Position numbers and translations under genes: made by a program
In this document: positions 1 through 64,000 of the stretch, piece after piece
Position numbering within the stretch: the stretch's first letter is position 1
Layout: every line of letters begins with the position of its first letter
The notes under the pieces: generated by a model
What the model was told of the DNA's origin: nothing
The model's input: the letters and a program-made list of their open reading frames with translations, nothing else
Database searches by the model: none
Origin: Diplolepis rosae
Lineage: Eukaryota > Arthropoda > Insecta > Hymenoptera > Diplolepididae
Direction: 5' to 3'
DNA: 64,000 nucleotides
Assembly: GCA_030998225.1 (NCBI GenBank)
Contig: JAPYXD010000710.1
Location: 32,565,501-32,629,500, forward strand

Positions 1-814
1 CTACCAAACTTTGATCCTTCCTTTTACCAAGTGGATGGAAAAGGCTTTTCAGACACAGCACACACGGAAATCGAGAAATTCAAGACAGTACAAAGATACA
101 CCTCAACGTGATACATCACATGTGCCTAGGTGTGGCAGGGGTGGAACTTCGGTCCTGGATGGGGCAAAGAAAGCTGCAATGCCGTTGTCGTCAGAGTGTT
201 TGCTCGCGAAATGGAACGCAAATTAGGTTTGGACGGGGATCGAAACCCAGTATCGAAATAAAAGAGTCACGTAAAATATACACCATCCCATGGTGCCTGT
301 CTCCTTCCTTTTCGTCTTTCTTTACTGATAACTCTCTCCGAATACCCTTTTTCCTGCTTTCCAAAACTTATATGTTTCTCACTCTTATGGGTATATAATG
401 TTACGAAAATATTCTGAACTAGAGATAAAATTTTATTTTCATACAATCCCATTTTATGCAAAATATTGCCTTTAGATTTTAGGATATTTATTTTCACGGC
501 TCAAAACTGAGACTGACAATAAAGGCACATATTTCGGGCCCTATGCTTCTTCTGGTGACGAGAATACATTTTCATCGCTAGGAAGCTTGAGCTGCGCTTT
601 ACGCTCAGTCTTGTGTGCTCTTTGTGCACATTCAATTTTATTCCTTATGATTCCATTTTGTGACTAGTTGAAATTTTATAATATTGTAAATGTGAATTTA
701 TTTTTCTTATAGTTACTTAGGTTTTGAGAAATATTCCTTCATTGTACGATACTCGCGCATTGTGCTCGAAATTAAAGTTCTAACCAAAACATTTTATTAA
801 ATTGGGGGAAAACG
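1..814. other. non-coding stretch, nothing recognised
   Basis: Short overlapping ORFs here show no domain, no consistent splice signals and no similarity to anything I recognise. I see no repeat structure either. Confidence 0.4.
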
Positions 815-1020
815 AAAATAGCACAAAGTGCCATTCTGAATAGCCAACTGGATCACTATAAGACAAAATGATAAACATTATTTCTGCGAATTTTACTATT
901 CATCCATCGAGAAGAAAAAAAAAATGGTAAATAGTGCAATGCGAATGGTAACACTTGCAGAAATGAAAATCAACTAGAGATCTAGCCGGAAATTCAAAAT
1001 GGCACTTTGCCTTATTTTGT
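815..1020. repeat. small inverted-repeat (MITE-like) element
   Basis: The left side contains CAAAGTGCCATTCTGAA and the right side contains its near-perfect reverse complement (TTCAAAATGGCACTTTG), about 150 bp apart. The arrangement fits a short non-autonomous hairpin element. Boundaries are approximate and no target duplication was resolved. Confidence 0.4.
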
Positions 1021-1271
1021 TTTACGTGATGAGTCAAGGTTTTAGGTTCAATTATAAAAAATTGGCTTAATCGAATTAAATCATTTTTTTCTAACCATGT
1101 CTGTCTCTTTCGCTAATTTTTAATTAGTTTTTAACGAATAATAATTTGAATAATGATTAACCCCTCTGCGCGAGACTTTTTCTTGACTTGAACGTTACCA
1201 AAATGCTTTAGTTGTTTAAGAATGATTGGCAAAGTAAACGTGGTCATATCTAAGGTATTTGGGGGGTGGTA

Positions 1272-1402
1272 GATTATGAATCTGAAGTCAGAATCTCAAA
1301 ATCCAATATGGTGATCTCGTTTCTCCAAAAAATTCTCTACTTGACTGCCATATTGGATCCACCAATTTGAATTTTAAAATTCTGACTTTAGATTCGTAAT
1401 CA
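1272..1402. repeat. short hairpin repeat
   Basis: ATTATGAATCTGAAGTCAGAAT near the left end pairs with ATTCTGACTTTAGATTCGTAAT near the right end. Internal CCAATATGG also pairs with CCATATTGG. The whole 130-bp segment can fold back on itself. Confidence 0.5.
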
Positions 1403-1527
1403 GCGATTAAAAGTAAGTTTAATTTTCCATTCGCGTGAAAATATTTCGGTCTGTCATTGTCACAATTCAGATACCAGTCGGGACTTGCTGAGGAACCAAA
1501 AAACTTTATTTTTTGGGATAAAGATAG

Positions 1528-2160
1528 TTAAGGTAGTTCGTTCACGAAAATTAGACCTCAAGCAAAAATAGATAATGTTGCTTTCAAGAATAGCAATATT
1601 ATTATTGAAGGGCTATTTTGGAAGAGAAAAGATTAATTTACATGAAAAAATTTGAAACACAGAAAAATAATTTTATTAATAAATTTTATTTTTGACCCAA
1701 CTTTTTTTCTTATCGCTTCTTACCAAATTTTAAAAAATTATGCGATTTTAATAAATTACAAATCACTTTTTCAAGAAAAAGATTCCCTACAACTTAACCA
1801 TTTCCAATTTTTGAAAATGAATAAATTATTATCAAATTTAGCAATTTGTTTGTAAAAATTTCGTTTTGGGAAATGTTTTTTTAATGGTTTCACCCATTAA
1901 AGAATTTATTTTTAAAAATCAGAAACGGTGAAGTTGTGGGAAATTTTTTCTCTGAAAAAATGATTCATGATTAATTAGAATCGCATAATTTTTTAAAATT
2001 TGGTAAGAAGCGATAAGAAAAATAATTGGGTCAAAAATAAAATTTATTAATAAAATTATTTTTCTGTGTTTCAAATTTTTTTCATGTAAAATAATCTTTT
2101 CTCTTTCAAAATAACCCTTCAATAATAATATTGCTATTCTTGAAAGCAAAATGATCTATT
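1528..2160. mobile_element. fold-back MITE, TTAAGGTAGTT family, copy 1
   Basis: The segment begins TTAAGGTAGTTCGTTCACG. Its two halves are inverted copies of each other, for example the 'gctttcaagaatagcaatat' block and its complement near 2130, so the whole unit is a long imperfect palindrome. Related copies lie at 30306-30828 and 34967-35576. Long ORFs read through the arms are by-products of the AT-rich palindrome and not genes. The right end seems to have lost the terminal bases. Confidence 0.7.
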
Positions 2161-2244
2161 TAATTATTACATGAATTCTCATTTTTTTCTTCAATATTAT
2201 ATAGCAATATGTGGAAAATTCGATATCGCAACTCAGTCCATCTT

Positions 2245-2408
2245 AAAGTGCTAGTCTCAAGCTTTAATTTGCGAGGTCGCAGGCCTTTCTAAGTGATTTC
2301 GTTCAAAAGTTAGAATAGAAAAAGTTGCGACGAGTATACTCGTCATTCCGACTACGGTAACATCTCCGTTCCGACGAGTATACTCGGGATATGAGGCAGG
2401 AGGGTTAA
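2245..2408. mobile_element. piggyBac-like terminal fragment with palindromic subterminal sites
   Basis: Reading leftwards from a TTAA at 2405-2408 the sequence is CCCTCCTGCC, then two copies of a perfect palindrome core CGAGTATACTCG (2331-2342 and 2375-2386). A TTAA-CCC terminus with subterminal palindromes is what piggyBac-type transposon ends look like. I could not find the matching other end, so this is called a fragment. Confidence 0.4.
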
Positions 2409-2507
2409 ATAAATGGTAGGAAAAAATTGTAAATAAAAACAAAAATTCTCATTTTCTGGATAAATAACATAAGACACGAAAAAAGGCAAGTGATTAAAGG
2501 TTTTAAC

Positions 2508-3241
2508 TTAAGGTGGTTATATCGTGACTCGGTGAGTCACATAAGAGCGTCAAAAATATTCTTGATTTGCATCGAAATTTTTGTGTTGTAAAATCCTAAA
2601 ATTAATTAAGATTGACATTTGTGACCGTTCCGCGATGTAAATGCGAATAATAAATAAGTTAATGAAAAAATATCTCTCAACGGTTTGCGTATTCACGACC
2701 ATATGACTTTCGAATGAAGCAATGTGGCAACGTCGCATTCTCTCCACTCTTCTAGTCCGCCATGTCAAGTGCACATGTATAGAAATCTAACCTACTTTAC
2801 TAACTACGCCTACGTGTACGCTCGAGCATGCGTTGCGACGTTGCCACGTGCTCACTGCTGTCTTCTTCGATTATGGCTGCCGATAAAATTCGACAGAGTT
2901 ACAATTTTTGGAAAGACAATACAGACTTATTGTACAGTAAAAAATTCTTTCAAAAAGCAGACGAATTTTTCAAGGTTTGCGGAAAATATGTAAAGTTTTT
3001 TGAATGCGTAGCATGGATTTTGTAAGTATAATGCACATTTGAAACTTGGGTTCACTTGTCATTGCCATTTACGGTATAGCAATTCATGACCAAACGGTGA
3101 AACTTTGATTAATTATTTCTCTATAACTAGACGGTCAAGCAACTTAAAACTTTGCAGGTGTATTCTAAAATAATCAAAGAAGCTATAATAAAAATTTCAG
3201 CTTTTTAGCATGGATTTTGTTTCACGATATAACCACTTTAA
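2508..3241. mobile_element. TTAA-flanked non-autonomous DNA transposon
   Basis: TTAA at both ends brackets terminal inverted repeats: GGTGGTTATATCGTGA on the left and the complement of AGTGGTTATATCGTGA on the right. The 734-bp length, TTAA target duplication and absence of a transposase ORF fit a piggyBac-type MITE. The small ORFs inside are not supported as genes. Confidence 0.7.
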
Positions 3242-6200
3242 CAAATTTTACAAAAATGATCCGGAGGTCCCTTTCCATATTTCTTGTGTTTTTTTTTATA
3301 CTGGTTATAAGAACTTGAGATATAGATAAAAATAATGAACGATGGAATAAAATTAAAATTAAAGCATTTCTAAATGGTGACTTTATGATCACCATGTATG
3401 CAAGCTGAAATGAATTTTTTTGTTGAACTTTCCAACTTTTTAAAATACGGTAAAATTTTTAATTATTGCCTGATCAAGAAATGCCTTCAAAATGAATTGT
3501 AAAGTTCTTTTAAGTACAACCACTAACTAAGTTTAAAAGCTTAAATTTCTGAATAATTTCAGAAATGACTTAACTTTCTGGTTTTTGGTGAGATATATCT
3601 AATTAATGAGCTCATCCTTTTTTACTTAACTCCTAATTATTTGTACCAAAGTGTATTTTAATCCAGTCATTCTTTCGGAAATTATTGTGTTCGCAAACTA
3701 GAAAAAATAGATACCGCTGTAAAATCCATTTCGTTTCATTTAGGGGCCTCAAAACGTGGAGATTTGATAAAAACTTAGAATGTCAAATTTTGCATAAATA
3801 CTTTCTGATTGATGGCAAGAAAGCCTCACCTTTTTCAGTTTTTGGTCTTCCACTTCCGTTACATTATAATATTTTATCCTCTCATATTGTTTTTTTATGC
3901 AAACGATGCCTCAATTATACTTGTCTTATAGAATGATTAAGGATGTGGGATGCTGATGAATATTAGTAATTTTTGTCACACTTTGGGAAGTCAGGCTCCG
4001 TTAGCTACTAATTTTTATAGTACTTAAGACGTTTTTAAAGATAGTAAATGGTGATAAACAATTTAAGAGATTTCAGCTTACTGCTGTTTCACATTTTGGG
4101 ACAGATTTGCACATTATCTTCTGGGAAATCGCTCGACGAACCCAAACCTCCCACGTCGAGATGAGTAGATCTCTTAGCAGGCTGCCATCTCCAAAATATG
4201 TCTGATGTCTATGGTGTCTACCTGCTTCCACGTTTGTATCAACTTCAGTACTATTAGCAAGGCGAGGTATACATATATACGTACTTTCGTGTAATTCACG
4301 TCATCAGCTCGACTACTATCATTACTTTTTTCGCATTACAAGCCGAGCTTTTTTATCTTATGCTTTTTTCGTACTTCAGGTCATTGATCAACTGGACCAC
4401 GTGACCAAATATAAAGTTGAATATATTTCTTCAAAATACACATTTTAGTAAATAAAACAGCTTTTTATAAAATTTAAAAAATATCGTAGAATACTGTTAG
4501 AAACGGTCTGTTTCATTTTTGTAAACTTTTTGCAAAGAAATTTGTTTACAGAAAATAAAACTGAAAGAATTTTACCGGCAATTACCAGTTAACTGTAAAT
4601 TTGTTTGAAAATTTTTTTACTTAAACAAACTAGACAGAAATTCCTGATTGTATTCTCTTGTATTTTAGAAATTGGCGGAAAGATATTTCATCCGCGAAAA
4701 AAGTTATCTCACATGAACATAAACTATGATTAAGTCATATGGTCAGGTTGGTCCATGGCCTTAAGGATATGTATCGAGTGAGTCACGTGATCATACAATA
4801 AAAGTATTCACGTACTTCATCATGTCGTATAACTTCAGACAAAAATATTTTATAAAAAATTGTTGTCAGAAAATCTCGGGGAGAATAAACATTTTTTCCT
4901 AATCTAAGAATCTTAAATTTCTCTTCCGTAAAGTATTAGACATTTCCACTTCCATAAACAGCTAACTTCATTTTGTAGAACACTGTTGGTATTGCCCCCA
5001 TTAAAAATTTATGGGAAGGAATCTTATTTTCCAATTTCTCCAATAAAAAAGCATTACCGGAAAAAAATTGATGTAAGAAAATGCGTTTTATTATTCACCA
5101 GAAATTAAAGTAAATAATAAAATTATTCAAATTCATTGTTCAGTTTAATTTACTTTGCATAATAAAACATATTTTCACCCATAACACCAGTGTTAAAGTC
5201 AGCTGTTCATAGAAGTGAAAATGTTGGTTTTAGTGTTTCAGATAAAAAGGACGATCGCTATCATGTACGCAGTGGAGAATCTTCAAGCGAGTAGTGCCCT
5301 AAACAAATACGAATTTTTATTGCTAAACATTATCGAATAAAATAAAAATAAATTTTTTCTGCAAGATTTGTGTATCTATGACCTACTTCAACAGTACTTG
5401 AAACATTTCATAAGTTAGGCAGCCTAAAAACCTGTGCCAAATATCATGCAATTTTCGGCGTTCTAAACCAGGTTCCCCCCTTAAACGTAAATTTTTGGTT
5501 GTCTAGCTGAATCGAAATTCATCGACTAGAAAGTGATGATTTAAAGGAATCACAAATTGCCAGTTTAGTCTAAAGAATCGCTACAATATTGGATATTCAC
5601 AAAGATAGCAATACAAAGCACGTTAGACGGGAAATTGACACCCTGCTTGCGCAGGTAATGATACAGAACTATATAGATCTCCTAGAACAAAGAAAAAGGC
5701 AGAAACGCATCTACCTACACAGTTTTCCTCTTATCCTTCCCATTTCCACTCAATCGGATCGAGTACATCTTCACCATTACGTACTCCTCCAGGATACTCC
5801 TTGTCATTCGAGAAACTGTATGTATACTGAATAGTTTCTTTTTCACAAAACTCGGATGTTTGAGAAGCAAAGGAATCTGTATTTTCGAAATTAGAAAAGA
5901 GAAGAGAAGTAAAAACTCGATAGATTCTCTTCCTTAGTTCAAGTTTCACAAATCGGTTTCCAATTCTTCGCCTTAAATCATTTCTTATTCTTATTATTAT
6001 TACCATATCAGTGCATTTAAAAACCACACCTGAAATATAAACCCAAACAATAAATTCCCAAAAATGTCGGGAACTACGCCTCAGTCGGTAATTTTAACGA
6101 TATTCAAAATTAGTTTGTAAAATGTATATTGCTACGAAGAGTATAATTTTACAAAGTAAAAAAGGGGTGAAGATAACTATCTCGAGTAAAAAAAAAAACT

Positions 6201-6885
6201 GATGTTTGAAGTAATCAATTGGTTGTGAAACCAGGGCTTATGCAAACAGGAAATATGTTAATGTAAATTAATGTACATAACTGTCCTGGAAGTACTTTAT
6301 GGCAAGGCAAGTTCGAGTCGAGACACCCGTTATAGGGAATCGTTCCCGCCTTTAGCCACTACGGCACATAATGCAGTATATAGGAAACTTGTACATACAT
6401 ATATACATTTCCCGGTAGGTCGTATCTTCTCGTTAGCCGCGTGATGATGCTACCCGCTTGGTAGAGTCACGTTTTTAATTTCTACCGAAGCGGCTTTAGT
6501 TCATTTTCACACCCCCCCAAGCGTTACGTTCGTCGAACGTCTAATAAGTAAATAATAACTCCTTAGCGCACATAAGTTACACCACTGAGAAAGCTAAGCC
6601 AATCAGAATTGTTCGGCTGGTTTGTTATGTGCTCAAGGGTCTTCCTTTTTCTTTTTAAACTCTTCCTTACCTTCCTCTTCATCACGTCCTCCTCCTCACA
6701 CTCCAGACCGAATCATTAGCAACAATGAAATTAATAAATGACTACTTCAAAAATATTTCTTTCGGATTTATTAACTTTGTTCGTTATAAAGGGCTTTTTA
6801 AGAGGGACTTTCTTGTTGAATTTTAAATGAAACACACATTTTGGATGAAAGTTCTGTATTTATTTATTGATATATAATGTAGAAA
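3242..6885. other. AT-rich non-coding stretch
   Basis: There are no convincing exons: no long ORF with domains and no paired splice signals. Local inversions exist but no clear element boundaries. The small ORFs near 3.7 and 5.6-6.0 kb have no recognisable content. Confidence 0.35.
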
Positions 6886-6889
6886 ATTT

Positions 6890-8335
6890 ACAATTCATGA
6901 ATTAAAAATAATATCGGACAAATGTCCACCACAATCGGATCTTGGTTTTCAAGGCTTCATGCGGGATTGCGGATTATCTCCATAGATTTGATGTTTTACA
7001 CAGCCCCATTAGAAATAGTTTAAGGGCGTTAAATCACATAATTTAGGCGGCTAATTGACCGTAGAATCACGCGAAATTATTCGATCGGGAAATTTCGTTA
7101 GTAATAAATTTAATTTTACAGTGACATGTTTGATAACATGTCTGCTATTATATTAACCCAAAATTCATAGAATTTTTGCTCATTTCTCGTTATTTTGGAA
7201 TAGGGTCAGATTCTTTTTATTTTCTTCGATTAAAATGATCACTATTAGATATAAAAATACACAGAAAAAGAAAAGAGGCAAACGTTTCGGCCATATATGG
7301 GGGCCCTCTTCAGGGCCATAAATTCAAAGAATAATTCAAAATTTCTGTAAGAGATTAGAATATAGGAGATAATTAAAATAAGGATTATCATAGAAATCAA
7401 AAACTTATCTCATAGCTTGCAATTCAAAATGAAGTAGTCCTGTATGCAGCATCAGGAATTGAAAAAATATTTAGAGTTCACTGTGAATAAAAAACCAGAT
7501 AAAATGAAAAAACAAAAAATTTTTGCATACGAACCGACCGGAAATTTTTTAAAATTTTATTATTAAAGAAGAATGCCCAATTGATTATTAATGAAAAAAC
7601 GCGAACAAGGTTTATATTTTTGAAAACTTTTCTTGAGGAACGAGAAATAAATAAATTTAATTTAAAAGTGACATGCTTGTTTTATTAACAGTGAACTCTA
7701 AATATTTTTTCAATTCGTGATGCTGCATACTGGACTACTTCATTTTGAATTGCAAGCTATGAGATAAGTTTTTGATTTCTATGATAATCCTTATTTTAAT
7801 TATCTCCTATATTCTAATCTGTTACAGAAATTTTGAACTTTTCTTTGAATTTATGGCACTGAAGAGGGCCCCCATATGTGGTCGAAACGTTTGCCTTTCT
7901 TTCTTTTTCTGCGTATTTTTATATCCAATAGTGATAATTTTAATCGAAGAAAATAAAAAGAATCTGACCCTATGCCAAAATAACGAGAAATGAACAAAAA
8001 ATTCAATAAATTTAATGTTTCAGTAACTGTGTGGTATGTGGCGCCATCTTCTTGAAACAACATATCACTCACATCCATATCATTAATATTAGACGAGGGA
8101 ACATTGCTCAACATATCCCGATAACGCAATCCATTGACACTAACAGCGTTTCCAGACTCATTCAAAGAAAATGCTCAAATTTATCTACCAAATTCTTTAT
8201 AGCAGTCTCAGAAGGACGATTATCATAACCGAAAATATTCGAAATTTTGCGATATGTAGTTTTTACAGACTCACCATTTTCTTAGTGGATTTCAATTGAT
8301 TTAATGCGATTTACGATTGAAATTGAAGACATCCT
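6890..8335 (-). pseudogene. decayed mariner-like transposase, interrupted by an inverted repeat
   Basis: Read on the minus strand, 8335-8170 gives an N-terminal fragment with a helix-turn-helix-like 'YDNRPSETAIKNLVDKFE'. Then 8165-8020 contains FQEDGATYHT, the second catalytic Asp block of mariner-like DDE transposases. After a large insertion (7168-8000) the C-terminal part resumes at 7130-6890 with DLTPLNYF and a YGDNPQS block. Stop codons and frameshifts are scattered throughout, and part of the central domain is missing. It is a dead copy; ends are approximate because no terminal repeats were identified. Confidence 0.65.
7168..8000. repeat. large inverted-repeat element inside the mariner-like pseudogene
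   Basis: Left arm 7168-7484 and right arm 7680-8000 are near-complete inverted copies separated by about 195 bp. Each arm carries the block around AAACGTTTCGGCC ... GGGGGCCCTCTTCAG. The element separates the two halves of the transposase pseudogene, so it inserted later. A third, single copy of the arm sequence lies at 63270-63460. The minus-strand ORF that spans the right arm and the transposase is a chimera of the two. Confidence 0.7.
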
Positions 8336-8771
8336 AATACCAAACATAGACCTTGGTTTTTACGAAGTTTCAAAGTATTTTGTTGAAAACTGTAAAAATA
8401 AGCTATTTTAAATTTTGAATTGGCCGCGACTTTGTATTTTTCAAAATTTTAGATATTTAAAATTATCAAGCAATTTCTGAAGCCAAACATTTCGTTTTCC
8501 TGATGTTCAAAAGTATAACGTTGAAAACTATGGACAAAAGGCATTTTTAAAATTTTTAGTACGTGGATTCTTCACTTGCCTTTGAAAAAAATGTTTTCAG
8601 TTGTTTTTCACGTAGAGAGCAAGAACAAAGCCTGGTACATCCTCTAAAAGACATGGAGTGATGTAATATGACAAGAGATGACCGTTTTTAACAGAACAAG
8701 CACACGTACACTGATAAGTATAGGACTAGCTTTTAGAACTTTAATTGCTTAATAAAAAATAAGGATGCTTT

Positions 8772-8990
8772 CACAGAGAAAAATAGATGTTTAGAATTAA
8801 TATCTAGATGTTTAACTATGGGACAGTCATCTTATATGTTAAGTTGTAATATCTAGATATTCAGCTGTAATATCTAAGATGTTATAATATGCTGAGATTA
8901 ATATCTTGGATATTACAGTTGAACATCTAGATATTACAATTGAACATTTAAGATGGCTGTCCCATAGTTAAACTTCCATTTTTCTCCGTG
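8772..8990. mobile_element. MITE with CACGGAGAAAAAT ends, short type, copy 1
   Basis: Left end CACAGAGAAAAATAGATGTT and right end ...CCATTTTTCTCCGTG are inverted repeats. The inside is a dense series of TATCTAGATGTT-like units in both orientations, and GGGACAG/CTGTCCC pair just inside the ends. The same architecture recurs at 13612-13851. Confidence 0.7.
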
Positions 8991-10708
8991 TTCTTCGGAA
9001 AAAATTGTTGAAATGAATATTTATTAATTGAAAACAATTAGAGTAAATAATGAGTTTCTAAAAAATAACTACAAAAGTCACTAATCTAATATCGGAATGG
9101 TAAAATTTATTATAAAAACTAATGTGAAAAATGTTGTTTCTTATTGATCTATTGAATTAAAAAAATTTGGCCCTAAATATTTTTTAAATGTACGCGTGTT
9201 TTCTTATAGTAAAACGGTCATCTTGCCATGTGACGTCATTTCTTATCACGAAAAAATTTGTTTTTATGATTTCACAGTTTTTGTATACAAAAATATCAGG
9301 CAAACATAACTCTTCGAAAAGTAAGTAAGTCGCTTGCGCAAATGATTTCTCCATGAAGGACCATCTGAAGCAGATAAAGCGAAGAGTTTTAGATTTAGTT
9401 CGACAGTAGCTATATCCTGAACCTCAACCAATAAAATTCATGCAAAAATTCCAAAATGGCCGAAATTCTTCGAAAAAAAAAGTTTGTTGTCGTGTTTGCT
9501 TGACTTTTTTGTATACAAAAACTGTATAAAATCGCTAAAAAATTTTTTTCATGTATTTTAAGAGTTTATTTATTAAGCCCAACAAGTCTCATATCAATAT
9601 TTATATTAGTAACCTCCACAAAATTTCTTAAAAATATTCTTTTTTTGGAGGGATAGAGTGGTATGATCCCTTAAACCTCAAACTGGCAAAAATGGAATTA
9701 TGTAGGGCTAAAAAAGGCCCTAATCTATTAGAAATTAAATCCTCTGCAGGCTCTTTCAAGACCTACTTAGCCCTCCAATTCAGAGGTCTAAAATAGGGCT
9801 GAATTTTTTACCCGAGAACCCCCAATAGAAAATAACGCGATTCATCAAATGCAGTGTAACATTTAATGTAAATATTAAATATAGATGTGCAATATGAATA
9901 TGCGATTTAATATTAGAAATGGAACGGAGCGATTATATGAGGTTTAAAGTTGAAATCATAAAGTATGTTCATGACATAGATAGTAAATTTCTACATCGAA
10001 AATAAGACTTTATGGGTTGATGTCGTTAGAGCACTTCAGTGGCAAATGTAAGCATACGCGTATACGTAGATACCAGTATATCTTAGGAAATAAAATGCGA
10101 CGTTGAAGAGGGGTCGGCAAGGTATCTTGTAACGCATATGAATATGTAGGCGAATAGTAAAGGGATGGAAGTGCCTGGGAGGGGAAATGGGGATCAACAT
10201 CTACGAGGTCTTGGCTTCTTACTTAGGATGCATGTGTTTACCTTTAATATATTTTCCGACCATGTTGACCGAGACGTGCTTTGAGTCGTGTGTGTATGAG
10301 CGAAGAAATCGACTTACACGGTGGCAATAAAGTATTCACTTTGCCCAACCACGTCTAAAACTGCGGTTCAAATTTTCCCAATAAACGCTTGCAACATCAT
10401 ATTATACTGAGCCTGGGAATCCCGGAAATTGCTCAGCATATGATGCATAAAAGCGATTACTTGTGAACTGTCTATATTGCAGAGTGTTGACAATTTTTTA
10501 TTTCATGTTTTTCAAGTCTTAAATTAACAATTTAAATTCAGGAACATAAGCTAGAGTGACTTTTAAATTTCAGTCTCTGATATAATAATAATGTTACAAT
10601 TTTTTTCTTTTGCAACTTTTTCTGAAACTGGTATTTCAGAGTTGTTGAATGTTCAAAGAGCACTCAATTTATCTATCAAGTATTTTAGTACAGTATCCAG
10701 TGACCCGT
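8991..10708. other. non-coding stretch
   Basis: No gene signals or defined repeat ends were found. The 9.6-9.8 kb part contains several AGGGCT/AGCCCT words with no resolved structure. Confidence 0.3.
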
Positions 10709-11418
10709 TTAAGGGGGTGTTCTCATCGAACGGTTTCAGAAAATCGATTTTTTTTTTCATTTTTTCAAAGATTAGGGATCTAAGAATAGTATACCAAAAG
10801 GATTTGTTTTACTATGGCAATTACGTGAAGAAAGTTAAACTCAATTTGTCGCTTTTTTTCATTGGAAACTTTAAACGCGTTTTTCTCAAAACTACTTTTT
10901 CCAAACTGGTTCCCACGATTTCTAAGAAACTAGTAGACGAATTTTGATAAACTATTTTTTTAAATGTGTGGAAATGTACTCGCTATCGTCTAACGGACGT
11001 TTTTCCCCTATTGTTTATAACACATGTTTAATGAATTTTGAAAGATGAAAAAAAGGTGAAAAAAACGACTTTTTTTCTATAGCCCGCCATTTTGACAATT
11101 GTTATGTAAAAAAAGCCTCCGTCAGACAATAACTACACTACCATAGATTAAGAATAACATTTACTCTTGTGTTTCAGACCAGCCATTTTTGAGATTTGGT
11201 GGGAACCATCAACCAACTTTTTTTAGAAGGCCTATGTTCGCAAGGGTGCAGTGACCAAACCGTGCAAATTTTTTCATACAAGTTTTCTGAATTTTATAGT
11301 CTAAGGGTTAATAAATCTCTTAAAAGAAACCGCATTAAAAAACAAATTATAGTTTTCTCACAGTAAAATTCCAAAAAACGCTTCGAAATACGGCCAATCC
11401 ATGAGAACACCCCCTTAA
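10709..11418. mobile_element. TTAA-flanked MITE, GGGGGTGTTCTCAT ends
   Basis: TTAA at both ends flanks the 14-bp terminal inverted repeat GGGGGTGTTCTCAT. The interior shares the block TTTAAACGCGTTTTTCTCAAAAC with the similar elements at 38699-39406 and 43844-44435, so the three belong to one group. The ORF at 10591-10947 runs across the left end and is not a gene. Confidence 0.75.
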
Positions 11419-12923
11419 CTAAAAACAGGCTAAATGAACATTATGTTTTGTATTTTTGTAATTTATATTCTGAATCGTTCTAAATTTGTTTAAATATTAT
11501 GATCTATAAATAATTACGAATTGAAAAACAGATATTTACTGATTATATGGATTATTATATGGATATATGTAAACTGATTATATGGAGGACAGCGTAATTA
11601 TTGAAGAGTATGTTTTTTGTTGAAAATAACTTTTTTTAAATCGATCTTGGACTTGACATAGCCCAGGAATGTATCCGATATGATTTTGGAGGGATCCGGC
11701 TTCGAATCCTTATTGAAATTGATTTTTTTTATATATTGTCTTGAAAAGAACTAAATTTGTAAAGAGTCAATAAATTATTCTTCAGTAATGTCGCATAATT
11801 TTATAATGTATTCATAATCTGGACGTTGAACTGTTGTATTTAAATATTCAAAAATAAATTTATAAAAAGAATATTAACATTTGAATTTAGAGAGCAACTG
11901 AAATTCTTGTTTTTCAATTATCATTTCTTTAAATATTCTATTTCATGACTTTTACCTCGTCGCATTATTTTCAACACTTAAATAGTTTCTAGTTTTCAAG
12001 TTTATCAATAGACAGAGTATAGTTTTCAAATTTTTAGAAGTCTTCAGCTATACGAAGAAAAATTTCCTGAATTTTGAAGATATTATCAGATTTTTACATT
12101 CTACAACAAAAATTTTTAAAAGTTTTAATTCAACTATTATACATTCCATGAATCTTCTACATTCATAAACTTGCTATTTTTGCATTTATCAACAATGAGG
12201 TGTTAATTTTTTACATTTATATCATCATATGAGAAGGTGTTGGTTTTATGTGAAAAACCACTTTCGGAATTTTCATCAAATCTTTACGTTTTGAGACCAT
12301 CTGAGTCAGGTAAAACGGTTTTTTGAAAAGTGTCAATCTGTCTGTAGTCTGTCCGGCGTCTGACGACACTATAACACTAAATAGAATTGTCGGATTCGAT
12401 TGAACTTTGGCATACTTCATAGAAATCCCCAAAAAGTGAGGATAAGTTCCTTCACCAGCCACACTTGACCAAAATTGTGAAAATTACCCTTGTAAAATTT
12501 GTCGATTAAAGCAAAATTAGAAAAGTACCAATATGGGAAACTTGAAAAAAGTTAATGTCAAAATTCCATTTTCCAGTTAAATTATAATTATTAGATACGA
12601 GAAAAACGTTATGATACAAAATTGTTTACTAAAAAAAAATCTACAAGTTTCAATCGCAACATTTTGTTATAAGATGTATATATTTTTTTTAATTTAAAAA
12701 ATACAATTGAAAATTTAATTTTTTAACCAAAAATGTGTGAAATTTGAAGAAAACGTAAGATTGTAAATAAAACGTTAAGATGGAAAATTATTTGCCTAAC
12801 TGGTGTCTACAAATTCTCATTAGGACATATTAAAATTTCAAAAAACATTATTAAAAATAAAAACTTCAATTTTTTAACAAAATTATGAGATACGAAAAAG
12901 CTTCAAAATGCAAAATTCTTTGT
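11419..12923. other. AT-rich non-coding stretch
   Basis: No supported gene, repeat boundary or RNA gene is visible. The minus-strand ORF at 12217-12462 has no recognisable features. Confidence 0.3.
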
Positions 12924-13486
12924 TTAACCCTTAGATGACACACTTCAAAATAATTGCATAAATGACACAAGGGGTCTTTTGAACCCCAGCGTGAAAAAGT
13001 GTCGATATTTCATAGAGTTTTCAATGTATTGCTCTGAAAATTTAACAGGATATATTTGAATACTTCTGAAACAATGGTATAACATGACCTTGGTCAGATT
13101 TTGTTGTGAACATATTTTTAAAAATTATTGAAAAATTGTTTTCTTAAATTTTCGATTTTTCACGTAAATAACCACATTTTTGCTAATTTTGAATATTTTT
13201 TCCTAAAAATTGAAGGGAGTAAGCTTGAAGTACTACACTTTAAGGTAGAACTGGTAGTTATTGTGAACTCACACTGTGGGATTCTTTGGACCCCAGACTG
13301 GAAAGGTACCTTCTTCCTAGACGCCAGCCAACGAATTGATCTTCCCTATACTAATAGAGGGGTAGTTGCATGTCCCAACTAAAGGTAGATGGGGCCTCAA
13401 GTCTCAATTCGAGCAGGAATATATAAAAAATTACATCCGAAAATGACGTGGGGTTCACTGGACCCCATGTGTCATCTAAGGGTTAA
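12924..13486. mobile_element. TTAA-flanked MITE with CCCTTAGATGACACA ends
   Basis: TTAA plus CCCTTAGATGACACA at the left is matched by the exact complement plus TTAA at the right. Inside are three related near-palindromes of about 17 bp: GGGGTCTTTTGAACCCC, GGGATTCTTTGGACCCC and GGGGTTCACTGGACCCC, likely subterminal transposase or host-factor sites. There is no transposase. Confidence 0.75.
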
Positions 13487-13611
13487 ATAAAGTCTTCGTT
13501 TTTTTTTGTATTTTTGAAATATTTGAAAGAAAATACATTAATTCAACCATTTAATTTATTATAATGTTACAGAAAATCGAGCGCAAAAAGCGGGAAAATT
13601 TTTTTTTACTA

Positions 13612-13851
13612 CAGGGAGAAAAATGGATATTCAACTATGTGACAAGCATATTATATATTCAGTTGTAATATCTAGATATTGAACTGTAATATCTGAACAT
13701 TCAGCTTTACTATCTAAAATATTGAAACAGGTTAATATAAATATCTTAGGTATCACAGCTAAATATTTAAATTTTAAAACCAAATATATAAGATGCTTGT
13801 CACATAGTCAAATACCTAGATCATAATCCTGAATATCTATTTTTCTCCGTG
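13612..13851. mobile_element. MITE with CACGGAGAAAAAT ends, short type, copy 2
   Basis: Left end CAGGGAGAAAAATGGATATT and right end ATATCTATTTTTCTCCGTG are inverted. The interior repeats AATATCTAGATATT-type units as in 8772-8990, and TGTGACAAGCAT/ATGCTTGTCACA form a second inner inverted pair. Confidence 0.7.
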
Positions 13852-14739
13852 GACATATATACAATTTTTACTCCAGAATATTTTGGGAGCGAATCATTTT
13901 TCGAACATGGAAGCTATAAGAAATAAAAAAGTCTAAAGTAAACAAATATTTTGTCATCCTTGGATTTATTAAGGCATTAATTCTACAACGTTTCCTTGAA
14001 AATGGAATTGGGCAAATAAAAAATAAAAAAATGTCAATAAAATTTTCCATTTTCAATTGAATTAACGAAACATGTAAAATATGAGTGCCCCTGAAGGATT
14101 ATTCAATATCAACTTGTCAACAAAGCTAGTGAATATGTCTATATACTCTCCAATTTTGTAAATTACATTGGCGGAACGGGAGGGAGGTCCACCCCGAGCC
14201 CCTCAAAAATGGGGGTCTCTTTTTGCTTGATGTGTTCAGAAGTGCAATGTTTCTATTGTTAATAAATCCATTGATTTTTAAAAAATGCCACTGACTGAAT
14301 AATCCTTTCTCTCTTATTTTGTGTGTCACGTGTAAATTGATTTCAAAGTACCGTTGATAAGTTATTAATTTAGTTTTTTTTTTTAAGTTATCGAAACTGT
14401 TGAAAATTTACTTATTGATAAAAGTAAATAAGCACAGAGTTGGCTTCCAAAGAATATATGCATTTATTTGAAAACAAGAAAGGCAGTTCTAGAGTTACAA
14501 GGCTCTGCTCCTGAACTGCACTCGAGATAATATAGTTGTCGACTGACTCCCACTGCAAGTACAATTCATCATAGTAAATACACAGTTTGAAGGTGCTTCG
14601 ACGGTCAAAATATACATTGAGATTATTTCAAATATTCAACAAAAACAGAATTCGATTCTCAAAAACTATTATCCAGACATATTTCTTTAATCTATATTCC
14701 TCTATTTAAATAGGTAATTATAAAAATAAAAATATAATA
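13852..14739. other. non-coding stretch
   Basis: No supported gene. The two minus-strand ORFs here have no domain or splice context. Confidence 0.3.
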
Positions 14740-14987
14740 TTGGGTTGTCCCAGAAGTAATTGCCAATTTTTTAATGCAAATTAAACAAATTTTTTTAAAT
14801 ACAAGGAATGAACTTTAAACAATGATATATTTTCTATTTTTTTCAATGACCTTTTGCCATCTTTCCGGTAACTTCGTGATTCCACGCTTATAGAATCACT
14901 GGTCTTTATCGGCAAAAACTGAACCAAGTGCGACTTCACAGCTTCATCATCATTGAAAGTTTTACCATTTAACCCCTTAACCTACAA

Positions 14988-15248
14988 CTACGGGCTAGGA
15001 CTATATGTAACATAATTTCCCAACCAGGCCTGAATATTTTTTTGGCGAGCGACTAAAGATGTGTGTGATGTAGCGTTGTCATGGTGAAAAATTACACCTT
15101 CACGATTGACTATTTCTGACAGTTTTTCTTCGACCGCTGCGTACCATTTGGTCAGCTGACGACAGTAAACATCCGAATCAATCGTTTGGTTCCTTGGAAG
15201 CAGTTCAAAAAATACCATGCCTTTCCAATCCCACCAAACAGACATCAT
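14988..15248 (-). pseudogene. mariner transposase, C-terminal catalytic fragment
   Basis: The fragment contains the WWDWKGMVFFELLP and HHDNATSHTS blocks of mariner transposases, the second carrying the catalytic Asp. The upstream frame continues, with stops, to the nested insertion at 15463. The matching N-terminal part lies beyond the insertion near 18.5-18.9 kb and also has stops and frameshifts. The protein cannot be active. Confidence 0.85.
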
Positions 15249-15462
15249 AATCTTTTTTTAATGCAATTCAGCTTTCGATGTTGCTTGTGGTAGTTCATCA
15301 CGCTTGGGTCATAACCGTTTTCGAACAACGTTATTGTAAACAATCAATTTTTTATCACCAGTGATAATTCATTTTAAAAAAGTATCGAATTTATTGCGCT
15401 TAAGATGCAAACCACAAGCGTTCATGCGTTTTGTTAAATTAATTTCTTTCAATTCATGCACA

Positions 15463-16591
15463 CACGGAAAAAATAAGTACTGGGAAATTTACTTGACAGT
15501 CCTCGACTTTTGGACAGGACAAATTTTTCCGAAGATCCTATATACTTTTTATTAAGAAGCTTAGAACTTCATCGAAAAAAAGAAAGAATATCCTAGATTA
15601 ATTCAAGCACAGTCAATGAATGAAATTCTGTCAAATTTTATTGTATAGTTTTTGAAAAAAATTATAGAAAGGCAAATAATACTTGTTCTAAAGAGTGCTT
15701 CACGTTTTAAAAGAGTTTAGATAGAATAATTTGATTAGGAAGAGATGAATACCTGCTATACAAATCAAAGAAAAATTCTTGGACTGCGCTTGAAAGTCTT
15801 GTGGAATTTTTAGTGGCACGATTCGCAGTTGTCAATGTCAGTTTTTTAGATACGCAAAATTTTTATTACTTTGTAAATTGTCATAAACTTCAGAAATTAT
15901 GAAATTCTTATATTTGATATTTTAGAATTCAGTAATTAATTTATTAAAAGTCTCTTCATCTAAAAACTTTTGTTAGCCTTATATAAAATTGTTGGCGAAA
16001 CAAGGCGCAGCAATTTCTTACACGGCTCTGCATTTTCAAAGGATAAAATGTTTTTTGAGAGGTATCGTAAGTGCTTCGGTAGCCGTGCGGTTTAATTTAT
16101 AAGGTTAGACTGCGTTATACATGTAGGTTAGGTAAAAGTTAAGGTTCGAATCCTATCAGCGTAGTATTAATTTGTAATAAAAATCAATAAAATAGAGTAT
16201 AAAAAAAAGACAGCTTGCGAAAATAATTCTCGTTTCTTATTGCCTTTAATACTGATAGTCCATAAAAATTTCATTGACTGGCTTTGAAGTTTTCATGCAC
16301 GAGTGCTGTGCGAGCTCTATCTGCCTATATTCAGAATTTCATATTAATTCGTAACAATATCCAATCTTTGAACTTTATTTTCTCAAATGATTCATAGAAA
16401 TTATACATTTTGCGTACTCAAAATTTTCACGGACTTTCTACTGAATATACTTTTGGAAAGTTTTATACTTTTTCCAGGATTATTGATCTAATTGTACAAG
16501 AACGGTACTTCTAGTTTTAAGTAACTTTTGAACGTATCTGAAAGTCGAGCACTCTGTCATGTAAATTTCCCAGTACTTATTTTTCTCCGTG
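15463..16591. mobile_element. TIR element with CACGG(A/G)AAAAATAAG ends, nested in mariner
   Basis: Left CACGGAAAAAATAAGTACTG and right CAGTACTTATTTTTCTCCGTG are inverted repeats that continue for more than 30 bp. The element sits within the mariner coding region and abuts the next element at 16592 end to end. It contains a tRNA-like segment near 16072-16165. No transposase ORF is visible. Confidence 0.7.
16072..16165 (+). ncRNA. tRNA-like / tRNA-derived SINE head
   Basis: A B-box match GGTTCGAATCC lies at 16143-16153, and an A-box-like TAGCCGTGCGG lies about 60 bp upstream. This is the layout of an RNA polymerase III type 2 promoter. The acceptor ends do not form a clean stem, so it looks like a degenerate tRNA or SINE head and not a working tRNA gene. 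Confidence 0.35.
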
Positions 16592-18467
16592 CACGGAGAA
16601 AAATAGTTGAAGTAATTTTACTCAACTCTGTCGATTAAACTTCGGACATAAGGACATTTGAACATTTATTAAATCCTAGTCGGGTAAAATGAATTGGATA
16701 AATACCTAATTCACCCAAAGTGAATAACAATAAGCGTTACATAAGAAATAGTAAGGAGTTGAGTAAAACGTTATCGACGACAGGGCATCAACATGCGTCA
16801 GTGGGTCAACATGAAATGTATATAAGTATATCACCGACGCTTGAGGTGCTTCAAACCGTAGTTGGGTAAAATGAGCATCGGGCGTATTATTTGAGCTGGC
16901 AATGGTATGGTTCTCTTAAATAAAAAAAAATTCTTAGCTCGAGCCTGCCATTAGTCATTCCATACATATATACATGCATGCATAAAAGACATACAAATAC
17001 ATTCACACCATTCAGTTGTAGCCAATCATATTTTAAATCACAAATACACTTATAAATATATAACCTTAACATATATAAACCTAATAACTACACTTTTATA
17101 TAGTACGATACGCTTTTGTCGAATCACGCATGCGCTCGCTCACAATGCTGAGACATAAAATTTGGAAGTTTGTTATATAGTGACTGCAAGAGATATTCAG
17201 AGCTTGTGGACCAGTGTCGTGACTAAAGTTCTTGAGCCTCACTCAAGTAAAAATAAATCAACTTCTTTCAGAAATTATTCATAAAATATTTCAAAAAATT
17301 AATATAATTAATCAATTATTATAACTATGATTATTGATATATATAAATAATAGAATTATTAAATTATGTTTAGTATACATTTTTATTATAACTACGTATG
17401 AAGTTTAATGAAACTAAATTTTCAAATGTATATTAAAAAATTGCATTATTATCAAAAAGTATCTTGTATAAAAGCATTTAAAAGAAGGTTCTTTTATTTT
17501 CTGTGTTGTATATTTTCAAAATATGAATTTTACAATTGCGAATTCCAAATTATTATTGTGCCTAAAAAATTTATGTAAAATCTAAATCCTGTGTAGATTT
17601 TTCAAATATTATGTAATACAAATATTTAAAGACTTTTGATGTTTAAATTTTCACGAAATCAATTTAATTTAATAAACTTAAGTGAAAAATAATAAAGTAA
17701 TAATAAATGAATTAAGAAAAAATTATGAATCAAGAATTTATTAAACTTACAGAATCTATATATAATTAGATGATGTGAAACTTTTAAATAAATTATATAA
17801 ACTAGTGGATAATCATTAAAACAAATAGTGGTTAACACTGCGGAGCATGTACCAAAGCTTTGTGACAAACAGACAAATCACGATCAAACACGACTGCTGT
17901 ATGATGAATTTTTAAAATCACTAGTTTATAAGTGGAATCCACTATTTTGGATTTAGAGAGTACTAAAATAAACTGTAATTGTATTTTGTATTTTTTTAAT
18001 TGATTTTTTATTATTAAATATAATAACTTGGAATATCAGTATGCTGAAAATTCAACACGATTTTCAAAATAAAAATTTTTTTTGTGTGCCCAAAGCGCAG
18101 ATTACTTTCATTTGTTCGTGCGTGAATAGATGTAGCTAGTGGAATAAGTGTTGCGATTTACGGTTTACTCAACTCTCGATTGAAGTGTAGAGTAGAATGA
18201 ATGGAAAGCTCTACTTTTTTGTGATTTAATAAAAGATTAGTTTTTCATAATTATACTACGAGTAATAATATATATATTTAGAAATTTTTATTGCACGCTT
18301 TTATACTTCACCCTACACTTTTGAATTTTACTCAACTTTGATTCATTTTTTAACATTTAATATATCAAAAATAATTACAATGGTACTAAATAACTTCTAA
18401 CTTGTCTATATGTCCCAAATTTGATCGGAAGTTGAGTAAAATTACTTTAACTATTTTTCTCCGCGTG
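16592..18467. mobile_element. TIR element with CACGGAGAAAAATAG ends, nested in mariner
   Basis: Left CACGGAGAAAAATAGTTGAA and right TTAACTATTTTTCTCCGCGTG are inverted. The inner parts also pair (TAATTTTACTCAACT near both ends). It is joined head to head with the element at 15463-16591, creating the palindrome CTCCGTGCACGGAG at the junction. The minus-strand ORFs inside are not supported. Confidence 0.65.
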
Positions 18468-19013
18468 TGGAATCCAAATATCAAGTTTTTTAAGTAGTTC
18501 AAGACGTTGTATGTGACGGTCGATTATTGATTTTGGTATTTTTAACATTTCTTCAATCTCTCGCACAGTTACATGATGATCCGATTCGATTATGGCTTTG
18601 ATTTGGTCATCATTAACTTCATTTGGCCGACCTGAACATTGCTCATCTTTGAGTGAAAAATCCCCAGAACGGAATTTATGAAACCGATTTCGACACTGTC
18701 TGTCTTTTAAGGCTTCCTCACCTTACACATCACGTAACTTTTTAGTCGCCTGTGCTACGTTCTTTATGGAAATAAAAAAGCAAAATATGACACAAAAGCT
18801 CGTTTTTACACTCCATCTAAAAGTTAATGCCAAACTAACAACTGTAAACGAAATCACGCGCAATTTGTTTGTAAAGCAAGCCAAGAGTGACAGCTAACAA
18901 ATGTCAGAAGGAAAAAATCATGACATTGAAAGAAGCCGTTCAAAAAGATGGTCAAAGGCATCTATATGTGAAATCGGCAATTATTTCTGGGACAACCCAA
19001 TACCTTCTCATAC

Positions 19014-20078
19014 ACAGAGAGAAATTTTAGGTTTCACTGACCAAAGTTTTTTTGTTAAAATCGTCTTTACAAAAATGTTAAAGTTCTCATGACAATCATG
19101 GTAGTGGCTGTCATACATTGGAAAAGTGTTTACTCCAACTGCAAGGAACGTTACTGAGACCACGATTCTGGTACTTGAAATACCATAGCGCTGCGGTTAT
19201 AGGAACCAAAGTCCATCGTAAAGCCGCGCATAGAGTTTAGTTGAAATGACTAAGTCTACGGACAGTAAATACCTAGCCAAAATTATTTTTAAGGTTATAG
19301 GTATGGTTCTCTTAGTTATCAAAATACAAATTCAATTTGATTAGAAAAAATAAAGTTTCACCGAAACGATCTAAGAAAAATAATCCGGTATAATGATATT
19401 TATGATAACTTTCGTCGATTAAGTTAAAAAATTGTCACTTTTTTAATCACCATAAACTCTTTTTGACTGACTATAGTTTTGACAGAATACGACGAGACAG
19501 CGAAATTGGAACGCATTGCATTGTCCCCGAACAAAATCGTTTATCATTTAGAAAGAATTGTCAAACTATATTTATAATAGAATTATTTACCTGATAATGC
19601 TTGGCACGGTAAAATATAGTCCAGGAATCGAGAACGAGAATTGGCAGGATTCAACTTAGGCTGCATATATTTTTGGAAGTAACTATAGTACTCATCTCCA
19701 GTGCAGTGCAAGTTAAATTGTGTGACTATTACAAGATTTAATAGTTGTCACGACAGGCTTACCTCGTTGTAAAAATGAAAGTTATACTTGATTTGTCTAG
19801 CGCAACAGTGAACGCTGCGGTTATAGTAACCAAAGGAGCTTGGCAGTACACATAAAGAAAATGTACGTGTACTAACCGTTGGGGTACGTATAAAGCTCAT
19901 TCTAATCATCAACTTTGGTCACAACAACCGAATACACAAAACAGTCCAAATTGTTGTCATGATAACTATAAAAGTAGTAGCTTCTCTCAACTTTTTTGGT
20001 CAAGGCAACTACCGTATAAAAAATTTATGTGCTATGTGCACAGGAACCAAAGCCGATTTCTCTCAGTGTATGTAATGA
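19014..20078. repeat. possible TIR element with internal repeated motif
   Basis: The left CACAGAGAGAAA and right TTTCTCTCAGTG are weakly inverted. The motif GCTGCGGTTATAG(G/T)AACCAAAG occurs at about 19190 and 19813, with a shorter GGAACCAAAG at about 20042. A TIR transposon remnant is plausible but boundaries are weak. Confidence 0.35.
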
Positions 20079-20419
20079 GAATGTAAAACTTGGCTGAGGC
20101 AATTATTCAAGCGTTGTAAAACTACAGAATCAGTGTTCTGTGGTATTATTGTTTTTCAAGTAGTGTGGAATTTTCTTTCAGGGAGAACAAGTCCTCATTT
20201 ATTAAAATCGCAGGATTTAAACAAAATTGATGTTCAACGATAAGAAAAAAGGTCAATTAAAAATAAAGGATATAAAATAAATCATTTTTGCATGTCAAAA
20301 ATTTGTCAACTGAAAATAATCTTTACTCCTTTCAATTGTAACATCAATACAAATATTGCAATTCTTGGGAATATAATTAAATATTTTGACCCACGTGCTG
20401 CTTTGCCGTGAGGTACCTT

Positions 20420-21330
20420 AACAAACAACCTTAACGTCTAAGACTCTCCACATTTCCTTGATATGTGTAGATACGAAATCTTCCCGCATGTGCAATCCCT
20501 ATTTCTGAGTATTTCGTAGACCGAAGAAAAATCCTTGGAATGATCTCGATTAGAAAGCTGAAAGGCAAGAGCTCGTGCATAGGAAGTGAGGCCATTCGTC
20601 TGAGGTGCAAAGCGATCGCTCGAGAATCTCGCGAGCTACTTCTCACTTAAATCACAAGAGAGGGCGCATCTTATCTTGGTGGTGGCGCTATGCAAGAGAA
20701 GATTCGACAATTCCGTCGTTTCGAAGCGTTCGCTTGAGCAAAGAAGGGACTTGCAGAAAATCTCGTGAGCGGACGAGGTTGCGACCAAGCCGCACCAAGT
20801 GAAAGAAAAAGAAAAGAAGGAGAAGCTCTAGAGCAAGGAAGAGGAAGAGGAAGAGGCAGCAGCAGCTCTTCGCATAGTGTTTGTCCAAGAGGAACTGGCA
20901 AAGCAGTGAGTGGTAGGTTGGGGTGTCGGGATGGCATGGGGTCGAGCATCTACCCTCTCCTACTACCCTTTACGTGGTGGCATTGGATCGACAGGAGGTT
21001 GAGAAAGTCCTCTTAGCGCATTTCAACAATATATGGCGAAGGCCTTTGAGGTTGTGGGGTGGACGGGTGCCCAACAACGATGGGACGGGGGTGAAGAAGG
21101 GTGGTGCTATTGATTCTTCTTTTAATCTCGTCGCGACCCATCCCCAGGCGGGGTGAGGAGAAACTAGAAGGACTCGGATCTTGCGGGAGGTGAAGTACGA
21201 GGGAGAAAGACAGTGGTGAAGAGCAAGGGGCAGGGTTACTTATTTGAATGTGTCGTCGCACGCCCCGAGACAAAAACGATAGAGAACCCGTGAAATCGAT
21301 GTGATGGTCCTCCCATCCCTTCCGATTCGC
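20420..21330. promoter_or_regulatory. GC-rich island, possible promoter/5' exon
   Basis: This stretch is much richer in G+C and CpG than the rest of the window. It contains purine-rich GAGGAAGAGGAAGAGG and a donor-like GCA|GTGAGT near 20906-20913. Several overlapping ORFs occur on both strands, none with a recognisable domain. It may be a 5' untranslated exon of a gene outside view; that is inference. Confidence 0.25.
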
Positions 21331-22990
21331 TCAGCTATAAGCACATACATTTCAAGTCCCACCGATTACGTTTACCTATTTTTCTTTTTCCGCCAAATCA
21401 CCATTCTACTGAACGATATACCAACTCACAATAAGTCATCAATTCTAATAATCACTAGATATTAAAGTTAGATTTGTCATCCGGATGATAAGCAGATTTG
21501 CATAAAGCTAAGAGGAGAGTATATGAAAGAAAACTATTTCGTTTCATTGTTAAGAGTTAGTTACTCACTTGGATTTTAGCTGCCTCCCATGACTAATGGG
21601 AGTAAATCCTTTACCATGATCGATTAAGTATTATTTCTAAAGCGATGAGAATTGGACCATTTAAAACTGGATATATAATTTCGATAGAGCGGGTATTTAT
21701 TTAGAGAGAGCCAAACTCACAGTTGGTGAGCAGCTCAAATCGGAATATATTAAAAGACTATAAGCGCGGGGAGTATGTAAGTATAAAGTTCAGGAAACGC
21801 AATAAGCGTAACGCAATAAAATTGTATAGTGTCTTCCGTTATCCATTGAGTTCTGCATCTCACCCTCTTTCTCTTTTTGCTAGCACTGGATCGGAGACGC
21901 TGCATACCCTGAAAAAAATCAGCTCCGTAGCCGAAGCCACCAGGGACTAACGGCAGGGGTGGCAATGACGGAAAGACGGGGAGTCACCCTATTTTTTGTG
22001 CCCGGCCCGTGGGGTAAGATATTGATTTTTTTATTTTATAATTAGGGGCGCGCACCCCTTAGCTGCCAGAAAAACACGTCACCCAAATCGGAGGGACATA
22101 GGCGGCTATCCCTCAGACTTCGACATGTCAATGTAGAACGCACACTTGTGGTCCAAGCATTATGCGTTTCTTTCATATCACCAACCAATCAAGCCAAGTA
22201 CCATTTTTTTCTTCCGAAAAATTCTCTCTGAGATTATAAAATAACTTGAAAAATAATCTGATACGCCACATCTGAATTTTCAAAAGGTGTAAACAAATTT
22301 TCAAGAAAACGGAAGGTCAACTGTAAGGAGCTGGCATCGCAGATTGATAGTAAGGTACGATATGTAACTTACATATAGAAAATATGCGTTCTAAAACTTC
22401 AAATGCGTTTTTCTAGAAATAACGTTTTTAAAAATGATGTACATAGTAACTCTTACAATTTTCATCCGATTGTTCTGAAGTTTTTATGGGATCTTAATAA
22501 ATATATTCTTTATCAGGTGTCATTGATGTTTAATTGATCACTTAATTTTTTTGTTGCAGTTGGATAAAAATTGTGGCAGCTACAATGTCCACCGTTTGTA
22601 CTCGGCATAGAAGAAAGACGGAACACACGACAAGGACAGCGATATTATGCATAAAATTTATAACGTAAAAATTGTTTTTAAATCTGCAAATGATGCATAA
22701 TGAATTGCCGCATGTAAATTTACCTCCGGTTGTTTCGTTTTTCGATAGTAAAATTCTCAAATTGGACCTCTTTTTCGTGTTAATTAAATTAAGACCAGTA
22801 AAGCCGTATGTATTTTGAAAAATGAAAAGACAAGGTTAGATAAATGTTTAATATTGGTAAACCTGGCGAGATATTTGGAAGGAAAAGGTATTATTCATGA
22901 AGAGTGAGTGTTACTGCAGCATTAGGCAATAACAGGAGGTTTAGGAAAGGACTGGAGGTTCCTGATGAAACGATAAAAATCAGCAGCAAC
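21331..22990. other. non-coding stretch
   Basis: No gene or element with defined ends was recognised. Small ORFs on both strands lack features. Confidence 0.3.
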
Positions 22991-23720
22991 ACTCTCACAG
23001 ATTCGTTTCCCCATAAGTTTGCGAGAACCACGAGTTTCGTTGCAACGGCATTACCGTAGGGGTGGTTGTCAACGCCGTCTTCGACGTTGGCTTTGGGAGG
23101 GGATTGCCTCTAGCCCTGCAATGTAGAAACGGGTGGCAAAGGCGTGCAGCCCCTTCGTTCTTTTTTTCTCTACTTCCCTGCCGTCAGAGGTGACAATTCT
23201 TCATCGTCTTCCTTTACTTCCAGCACCACTGTCACACATACTCTTTAAAGTGGAAGCTCTCCTTCCTCTATATATATATATATATATATATATACCTATT
23301 CCCGCATTCCCACGAGCACATATAACGAGTCAGCTTGTCACACACAGAGTATAATATGCAAAGGCCCGCCCCCTCGTTTCCATAGTAACGGTAGAGTTGC
23401 CTGGAGAAGAGAGAAAGGGTGGAGAAGCAAGAAGAGTATGAGAGAAATGGAGGGCGAGAGGGAAGGAAAATGCAAGAGGGAGGCAGACACTCTTGGAAAT
23501 TTGTATAACTACCCCCAGGGGCGGTGGGAGAAAGGAGATGAAAGCCCACACATCGATCCGGGAAACCAGCCCATACCAGGCTCCTTCGTCATCTTGGAGG
23601 CTCCTGGCCACCACCGATTGCCCCCTGCGTCCTAACACGCGAGCCATGATGACCGCTCAATGTTTATACATACATTTCAATTCCCCGGAGTTCTTTTCCA
23701 TCTCAGCCATACAAAATTTC
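22990..23720. promoter_or_regulatory. second GC-richer stretch with (TA)n
   Basis: The base composition is GC-elevated and a (TA)n microsatellite lies at 23269-23294. ORFs overlap on both strands without recognisable domains. It could be a promoter or untranslated exon; no direct evidence. Confidence 0.2.
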
Positions 23721-24050
23721 CAGCGTCCCTCAAACCTCTCTCAGGAGGTTCTATACTTTTTCACGATTCATCTCTGTATCTGCCACGTTCATCTTCCCTG
23801 GCACATTACCCTTAATGTCAAGGCCAACTGAGTTGACTCTCAGAAAGTTTCTTTTTAATTTGCCAACGTGCTATACTGTGTGTTGCATCTATAGAATTTA
23901 TTGCTCAGTTATTTATTATCATTTGTTTATTTCTTTTTACCAATTTATTACTACATGTGTTATTAAAAAAGTGATGCATATTATTTTGCGAGTTCATTGA
24001 CTTAATGTATGGACCTTTTACCTATTAACCTACTACTCGCATTTCAATTA

Positions 24051-25254
24051 AGGTAAAAGCACCAAGAACCGGACAGTACCCGGTAGCCGGACAGAGTCCT
24101 GAATTTTTCTCAAAATTAGAGATTTATGAATCACTTATCGCTATTTTGATGTACCGTATACAAACCTCGAAACTTACACTTTAAAAAAGTGAAAAATTTG
24201 TTGAATTAGAAATTAAAACTTCGCTAAGAAAAAAAAATTTCTCTACTGAAGCACAAGGCTAGTCGAAATGTAGCGAAATCTGCTTTATAAACTAACTGAC
24301 GCGTTGTCTTTGTTAAGCAAATAACATTTACATTTACCTTCATTTGTCATTTTAATACGTGTTACACTAAAGTCAAATGCTCTGTATAAACCATAATATT
24401 TTTCAAAATTAAAAAACATTTTCCTTTAATTAAATATTTTAAATCCGGTTATTAGGTCAATGAATATTCGTTTTGCCTAATAACCGAACGCGTGTCCGGC
24501 GTTAGATTGCACTGCTTTTTGAGAAAGAAACAGGAAGAGACAGGAAAGAAAGAAGCTACACTAAAAAAGAAAACAAGAACAGAAAGAGAAAAAAGAAGCT
24601 GCATTAAAGAGAAAACAGGAACAGCAAGAAAAAAGAGAAGCCACGTTAAAGGAAAATCAAAAGCAAAATCAAAGGAATAAATCTTTGAAAAGAAAGAAAG
24701 AAGAATAAAACAAAAAACCAGCAAAAAAACGAAGAAGCAGAAGTGTTAAATAAATATTTTATTATGTAAATGTAAAGCAAAGTTCATAGGAAAAAAATTG
24801 GCAAAATAAATTAAACTTATTCAATAGTCCTTAAAAGAATGAAGTTCATTAACAATTATATTTGTAAAATCTTTTCAATATTTTTTTTTATAAGCGTAGA
24901 CCTAAAAAATGTATCCGTAAATGTTTCCCAGTGTTCATTATGCTTAAAAAATGTCAAATCCATATCAATCAAATTATAATATTCTCTTGTCCGAGTATTG
25001 GTGCAGCGCTGTCCGGCTATTGGATCAATTCACTTTTCCCGTCCGGCAATTGGCTCCAGAGCATTATTTAATGAAGAGAATTATTAAAATGGATTATTCA
25101 GATTTAACACAACTATGGACTTTTTGTTATAGTAGGAAAGACACATACATCAAAATAATCGCGGCAATTCTTGATTCCGCATCACATTTAGAACGATTAA
25201 TACAAAAAATTGAATGAAATTTCCTTAGACGTCCGGCTATTGGTGGTTTTACCT
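24051..25254. mobile_element. TA-flanked DNA transposon remnant with CCGGCTATTGG subterminal repeats
   Basis: The ends AGGTAAAAGCACCAAGAACC and the complement of AGGTAAAACCACCAATAGCC are inverted repeats flanked by TA. GTCCGGCTATTGG-like words occur near 25012, 25041 and 25230, and CCGGAC words repeat near the left end, like transposase-binding subterminal repeats. A Lys/Glu-rich ORF (24492-24680) may be the remnant of a pogo-like C-terminal tail. No intact transposase remains. Confidence 0.55.
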
Positions 25255-25273
25255 TATATGTATATTATGTATA

Positions 25274-26210
25274 CTACTGTGGGCAAAAACTAAGGTGAAT
25301 TTTGTTATAAAATGAAAAATCTTTATTTATTTATCCAAATCAATTTCATCCCCTTCAAAGTAATCCCCTCCCGATATAATGCACTTATGCCAACGTTTTT
25401 TCCAATCGTCAAAACACTTGTTAAATTCGATTTCCGTAATTGCCTTCAAAGCTTTTTTGATTCGGCTTGTATCTCCTCAATCGTGTCAAAACGGTGTCCT
25501 CGGAGTGGTCTTTTGAGTTTGGGAAATAGCCAGAAGTCACACGGAGTCAATTCAGGCGAATATGGTCGTTGTGGGACGATATGCGTTGAGATTTTGCCGA
25601 AATGGTCACGAAGAACGAGTGCAGTGTGAGACGGCGTATTATCGTGATGCAAAAACCACGAGTTGTCTGCCCAAAATATCTTTTGAAACGGTGTTGAGTG
25701 ATCCTTTTGAAATGCCAATAGTGTCAGCAAGGTCTCTAATTGTCAATCGACGATTTTTGTGCACTAATTCAAAGAATTCAAAATTTTATTGACATGTTGC
25801 TCGTCAGTTGATGTTGAATGTCGTCCGGGGCGTTCCAAGTCATCAACATGTTCTCTGCCTTCTTTGAAGTCTTTGTACCACTTATAAACATTTTTCTGCG
25901 ACATGGTCAAATCAGCCTTCTACAAAATTCTGAACGTTTCCGCAACTGAAATTTCATTCCGCAAACAAAATTAAATGGCGCTTCTTTGCTCAACAAATTC
26001 AGACATTGTAAAAATCGAAAAAATCACTTTTAGTCGTTTAGAAAACACAAGCGTAACTATGTAACAAATGATGACATTGACATGAAATTCGTACAGATGT
26101 CAGTAACAGTAGGACCAACATAAAAATAAAAGAGTTTCTCCGAATCGGTTAGCCTGCGAAGTTTAAATTAAAAATTCACTTTAGTTTTTGCCCGCAGTAG
26201 TATGCTCTGG
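25274..26210 (-). mobile_element. mariner element with internal deletion
   Basis: Perfectly placed inverted ends CTACTGTGGGCAAAAACTAA and CTACTGCGGGCAAAAACTAA are flanked by TA. At 937 bp it is shorter than a full mariner of about 1.3 kb. Minus-strand coding starts near 26010 with an N-terminal helix-turn-helix segment, then jumps at about 25680 into the C-terminal catalytic part, so the middle is deleted. Confidence 0.85.
25446..25690 (-). pseudogene. mariner transposase, C-terminal part
   Basis: The minus-strand frame has HHDNTPSHTALVLRDHF and YSPELTPCDFWLFPKLKRPL, the second and third catalytic blocks of mariner transposases, including the DFWLFP signature. The first catalytic Asp region is lost to the internal deletion, and upstream there are stops and a frameshift. 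It is not functional. Confidence 0.9.
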
Positions 26211-26639
26211 CAGAAACGATAGTCTGACTACGGAATTCCGTGAAGAAATTTTAGCGTTCAACCACCCTCTAGGTTTATTCAAGGATGTTTTAGAGGATTA
26301 GCTTGTCACGATACGTCTTTGTGTACCTCAACTTTACCTTGTACCTTGAATTAGTTTCAGTGGATGTCAAGGTTATAAAGATCAAAATATTAGGAGGAAT
26401 AATACTTTCGCAAGTTAAAAATCAAATTAATATATTCTTCAAATCTGAATTGATCGACGTTCAATAATTGAAATATGTGAAAACATATTAGTTGCTATAT
26501 TTTCAGTACAATATAACTAATTATGGAAGGGATTCTAATATTCAATTTGTTACTAAATCTCGTATGGAAAAATCGGATGGGGCCTAGGTGAGTCCCAATT
26601 AGATTTTCCGAGCTTTACGTGGGTCCTAGTCGGTTTGAA

Positions 26640-27165
26640 CCTGAACTCGAACTCGCATCACTACGAACCCGGATTCCTCTCAACGTCCAAACAAAATCAC
26701 AATTAAAAATTTCAAGAATCCGAAAGTAATCGAATCCCCAAAATACAAAAAACACAATCAAATTTGGACCAAAATCACAAGTAGAAAAAAAAACTTTGAG
26801 AAACTTTTTTGTCTCTACTCCCACCACCATTTACATAAATAAAATTCAAACATATTTGTTAAATTTTTTTTTTTTTTTTTTAGTGTTGCAGCTTTGAAGA
26901 GAGTGCTGGAAGAGCACCAAAACGTCGGCGAGCAGTTTGAAATTTATTTATGTAAATGGTGGTGGTAGTAGAGACAAAAAGGACGAAAGAAAGAAAAAGA
27001 AGGAAGGGGTACTGAAAGGTTGCCTTCTTTTTTCTTTCCTCCTATTTTGTTTGTTTTCTCACAGTATTTTGTCTACTTGTGATTTTGGTCCAAATTTGGT
27101 TGTGTTTTTTGTATTTTGGGGATTCGATTACTTTCGAATTCTTGAAATTTTTAATTCCTAGCCGG
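26640..27165. repeat. inverted repeat with hammerhead-like centre
   Basis: The left arm (about 26690-26850) and right arm (about 26938-27160) are inverted copies, for example CCACCACCATTTACATAAAT against ATTTATGTAAATGGTGGTGG. The spacer near 26885-26935 reads TTGAAGAG, a GTGCT...AGCAC hairpin, then CAAAACGTCGGC. This resembles a decayed hammerhead core (CUGANGA ... GAAA) such as is found in Penelope-like elements. No reverse transcriptase is visible. Confidence 0.5.
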
Positions 27166-27169
27166 TTGC

Positions 27170-28190
27170 CCTAAATGTGAGTTTTCTTGGTTTGTAACGC
27201 TAAACCTTGATCTAGCCCAGCAGGGAAATCCAGTTAGGCCCTAGTTAGGCTAATCTGCTTCATGCCCATTTAAACTTTATTACTAATATGGTCTATACAA
27301 ATTTCCAAGCGATTCCTTTAATTTTTTTTTATAACTATACTTCTTTTGAATGTTGAAATTTTCAAGTACAGAAGCTTATCATATGTAAAATTAAAATTCG
27401 AGTACTTATATTCTTCGTCTCTCAAAAAATATTTGGAAGAAAAATTAAGTAAAGATTCACGAGTAAAATATTGATACAAATGTATCTTCACTTATTCATA
27501 CAGTTGTTATGAATTAAATGTTTAAAAGTATTGAATGAATGACTTTTTATATGTAGAATGTATGGTGTATATGTACCTGTTTCAAAATTTAGCACATGGT
27601 CTACATTATTTACCTTAATATTCTGTTATTCTACATTGTGCTCTACAGGTTCTGAAATAAACAACAACATATTTCCAAAAATTATATTTTGCGATAAATA
27701 TAATAAAAATCTGTGCACTTTACCACCATCACTTGAGTCAGAATGGTTTTGTATTGAATTCTTTTTAAACTTCGAAATCACACGATGCTTTCGTACCCGT
27801 GAACGTAAAGTATCATTTGCACGACGTTTTCTATCCATTTTAATTATTTAATAACATTTACAGTGGAAAATGATAGGATTTCAAAGATGAAGCCCCCTTT
27901 ACAGTGCCATTATGAGAATGTTAATTGTAAGCCCAGCTAAACATGTCAACATTGTGTTGTTTTTTTTTTACTCAAGATTTAATTATTAAAAAGTTAAAAC
28001 AGCAAGCAACTGTAAAACTTTCACGTCGCATAACGTTCAACTTAATGAATTGTATGATTTTTCAGTAATTTTCAAATTTTTTTCGAAGTAAAAATCCTAT
28101 TTAGGTCCAACGTGGCGCCCGATTAAAAACTGGGCTTAGTTGGGAAGTTTCGCACGCGGGATTGGATTGGTTTTATTAGGAATCAAACGT
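27170..28190. other. non-coding stretch
   Basis: No supported gene. Two antiparallel small ORFs near 27.6-27.8 kb overlap almost completely and show no features. Confidence 0.3.
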
Positions 28191-28789
28191 ATTTAATCAA
28201 ATATTATATCGTGAACCTGAAAATGTACTCTCTTCGCTCTTGTAAAAGATGTTTTGGTGCTACTTCCCATACAAAATTTTTTAAGTGGCGCCCTTTTACC
28301 CCTAATGGGATGAAATGAGGTCCTGATGATGTAACTGTGTTTTAGAACACGTAAAGTACTCTGAGTTTTTGGCATTTCCTGTATAGAAATTGCCTAATCT
28401 GGTACCGATCTGCGATGAGGGACCGATGAGGCTGGCCACTTCATGTCGTAGTGAGGAAAATTTTGCGGTCCCGATGAGGACCGGAATGAGTTCGTTCTAA
28501 AATCAGTCGCTTCGATTTTATTGTCGCGTCTAATTCCAATTTGGAGGTTTGGTAAAGTGACGTGAAGTACAATAAAAGTTAAGCACATTTATTAATAAAT
28601 GCCAAAAACCTAAAGCTCTTTACATGTTCGAAAACACAGTTACATAATTACTATTCTTAATTCATGCAATAAAATCCAGGAGGCATATTTGCATAAGCTA
28701 CATATATACTACTTATCTTTTAATAAATATATTTCAACATAATGTCATTTTCTAATTGTATCGTTTGTTCAATACAATTTCTGAGTCTA

Positions 28790-30305
28790 CAGTCGTATTT
28801 GTTGGTCGCTTTACTGGTATTATTTTTACAGTGTGTATGTGCAGCTTTACTGTAAAACAAATGCAGCTGTGCTTGAACACATATTTTGTAAAATAAGATG
28901 TTAAAACTACTAAAATTTTTGTACCAAAGAAGATTTTTGCATCTTTTGCTCCGAGTTTTGAGTTATTCGATTCTGCTTTCCTTTCCTTGCCCTCCGGACT
29001 AGGTTTAGTTGACATTCAATGCAAGTAAAATTTTTAGGTATAAAAAAAAAATTTTATGGCTACTCCAGTCGCCCAAATTGTTATTATTCACAATAAGACG
29101 TCTTCAAAATGTAATATGTTATAACTTGTTATGATAGATAAAAAAAATATATTTTCTAATATGACATTGAAAATCTGAAGCTGAGGAGTTGCTTATATTA
29201 TTTGTGAGTTATTTTTCATATTTTTATTGGATGGTGCTTTAGAAAATTAGATGTTGATTTGACAAGAACTTAATTTTATTGGGAAACTGAAATTCAAAAT
29301 TTATTCTACAGTTAACATCTTTTTCAAAAAATATTATTAATTTCAAATTCGACAACAAAAATTTAGGACTGTGAAAAATCTTTCGGATTTAAAGCATGAA
29401 AGTTATTGGCAGCTAGAAATATCAATCACACTGATTCTTCATCCAGAAATAAGATATATTTGGTCTAGCCAAACAATTTTATCAAATAATACAGATACTT
29501 TAGTTGAATTTTTTTAAAATTCAAAAGTATTTTTTTCCAATTTTAATTATTTTGAAAGTACTTACATATATCTATTCATATATTTGCAAAGTTAGATACC
29601 CAATTATTTCGAAATATTGGTTTACAGATTTGATAAATAATTGCTGTAAATATTTGGATAATATACATACACCTATAGTTACAAATTTTTTTTAATTGCA
29701 TTAGAAAACTCTTAAGTCAGTATTTTACAGTAAAAACGAATTCCTTTTTCGATCCTCATAATTACTCCATCATTTTATTTTTTCATTATTTCTACATTCT
29801 TTGCTACAGTTGAAAATATAGTATATTTATTTTCAAGCGATTGAGGAAATCTCCCTACTCTTATAAGTTTTCTGCAAAGTCATGATGTTTAAACGTTCCA
29901 CATCTCCTTAACTGCTTTCGTGATTGTATGGCATAGCTTATCATGATTTTATTTGTATTCTTGTTTGTGAATTGGGTCATTCAAGGTGAGAGATAAAATA
30001 AATGTGATCAGTTTCTTAAGAAATTTTTATTTTTTTCTTATTATCTGTGTTCCACGAAAGTCACTTCCGTCAATTGCAGATGATCAATAGACGAAGCAAA
30101 TACATCTTATTGGTATAGACTATCGATACAAATCCAAAGAGATCTAAAATTGATGTAGACTTCGAAATTAAATGTAAAATATGTAATAATTATGTAATTA
30201 TACATAGATATAGAAATACATATATACACTTAATATAGATTAAGAAATAATTATAACCCACATGTTGATCCATGTTATTTAAAGTTAACATCAAGATTAT
30301 ACAGC
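28790..30305. other. AT-rich non-coding stretch
   Basis: Between the repeat blocks there is no supported gene. Minor ORFs lack domains. Confidence 0.3.
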
Positions 30306-30828
30306 TTAAGGTATTTCGTCCACAAAAATTAGACCTCAGGCAAAAGTAGATAATTTTGCTTTAACTATGCAAATTTTTACCCAAACTTTATTTTCTCATC
30401 GCTTCATACCAAATTTCAAAAAATGATGTGATTAATAAATCACAGATTATTTTTTCAGGAAAATGATTCTCTACAACTTAACCATTTTCAATTTTTGGAA
30501 ATAAATAATTGATTACTAAATTCAGCAATTTGTTTATAAGAATTTTGTTTTGGGAAATTGATTTTTAATAGTTTCAGCCATTAAAGAATTTATTGTCAAA
30601 AATTGGAAACGGTCAAGTTGTAGAGAATCTTTTCCCTGAAAAAATAATCCGTAATTTTTCGAAATTTGGTATGAAGTGACGAGAAAAAAAGTTCGAGTAA
30701 AAATAAAATTTGTTAAATGCATTATTTTTTTATGTATCAAGTTTTTTTCATGGAAAATATTCTTTTCTTTTTAAAATTAGCCCTTCAATAACAATATTGC
30801 TATTCTTGAAAGCAAATTTATCTATTCA
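30306..30828. mobile_element. fold-back MITE, TTAAGGTAGTT family, copy 2
   Basis: It starts TTAAGGTATTTCGTCCAC and shows the same long imperfect palindrome as 1528-2160, including GCTATTCTTGAAAGCAAA near the right end. It is more diverged and shorter than the other copies. Confidence 0.65.
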
Positions 30829-32636
30829 ATATCTTAGATGATCATTTTATAATTACAAAAAATAAATGAAAATTATGTAATTATAAAATGGTTATCTAAG
30901 ATATTGAAATTAAAGATCTAGATATTAAGCTGTATAATTTTGATATTAACTTCAAATCCGTTAATTCATTTTCCTTAAATTCCCATGAGGATCCCTAGAC
31001 AATAATTATTTCTTGATCTATGTATAAGAAAGTTTGAACCCTTATTGAAATATCTGGTATAATATATAAATACCCCTGCAGAAATTGCCTAATTTGGTGC
31101 CGATTTGCGATGAGGGCCCGATGAGGCTGGCTACTTCAGGCCGTAGTGCGGCAAATTTTGCGGTTCCAATAAGGACCATAAAGGATTAGCTTTAAAATCA
31201 GTTGCTTCGATGTTATTGTAGCGTCTAATCTTAAATTGGGGGTTTGGTGAAGTGAAGTACAATAAAAGTTTAACACATTTATTAACAAATGCCAAAAGCT
31301 TAAACATATATACTACTTATCTTTTAATAACTATTTTTCAACAAATTGTTCATTTCTGATTGTATTGTTTATTTAAAACAAAAAATGTTCAAAGAAATAA
31401 GAATATGGTACACCTGAAAATGAAACGAGGGCTTATATAATTTACGTTAGGGCCACAGTAGGGGTATAACTTTGTGGCTTTCATCACGTTAGGCGTTTCA
31501 TTACAGATCGATAGCGGGATCGCCTTATCAGGGCCTCATTTCACACCATTAGGGCCAAAAGGGCGCTACACTAAAATTTCTGTGCGGGCATATATCGTGT
31601 TTACATTTAGATCTGATAAGTATGAAATGGTGTTTCGATATGATTTTAAAGTTTTTCTATTAACTATTCTTTTTCTGCTACTCCAGAAGAACTCTTTTAA
31701 TACATATTAGTTCACTTCTATTTGAAGTAAAATAATTTTAACTTATGATAAATAAGTTTTAGCTTAGAATTGTGCCTACACATGCTGCCTTCACAAACCA
31801 GATAAAATTTATATACTTTTAAGTTCTTAATTGTTAAATTTTTTCAACCATCATTTTCAGAAATCATGCACGAGTATGATTGTCCAAAAGTATGTGACCG
31901 TCATTGTTTTCGATATTGACTTAGCATATATTGAGCTTAATTATAATTCGGGATTAAAACTAGAAATCAGGAGAAAAACCAAGTCGGATCAAAAGGTTGA
32001 CCAAAGTTAGAAAGCACTACTATGTCGACCTCACATAAAACGCAATCTCCTGTTGAGCACATCAAAAAACTGTACTAAAAATTGATTCGCGTTCATTTGA
32101 ATTTAATATTATATTCAAATACATTTTTTAACTTGTATAATTTTTGAAGAAAGCAACGATGTCATATGAGGTGTAGTTTATGAAAAAGAAATCAAAGAAA
32201 TTAATTCTGGCGACCGCGCTAAAGTGATGTGTCATATCTGCATGCGCACGTGTACGGTCTCTATTTATAAATGTACTTATATTATATTATATATGACCAG
32301 GTTTATTTGGTACATAGTTTATGTGAACCGCCAAAAATAATTCCATTATCATTGTCTTTTCCTCATCTGAAAGAAATAATTATTATAATTCTGAGTAAAA
32401 GTAATAAGAAACTCTTCAAGCTAAGTAAGTATTTACGCTTCTATGACGTAGCATATGGATTGCACGTTTATACAAAAGCCTAGAATATCAAAGTTTTGAA
32501 AACAATAAAAAACTTTATCGTTAAACAAATTTAATCAATTTAATACCTGAGCAATTAGCGTGCTGTCTTAAAATATTTTCATGCGAGTTGTTAATATTTC
32601 ATAAATTTTTAAGATTTTTAATAATACAGTCGGATC

Positions 32637-32888
32637 TATCGCAATAGAACTATATGGGAGATAATTTTACAGCGATAGGTAACCAATCATATGCGTCGAC
32701 ATGATCGGCCACCTGACAGGTCTCGAATCAGAACCCTAGAAACAATAGTCCAGCTTGTTATCGCTCCTTGACACCAATTATTATTTGTCAAGTTACGGCC
32801 CTAAATACATAATTTGCATTGCATAATCATGGTCCAAGAGGTGGTGGAATGATAGATACAAGGGTTTCAACTACGATAGGTCTGACTG
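32637..32888. mobile_element. TA-flanked MITE with CAGTCGGATCTATCG ends
   Basis: Left CAGTCGGATCTATCGCAAT and right end complement CAGTCAGACCTATCGTAGT are inverted and flanked by TA on both sides. The 252-bp size and ends starting CAGT fit a pogo/Tigger-like non-autonomous element. Confidence 0.65.
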
Positions 32889-32889
32889 T

Positions 32890-34000
32890 AATTTACTTTT
32901 TGTAAAAAATTTAATTTTCATAAAATCTCATGAATTAGAAGAATACAATGATCGCTAATATTTTTGATTATATTTTCATTGTTGGCTATATAAATCAAAT
33001 AAATTATAATGCACCAATTAAAAAACAAATATCTTTTTTATTGGCTTATGTGAAACTGCTGGGGATTTTCATTACATCAAACTACATCCAGAAAAAAATT
33101 TTATTTAAATTTAAGAAATTTTTTTCTTAACTTAATTTCTTCAATTCGATGTAAAACACCTTCGGAATAAATATAAATTTATTTGATTTTAAAAAATCAC
33201 AATTTCAGCTTATTTTAAATGAAAGAAATGATTTTTTTAACATTATTTATTTGATCAATATACAGTGCAGGCAAAACCTTAAGAAATAATTCATTTAATT
33301 TTATTACCTTGAACAAAGACAATGTTTTCTTTGAATTGAAGAAAATATTTCTGGTTATCACATCACACATGTACTTATGTGACTGCACAGACATTCATTT
33401 CTTAAATTTGATGAGAAAGAAACGAAAAAGAAATTTTTTTAAATCAAAGGAAATCACAAAAAAAATTTCGAAGAAATTTTTTTTTTGTAAATTCTTTGAA
33501 ATTAACATTTCTGGAATTCGAAAATTCCTGAAACTGGTTCTTAAACCACTTCAGAGGTTCCAGAGAATTCTAAAATACATTTTTCTCTTGTCTACTTTTA
33601 AACACTCGATTGATCCGATTATTAATATTTACCCGCGGGCAGCCCCTACCTAACCTCACTTTACATTTAAGTTGCTTTCACTGATCTCAGCTTCTTGTGT
33701 CATGATTCAAGTATTTCAAAATATTGTGGAAAGTTTCAAATATATTGTCAAAATAGTTATTATCATATAATAAATTATTTATTATAAATAAATAATAGCA
33801 TTTTTTTAAAATAACAACTTTTGTTTATTCAATTCAAACCCCTCTACTCCCTAATCGCAAACTTAGAGCCTACCCACCATTTTGTTTACAATCTCAGTCT
33901 TGGAAATATCTGTTAATTTTTTTGATTGCGCACGGGCAACAAATTTAGCGTCAGGTGGGGAAAAAAGAGTAAAGTCAGATGCTGTCTGTCTATGGTAGCA
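32890..34000. other. AT-rich non-coding stretch upstream of the host gene
   Basis: Poly-A/T-rich sequence. The ORFs at 32948-33130 and 33309-33653 are Lys/Phe-rich products of AT-rich DNA without recognisable features. Confidence 0.35.
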
Positions 34001-34007
34001 CGCATTG

Positions 34008-34017
34008 TATATATATC
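34008..34017 (+). promoter_or_regulatory. TATA box of the host secreted-protein gene
   Basis: TATATATAT lies 67 bp upstream of the ATG at 34075. The second gene copy has a matching TATATATAG at 62841-62849 at the same distance from its ATG, which supports a shared promoter. Confidence 0.6.
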
Positions 34018-34074
34018 CACATCCGTTACGTACTAATTATTAACATCTTAGTAACTTTTCATAACTCTTTGAAG

Positions 34075-34147
34075 ATGAAGAGTCTGATTTGTGGGGTGTT
34101 TTGCGTGATTTTAGCTGCTGCCATTTTAGATGAAGCTCACTCAGTAG
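34075..34147 (+). CDS. exon 1, signal peptide
   Basis: A 73-nt exon with ATG, a hydrophobic core and a strong donor G|GTAAGT at 34148. It matches the exon at 62909-62981 in length, phase and most residues. Longer upstream readings in frame (from 33979) lie upstream of or across the TATA box and are unlikely. Confidence 0.75.
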
Positions 34148-37100
34148 GTAAGTATCAATTTTTTTTTAATGCTAAAATTACACAGATTGTTTATCCATTT
34201 TTGTCGTTTGGTATACTTAAGTGTTAAAGTTTTACAAAATATACTTTTATGATTTTTTCAATTCTCTGTCCATTTTAATCTTTTATTAGACGGCGGGTTC
34301 CATATTTTTTTTGTATGGACTTATATAATGCTTACACATGCTGTCCCATATGCTCAAAGACTTTCCTCTAAATCTTGATGTATTTATAGAAAAAGAGGAA
34401 CGTGAAGGAAATGCTAAATCAGGGTTACAGTTTCGGTTGCTTTTATAATAAGTAAACTGGTTTCCACTCCCCTTAAATGAAAATTATCAAATCAATTTTA
34501 TCTGTTAACAGAAAAATTATGTCGTACTTGACACCAATGTTCCTTTATGCCTTTCATAATTCCAGATAATTACAAACTGTTACACTAATTATCTCAGTAA
34601 AAGATTCACCGACTGTAAATTGAGCGCCTAGATCGAAAAACTCGCCACGCTTGCGAGAACGCGTAAAAGTATTGTTTATCGGTCAATGATTTTTAGTAAA
34701 AAAAAATTTTTTAAATAAAGAATATAAGCCTGCATGATTCGTTAAGGCATATTTTTTTCCTCCTACAATTTTTCAATTCCATTAATATCTTTCATAATAA
34801 AAATTAAAAACTGTAAAAACATTTCAGCCTCGGCTAAATATTTTTTTTTTAATTTCGAATTCTAAATAACTTACAGCGAAAAAGTTTTTCACTATCGTAT
34901 AACGGAGTTTTTTCAAAATTTTGATTCAATTGAACCAAAACTATGGAAGTTGTTGATTATTATATACTTGAGGTAGTTTTTATCCACAAAAATTTGAAAG
35001 AAAAAAGATTATTTTACATGAAAAAAATTTGAAACACAGAAAAATTATTTTATTAATAAATTTTATTTTTGACCCAACGTTTTTTCTTATTGCTTTTTAC
35101 CAAATTTAAAAAAATTATGCGATTTTAATAAATCATGAATCATTTTCTCAGAGAAAATATTTCCCACAACTTCACCGTTTCTGATTTTTAAAAATAAATT
35201 CTTTATTGGCTGAAACCATTAAAAAAACATTTTCCAAAACAACATTTTTATAAACAAATTGCCGAATTTGATAATAATTTATTCAATTTCGAAAGTTGGA
35301 AATGGTTAACTTGTAGGGAATCTTTTTCTAGAAAAAGTGATTTGTAATTTATTAAAACCGTACAATTTTTTAAAATTTGGTAAGAAGCGATAAGAAAAAA
35401 AGTTGGGGCCAAAATAAAATTTATTAATAAAATTATTTTTCTGTATTTCAAATTCTTTTTATGGAAATTAATTATTTCTCTTCCAAAATAGCCCTTCAAT
35501 AATAATATTGCTATTCTTGAAAGCAAAATTGTTTATTTTTGCCTGAGGGCTAATTTTCGTGGATCAACTACCTTAAAAGCTTTCGACGATTACGTCACGG
35601 CAAGAGCCACGTACGCAATATTAAGACAATGCATTGATTATAAAATCCCTTTTTCAATGGAAAAATATGCATTGGTTATAAAATCCTTTTTTCAATGGAA
35701 AAATATGCTATTTATAATTTTATATGTAATTATTATGACTAATCTGTACGTTATGAATTATTTCCATCACCGTTAAAACTCTGAAACTGTAGTTCGTTTT
35801 AGGTCCAACAGCGAGGGCAGAGTTGGAACAAATTCTAAAGTTTAACTTGTGACGAATGTGGGAGATATTGGTTGCAACTATAATGGAGAGTTGTTTCCAT
35901 CTGACGTTTATATTACAGAGATTGCAAAGAACGTTATAAAACTTTTTTCAAAAGCCATTGTAGAAATAATGCATTATGTTACAAAAATGTGTGTTCTAGT
36001 TTATGAGATCTTTGTTCAAAGAATATTTATTATATAATATATTATATTTATTTATTTATTATAAAAACTTTTATGTACGGAGAAAGCCCGAAACTTTCGA
36101 GAGTTTTTCAGACAAAATCGTCCATGTCCAAACGTGAGGTTTGAATACGATTTTTTAAATTTTCCTATATTTGTAGATGTTCAAAACCTGAAAAAGACCA
36201 TAAAATGTTTAAAATATGAGTATGATTCTTTTTCAAATAAAAGGAATAATCAAATATATTTTTAAAATTAGATGTATTTGGCAACATGAAAAACTAATTG
36301 ATTAATTTATTCGAATAATGTTTGATATCACAGGTAAATGATAATATATATCTATTTTAAAATTGTGAATGTATTTACAAAAAATTTGTTGAAATATTTG
36401 AGACTGGATTAGTCACTGAAGTTTTCCTTCATTTTCAAGTACTTTTTTTGCAACTATAACTCATTTTGAAACCAATTCTCAAAGTGTAGTTGGGCCTGAA
36501 ACCGACTATAAAATAGAGTTGGGTGAAAGGCAGTTTTGCCAACTATAAATATAGTTGATCCAATTGCGATTTCAATCTGCGCAACTGAAAACGATCTAAC
36601 TATATGCGTATAGCTGTTCGGATTTTTAGCGATTTCCCTCAGTGCAAGAGGTAATTGCTAATTATTGAATAAGGTGATTATGACATTGAGTACACAGGTC
36701 TGCAAGGTTTTGTTGTTGAAAAGCTATGGGTCGTTTCCGGAGTAATTTTTGACGTAGAATCCGAATCCGGAATCAGAATCAGCCTATCACGTCAGGATTT
36801 TGAGACGATTTCAACAGCGTTGGGATACTGAAAATTATTGACCGGTGCAGAATATTTTCACGCATTTTCAAGAGGGCGGTGAACTTTTCGATCCAGGCGC
36901 TCAATTTGTATTACTGACTGCAATAACAAATTTTGCATTTGGCAGATTTCTCCATAAAGTATATTTTATGTGCCAACGGCGCGCAAACTCGTTTTTTCGC
37001 TACAGTTAACAGTAGCGCAATGTAGTATATTGCACTACAGAGGAATGAAATGTAAAAATTGAACTGCGCATGCGCCTGTAGCCATGCAACGGAGCACAAT

Positions 37101-40100
37101 CTTCTTCTTATTCTTCTTCTTCTTCGTACAGCGTTAGCATCTTACTGGCAAAGCCTTGTACATTTGAACTGCGCATGCGTCTACTAAAATCCATTACTAC
37201 TACACAAGATCGATAAAATCAAAATGGCCGGGACTAGTCGTGACATATCAAGTGTAATGACTAGCGCCGCAAACAACTAAAATACTAGATTAGATTCGAG
37301 TGTACGCATAAAAACTCGTATACGCACCGGAGTCACATAAAATAGAATACGTGCCAATGCACACAATTCGGGAAGTTACGAGACTCGCAACAACCCTTAT
37401 TGTGCGCCTAGGCACGTAATATACTATTAAACCAATTCTGTGTTGCTGTCTTCCCTGGCGAGTTAAGTAAAATTATTTTTTTATTCGTAAAGAAGCCGAA
37501 TATAATTGGTAATATGACTGTTACAAAACTTTTCAAAGTAGTTTGCATAGTTAAATAAATGTGTATTTTAAGAATCTTCTTATATTTATCATGCAACGCA
37601 ATTTATAACATTCATATGACGTAAAGTCAGTCTATACTTGCGGATATTGACTCAAGACCGAAAATAAATATGTGAAAGCCGTATAATTGATCTATATTTT
37701 TTATACAAGTAATATATAGCGAGAAATATAATGTAGTGAAGATGAATTTGATCACGTCCGGGCGGAATTCCCGTATTATACATTTTTTTTTAACATGACT
37801 AATTTTTCTCAAGAAAACGAGCAGACTTTAAGATTATCAAGCGATGCTGACGTTTCCATCGCCGCGTTCTTCTTTTGATCACACCAAATTACACTTTGAA
37901 TTACGTCAATATGTAAGCTAACTTTACGGTTTTCTTTTTACTATGATGATAAATATTAATTTACTTTTCAGAAGATTATTAATACATCAGAATTTTCACT
38001 GGTTGAGTATACATATGCAGCAACAATAACCAAGAGAAATATTGTTTAGTAATGATTTCAAATTAAGTCGAATGCATTTTTTTCCCACAGAAAAATTTCA
38101 AATTTTCTAAAATTTCAGAGCTTTATTATTTGATACCAACTAAAACTGATAACAAAAAAAGATATTAGAAATTTTTCATAATTTAAAAAAAAAGTTTGCC
38201 AGTGTTTTTTTTTACACTGTGAAAGATTTATATACGCTGTGTTACAACTAAATTACATCACAAAGCCATCACACCAACGGAATTCTCTACTTGAACCTAT
38301 TTCTGCACATAAAATTAATGTCATTTAGGTGCCAAACGACAAAATTCACGAAACACCGGATTTCAAAACCTAAACAAACCCTTTAAAAAATTGTATTTTC
38401 TATTTTTCCATGACAGAAAATACATTCATATCGTTAGTTCCCACGGTAAACGGAAGATCTACCGTTGATGGAATCTTAATTACCCTAATGCATGTGCTAG
38501 TTCCGACTGGTACTTTCCATTCTGACATACATTTAAGAAATCCAAAGTTTTTTTCGAAAAACTTTTTATGTAGGCCTATGATACAAGGTGGACATCTGCC
38601 TGAAGATATAGGTATTGAAAATCAGCTTATCATTGAAACAGGGTTAGAAAGCCCTGTTGCAGTTGTAACCGTAAGTACTTTCAGATCAAATTCAAGGCTT
38701 AAGGGGTAACACCACTGTGGAACATGGATTTTGAAGGTCATTTTTCGAATTTTGTTTTAAAGAAAATTTATCATATATTAAAAATCCAAGTAGATGACTT
38801 TATTTTACATCTTTTAAGGTACGAAAATTAATTTTTTCAAAGTCATAAAAAACAAAATGGCGCCTGTAGAGAACGACGCGTGCACCACTGCTTTTCAGAG
38901 AGGCCTCCACGGCTTCACTTTTTTTACATCGCCATTAATGTGAAACATACATAAAAAAATGTTTCTTAATCTATGAACTAAAAGCCAGTGAACCACGTAC
39001 GGATATTTAGAAATATCAATTTAAAAAAAATGGCGTAAGTTTAAAAAAAAAATTTTTGTCAAAAAAAATCATGAAAAATTAGTTGTAAAATAAAAAGTTT
39101 TTATTATTTTGACAAAATGGTACGTAGCTCTCTAGAGAGAGATTTCAAATCGATGAGATAAAAATTGACTGAGTTATTTATGATGCCATTCGAAAAAAAG
39201 TGGTTTCAAGAAAAACGCGTTTAAAGTTTTAAAATGCCGTTTCGGGTCATTCGAGGGGCTAGGGGAGGAGCTCGGAATTCCATGGAACAGATTTTTTTTC
39301 AGGAATCGGACTTTTTGCCTCATATTTTAGAAGGTTCAAAGCATCTTTTAAGCCAATTAAAGAAAAAATGATTTTTTGAAAATTCTACAGTGGTGTTACC
39401 CCTTAAGACCTAATTCACTTGGATTTTATTTTGCATTAAATCGTTTAGAAATGGTCTTTCGAATAAATTAGTTTAATTTTCCTAGATGAAGGAACCGATA
39501 AATCTGCCAATTATTCGGTTCACAGCAAATGAGATAAAGCCTGGAGATAGGGTTTCAGTACTACTTATCAATGAGGTAGGAATAAATAATCAACAAAGTA
39601 TTAATACGACAATACTAACTATTGCTATTTGAATACTGCTTTGTAACTCTCTTGGCCTCAGCACAATGCTGCCAAGACACTAAAAAATCTAAGTTTATCT
39701 GGTATGGAAAATCCATATGAGTTATTAATTTAAGAATAAGAAGGGTGAAAAAAATTAGCTGGGCATCAAATCTAGGACATGGCCTTAATTTTAAATCCTT
39801 TTACCATGCAAAAATTACAGTAAGGCTCTTATCACTTTAAAGTTAGGCTTTTTTAACGCTGCTGAAAAGGCTTTTGTAAGATTGAAAAGTTTTTTTACAA
39901 TACTATTACAACTTTGATATAATTCATTCATTTGGAGCGTTGGAGTTAAATTTTTGAATTAAAAAAGGCATATAATATACACGGTGACCCATTCTAATCT
40001 ATAATCCCAAATATCTTCTAAAATACTTTATCTTCAAAAAAATGGTTCGGACAAAGGTTGACCTGGACCGAGGGGGACATTTGACTGTACCATCAATTTT

Positions 40101-41357
40101 GACCATGAGGTCAATTTTCAAGGTCAAATGGAGGTAAGACCCTTTTCTTAAATGAGAACCCCTATTTTTGACTTTGGAAAAGACCTTGAAAAGGTAACAA
40201 ATTAAGGTCAAATGTCTAAGAAACGACCAGATGCCCTTTTTCTGAATTGTCTTGGTTTTTCGGGGTAAACAAACGTTCAAGATGCTTCACAAAAGTCGAT
40301 GAAATGTTAAGGTGTACATCACCTTGACCATCATGACTCAACCTTTCATACAACTTCATGCTCTATTTGTACCAGAAATTAATTTCAATGAATAAAAGAA
40401 TGTCAATCATGTGAGAAATTAGCATCCATGATTACAACAATTATCTTCACTGAAGTTTCATATAAAAAACTGACTAAAACGAGTTGACCAGTTCCGATAA
40501 TACTGTAACAAGCTATAAAGTAACAATAAGTTAATTTCGCTCTATTTTAGTCTTACTAAAAATCTCAACGTTAGGCTGAACATTGGGTAGTTGTCTATTC
40601 AAAATATTTTAAAAATTTTTTCCTGCAGAAAAAAATTTTGCAACGTACTAATATTTTTTGAAACTAAATAATCACATTGTATTTTCTATAATGATTTCCA
40701 ATTGGTTGGCTCATTTGAAATTCTATTACTTGTATGGCCGCGACGTTGGAACTATCATTGAGTCTAATGTTTAACCTAACATTAGGATTTTCAGTAAGTT
40801 TTCCTATACCAAATCAACAATAGGGTATTTTCATAAAAAAATAGTGTTGTTCCAGCATAATACTAACAGCAAATTTTAGCTAGACAGGCAGTTTTTTGCT
40901 AAAAGGTAATAAAAACTGTACGTTTGGTTGTTTTAGAGAATTCAATTGGAGGTTCAACGAGCCTACAAGGAAGTATTTGTAAAGCCCTATCCACCTGGTG
41001 TGCGATTGGATGATGTGAGTAGATAGAACTACAATAATTTATGTAATGAGCTTGAAAAAAATTATAAATCTATCTTCCTAACATTAAAATTTAACAACTA
41101 GGAAGGAAATTTCATTCTTACATGCCTTTGCTCTTCAAGAGTAGTTGAATATTTGAAACTTCGTTATATTTCAGGAAGATATCAATGGCTTTTTATTGGC
41201 CAATAACGATGGACTTATTGGAGTTTATAATTCTGCAAACACGGGACGACAACTGGTACCTGGGGTTTTGAAGACTGTCTATACTGTTCTTAAACCTTAT
41301 CTAACTGAAATTGAGGAATACGTGAACCAAAAAGGCTGTTGCCTCTTATATGTATGA
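34075..41357 (+). CDS. secreted protein of unknown function, five exons
   Basis: I assembled this gene from splice signals. Exons are 34075-34147, 38417-38670, 39486-39575, 40937-41014 and 41175-41357 (stop TGA). Junction 1 is phase 1; the other three are phase 0. All introns are GT...AG. The product is about 225 residues: a signal peptide (MKSLICGVFCVILAAAILDEAHS) followed by a soluble domain that I do not recognise, ending GCCLLYV. An AATAAA lies at 41420-41425. Intron 1 (4.3 kb) holds a MITE and an inverted copy of a promoter-like repeat, intron 2 a TTAA MITE, and intron 3 a GGTCA-rich block. A second copy of exon 1 at 62909 shows the gene is duplicated. The joins are predictions; the skipping from exon 1 to 38417 is the least certain. 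Confidence 0.6.
34967..35576. mobile_element. fold-back MITE, TTAAGGTAGTT family, copy 3
   Basis: It lies in intron 1 of the host gene. The right end ATCAACTACCTTAA and left end GAGGTAGTTTTTATCCAC are inverted. The arms contain the same blocks as 1528-2160. The right terminus is the best-preserved end of the family in this window. Confidence 0.7.
36948..37430 (-). repeat. promoter-like repeat, inverted copy in intron 1
   Basis: The reverse complement matches about 62400-62842 almost throughout, including GCGCATGCGC words, a GAAGAAGAAGAA run, AAAATGGCCGGGAC and a block near ATTACGTGCCTAGGCGC also seen at 42866-42905. It carries potential NRF1-type and YY1/Pho-type sites. Confidence 0.65.
38417..38670 (+). 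CDS. exon 2 of the secreted-protein gene
   Basis: A pyrimidine-rich acceptor TTTTTCCATGACAG precedes it and GTAAGT follows. The open frame includes LVPTVNGRSTVDG and HLPEDIGIENQLI. It accepts the phase-1 G from exon 1. The ATG at 38410 lies in the intron and is not the start. Confidence 0.6.
38699..39406. mobile_element. TTAA-flanked MITE, GGGGTAACACCACTGT ends
   Basis: It sits in intron 2 of the host gene just after the donor. TTAA and GGGGTAACACCACTGT are mirrored exactly at the right end. The interior shares AAACGCGTTTAAAGTTT (complement) with 10709-11418 and 43844-44435. Confidence 0.8.
39486..39575 (+). CDS. exon 3 of the secreted-protein gene
   Basis: A 90-nt phase-0 exon between CCTAG and GTAGG. 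The frame reads 30 residues including NLPIIRFTANEIKPGDRVSV with no stop. Confidence 0.6.
40040..40335. repeat. GGTCA/TGACC half-site-rich intronic block
   Basis: In intron 3, AGGTCA or TTGACC words recur at about 40057, 40096, 40110, 40121, 40203 and 40325, in both orientations. It may be a diverged repeat family or a cluster of nuclear-receptor-type half sites. Confidence 0.3.
40937..41014 (+). CDS. exon 4 of the secreted-protein gene
   Basis: A 78-nt phase-0 exon between TTGTTTTAG and GTGAGT. It reads 26 residues including EVQRAYKEVFVKPYPPG. Confidence 0.6.
41175..41357 (+). CDS. exon 5 (terminal) of the secreted-protein gene
   Basis: Acceptor ATATTTCAG, 60 codons then TGA. Residues include GVYNSANTGRQLVPG and end in QKGCCLLYV. 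A poly(A) signal follows 63 bp later. Confidence 0.65.
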   Translation, partial: EDINGFLLANNDGLIGVYNSANTGRQLVPGVLKTVYTVLKPYLTEIEEYVNQKGCCLLYV

Positions 41358-41820
41358 AATACTGTTCAAAATTCTGAAGCTAATGACTTGAACAAAAATA
41401 ATCAATGTAATAATTTAAAAATAAAAAATTGAGAATTAATTACAGAAAAAAAAAAAGATTTAAACCTTCATTCGGATGATTTCTGCCACATATATATAAA
41501 ATATCGTGTTTTCATTTGGATCTAGAGAGATCTTAAATCCTATTGAGTTATGAAAGAAAACATTCTTATCGATACTTATTGTTACAGTTCCAAAAGAATA
41601 GTTTTGATTAGTTATGAACTTGAAGCAGGAGTACACGAGGGCTAAGAATAGATAATGGAGACGAATTTATTTTAGTAGCAAAGTTAACATATAAGTTAAT
41701 GAAACAGTAATAATTGCCTAGTTTATATTGTATTTATCGTATTTTAAATTTATACAAGACTTCTATTACGAAATTATTACAAATTTTATGAAGTTAATTA
41801 CAAGAATTTAAATATCAAAT

Positions 41821-42308
41821 CAATGCATATAAATATGGCACGGGCAATTTCTAAAAATAACAAACGAGAGAGAAAGAGAGGTTCGGTACCTTATGAGTTT
41901 TTTAAGTTCCCTTAAGTAATCCTCACAGGTGTGACTGAGATGCGATTCCCACACGTGTGACTGCGATGGAGTGAATATCCCACAGGTGTGACAAGGACAC
42001 AGCAACTATTCTTCTTGACACTGAGTCTAAGATCCTTTCAAGGATAGTAAAATGGACCACGGTGAATTTATGACTTGTTTAACTGAACTAAGCGGGTACT
42101 TCAGGCTGTGAATCCTTTTAAGTTTTTAGAAATTTGGCACACTTATTTCTGCTCACAAGACTAGCTTTACCCTTGGCGGCGTGTCCTTTTTATATTATAT
42201 TTTCAGGTGACGTCACGCATTGTGCAGTATCCCGCTGTGTGTGACGTAGTTATACCTCCCTCTCTCTTCCTCCCCCCCTCTCCCTTACTTTTTAGTAAGT
42301 AATGGAAA
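41821..42308 (-). repeat. diverged solo/partial LTR related to the 16-kb element
   Basis: On the minus strand it carries the same landmarks in the same order as the intact LTRs. They are TACGTCACAC, a CCCGCTG/GCAGCGGG-type block, GTGACGTCAC, a TATAATATAAAAAGGACACGCC-like TATA region, CTAGTCTTGTGAGC, GATCTTAGA, three CACACCTGTG-type units, then GGTACCGAA and GTGCCAT. It lacks recognisable matches to the first 60 bp or so and to the last third of the LTR. No internal element sequence flanks it. Confidence 0.75.
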
Positions 42309-42824
42309 TTTTTAATTTTTGATATCGCAATTACGTTAAAAGATATTAACACACGTATAAAACTAGATGTTGAAAAGCAGATACTAAAAATGCGAATAGT
42401 TACAGATAAACGTAACAGTATCGTCATCCGGCAACACTGTTCCCTTTCTCCAGCTTGTCTGCTGTAGGTACTCGACACACATGCACACACAACCAGCTTG
42501 GAAGCATACGTGAAATTGCCGGCAGAATATTTTCTTTTCCTCGCTTCAACCAGTCTCGAATTTCGACGCACTTCATAGTCTAAAGTTTTGTTCTTTATAA
42601 ATCTTCGTCTTCATCTCACTTGACCTGACATTTTTTTAACTGTTAACAATAACCTTTGACATCCAGCTATTCAAACACATATCACAGTTAGGTTTGAATT
42701 GCAGTGTTGCACGATCTACAATATTACAATATTATAAAATTGACTTGAGATTCAGTATCAAATTACAAGAAATAAACTTAAATGTATGCGGTAAATATAA
42801 GAGCGAGTGCGAATCAACATTAAT

Positions 42825-42842
42825 GGGGGGGGGGGGGGGGGG
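42825..42842 (+). repeat. poly-G tract (18 G)
   Basis: An uninterrupted G run, potentially unstable and quadruplex-prone. It is not adjacent to an LTR end, so I do not read it as a polypurine tract. Confidence 0.8.
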
Positions 42843-42865
42843 AATAGGGATAGATGCTAACTATG

Positions 42866-43085
42866 GCAGAATAGTATATTACGTGCCTCGGCGCACAATG
42901 AGGGTTATTGCGTGATGAGCGACAATGCTCGCAGGAGATCGAAGCCAAGGCGTAATCGAGGCGTAGGTGAGACGAAGCTGAGACAAAGCCGAGACCAGCC
43001 CCCTGAATCTTGCCTCCAAATGCATGAGAAAAAAATTACGTGAAAGTTGACTGCCGCCGGTGGCGGCGCTGACCGTTCATAGGCC
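42866..43085 (+). repeat. partial copy of the promoter-like repeat
   Basis: The start ATTACGTGCCTCGGCGCACA matches the outer end of the copy at 36948-37430. The following GAGACGAAGC... and GGGGGCTGG-type words match 62350-62400 in part and in different order. This indicates a rearranged repeat family. Confidence 0.45.
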
Positions 43086-43843
43086 CTAGATTCAAAAAAA
43101 TGCGTGGTAAAAAGCATAAATATTTAATTTTCTCTTAATAAAAACTATTTGATCGCATTTTCTTATACATGACAATAATCTAATAAGATCTTCATACTTT
43201 TTAGAAAAATTTATTCTCTTCGAAAAGGTTAAGAAATTCACTTTAGGCAAAAATATAATTTCCAAATTCTGGCGGGAATTGCATTATTAGTGTCATGTTC
43301 TTTATTTTATAATTGTTTTCAGTTACTTTAAATATAAATATTAATAATTAACATCGTAATTATAAAATTACAATAAATATAATATAGTATATATAATATA
43401 TATTACTACTGTAATTAAGTGAAAATTTTTTAAAAATATAAACATTTCAAAAATACTGTTTGGAATTTGAACTGATAATTTGTTAATATTATCCTATGAA
43501 ATAAATGATTAATCAATTAAATATATTAATAATATATTATTATTATTATATATTATAGTTCATATCAGTGAAATAGTTGAGGTCTCTCATAAGTGCTCTG
43601 AAAAAATTTCTTTATCTACAAATATACTTTACTTATTTTTCTACTTATGTATTCATAACATATTTAATCAATTTTTTGTCATTTATTAATTTTTTTATTT
43701 ACTTCTTTTTTATTTATCTGCGTTGAATTATTTTATTTTGAAATTCATGTATCGTAAAATTATAAATTTGAGATTTTAATTTCTATTACTTTAGGAATTC
43801 CGTGTAATTCAGTAAAACTGTAGGCATTAAAAAGTAAGGAATC

Positions 43844-44435
43844 TTAAGGGAGGATTCTACTTTGTTGGGTAAAAAAAATCGATTTTTTTTACGTAAAAAT
43901 GTTCCTTAGTATCATAGAAATACTGCCCTAAAATTTTGTTAAGAAATTCGAAATAGAAAGAATGTTATAGCTGTATTTATAATGGTACCTACGTAAGACA
44001 AAACTGTTTGTAAAAACTTTAAACGCGTTTATCTCAAAACCACGTTTTTCGACCTAACGGAAGTGATTCAAGACGTTCTAATTGACCAATCGTTACCACA
44101 TTTGGCACAAATGTGTATCAGGGTTGTGTGCAAAAAGTGAACCACAATCGTCAAAAAATATTAACAATTGCTAGTTTTACATAATAATTTGTGACAAAAA
44201 ATTTGAAAAAAATCAAGAATTTTTTTGAAAAATTCATAACATTTATTTTTCCATTATTATTAAATGATCGTGGTTCATTATATGCAGAAATCGGTACAGA
44301 TTAAGAATATTTATGAATAAATGTCTTTTTAAAACCATACTAAATTGTAGTTTTCTATCTTTAATAGTTTCCTAAAAACAAGTTTCTAAAAAATCATCGA
44401 TTTTTTTTATTCAACAAAGTAGAATCCTCCCTTAA
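43844..44435. mobile_element. TTAA-flanked MITE, GGGAGGATTCTACTTTGTT ends
   Basis: TTAA plus GGGAGGATTCTACTTTGTT is mirrored exactly at the right end. AAACTTTAAACGCGTTT inside links it to the elements at 10709 and 38699. Confidence 0.8.
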
Positions 44436-45010
44436 TTAACAAAAAACTGAACTTATATTCTTTTTTAAAGTCCAAAACTTTATTCTAATATCAAAATTGT
44501 TAGAAATCAGAAATTTGTTTCCCTTTTAACACACACGGAAAAAAATAATTAGCTGCATTAGCTAAATATTCGCTACCACAGCTAAGAAAGTTACTTGATA
44601 TACGGACAGCGAATATCTTAGCTGCTAATACTAACGTCTATTCGCTACAGTACTTTAGTGATGACAGCTAATTTACGTTAGCACTGGTAACAACGATTGT
44701 GAGCAGTAGCCTATCGGTCGTGTTATCTTCCTGTTCTAACAGCGTTTGAAGTACTAGTTAATTTTATTAGCAATTGCTGCAAATAGAGGTAGCACTCAAA
44801 ATCATTGATTTTGAACTTCCAAACCTACATTTAAATACAGTTACACCTGGGTGCTTAAGAAAAAAATGATCTCGTAACCCTTCTATACTCACAAAAGTCT
44901 GCTGGCAAGTTATGTCAAAACAACTAATTTCTTGCGACATATCGTAACCTGCAAAATTAAAAACGAAAAAAAACTGATTCAGTTCTAACCTTAATCACAG
45001 CAAAATTTTT

Positions 45011-45014
45011 CAAG
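45011..45014. other. target-site duplication, left copy (CAAG)
   Basis: CAAG immediately before the 5' LTR is repeated exactly at 61238-61241 after the 3' LTR. Four base pairs is the usual Ty3/Gypsy duplication length. Confidence 0.85.
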
Positions 45015-45162
45015 TGTCACGTCCCGCGACGCATTAGAATGTACTATAGGCATAGGCTAGGTCTAGAGAGAAATCTGGGGAAATTACTAAAAGAGAGAGA
45101 AAACCACCTATTGAAAAGAGAGGTATAACTACGTCACACGCAGCGGGAGACTGCGCAACGCG

Positions 45163-45216
45163 TGACGTCACCAAAAAATATAATATAAAAAGGACACGCC
45201 GCCAAGGGAAAACTAG
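45163..45216 (+). promoter_or_regulatory. LTR core promoter: CRE-like palindrome, TATA box, start region
   Basis: TGACGTCA (45163-45170) is followed by TATAAAA (45184-45190) and, about 28 bp further, CTAGTCTTGTGAGC. All three are kept in the diverged LTR at 41821-42308 despite extensive change elsewhere. This supports function. The start site itself is inferred from spacing. Confidence 0.65.
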
Positions 45217-45392
45217 TCTTGTGAGCAAAATTAAGTGCGGGAAATTTCTAAAATCTTAAAAGGATTCACAGCGTGAGATACGTGTTTAGTTCAGTTTTCC
45301 GAAGAAACGTGTCGTAAATTCTCTGATTGTACTTTCAATCTTTGAAAGGATCTTAGAGTCAGTGTAGAGTGAAATAACTATTCTTGTCCTCC

Positions 45393-45503
45393 TCACACCA
45401 GTGGGATATTTGTTTCTGTCTTCCTCACACCAGTGGGATACCTATTGCTGTCTTCGTCGCACCAGTGGAAGAATCTTTCTCTCTCCCTCACACCTGTGAG
45501 GAT
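45393..45503 (+). promoter_or_regulatory. four phased TCACACC(A/T)GTG repeats in the LTR
   Basis: Units start at 45393, 45425, 45457 and 45488 (period 32, 32, 31): TCACACCAGTGGGATA twice, TCGCACCAGTGGAAGA, and TCACACCTGTGAGGAT. The diverged LTR keeps three such units. The core looks like E-box/T-box half sites. Position downstream of transcription start recalls the repeated insulator-protein sites of gypsy 5' leaders, an analogy only. Confidence 0.55.
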
Positions 45504-45747
45504 CATTCATAAAAAAGGGACTATTCACAACTCAACAAAGGTACCGAAAATTCTCTCTATTCTTTACCTATTCCCTGTGCCATTGTTTGAATCATTGTAA
45601 AATTTTAACCTTGTTTATATCAGTGTTAATTTAAATAAATTCAATTTGTATTACTTTACTAATCATTGTGTACTTTTCATTGACTTATCCTCATCCCTAA
45701 GAGAGGATCATTCGATCCTAACTTAAAACGAGGAATCTTCGATCAAA

Positions 45748-45753
45748 GTAAGT
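45748..45753 (+). promoter_or_regulatory. splice donor in U5
   Basis: CAAA|GTAAGTAT is close to an ideal 5' splice site. The transcript between the inferred start (about 45212) and this donor contains no ATG that I could find, although AT-rich sequence of this length would normally hold several. The donor precedes the primer-binding site, so spliced mRNAs would lack it. Confidence 0.7.
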
Positions 45754-45790
45754 ATTTACGTACTTGTGACGTAACATACTTCCTTTTTTC

Positions 45791-45808
45791 TGGTGCATCG
45801 GCCGGGAA
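45791..45808 (+). other. primer-binding site, tRNA-Gly(GCC)
   Basis: TGGTGCATCGGCCGGGAA is the complement of the 3' end of insect tRNA-Gly(GCC) with its CCA. It lies 14 nt after the LTR end, a rather long spacer. Confidence 0.85.
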
Positions 45809-46688
45809 ACACAAGTCAATTGAAATTGAACACATTGGTTCTTAATAATAAATAAATAAATAAATAAATGATTATGAAATATTATTTCAACTTTAAAACT
45901 TAAAATTTCAATAAAATAGATTTGTTAGATCACAAAGGGATTTGACCTTGAGGCTAACCTTAATGATTTAATAATCAGATCATTTCTTTGAAATTTTATA
46001 ATTTATATAAATTGTTTAAAAATAAAATAAGTTTGAAAAATCACGCAGGGATCTGACCTTGAGGCTAACCTAAGTGATTAAGTAACTTATCTTATTTAAA
46101 AAGATATTCTAATTTGTTAACCAAGTTTTGATTTAAGTTAAAACAAACATAAAAAAAAACAGAATATTTTTATTTGCAAAAAAAAATTTTTTGTCCAAAG
46201 ATTTGCACTTAAGTTAACTTTTCCAATATAATAAAAATAATTTATGAATATTTCTAATGATCATTATTATAAACAAATTTGTTTAATTGTTATAAACAAT
46301 TTATAAATAAATAAAATAAATTATTTTAATTTTACATAAAGGGCACATGCAGTTGGTAAAGAAAAATATTTTATTATTTTAAGAAATTTATTATTAAAAA
46401 TTATAAATTTACAAACAATTGAGCGATTATTTATTTAATTTGAATATTTGAAATAATTATATTTTTATATCATTATTTTATTTTCAAATGACGAAATACA
46501 AATTTCATTTCAAATTATATTGTTATTAAAAATAAATAAACAAATTAAAAATAAATTTTACTAATCTCATTTTATTTTTCTTAAAAAACAAATTTTATAT
46601 ATAGTTTTTTTTATTGTTATAAACAAATTTAAAATAACAATAAACAATCAACGCTCAATACAAAATATTGTAAATTTATAATGACTCA
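45809..46688 (+). other. element leader, non-coding
   Basis: About 880 bp of very AT-rich sequence between the primer-binding site and the first ORF. It includes an (AAAT)n run near 45845-45870 and a pair of 44-bp direct repeats. It probably holds packaging/dimerisation signals; this is inference. Confidence 0.6.
45928..46081 (+). repeat. 44-bp direct repeat pair in the leader
   Basis: Copies at 45928-45971 and 46038-46081 share CTGACCTTGAGGCTAACCT-like cores with few differences and are much more GC-rich than the surroundings. Confidence 0.75.
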
Positions 46689-47195
46689 ATGTCAAAACCA
46701 AATATCCCTTTAGAATCTACCCCGAAAGTTATAACACGTAGTCAAGCTAAACACGATAGTCAGCTTGCAAAAATAGTAGATTTGAATCAAAAGGGTAATT
46801 TAAAAATAAAACCAATTAGAAATAGAGAATATTCAACTGATAATAAATGCCAAAATATCCCTGATCCAATCCCTACAGAACAAGAATTAGATAACACTCT
46901 TAAGTTAGATGATTCAAGTTTAGACAAGACTCTAATTAATAATCAAAATATATCACGTGAAAATTCAGAAAAAACTAGCGGCTTTCATTCAAGTTTCTGT
47001 CCAGATTTAAGCATTGTAACAGGATCCAGTAATCAAGATCAAACTCTAACGAATGAATTATCTTATTTTGACGAATTCAATTTGCTAAGCTCAACAGTAA
47101 TAACAGTAGATAATAAAACTTTGAAAGAAAGATTGGAAACCTCATTGGCACGCGAATCTATAATTAGTAACAACGAAAGCGACGTCTGCATTTAA
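46689..47195 (+). CDS. ORF1, 168 residues, gag position, no capsid domain
   Basis: It occupies the place of gag but is only 168 residues, hydrophilic and low in aromatic residues apart from the end, with VITRSQAKHDSQ near the N terminus. I see no capsid fold, zinc knuckle or protease motif. An upstream out-of-frame ATG at 46680 opens a tiny overlapping ORF. It may be the N-terminal remnant of Gag or a separate accessory protein. The following 250 bp are non-coding in the pol frame. Confidence 0.5.
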   Translation: MSKPNIPLESTPKVITRSQAKHDSQLAKIVDLNQKGNLKIKPIRNREYSTDNKCQNIPDPIPTEQELDNTLKLDDSSLDKTLINNQNISRENSEKTSGFHSSFCPDLSIVTGSSNQDQTLTNELSYFDEFNLLSSTVITVDNKTLKERLETSLARESIISNNESDVCI

Positions 47196-47446
47196 GTCTA
47201 CCAAACTATAATTGGCCACATCTAGGTTTATAATATCTTTGATATATCGTTCTCCCACTCCGAGGCCACTCGCCGCATCTAGGTTTATAATATCTTTGGG
47301 CATGTGTTGGCACAAACTGCATGGATTGCAAAATGCAGGATTCGTGTACATTTCCCTGAAGCGCTCTCTACCGCCTATATTTGATATATACTTGCAATTT
47401 TTGCCAACGCATTCCTTTCATAATCTTCGTCAAACATTGCTTTTAA
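47196..47446. other. junction segment replacing gag/protease sequence
   Basis: It contains a tandem-like repeat of CTAGGTTTATAATATCTTTG at 47222 and 47279. It is richer in GC than the neighbours. The minus strand reads two PKDIINLDA/IKDIINLDV units. Immediately after, the pol frame opens (stop at 47444) in the middle of what looks like the end of the protease (VLGSEFF). I infer a deletion with inserted filler; its source is unknown. Confidence 0.45.
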
Positions 47447-50400
47447 AATATAGAAGAAGATGGAGTATTGGGATCAGAATTTTTTCAAGATAATAGAGTG
47501 AATATAAACTATACTTCAAAATGCTTAGAAATTGAGAACCACTGTTACCCTTTTAAATCTACCAATACATTTACTATTCCAGCTCGAACAGTTACAACAT
47601 TTTATGTTAATATAAAAGATACAGAAAAGAGTGAAGGGTATGTACCTCGATTACATATCCAAGATGGCGTCTACGTAGGTGACGCAGTTGTAAAAAATCA
47701 CAGAGGAAAAGCTTATTTAAAATTTGCAAACACAAATGAAATCCCAATTACATTATCCGTCCCATTAGTTAATTTAGAAGACTTTGAAGAACAAGAATGC
47801 TATAAACAAATTGAAAATTTAATTAATTTCAAACAAACAAATAACGAAGATTTATCAAGTAAAATATTAAATAACTTTTTAAAAACTGACAATTCTCTAA
47901 TTAACTCATGCAAATTTTATAATGTAACAGACGAAGACAGAGTAGAATGTATTAAAAAACTTCTTCGATTAGACCATTTAAATCAAGATGAATATGAACA
48001 TGTAGAAAAATTAATTAAAAATAATGCAGACAGATTTCAAATCCCAGGAGAACCACTTGAAGCTACTAATGTATTACAACATTCAATTCCAACTGTAGAT
48101 GACGCTCCAATTTTTTCAAGACAATATAGATTTCCCCCAGTTCACAAGGAAGAAATTACAAGACAAGTCGATGAATTATTAAAAAATAAAATAATCAAGC
48201 CCTCACAATCACCATATAACACTCCAGTATGGATAGTTCCTAAAAAACCTGATTCTCAAGGAAAAATAAAATGGAGAATGGTTCTTGATTTTCGTAAATT
48301 AAATGAAAAAACAATTGGCGATTCGTATCCTTTACCTAATATAAACGATATACTTGATTCTCTAGGATCAGCAAAATATTTTTCAGTGTTTGATTTAGCT
48401 ACCGGTTTTCACCATATAAAAATGGATCCAAAAGACTCGCATAAAACCGCGTTTTCTACACCTCACGGTCATTACGAATTCGATAGAATGCCTTTCGGTT
48501 TAAAAACTGCACCTGCCACATTTCAAAGATTAATGGATTTAACATTAACTGGATTAATAGGAACGGAACTTTTTGTATATCTCGATGACATAGTTATATA
48601 TGCAAATACTCTAGAAGAGCACGAAATTAAATTTAACAATTTAGCAGAAAGACTTAGAAAAACAAATCTTCACTTACAACCAGACAAATGCGAATTTTTA
48701 CGACCTGAAGTAGGATATTTAGGTCATATAATTGATAAAAATGGAGTACGTCCAGATCCAAAAAAGATAATAGCTGTAAAAAACTTTCCAGTCCCAAAAA
48801 CACAGAAAAATGTTAAACAATTTTTAGGCTTAGCAGGATATTATAGACGATTTATTGATGGATTTTCAAAAATTGCAAGTCCTTTAAATCAACTTCTGAA
48901 AAAAGATACACCTTTTAATTGGACAGAAAAACAACAAGCAGCTTTCGAAATTTTAAAAGCAAAATTATGTGAAGAACCACTTTTACAACGACCTGATTTT
49001 TCTCAACCTTTTATACTCACAACAGATGCCTCAGGATTTGCAATAGGAGGTATTTTATCACAAGGTAAAATAGGTAAAGATAAGCCAATAGCATATGCTT
49101 CACGTAGTCTAAGTGATACTGAGAAAAAATATGATACATATGAGAAAGAAGCTCTTGCTATAATATTTTGTGTAACTCATTTTCGTCCTTATTTGTATGG
49201 GAGAAAATTTACTTTAGTGACTGATCACAAACCTCTAGTTTGGTTTCAAAATTCTAAAGACCCTTGTTCACGAGTTTCACGTTGGAGACTGAAACTCGCA
49301 GAATATGATTTTGATGTAATTTACAAAGCAGGAAAAATGAATGTAAATGCAGACGCTCTCTCAAGAAACCCTATTGATGATAACAAAGAGAAATCAAGAT
49401 ATTTACAAGTTGACGCCAATGATACTTTTATGACTTCCCAAGAAAAAATGTTTTCGAAGAAAACTTTTACAAGAAAAAAACAAGAAAACTCTAAAAATGA
49501 GGTAAGACCTTCAAAACGAAGAAACTTGAATCCAGAAATCGTACCAGACGACGTAGATCGTTTTAGCGAAATTTCGGAAGCCCAAATATTAAATATCGAC
49601 TCAAAAATCCCAGAATATTTCCAGGAATTTCTTAGTGAAGAATTATTTAGTGAGATTGGTAAGAATATTTTAAAATACACAAATTTATTCAAAAATATGG
49701 CTTCAAGACTTATTTTTATGACAATATTTTTATTAAGTCCAGTGTTTTCCAAAAAATACGAAAATTTATCATGGAAAACTATTACTACGAGAGCTCAAAA
49801 GAGAATAGAGCAAGAAAAAGCAAAAAATTTGAATCGAAACGAAACTCAAGAAAAATTAGACGAAAATTTTTCTTCTAAACCTCTTATGAAAAAACCACGA
49901 GGTAGGCCAATGAAAAATCTACTTACAAATTTGAAAAATATTCCCTCTCAAACAAAAAGAAAGAGAGGTAGGCCAAGAAAACAAATGTTTGAAAACGAAT
50001 TACCAGAAATAAATGTGCAAAAGGGAAGCCGAACAAAAGTAGAATCAGATTCCGACTCTGATCCTGATTATTTAGATTATTTGAAACAAACTCAAGCCAA
50101 AAATAAAAAGAAGAAGAATGCCAAGAAGCCAAAAAATATTAATGAATTTGAAAGTGAAGAAAGTGAGAATTATTTTTCAACCTCAGAAGATGAAATCAAC
50201 GACATTGAAACCTCACACGAAGGAAATGACGGAGAAAATTATGAAGAAAATTGGGAAGAGAATTTTGCAGATGATCTTGAAGACGATTTTGAAAAGAATT
50301 TCGAACAGAATTTTGAAGAAAATTTTGAAGACAATCTTGAGGAAAATTTTGATGAGAAGTTTGAAGAAAACCAAGAAGAAAAATTGGAAGAAGAATTTGA

Positions 50401-52027
50401 AGAGCCTTATTTTGAAGAAAATTTGAGATTAAACCGAAGATCTCAAATAAATTGTGAAAAAATCGATAAAGATCATGATAATTATAATCGTCCACCCCCA
50501 GAACCTCCTCCTATAAACTCTCAAACAGAAAAAATTATAACAAAGAAAAATTTAGTTGAATGTCGCGATCAATTAACTATGCGAAAAGATAATTATGCAT
50601 ATTTTGTTACAACAAATGGAACTCCTCGCGACAACGGATCAAAAATTTTAGAAAAACGTGAAACTTTACCAAAATTTAAAAATTTACAAAAGGGGATAGC
50701 AAAAGAGATTAAAAAAGGAAACTACTACCACTTTGCACTTCCAATTGAAGAAGAAACTAAAGATAATTTATCTGAAACTTTAAATAATATAAAATTATCA
50801 ATTCATTCATTACATGAATTATCTCAAAAATTTAAATTACGATCTATTAGTATATCAAAAACTTCCAGAATTAATCATATACCTTGGGAAGAAGTGAAAT
50901 CAATTTTCGATTCAATTTTTTCAAATTCAACTACAAAAATTATAGTTTGCAATGGAATAACGCAATATCCAACAAAGGAACAACGAACTCATTTAATTGA
51001 AGAAGCTCACTCCTCAGCATTAGGAGGCCATAAAGGCGTTACAAAAACTTATAGCCGAATTCGCCAAAAATTTTTTTGGGAAAATATGAAAGTAGACATT
51101 CAAAAATATATTCAAGGCTGTTTACAATGTCAACTGAAAAAATTAATCAGAGTCAAAACAAAAAACCCTATGGTAATCACTGACACACCCACTACTGCTT
51201 TTGAAAAAATATCAATGGACATTGTTGGTCCACTACCTGAAACAAAATCTGGTAACTTATATATTCTAACGATACAAGATAATTTTACCAAATATTCTTT
51301 AGCAATACCTCTTCCTAATCACCAAGCTAGTACGATAGCAGATGCTTTCGTGAAAAAATTTATTTGCATATTTGGATCACCGAAAGGAGTACTTACTGAC
51401 CAAGGCAGAGATTTTTTAAGTAATTTATTAAAAAGATTGGCAAAACGTTTTAGAATTAAACAATTTCGTACCACAGCATTTCACCCTCAATCAAACGGGT
51501 CATTAGAACGTTCACATCATGTTTTAGGAGAATATCTCAAACAATTTGTTGCAAAAAATTCAGAATGGGATGATTGGCTTGAACTAGCAATGTTCTCATA
51601 TAATACTAGTGTACATGAAGGCACAAAATACACACCCTATGAATTGGTTTTTGGTAAACTAGCTCGTGAACCTTCCAGTGAACCTTTATCACAACAAGAA
51701 AAATTACAAACATATGACGATTATTTAATTAATTTCGTAACACAACTACATGAAATGCGAACACAAGCAAGAGAAAATCTTCTTTCAGCAAAAGAAAAAT
51801 CGAAATTATATTATGACAAAAAAATAAGTCCTTTAGAAGTAAAAATTGGAGATTACGTGTTTTTATTAAAAGGAGGAAAAATTAAAAAACTTGACAGCCA
51901 TTATACAGGGCCTTATGAAATATTGGAAGTGTTAGGAAAAGGGAATGTCAAAATAAGCTATAAAGGCAAACCTACTGTTGTCCACATTAATAGACTAAAA
52001 CGCTCACATGTGCAAGTACAAAAGTAA
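47447..52027 (+). CDS. Pol polyprotein: RT, RNase H, AT-hook/acidic insert, integrase (Metaviridae)
   Basis: Residue numbers count from TTG 47468 as 1; the frame is open from 47447 and the first residues resemble a protease C terminus, with no catalytic DTG. RT: FDRMPFGLKTAPATFQ and YLDD (371-374). RNase H: D520, E561, D586, D629. Residues 640-1150 form an unusual insert: a hydrophobic segment (744-760), two AT-hooks RGRP (811-814 and 833-836), an acidic EENF-type repeat (924-988) and PPPEPPP (1009-1015). Integrase: H1181, H1188, C1218, C1221; D1251, D1311, E1347 (35 residues between the last two); GPY/F motif at 1479. All catalytic residues are present. There is no obvious start codon, so expression may need a fusion or a helper. 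Confidence 0.93.
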   Translation, partial: NIEEDGVLGSEFFQDNRVNINYTSKCLEIENHCYPFKSTNTFTIPARTVTTFYVNIKDTEKSEGYVPRLHIQDGVYVGDAVVKNHRGKAYLKFANTNEIPITLSVPLVNLEDFEEQECYKQIENLINFKQTNNEDLSSKILNNFLKTDNSLINSCKFYNVTDEDRVECIKKLLRLDHLNQDEYEHVEKLIKNNADRFQIPGEPLEATNVLQHSIPTVDDAPIFSRQYRFPPVHKEEITRQVDELLKNKIIKPSQSPYNTPVWIVPKKPDSQGKIKWRMVLDFRKLNEKTIGDSYPLPNINDILDSLGSAKYFSVFDLATGFHHIKMDPKDSHKTAFSTPHGHYEFDRMPFGLKTAPATFQRLMDLTLTGLIGTELFVYLDDIVIYANTLEEHEIKFNNLAERLRKTNLHLQPDKCEFLRPEVGYLGHIIDKNGVRPDPKKIIAVKNFPVPKTQKNVKQFLGLAGYYRRFIDGFSKIASPLNQLLKKDTPFNWTEKQQAAFEILKAKLCEEPLLQRPDFSQPFILTTDASGFAIGGILSQGKIGKDKPIAYASRSLSDTEKKYDTYEKEALAIIFCVTHFRPYLYGRKFTLVTDHKPLVWFQNSKDPCSRVSRWRLKLAEYDFDVIYKAGKMNVNADALSRNPIDDNKEKSRYLQVDANDTFMTSQEKMFSKKTFTRKKQENSKNEVRPSKRRNLNPEIVPDDVDRFSEISEAQILNIDSKIPEYFQEFLSEELFSEIGKNILKYTNLFKNMASRLIFMTIFLLSPVFSKKYENLSWKTITTRAQKRIEQEKAKNLNRNETQEKLDENFSSKPLMKKPRGRPMKNLLTNLKNIPSQTKRKRGRPRKQMFENELPEINVQKGSRTKVESDSDSDPDYLDYLKQTQAKNKKKKNAKKPKNINEFESEESENYFSTSEDEINDIETSHEGNDGENYEENWEENFADDLEDDFEKNFEQNFEENFEDNLEENFDEKFEENQEEKLEEEFEEPYFEENLRLNRRSQINCEKIDKDHDNYNRPPPEPPPINSQTEKIITKKNLVECRDQLTMRKDNYAYFVTTNGTPRDNGSKILEKRETLPKFKNLQKGIAKEIKKGNYYHFALPIEEETKDNLSETLNNIKLSIHSLHELSQKFKLRSISISKTSRINHIPWEEVKSIFDSIFSNSTTKIIVCNGITQYPTKEQRTHLIEEAHSSALGGHKGVTKTYSRIRQKFFWENMKVDIQKYIQGCLQCQLKKLIRVKTKNPMVITDTPTTAFEKISMDIVGPLPETKSGNLYILTIQDNFTKYSLAIPLPNHQASTIADAFVKKFICIFGSPKGVLTDQGRDFLSNLLKRLAKRFRIKQFRTTAFHPQSNGSLERSHHVLGEYLKQFVAKNSEWDDWLELAMFSYNTSVHEGTKYTPYELVFGKLAREPSSEPLSQQEKLQTYDDYLINFVTQLHEMRTQARENLLSAKEKSKLYYDKKISPLEVKIGDYVFLLKGGKIKKLDSHYTGPYEILEVLGKGNVKISYKGKPTVVHINRLKRSHVQVQK

Positions 52028-52275
52028 ATAAATAAAAATAGAAACAAAATATCTGTACCTTAATTATAAAAAAAAAAATATATATATATATATTTATATA
52101 TATATATACATATACAACTTAAATAAGATATAGAAATTTTATTTTGTCGATAAATAGTAAAAGTATAAAAAATAAAATTTTTTTTTTGGTTATGAAAATA
52201 TATGTTTTATATATAAAATAAAAAATATATATAAAACAAAATAAAAATGAATTTTCAGACATAACACATTATTCC
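52028..52275 (+). other. pol-CARD intergenic, (TA)n-rich
   Basis: About 250 bp of AT-only sequence with a TATA microsatellite (52078-52112), ending in the acceptor before the CARD ORF. Confidence 0.5.
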
Positions 52276-52282
52276 AGATATA

Positions 52283-52564
52283 ATGGAACAAATTCATCGC
52301 AAACGCATAGATGATCTCATTGAAATAGTTCCCTGTTTTATCGACATGGTAGCTCTCTGGCCATACTTAATTCAAACTGGAATTTTTAAGAAAGACGACT
52401 GCAATATCCCCACATGGAACAGAAATCTAAACAATCCAGAAATAATAAAAGACATTTTTTCAACAATCAAAACAAGAGGACCGGACGCATACAAAAATTT
52501 AATTCTCAGTTTACGGCTATCAAATCACATTGTCATAGCCGACATGTTGGATATAATGAACTAG
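52283..52564 (+). CDS. CARD-only protein (93 residues)
   Basis: The whole 93-residue ORF fits a caspase-recruitment domain. It has helices with ELIE-like and PYLIQTGIF segments (a 'length-of-one-helix, then GIF/GIL' turn), then II..IF..IKTRGPDAY (54-70) and a last helical block NLILSLRLSNHIVIADML (72-89). The RGP-AY block is typical of CARDs of insect initiator caspases. There is no protease or other domain. An acceptor TTCCAG lies 5 nt before the ATG. A CARD-only protein can interfere with apoptosome-caspase contact; blocking host-cell death is my inference. It lies just before the env1 ORF and overlaps its open frame but not its likely start. Confidence 0.75.
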   Translation: MEQIHRKRIDDLIEIVPCFIDMVALWPYLIQTGIFKKDDCNIPTWNRNLNNPEIIKDIFSTIKTRGPDAYKNLILSLRLSNHIVIADMLDIMN

Positions 52565-52683
52565 GAACGCAAAATACAAAAAGTAAATCAATAACTTCAA
52601 AAATATACATATTTAATGATAAAACATTTTCCTATTCTTATATTACAAAGCAAGCTGCTAATTGGAACCTCCTTTTTCCAGAG

Positions 52684-54714
52684 ATGGGATTACGAGGCTT
52701 CCTTTTGGCACTGCTCACTTGCAACTTCAACTATATAACAACAGTCTACGCCATCATAGGATTCGATTGCGGTTCAAATCAATCAAATATTACGACATTA
52801 TCTTTACTAGAGGTAGGAGAATGTGATCTACCTCGATCTCAAGTACATGTTGAAAGAACTTATATACAACTTTTACAATTAACTGGATTTTCAAATACAA
52901 AAGTAATACAATGCAAAATAGAAATTCGACGCGCCATCTCTCATTGTGGTATGCATTCTCACAGTTCCATAGTAGCAAATGGCCACAGTGAATATATACA
53001 TGATGTTACACGAGATCAATGTAATCAAATGCACACAATAGGAACATTTTTAGTAACCCCTTCTCTTCAGATATCAAAGTTAAAAGTAAATGAAACTTCA
53101 TTTCATAGCGTTACTTTAGCAGGTTCTGTAACACCTAATGGAGACTGTACTGGTACACAATTTTCTGACCCATACGGAACATGGAATAATGTCGTAGTCC
53201 AAGCAATATTCAAAATAACTTTACAAGAACATTACGCGACTATTCATTTAAATTCAAATAAAATTCAATTAGGATCTGGAATAATATGCACACTTTCAGA
53301 CACATTCTGTACTGACGTAGAATATGGACAAACATTCTGGGATACATTACCTAATGACGTATGTAATTTTAACAAATATGAAATTATTTATGAAGGACCA
53401 GCAAATAAGACCTATGACAACACGACAGACAATTCTGAAACCTTTTATTCTTTAACGACTGAGGATATAACTTTCGTACTAGCTGAAAAAACAAGAAAAC
53501 CAGTTTGCAGTTACGTTTTAATACAAACCGAACATCCAAAATTATTAATTTTTGAAACCAGACCTGGAAATTCATTTTTAGAAAATAAACATTTAGAAGT
53601 TCAAAATATGGACATTTTCACATACGTCAATTCTAAATTTATATATGTAGAACGACACATACGCACTGAAGTAAATAGACTTTATCACGATGTTCTTACT
53701 CAACGATGCATACTTGAACAGCAAGTTTTTAGAAATACATTAACCTTAGCAACCCAATCACCAGACGAATTTGCATATCATTTAATGAAAGGCCCAGGAT
53801 ATATGTCAGTAATTGCAGGAGAAGTAGTACATATCGTAAAATGTATACCGGTTGAAGTAAAATATCGCAAAACTGAAGAATGTTATCTACAACTACCAAT
53901 ATTTAGAGGAAATCAATCCTTTTTCCTTTCTCCACGAACTCATATATTAACAAAATCAGGTATCCAAACAAATTGCAATTCTTTCCTTCCACCAATGTAC
54001 CTTTTTGGAGAAACCTGGTACAAATTACTTCCAAATCCTGTCGAATCCATAGCACCAACTATAGTTAAACCTCTCACAAAAGCAACCTGGAAATACACAA
54101 ATCCTTCATCCTTAGCAACAAGTGGCATTTATTCTCAATCTGATCTTGATAAACTGCGAGATCATATTATGTTTCCAGCAGAAAAACCAATGATTCTAAA
54201 TTCTTTAGCTAGAGAAATAACAGGACATCCAACTATTAATCAAGGAATATCATTAACGAATTTATTTAATGAAGATGTAATTGATAAAATTGCTGAATCC
54301 GCATGGGGTAGATTTTGGACAATTTTTACAAGTTTTGGAACTACTAGTGCAGGCCTAATTGGATTAATAATAATAATTAGAGGGATTAAATTGATAGCTG
54401 ATACCATTATTCATGGATATGCGCTACACAGATTATTTGGATGGTCTCTCCATCTACTAGGCGCCTTCTGGGATTCGGTCACTAACCTCTTATTACACTT
54501 AGGTACCCATCGACCTTCTGGACCTCCTGCTGAGAGTCATCAAGAACTGCTAACAGCTTCAGCACCACAAAGCTCGAAAGAGGCACCTAAAAGTCCATCG
54601 TATTACGCAAACACTACTTCAGGTAAAGATCACAATAATACAAACACAACTCTTTATCCTCACTCTGAATTAAAAGAAGAACTTAGTAGAACCCACTACT
54701 CTATCCAAATCTAA
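52684..54714 (+). CDS. Env1: chuvirus-like (G-type) membrane glycoprotein
   Basis: The frame is open from 52414, but the likely start is ATG 52684, two bases after the acceptor TTTTTCCAG. The product is 676 residues. A signal peptide (MGLRGFLLALLT...YA) is followed by GFDCGSNQSNIT (26-37), resembling the N terminus of glycoproteins of chuvirus-like negative-strand viruses. There are many Cys and several N-glycosylation sites. A C-terminal transmembrane segment (about 551-573) is followed by a second hydrophobic/amphipathic stretch and a hydrophilic tail of about 70 residues. Such G genes are known as captured env genes in LTR elements. No frameshift or stop interrupts it. Family assignment is from motif impression, not a search. 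Confidence 0.7.
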   Translation: MGLRGFLLALLTCNFNYITTVYAIIGFDCGSNQSNITTLSLLEVGECDLPRSQVHVERTYIQLLQLTGFSNTKVIQCKIEIRRAISHCGMHSHSSIVANGHSEYIHDVTRDQCNQMHTIGTFLVTPSLQISKLKVNETSFHSVTLAGSVTPNGDCTGTQFSDPYGTWNNVVVQAIFKITLQEHYATIHLNSNKIQLGSGIICTLSDTFCTDVEYGQTFWDTLPNDVCNFNKYEIIYEGPANKTYDNTTDNSETFYSLTTEDITFVLAEKTRKPVCSYVLIQTEHPKLLIFETRPGNSFLENKHLEVQNMDIFTYVNSKFIYVERHIRTEVNRLYHDVLTQRCILEQQVFRNTLTLATQSPDEFAYHLMKGPGYMSVIAGEVVHIVKCIPVEVKYRKTEECYLQLPIFRGNQSFFLSPRTHILTKSGIQTNCNSFLPPMYLFGETWYKLLPNPVESIAPTIVKPLTKATWKYTNPSSLATSGIYSQSDLDKLRDHIMFPAEKPMILNSLAREITGHPTINQGISLTNLFNEDVIDKIAESAWGRFWTIFTSFGTTSAGLIGLIIIIRGIKLIADTIIHGYALHRLFGWSLHLLGAFWDSVTNLLLHLGTHRPSGPPAESHQELLTASAPQSSKEAPKSPSYYANTTSGKDHNNTNTTLYPHSELKEELSRTHYSIQI

Positions 54715-54724
54715 CATCTTCAGA

Positions 54725-55462
54725 ATGTCGCATGTTCCTTTTACAACCTTACTAAACAAAATTATTCAACAAAGAGGAGATCCACCCCTGATTTATGAGA
54801 TACTCATTGAACAAACCAATAATAATGAATGTCTATTTCACGTTAATTTACAATATAAAAATTTTATAATAATGAATAGTGGCAAAGATAAAGAAAATGT
54901 AAAGCAAAAGGTAGCACAAAATTTATATAATGCCTTAATTAATGAATCAAAGGAAACAAATCAAAACGTCCAACCAAACTCTATTAGTAAAAATTGCAAA
55001 AAATTAAACGAAATTTGCACTGAAAATAAATTTGAGTATCCAAAATATACAGTATTACGAATAAAAACCTCATCAAAAGACTCAACATACATAGCAATTT
55101 GTTTCATTAATAACATTAAACAAATAGGAATAGCAAACTCAATAAAAACAGCTAAGGATTTTGCTGCCATAAAAGTTATTAATTCTCTTTCGCATAAAGA
55201 CGAGAAATGTGAACTACGTTTGATAAACTCACTAGAACATTTGCATGTAACAATTCAAGAATCATCTATAAACGATCCAAAACCTTCAACGAGTAGCCAA
55301 ATAACAAAACCTATTACTTCAAATAACTATCGTGATAAAAATACAAATTCATATAAAATGAAAACAAATAATAATCATACTGCATCATCTTTCTCTACGA
55401 AAAGCTTTAAAAAATGTTTTAAATGCGGATATAGACCTCCCAACCAGTACAATAAATTCTAA
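54725..55462 (+). CDS. tandem dsRNA-binding-domain protein with half zinc knuckle
   Basis: 245 residues. dsRBD1 is at about 5-73 (TLLNKIIQQRGDPPLIYE, CLFHVNLQYKN, then the basic helix VKQKVAQNLYNAL). dsRBD2 is at about 91-156 (KLNEICTENKFEYPKYTV, then KTAKDFAAIKVINSL). A Ser/Thr/Asn-rich linker leads to C231-x2-C234 near the C terminus, the first half of a CCHC knuckle, after which the frame ends. The N-terminal contact Lys cluster of dsRBD1 is less basic than usual. An acceptor CTTCAG lies one base before ATG, 8 nt after env1 ends. The expected role is binding dsRNA or small RNAs, perhaps suppressing RNAi (inference). Confidence 0.75.
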   Translation: MSHVPFTTLLNKIIQQRGDPPLIYEILIEQTNNNECLFHVNLQYKNFIIMNSGKDKENVKQKVAQNLYNALINESKETNQNVQPNSISKNCKKLNEICTENKFEYPKYTVLRIKTSSKDSTYIAICFINNIKQIGIANSIKTAKDFAAIKVINSLSHKDEKCELRLINSLEHLHVTIQESSINDPKPSTSSQITKPITSNNYRDKNTNSYKMKTNNNHTASSFSTKSFKKCFKCGYRPPNQYNKF

Positions 55463-55499
55463 TATAAACATTCCATACCGATTCAGGAAATCAACTGCA

Positions 55500-56060
55500 A
55501 TGGAGCATTACTACGACGAGCCTACACACGTACCAAGTTACCCAAAAAAGAAATACAGAACAGACTCCATGGGATTTTTAAATCATGTAGAAATTTTAAG
55601 AAACTTCACGATAAAATATGGACTGCCGTTACCGCAATATACAGTCTATCCTGATCCGAATTCGAAAACAAACTCATTTTTTCTCGCACAAATTAATATA
55701 AATGAACATTTCGTTATACAAGCCGGCCCTACTAGTGAATTAGCAGAAAATAGAGCAGCTTTAAAATTATTATTACTACTAATAAGATCATATGATCTCT
55801 GCGACGAAAAATTTTATAATAATGATGATAAAAAAAGGCAAAAAACCAAAAATCAAAGTATTCAAACCGATCCAAGACCAAAATTAATACCTTGGGAAAA
55901 TTCCTGTAGATTTTGTAACACTCAAATGCATGCTACAAAAGAGTGCCGTAGACGAAATATTTTTAAGGTAGACAAATCAACCCAATCCCCCCTCCAGTTC
56001 CACCAAGAAACTCCTCAACATTTAGTAGACTTTTTTCCCCTTTTCTCCAAAAACTTCTAG
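55500..56060 (+). CDS. single dsRBD plus CCHC zinc-knuckle protein
   Basis: 186 residues. The dsRBD lies at 27-95 (FLNHVEILRNFTIKYGLPLP, SFFLAQININEHFV, ELAENRAALKLLLLLI). A complete CCHC knuckle sits at C136, C139, H144, C149 (CX2CX4HX4C), as in retroviral nucleocapsids. A TTCAG acceptor at 55482-55486 precedes the ATG by 13 nt. The domain pair suggests descent from the same ancestor as the two other dsRBD ORFs of the element. It may act as RNAi suppressor or as a nucleocapsid-like RNA chaperone. Confidence 0.75.
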   Translation: MEHYYDEPTHVPSYPKKKYRTDSMGFLNHVEILRNFTIKYGLPLPQYTVYPDPNSKTNSFFLAQININEHFVIQAGPTSELAENRAALKLLLLLIRSYDLCDEKFYNNDDKKRQKTKNQSIQTDPRPKLIPWENSCRFCNTQMHATKECRRRNIFKVDKSTQSPLQFHQETPQHLVDFFPLFSKNF

Positions 56061-56141
56061 ACCTAAATCCAACCATATGTAAACATCCTATTTTATCCAA
56101 TATTAATCCTACTTTTCTTTTTCAGCCTTCCGAGAAGCCTA

Positions 56142-57923
56142 ATGAATTTCCTTAATCAACTAGCATCCAGAGTGTATTTAATTTTAATTCCACTCCTTTT
56201 CTCCAAAGCAGAAAAATACTTCATAGACTCACAATTTTCTCATTCTTCAGGGATTTATTTTGAACCAATTTCAAAAGTTCGTCTTTTTTCTGAAAAATAT
56301 CATTTTATATCTTATATCGATATCTTTCAGCCAGACGTACTTAAATACAAAATAATAGATTTCTCACATAAATTATATGAATATTGCATACTCTCAAATA
56401 TTGCCAATAATTGTAATTTATACGATCATCAGACACAACTTGATTTTATAGAACAACGCATCAACTATTTTCTTGAAGAAATATCATTTATATCTAGACA
56501 AGCTCGTAATATCACGAATATTTCTAACACTAATGATCCATTCTTGCAACAGATACAAAAAGTACTTTTAGAATTAAGAATGAGAAATGAAACCTCCCTT
56601 TACTGGCCCAAAGAAAATTTATTTCTACTTCCTAATCCATTTTTCCAAAAAGTTGCAAATCTTTCTTCAAAACTTGACAACATTATGACCTACAAAAAAT
56701 GGCATAATTCTCAAAAAGATCAAAATATTCACCTATATCGAATATTAGCAGCAAATTGGCTTAAAGACCTGCATGAAATTTCTCAATCTTTTCTTTTACT
56801 CCTTGACCAACTTACAGAAGCTATTACTCATGCCGCAACTAATTTATGGCACCCTATGCTACTTCCTGATACCTTCTTAGACTTCAAATCCAACAAAAAA
56901 GACCCACACCTTTCAACATCCCTTTTTTCTATGGTCCTTCCATTTTCTAAAATACAATACTTCTTATTCGATAAGTACTTGATTTTTATTATGACTATAC
57001 CAATCCCATCTGCTGAAGAATTTCAATTATTTAAACCACATCCAATTCCAATACATCTCGATTTTAATACTGACGTAATTTCCTCTATTTACATAAAACC
57101 TCAAAATTCTTATCTCGCTATTTCTTCAAATAACCAATCATACTTTAAAACAAATGAAAATTTCCTCAATGCATGTTATCAAAATGGATTCCAAACATTT
57201 TGTCACCCACCAAGATCTATATCTAACATCGATAACAATCCTATTTGTGAAACATCAATGTTTCTAAATTCAGAACCATACAAGTGTAAAATATTCATCA
57301 GTTTTAGTGAATATCCCTTTCTAACACCATTGCAATTTCATCATGGATGGCTATACTCAACAATTTTCCCCCGACAAATTTTCTTATCATGTCGAAAAAA
57401 CTCTAAGACCTTAATCACACTCCAAGGAATAGGAATTTTGCAAACAAAATCAGGTTGCAATCTAGATTCATCAACTCCATATTACCATCTTCAAAACCAT
57501 TTGAATATAATGGATAATTCAATTCCAGTCAGCAAATCAACTACTTCCCTTGCTATAATTTCACCATTTTTATATAATATTTCCATTCAAGAGCCTCACT
57601 TACTAAAAAAGGTATTACTTCTTCTTCAGCAAAAAGAAGACATGCCATTATCAATCTTCGAAAACCATGTCTTTATCCTTACAAAATATGCAAACATTCA
57701 AAAAATCATTCCATCAATTTTTATTTCTAGTGCACATAAATTAACATTAGCACTAATCTTTATCACTTTACTTATGATTACAATTTTAGGATTATTACTA
57801 TTGAAAATTCAAAAAATATCTAAAAAAATAAACAAAACGCCAACACGTATAGAACTTATACAAAAAACTCCTTTAAGCTCAGTGACAAAACCTTTACTGA
57901 CCGACTTAACGTTTAACTTTTGA
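56142..57923 (+). CDS. Env2: baculovirus F / errantivirus-type envelope protein
   Basis: 593 residues. A signal peptide (1-23) precedes GIYFEPISKVRLFSEKYHF (about 37-55), the N-terminal signature of F-like and insect errantivirus Env proteins. A helical middle ends near a LTEAITHAATNLWHPMLLP block, also typical of that family. A Cys-rich C-terminal half is followed by a transmembrane segment (about 534-555) and a 38-residue basic tail. The only RXXR is RQAR (119-122), not followed by a recognisable fusion peptide, so proteolytic activation is doubtful. A strong acceptor TTTTCTTTTTCAG lies 16 nt before ATG. Two unrelated envelope types in one element is highly unusual. Confidence 0.7.
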   Translation: MNFLNQLASRVYLILIPLLFSKAEKYFIDSQFSHSSGIYFEPISKVRLFSEKYHFISYIDIFQPDVLKYKIIDFSHKLYEYCILSNIANNCNLYDHQTQLDFIEQRINYFLEEISFISRQARNITNISNTNDPFLQQIQKVLLELRMRNETSLYWPKENLFLLPNPFFQKVANLSSKLDNIMTYKKWHNSQKDQNIHLYRILAANWLKDLHEISQSFLLLLDQLTEAITHAATNLWHPMLLPDTFLDFKSNKKDPHLSTSLFSMVLPFSKIQYFLFDKYLIFIMTIPIPSAEEFQLFKPHPIPIHLDFNTDVISSIYIKPQNSYLAISSNNQSYFKTNENFLNACYQNGFQTFCHPPRSISNIDNNPICETSMFLNSEPYKCKIFISFSEYPFLTPLQFHHGWLYSTIFPRQIFLSCRKNSKTLITLQGIGILQTKSGCNLDSSTPYYHLQNHLNIMDNSIPVSKSTTSLAIISPFLYNISIQEPHLLKKVLLLLQQKEDMPLSIFENHVFILTKYANIQKIIPSIFISSAHKLTLALIFITLLMITILGLLLLKIQKISKKINKTPTRIELIQKTPLSSVTKPLLTDLTFNF

Positions 57924-58260
57924 CCTTTCCTTTATTCCATCTTTCACCCTTTTCTTTAATAGACTTAAAGTCAATTCACAAAATTTTCAGATACAGGTAC
58001 ATTCCGTCCTTACGTTTCTCAAAACCACGTGCATGAACGTCCTATACCGTCAGAAGGACAGTTTTTGTACCCACGTCTTTAATGTTTCTTACTAAAGGAA
58101 AAACAAACTGTAATATAAAAGTTGTTTTTCTGACGGAAAGTAAAATACCTTTAGCAAAATCTTTTACCTTGCATGATTAGAAAATATATTCAAAAAAGTT
58201 ATTTTTCAATCTCCTTATCAGACCTTAATAAAATAAATCTATTCTAACAATTTGTAGAAA
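57924..58260 (+). other. intergenic, env2 to CX2C ORF
   Basis: 337 bp with no ORF. It contains ACGTCC/GGACAG words and ends in the acceptor TTTGTAG before ATG 58261. Confidence 0.5.
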
Positions 58261-58668
58261 ATGATACCAATTCCAAGTGAACCTATTGTTAACCATCTTG
58301 GACCAGTAGACGGTGTATGTCCGCAAGACTATCCGATAGCATACGCGCACTTATTACAGAGCTATTGCTTCGAATTAGAACCTTCAACATTGTTTTTATA
58401 TTATAATCACCAAACCACAAAAAGATATTGCCAATTCTGTTTCGAGAAATTAGATGAGGAAACTCAAAATAACTGTGAATTTTTTACATCATGGCATTCC
58501 ATTTGTAAATTGGAATGCATATATATGAATTGTTACGGTTGTCAAGAACTATTAATTACTCCGCGAAAAAGAGCAGCTGATTGTAGAGAATGTATCGAAC
58601 AATATTTAAATTATAAATTCGAAATTAGTCAAGGAAACGAAGTTCTAGTAGAAAATACCCCTGCATGA
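58261..58668 (+). CDS. CX2C zinc-binding-type accessory protein A
   Basis: 135 residues with 11 Cys. CX2C pairs lie at 57/60, 91/94 and 108/111, with further Cys at 20, 36, 72, 82 and 86. The last two pairs are separated by 13 residues, exactly as in the next ORF, and PRKRAADC resembles its RQRADLC. A zinc-ribbon or treble-clef fold is likely. I do not recognise the family. An acceptor TTTGTAG lies 3 nt before ATG. The protein is small and acidic at the ends, without signal or membrane segment. Confidence 0.65.
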   Translation: MIPIPSEPIVNHLGPVDGVCPQDYPIAYAHLLQSYCFELEPSTLFLYYNHQTTKRYCQFCFEKLDEETQNNCEFFTSWHSICKLECIYMNCYGCQELLITPRKRAADCRECIEQYLNYKFEISQGNEVLVENTPA

Positions 58669-58807
58669 TTATACGTATCTACCTTCCACGCATGTAATCA
58701 CGCATGAAAAATTTTGTTAAATTTAATAAAATCCTTAATACTAAAAAATTGTAAATTTTACAAATATTTCAAATTCCTTAAATATTGTAAATTTCCCCAA
58801 CAGAAAA

Positions 58808-59239
58808 ATGCTGCCCCAAGAAATCGAAACAATCGAAGCAGTAGAAGTTCGAGCAAGCGAGCAGGATGTTCAGCCGTATTTTGAAAATCAATTATGGTCA
58901 GAATACTGCTGCACAACCCTGGTCGAGAATTTTTACATGAATGTTCTCGAAAAAAAACTTGTTTGCGAAGATTGTTGGATGACAGAACTCAGCTTTTTCG
59001 AAACCGAAGTAACATTACCCGTCCGAATAGACCACATAGTTACTAAAGACTTATATTGTACGTTAAAACTATCTAGCCTCGACTGCTCCATTTGCAATAC
59101 ACAAATTTTTTACATGCGGCAAAGAGCAGATTTATGTGTAACTTGTGCCGAACGTGTAATTCATTTATACCAACAAGAAGCACTGTATAACGACGTCGAT
59201 TCCGAAGCATCGACTATTATTTATAACAACGACGAATAA
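58808..59239 (+). CDS. CX2C zinc-binding-type accessory protein B (paralogue of A)
   Basis: 143 residues. CX2C pairs lie at 53/56, 93/96 and 110/113, plus C34, C35 and C84. CX2C-X13-CX2C and the R-x-R-A-D-x-C block match the preceding ORF, so the two arose by duplication. Acidic N and C termini could act in nuclear or transcription roles, but there is no direct clue. The acceptor TTCCCCAACAG lies 4 nt before ATG. Confidence 0.65.
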   Translation: MLPQEIETIEAVEVRASEQDVQPYFENQLWSEYCCTTLVENFYMNVLEKKLVCEDCWMTELSFFETEVTLPVRIDHIVTKDLYCTLKLSSLDCSICNTQIFYMRQRADLCVTCAERVIHLYQQEALYNDVDSEASTIIYNNDE

Positions 59240-59586
59240 AAATAATAAATCAAAACATATTTTTTATTATTCTTTCTTCTAAATATAAACAATATCTATT
59301 ACTAACTTTTGTTAAAAAATTTTCGCTTTTAATTTTTTATTCGTTGTTTAAAATCATATTTCATATACACCACTACTTCTTCCTTAACCACCATAATGTA
59401 ACAACAAACCTTAATAAATTAAAATGTTCTTAAAAACAGACCACTGTTTTCTCTGCATGAAATATCTCTTTGAGTTAGGAAACGCGAAAAGTGAATATAT
59501 CAACAAACACAAAATTATTACAAAAAAAAACTAACTAACTTTAGAATTTCAATAAATTCAATCATCAACTCAAATAGGTAATTCTT
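59240..59586 (+). other. intergenic within element
   Basis: 347 AT-rich bases with no ORF, ending in the acceptor TTCTTTTGCAG (AG at 59591-59592) of the next gene. Confidence 0.5.
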
Positions 59587-59601
59587 TTGCAGATAAAAAC
59601 A

Positions 59602-60050
59602 ATGGCCTTGCAGACAAGAGACCTATCGAAAGGCACGGCTGTACAAGTTTTAAACGAGATAAGCATTGAGTATGATTTCTCCGAACCCTCATATACTGTA
59701 AAATCGCTTGGAAAACACCAAGAACTGCCACCGTTCCAAGCGACTTGCGAAATTTTTAAAAATAAAATAACTTTTTCTTGTATTGGGGAACCAGCCCCTC
59801 AAAAAAGTCTGCAAAGCAAAATGCAGCATCTAAACTCTTGGAAATGCTTTCCACAAGATATGTATTTTTAGAAGAAATGAAAGAAAAAAGCTTAATCCCA
59901 GAAACGAGAATTTTCAAAATAAATGATGAAATCAGTAAAGAAACCTTGCCAAAATGGACCAACTCTTGTGAAAGGTGTTTTCAAAGAGGGCATTTAGCTC
60001 ATAACTGCCGCAACCCTTTACGTAATAGAAAATATAAAAATAATTCTTAA
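59602..60050 (+). pseudogene. third dsRBD-CCHC gene, split by a one-base frameshift
   Basis: From ATG 59602 the frame encodes the first part of a dsRBD (TAVQVLNEISIEYDF, then FQATCEIFKNKITF). The second half of the domain (KKSAKQNAASKLLEML) and a complete CCHC knuckle (CERCFQRGHLAHNC) are in the -1 frame, ending at 60050. The change falls near the run of six A at about 59799-59804. It may be a disabling mutation, a sequencing error, or slippage on the A run; the reading-frame split at the run is not the canonical retroviral heptamer phase. The acceptor CTTTTGCAG lies 9 nt before ATG. Confidence 0.7.
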
Positions 60051-60462
60051 AAATCTACATTATGAAATTACGTTTTATATTACAGTTTTATATATTATTA
60101 TTTTATATTAAATGATATTTATAATTTACGAATATGAAATAAAAATTATTGATGTATTTAGTTATATAAGAAAAAATCATATGTAACCTTATGTTAAGTT
60201 CATACTATTTCAAAAAGCTATGTAATTATTTATAACAAAAAAAATTATAATATTTAGATAATATAAAATTTTATGACATCAAAAAAAATCGATATTGGAA
60301 TCAAATAGTCAAATGCAAAAAATACAAATTGTAAAAGAGACGCCGAAATGAATGTTGGTTATTACGTCAGAAATAGAAATTCAATGTATCTTCAAAAACA
60401 TTAACGAATGTATTCTTCTTCCGAAGATTCGATCGCGGATGCTTCACCCCCGCGCTCGAACT
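60051..60462 (+). other. 3' untranslated region of the element
   Basis: AT-rich, no ORF, leading to the GC-richer sequence just before the polypurine tract. Confidence 0.5.
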
Positions 60463-60475
60463 AGGGGGGGGGAGG
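60463..60475 (+). other. polypurine tract
   Basis: AGGGGGGGGGAGG directly abuts the TG start of the 3' LTR, as required for plus-strand priming. It is unusually G-rich. Confidence 0.85.
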
Positions 60476-61237
60476 TGTCACGTCCCGCGACGCATTAGAA
60501 TGTACTATAGGCATAGGCTAGGTCTAGAGAGAAATCTGGGGAAATTACTAAAAGAGAGAGAAAACCACCTATTGAAAAGAGAGGTATAACTACGTCACAC
60601 GCAGCGGGAGACTGCGCAACGCGTGACGTCACCAAAAAATATAATATAAAAAGGACACGCCGCCAAGGGAAAACTAGTCTTGTGAGCAAAATTAAGTGCG
60701 GGAAATTTCTAAAATCTTAAAAGGATTCACAGCGTGAGATACGTGTTTAGTTCAGTTTTCCGAAGAAACGTGTCGTAAATTCTCTGATTGTACTTTCAAT
60801 CTTTGAAAGGATCTTAGAGTCAGTGTAGAGTGAAATAACTATTCTTGTCCTCCTCACACCAGTGGGATATTTGTTTCTGTCTTCCTCACACCAGTGGGAT
60901 ACCTATTGCTGTCTTCGTCGCACCAGTGGAAGAATCTTTCTCTCTCCCTCACACCTGTGAGGATCATTCATAAAAAAGGGACTATTCACAACTCAACAAA
61001 GGTACCGAAAATTCTCTCTATTCTTTACCTATTCCCTGTGCCATTGTTTGAATCATTGTAAAATTTTAACCTTGTTTATATCAGTGTTAATTTAAATAAA
61101 TTCAATTTGTATTACTTTACTAATCATTGTGTACTTTTCATTGACTTATCCTCATCCCTAAGAGAGGATCATTCGATCCTAACTTAAAACGAGGAATCTT
61201 CGATCAAAGTAAGTATTTACGTACTTGTGACGTAACA
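60476..61237 (+). repeat. 3' LTR (762 bp)
   Basis: Identical by eye to the 5' LTR, with AATAAA at 61095-61100 and followed by the second CAAG at 61238-61241. The 64-residue minus-strand ORF found in both LTRs is incidental. Confidence 0.93.
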
Positions 61238-61944
61238 CAAGAATAAGAATAAAACGTGAGCTGCTTTGATAACCAAGCTTATAGCTACAAGTAGAAACAT
61301 TACCGGGAACAGTAGCGACTTACTTGCCAGTCCAATATAATGTTTTCAAAAATTCTTCGCTTAAGAATGGGGAGGCTTCTGAACGTCGCTCATACTTCAG
61401 ACGCGAGGCATCTCCGGCCTCTCAATTGTACAAGTATACAACACTTAGAATTAAGATAAACTCAGTAAGAAGATAATAATTAGCACAATAAAGAACCTAT
61501 TACAAAACCTACAATACAATCTTCAGAGATCAGTTACAAATCAGTCATTTGCATTATAAATTAACGCGAATCGTCGAATTAGCACAATATCTGACTGGTC
61601 GCGCTTTGTGCGCATGAGCAGCACAGAAAACGCGGGATGTCTAAGCAGCCGTTAGCAACCGCTGCTAACTTCTTACATATCAGCGCAAAATTTTAAAAGT
61701 TACGAGTACGAATTTTGAGATTTTCTAGGAGAGTAAACTGTTTTAGCAGCAACAACCAAATGATTAGCTACAACTCTTAATACGCTAAGGAGTCCAATGC
61801 AAATTTTCAACTTCGATTGCAGCTAACATTTTTTAACTGTCCCAGCAAACTGTTAAGTCTCTCAGCAAACTTTTTATCAATCACAATTAACTAGTCGACA
61901 GCTAACTGCAGTTAGCAGTAGCAGAAATTTCATTTTTTTCCGTG

Positions 61945-62384
61945 TATAGGTTAACCTCTCTTGAAGAATATCTTCTGGCTTTAATTTGCTTTTCGCAAAT
62001 CGCATGATCTACTTTGTATTTCATATTATCCCGAAGGATAGCAATTTGCCGTAATTTTATTGTATTTTCATCCTTCGGTACAATGAAAAAATGAACTTTA
62101 TCGGAACAAGACTTATATCCGGATTTATACCCAAAACAGACACATTTCACCATTTTTTGCACCAATTTTTTCAGATATTTGTTTCCAGACTCGCGGAATT
62201 TATCTCAGTACCGTTCAAGAACTCAAAAATTTGAAAATTTATAGGGAAAAGCTCAAAAAACTACATTTTATAATGTGATTTTCGTGTAAGTCGGCCCAAT
62301 GAACAGTCAGCGCCACCATGGCAGCCAGTCACAATTCATGTCATTTTCAACTCAGAGATGCAGGGGGCTGGCCGAGACGAAGCC
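61945..62384. other. non-coding stretch
   Basis: The minus-strand ORF 61902-62165 crosses the end of the DNA element and has no domain. Sequence from 62290 on begins the promoter-like repeat region. Confidence 0.3.
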
Positions 62385-62842
62385 GGGGCGCGATCAGTCC
62401 TGCGAGTATTGTCGCGAGTCCCGTAATTTCCCGAATGTGTGCATTGGCACGTATTCTACTTTATGTGACTCCGGTGCGTATACGAGTTTTTATGCGTACA
62501 CTCGAGTCTAATCTAGTATTTTAGTTGTTTGCGGCGCTAGTCATTACACTTGATATGTCACGACTAGTCCCGGCCATTTTGATTTTATCGATCTTGTGTA
62601 GTAGTAAAGGATTTCAATAGACGCATGCGCGGTTCAAATGAACAAGGCTTTGCCAGTACGGTGTCAACGCTGTACGAAGAAGAAGAAGAATAAGAAGAAG
62701 ATTGTGCTTTGTTGCATGGCTGTAGGCGCATGCGCAGTTCAATTTTTACATTTCATTTCTCTTTGATGCAATATACTACATTGCGATACTGTTAACTGTA
62801 GCGAAAAAACGAGTTTGCGCGCCGGTAGCACATAAAATATTA
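62385..62842 (+). repeat. promoter-like repeat abutting the second gene copy
   Basis: Inverted relative of 36948-37430. It contains a perfect GCGCATGCGC palindrome (62726-62735), an ACGCATGCGC word near 62628, AAAATGGCCG (complement, about 62572) and a GAAGAAGAAG run (62674-62702). It ends at the TATA box of the downstream exon. Confidence 0.65.
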
Positions 62843-62876
62843 TATATAGCCTCAGTTTATCAAGTGTTAACTATCA
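62841..62876 (+). promoter_or_regulatory. TATA box and initiator of the second secreted-protein gene
   Basis: TATATATAG (62841-62849) and TCAGT about 30 bp downstream (62874-62878) fit an arthropod core promoter. It aligns with the first gene's promoter. Confidence 0.55.
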
Positions 62877-62908
62877 GTATCTTAATCATCGTTTCATAGT
62901 TTGTAAAG

Positions 62909-62981
62909 ATGAAGGGCCTGGTTTGTAAAATGTTTTGTGTGATCTTAGCTGCCGCCATTTTAGATGAGGCTTATTCAGAAG
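62909..62981 (+). CDS. second secreted-protein gene, exon 1 only
   Basis: 73 nt encoding MKGLVCKMFCVILAAAILDEAYSE followed by the donor G|GTAATT. The same length, phase and signal peptide as 34075-34147 show a paralogous gene whose remaining exons lie beyond the window, or possibly are lost. Confidence 0.65.
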
Positions 62982-63269
62982 GTAATTTCAATATTTTCAT
63001 TTGAATAAATCGAATATATGTTCAACTAACTGTTATAAAAGCTACGAGAATTTGAAATTCACTATATCAAAGTTGCGAAGCGAAACAAAGACTATGTGAA
63101 TCAGAAAATCACTATATGAAAAATCAGTCACTCTACTAAAAGGCTTGACTTTTAGAAATATTTTATAAATATTGTAATATTGGAATTAATTTGTGCTTCT
63201 GGCGAACCGTTTTCCAAGAACTTTTTATTGTACTTTAAACGCAAAATATTAATGTAATTTGACGTGTCT

Positions 63270-63460
63270 GAAAACATGTCTGCTATTATATTGACCCAAA
63301 ATTCATAGAATTTGTATTCATTATGTTATTTTGGCATTGGGTCAGATTCTTTTTATTTTCACATTTAAATTAACAATGGCAGATATATAAAAAAAAACGT
63401 AAAAAGTAAGACAAACGTTTCGGCCACATATGGGGGCCCTCTTTAGTGCCATAAATTAAA
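63270..63460 (+). repeat. single copy of the 7.2-kb inverted-repeat arm
   Basis: The sequence from ACATGTCTGCTATTATATT through AAACGTTTCGGCCACATATGG matches the left arm at 7135-7330 in the same orientation. The hammerhead-like core reads CUAAAGA here (complement) instead of CUGAAGA. Confidence 0.7.
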
Positions 63461-63469
63461 AGATTAATT

Positions 63470-64000
63470 CATTTCATTCATTTTTATCATTTACCCTAAC
63501 GAAAAATCTCTCAGTATACTTTTCTAGTCGATTTTACTATCCATGTTCTTCTATAATAATAATAATAATAATCGGCACACGTAGCAGACAGCATTTAGCT
63601 GTTCATACTGTATACCCTGTATGCCAATTGTGGCCTATCGCATATTTGCCTATTCCAAAATGTTTGTGTGTTTATGAACTGCATTTAACCTCAGTGTCTC
63701 CAGAACGTGGGATTTTTCAGCCCCCACCACGATCCCATCTGGGAGAAACACATGCAAACGTGGCGTGTCAGTGTGTTGGCTCTGCTACACGCTGCGGTCA
63801 CCAGCTTCGTGTAAAGCCGAAGGTGCACGAAGACGGACTTCGTTACAATGCTTGAGTTTTCAAGTTATTTTTAGATTTCAGGCTTTCGTTTATCGAGTCG
63901 AAATTAAGAATTGTATTTTTCTCGAGTACGTGCAAAAGAGGCGCGAAGCAGACGACGAATTTGAATTTACGAAGTATATAGTTCACGAAATAACACTTTT
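63470..64000. other. window end, nothing supported
   Basis: A (TAA)n run near 63554-63572 is present. The ORF at 63628-63855 has no recognisable domain or splice context. Confidence 0.3.

What the first reader, a model, noticed from the sequence alone, without database searches (positions are those of the whole stretch)
45011..61241. A 16-kb, apparently intact-ended, multi-gene retrovirus-like Metaviridae element
Seen: matching 762-bp LTRs, CAAG target duplication, tRNA-Gly primer site, G-rich polypurine tract, Pol, two envelope-type genes and at least six further ORFs. Known: insect errantiviruses normally carry gag, pol and one env in 7-9 kb. An element with this accessory set is, to my knowledge, not a standard category. 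I infer a lineage of complex endogenous retrovirus-like elements in insects.
Basis: partly seen in the sequence, partly recalled or inferred. Interest (0 to 1): 0.95.

Follow-up and report, generated by a model that had tools for sequence, protein, structure and literature searches.

The report
Insect retrovirus-like element with defence-countering genes
This is a recently inserted, gag-deleted copy of a large (about 17.6 kb) retrovirus-like element in an insect genome whose family carries two envelope-type genes plus proteins that look built to block the host's cell-suicide and RNA-interference defences, a gene set that I did not find described for such elements.

Summary
Positions 45011-61241 hold an LTR element with identical 762-bp LTRs, CAAG duplications, a primer site matching host tRNA-Gly and a G-rich tract. 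Pol is Ty3/gypsy-type. Nested insertion is not supported: CARD and dsRBD1 each gave 150 scored genomic places (a cap), and all 106 pairs found within 8 kb have the same order. CARD and dsRBD3 show codon-level constraint (omega about 0.22, crude). The family was active recently: the 40 best-scoring LTR places are 100% identical; older copies exist too.

Here about 1.7 kb of gag and protease is replaced by 266 bp identical to another locus, and dsRBD3 is split over two frames. The copy probably moved with proteins from fuller, about 17.6-kb copies.

Best reading: a Metaviridae endogenous-retrovirus-like family with a complex accessory set, likely countering apoptosis (CARD-only decoy) and RNAi (dsRBDs). 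Anatomy is shown; functions are inferred from fold, sequence and precedents in DNA viruses.

The parts
45011..45014 (.). target-site duplication, CAAG (left)
   Evidence: sequence
45015..45776 (+). 5' LTR, 762 bp, TG...CA
   Evidence: identical to the 3' LTR; the 40 places scored of 1854 candidates in the genome are all 100% identical to it, this pair included
45374..45503 (+). 3-4 tandem 32-bp repeats inside the LTR (also at 60835-60964), possibly promoter/enhancer repeats
   Evidence: role inferred
45791..45808 (+). primer-binding site, complementary to the 3' end of host tRNA-Gly(gcc)
46689..47184 (+). N-terminal fragment of gag (rest deleted; the reading frame ends at 47195)
   Evidence: gag is 626 aa open in 7 of 9 other copies examined
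47185..47450 (+). 266-bp foreign segment replacing about 1.68 kb of gag/protease; 47174-47452 is 100% identical to another genomic locus
47447..52027 (+). pol (C-terminal part of protease, RT, RNase H, integrase with GPY motif), open over 1526 aa
49889..49981 (+). two AT-hook-like motifs (KKPRGRPMK, KRKRGRPRK) in a long linker between RNase H and integrase
   Evidence: motif name recalled, function untested
52283..52564 (+). CARD-only protein, 93 aa (reading frame opens at 52265)
   Evidence: Pfam CARD at E<=1 in 16 of 23 aligned members, best 1.3e-5; predicted six-helix fold matches CARDs; omega ~0.22
52684..54714 (+). env1: Monjiviricetes-type fusion glycoprotein, likely starting at 52684 before a signal-peptide-like stretch (frame open from 52390; start inferred)
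   Evidence: PF24664, E 7.7e-248, from residue 98 of the frame opened at 52414
54725..55462 (+). dsRBD1: protein with two dsRNA-binding domains and a C-terminal CxxC
   Evidence: PF00035, E 1.2e-11, two stretches
55500..56060 (+). dsRBD2: one dsRBD plus a C-terminal CCHC-like motif
   Evidence: PF00035 20.7 bits, below the cut-off of 23
56142..57923 (+). env2: Baculo_F-type envelope; no R-x-[K/R]-R furin motif, one minimal RXXR
   Evidence: PF12259, E 1.7e-23, best stretch residues 219-555; motif scan
58261..58668 (+). Cys-rich protein 1 (three CxxC pairs)
   Evidence: no Pfam family above cut-off
58808..59239 (+). Cys-rich protein 2, related to protein 1
   Evidence: BLASTP E 0.004 to protein 1; 33 homologues
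59578..60050 (+). dsRBD3 + CCHC knuckle, split over two frames in this copy
   Evidence: the open form of another copy scores PF00035 27.3 bits, above cut-off
60464..60475 (+). polypurine tract (G-rich)
   Evidence: sequence
60476..61237 (+). 3' LTR
61238..61241 (.). target-site duplication, CAAG (right)
   Evidence: sequence

Best explanation
The window holds a young, defective provirus of a multi-copy, about 17.6-kb Metaviridae (Ty3/gypsy-type) endogenous-retrovirus-like family of an insect. Shown: LTR element with tRNA-Gly priming site; gag and protease in other copies; pol; two glycoprotein genes of different origin; a CARD-like gene; three dsRBD genes; two related Cys-rich genes. Inferred: genomic RNA starts in the 5' LTR. 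Downstream genes are made from spliced or reinitiated RNAs. Env1 is the membrane fusogen, and env2, which lacks a full furin consensus, is an accessory surface protein. The CARD-only protein acts as a decoy for the insect apoptosome (Dark/Dronc), keeping infected cells alive. The dsRBD proteins bind dsRNA or siRNA and blunt Dicer-2/R2D2/Loqs-dependent RNAi, which a spreading element would otherwise trigger. This copy lost gag/protease when reverse transcriptase switched to another cellular RNA and back, so it was probably packaged and integrated with proteins supplied by fuller copies.
Confidence: 0.67

Rival explanations
1. The dsRBD proteins are not RNAi suppressors but structural RNA proteins: their zinc knuckles and dsRBDs bind the element's own structured RNA for packaging, export or translation control (Rev-like or nucleocapsid-like).
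For: All three carry C-terminal Cys or Cys/His motifs; dsRBD2 and dsRBD3 have CCHC-type spacing, as found in Gag.
Against: Gag of other copies already carries two CCHC motifs (translation). dsRBD3 has the KKSAK signature at helix 2 that is typical of dsRNA-binding dsRBDs (significance recalled). The nearest, weak PDB matches are RNAi-pathway proteins: Loqs and R2D2 for dsRBD1, Dicer-like 1 for dsRBD3.
Confidence: 0.3
2. The accessory block is a set of separate nested insertions or cellular sequences that happen to lie between the LTRs of this copy.
For: This copy does contain one captured 266-bp foreign segment.
Against: Fixed order in the 106 CARD-dsRBD1 pairs found, 93 with the same spacing, and no other arrangement within 8 kb; of 30 fetched LTR loci 22 are 3' LTRs preceded by the dsRBD3 region, and the zf2 end aligns in the same 22; the window self-comparison lists no repeat pair inside the internal region.
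Confidence: 0.02
3. The CARD-like ORF is a by-product of the overlapping env1 leader frame and not a real protein.
For: It overlaps the upstream part of the env1 frame, and its own Pfam score is under the cut-off.
Against: Synonymous excess in the CARD frame only (omega 0.22; 2.97 and 1.28 in the other two frames); 141 of 150 scored copies without a stop by my count; 51 homologues in the protein database, 58-96% identical where they cover 90% or more of the query; the Pfam env1 match starts at residue 98 of the env1 frame, that is at 52705, after the CARD stop at 52564.
Confidence: 0.07
4. The family is a dead-end genomic parasite: the accessory genes are passengers kept only by recent amplification.
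For: Many copies are so young that they have had no time to decay; dsRBD2 and pro-pol show weak constraint over mixed old and young copies.
Against: Relatives of about 70-90% protein identity with full-length ORFs for dsRBD1, CARD and Cys-rich 2; CARD and dsRBD3 omega 0.22.
Confidence: 0.15

Closest known systems
Insect errantiviruses / iERVs (Ty3/gypsy with F-type env; PMC12992720, passages read)
   Same: Metaviridae-type pol, LTRs, Baculo_F-type envelope gene after pol, insect host
   Different: Those carry gag, pol and env-F with conserved furin site and fusion peptide. Here a second, unrelated glycoprotein, a CARD, three dsRBD and two Cys-rich genes are added, env2 has no full furin consensus, and fuller copies are about 17.6 kb
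Anakin (BEL-Pao element with chuvirus glycoprotein, mosquitoes; PMC7642597, abstract and outline read)
   Same: LTR element that carries a chuvirus-type glycoprotein inside its LTRs
   Different: Pol here matches Ty3 best, not shown to be BEL-Pao. A 2023 survey noted gypsy fragments beside such glycoproteins in Hymenoptera and Coleoptera, one complete but unclassified element in Bemisia, and no clear capture by gypsy (PMC10084718, passages read)
Iridovirus accessory proteins: 340R (dsRBD RNAi suppressor, PMC4231766, abstract) and GIV-CARD (PMC4457926, abstract)
   Same: Same kinds of small proteins, with tested RNAi and apoptosis suppression
   Different: They belong to large DNA viruses; no sequence kinship was shown. 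Only weak fold matches to iridovirus CARD proteins (best E 2.2)
Bdelloid rotifer LTR elements with captured ORF3 genes (PMC5408684, abstract read)
   Same: LTR elements that acquire extra genes, one lineage with an envelope from a negative-strand RNA virus
   Different: The abstract describes a varied ORF3 (env-like, esterase or exonuclease), not a block of eight genes
Complex vertebrate retroviruses (recalled)
   Same: Multiple small accessory genes beside gag-pol-env, some against host defence
   Different: RT is nearer to Ty3 than to retroviruses, different accessory folds, insect host

Membership tests
Metaviridae (Ty3/gypsy) | RT closest to Ty3 and not to Retroviridae | tested here: met
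   PDB search, best 60 of 205 shown: Ty3 E 1.7e-85; 8r0s 'Enzymatic polyprotein' (caulimovirid, recalled) 1.4e-55; 8wus 'Gag-Pol polyprotein' (MLV-type, recalled) 3.8e-36. No tree was made
Metaviridae (Ty3/gypsy) | order RT-RNase H-integrase, integrase GPY module | tested here: met
Metaviridae (Ty3/gypsy) | LTRs with TG...CA, short TSD, tRNA primer site, polypurine tract | tested here: met
Errantivirus / iERV clade | F-type envelope with furin site and fusion peptide | tested here: inconclusive
   PF12259 match present; no R-x-[K/R]-R, one minimal RXXR at residue 119, no strongly hydrophobic window near it at the threshold used. A weak site is not excluded
Errantivirus / iERV clade | RT monophyly with gypsy-clade errantiviruses | not tested
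   no reference set of errantivirus RTs was at hand
Belpaoviridae (Anakin-like) | BEL-Pao-type pol | tested here: inconclusive
   Ty3 RT is by far the best solved match, but no BEL-Pao reference was compared
CARD superfamily | six-helix CARD fold | tested here: met
CARD superfamily | Pfam CARD above cut-off | tested here: inconclusive
   window copy below (15.5 against 23.9 bits); 16 of 23 members (window plus 22 of the 51 homologues) match at E<=1, best 1.3e-5; one homologue carries PF00619 in the precomputed table
dsRBD proteins | PF00035 above cut-off | tested here: met
   dsRBD1 45.4 bits, dsRBD3 of another copy 27.3; dsRBD2 20.7, below 23
Viral RNAi suppressors | binds dsRNA/siRNA and blocks Dicer-2 or RISC loading | not testable with these tools
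   needs biochemistry

The most novel reading that the evidence does not exclude
Insects host a lineage of complex retroviruses of Ty3/gypsy descent: infectious elements that combine a negative-strand-RNA-virus-type fusogen with a baculovirus-type envelope and carry a dedicated counter-defence set, a CARD-only inhibitor of the apoptosome and several dsRBD suppressors of RNAi. That would be complexity of the kind known from vertebrate complex retroviruses, evolved independently and with different parts.
Probability: 0.4. Interest if true: 0.92.

Novelty: new variant of a known kind. Interest (0 to 1): 0.84.

Why it matters
Insect endogenous retroviruses are usually seen as gag-pol-env elements held down by piRNAs. 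A family that was active very recently and carries predicted inhibitors of apoptosis and siRNA would show that LTR elements also evolve direct counter-defence. It would give a gene-by-gene test of whether retroelements fight RNAi and cell death, and it shows a chuvirus-type glycoprotein inside a gypsy-type element, which a 2023 survey looked for and did not clearly find (PMC10084718, passages). It also gives a recent example of retroelement template switching that captured cellular sequence.

Tried and rejected
Nested insertions: not supported. Divergent LTRs: rejected. A complete copy in the window: rejected. The 266-bp segment as a piece of gag: rejected, no long match; its likely source is another locus, and its 91-aa minus-strand frame has no Pfam match. 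Troyka: not it (PMC12440569 abstract: 3-bp TSD and CG ends; here 4-bp TSD and TG...CA). Relatives in viral contigs: none with env2, the CARD alignment, the dsRBD1 alignment or env1. Cys-rich 2 fold: model too poor (pLDDT 47) and no convincing PDB match. Env1 against PDB sequences: no meaningful match. CARD sequence against PDB: no CARD among the hits; only the fold comparison finds CARDs. Stop counts for env1 were read in a wrong frame and are not used. Searches used env1 from 52705, where the Pfam match begins; the likely start codon is 52684 (found on re-check). Print: the listings of ten paper searches showed no LTR element with a CARD or dsRBD block; a review-type paper on accessory domains of retrotransposons holds neither term in its main text (PMC6338049, passages). 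Only open-licence PMC papers are covered, and the main survey of metazoan envelope-carrying gypsy elements (Chary and Hayashi, eLife 108449, seen as a reference only) is not held, so its content is unknown to me.
Full report
1. Anatomy. The primer site at 45791-45808 equals the complement of the 3' end of host tRNA-Gly plus CCA. The 21-base tRNA end is found 8 times in the genome (0 for the reversed control), and both of two fetched loci are tRNA-Gly(gcc) by ARAGORN. A G-rich tract precedes the 3' LTR. Pol has RT, RNase H, integrase zinc and core domains and a GPY motif. Among solved structures its RT is closest to Ty3 (1.7e-85), then 8r0s (1.4e-55; a caulimovirid, recalled), then retroviral enzymes.

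2. Genes after pol. In order: CARD-like protein (52283-52564); env1 with PF24664 Monjiviricetes fusion glycoprotein at 7.7e-248, probable start 52684; dsRBD1 with two dsRBD stretches (1.2e-11); dsRBD2 (20.7 bits, just under the cut-off of 23); env2 with PF12259 Baculo_F (1.7e-23); two Cys-rich proteins with three CxxC pairs each that are related to one another (BLASTP E 0.004); and dsRBD3 with a CCHC knuckle. dsRBD3 is split over two frames here and is one open frame in 14 of 22 loci (the window included among the 8 broken); in an open copy it scores above the Pfam cut-off (27.3 bits). Env2 has no R-x-[K/R]-R motif and one minimal RXXR at residue 119; its best Pfam stretch is residues 219-555. 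That recalls nucleopolyhedroviruses that pair a class III fusogen with a fusion-dead F protein (recalled, not tested).

4. The dsRBDs. Nearest solved sequences are weak but all from RNAi-pathway proteins: Loquacious (E 0.0049) and R2D2 (about 0.025) for dsRBD1, Dicer-like 1 (E 0.0009) for dsRBD3 of another copy. dsRBD1 and dsRBD3 are related (BLASTP E 3.7e-4).

5. A real family. Protein dsRBD1 gave 150 scored matches of 1320 candidates in the own genome, CARD 150 of 1185 (58 identical), and LTR 40 of 1854, all 40 at 100% identity. The caps make these lower bounds, and the scored LTR places are the best ones: LTR starts of only 88-94% identity also occur among the 20 fetched 5' stretches, so older copies exist. 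Of 150 CARD places 106 have a dsRBD1 place downstream on the same strand within 8 kb, 93 of them at 2460 +/- 60 bp, and none lie in any other arrangement within 8 kb; the other 44 had no dsRBD1 there among the 150 scored. Nine pairs of identical LTRs were found: the window pair spans 16.2 kb, the other eight 17.6-18.0 kb. With 762 identical bases the window insertion is likely younger than some hundred thousand years (rate recalled).

6. What is broken here. Of 20 fetched 5' stretches 15 break at the same two element positions relative to the window, and 0 of 20 share its 266-bp segment. Of the other five, two match only from the right break onward, two have larger deletions across the place, and one gave only a short match further on. 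In 13 of the 15 the place holds about 1.68 kb and in two less. Gag is one open frame of 626 aa in 7 of 9 copies examined, with protease in the overlapping frame; Pfam sees only the knuckles and a protease, all below cut-off. In the window the gag C-terminal part and the protease N-terminal part are gone. Positions 47174-47452 are identical to another locus (locus L078), with an 11-base overlap at the left join that matches the element with one difference, and two bases at the right. Among the scored matches the whole junction occurs only in the window locus. Template switching during reverse transcription, with proteins supplied in trans, explains a gag-less copy that nevertheless has perfect LTRs and TSDs; this is inference.

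7. Selection. Unique substitutions against a reference copy were classed as synonymous or not and compared with random placement. CARD (8 copies): 26 synonymous, 23 not, omega ~0.22, 0/1000 shuffles reach it; the other frames give 2.97 and 1.28. dsRBD3 (21 copies): 10 and 9, ~0.22, 19/1000. dsRBD1 (16 copies): 43 and 96 (stops included), ~0.55, 3/1000. dsRBD2 (16 copies): 51 and 158, ~0.76, 84/1000. Gag (14 of the 20 5' stretches; one was the reference and five were left out beforehand): 23 and 47, ~0.49, 18/500. Pro-pol start (19 of 20): 22 and 67, ~0.76, 115/500. So the crude values of the accessory genes are of the same order as those of gag and pol, and CARD and dsRBD3 lower, though not on the same copies. 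Limits: old dead copies dilute the signal, CARD and dsRBD1 copies came from protein-ranked lists, and dsRBD3 rests mostly on one split between two subfamilies. Relatives in public assemblies keep full-length ORFs at lower identity: dsRBD1 36 proteins, CARD 51, Cys-rich 2 33, many of them partial. All are ENA-sourced and unnamed, so species are unknown.

8. Host. 124 insect odorant-receptor matches, many in tandem on one contig, and 0 of 14 control genomes: an insect. Large tandem arrays suggest Hymenoptera (recalled; not shown).

9. Known or new. Insect ERVs are described as gag, pol and env-F with furin site and fusion peptide (PMC12992720, passages). Chuvirus-type glycoproteins are known inside BEL-Pao elements (PMC7642597, abstract). 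A 2023 survey saw gypsy fragments near such glycoproteins in Hymenoptera and Coleoptera but no clear capture by gypsy (PMC10084718, passages). Viral dsRBD and CARD proteins with tested functions exist in iridoviruses (PMC4231766, PMC4457926, abstracts). The listings of ten searches showed no LTR element with this block; the survey most likely to hold one is not in the library. I therefore call it a new variant of a known kind.

10. Changes on re-check. The env1 start was moved to 52684, the errantivirus furin test was lowered from 'not met' to 'inconclusive', the Dicer-like match of dsRBD3 and the weak Pfam scores of gag/protease were added, and confidence in the best explanation was lowered by 0.01 for the last point.

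Noticed in passing
window 41974-42261: An older relative of the LTR (81% identical, opposite strand) lies about 3 kb left of the element.
   Followed up: no
window 1528-2174, 30373-30841, 34991-35576; 36961-37393 and 62409-62840; 7122-8013 and 63260-63471: Several other dispersed repeat families occur in the window (pairs of 77-94% identity); outside the element no reading frame of 140 aa or more was found.
   Followed up: partly
window 49889-49981: Two AT-hook-like motifs in a long charged linker between RNase H and integrase; could steer integration to AT-rich chromatin (inferred).
   Followed up: no
window 58975-60474 compared with 21 other 3'-LTR loci: Copies fall into two subfamilies that differ by about 2-3% from the end of zf2 through dsRBD3 while the last 237 bp of zf2 differ by 0-4 bases, which suggests recombination between subfamilies.
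   Followed up: partly
window 47219-47241 and 47276-47298; genome-wide: The captured segment holds a 23-bp direct repeat, and part of it (query 130-284) belongs to a dispersed repeat, 93-95% identical in most of the scored places, part of which also matches in the opposite orientation nearby.
   Followed up: no
window 45791: The primer site begins 14 nt inside the LTR edge, further than I would expect for retroelements (expectation recalled).
   Followed up: no
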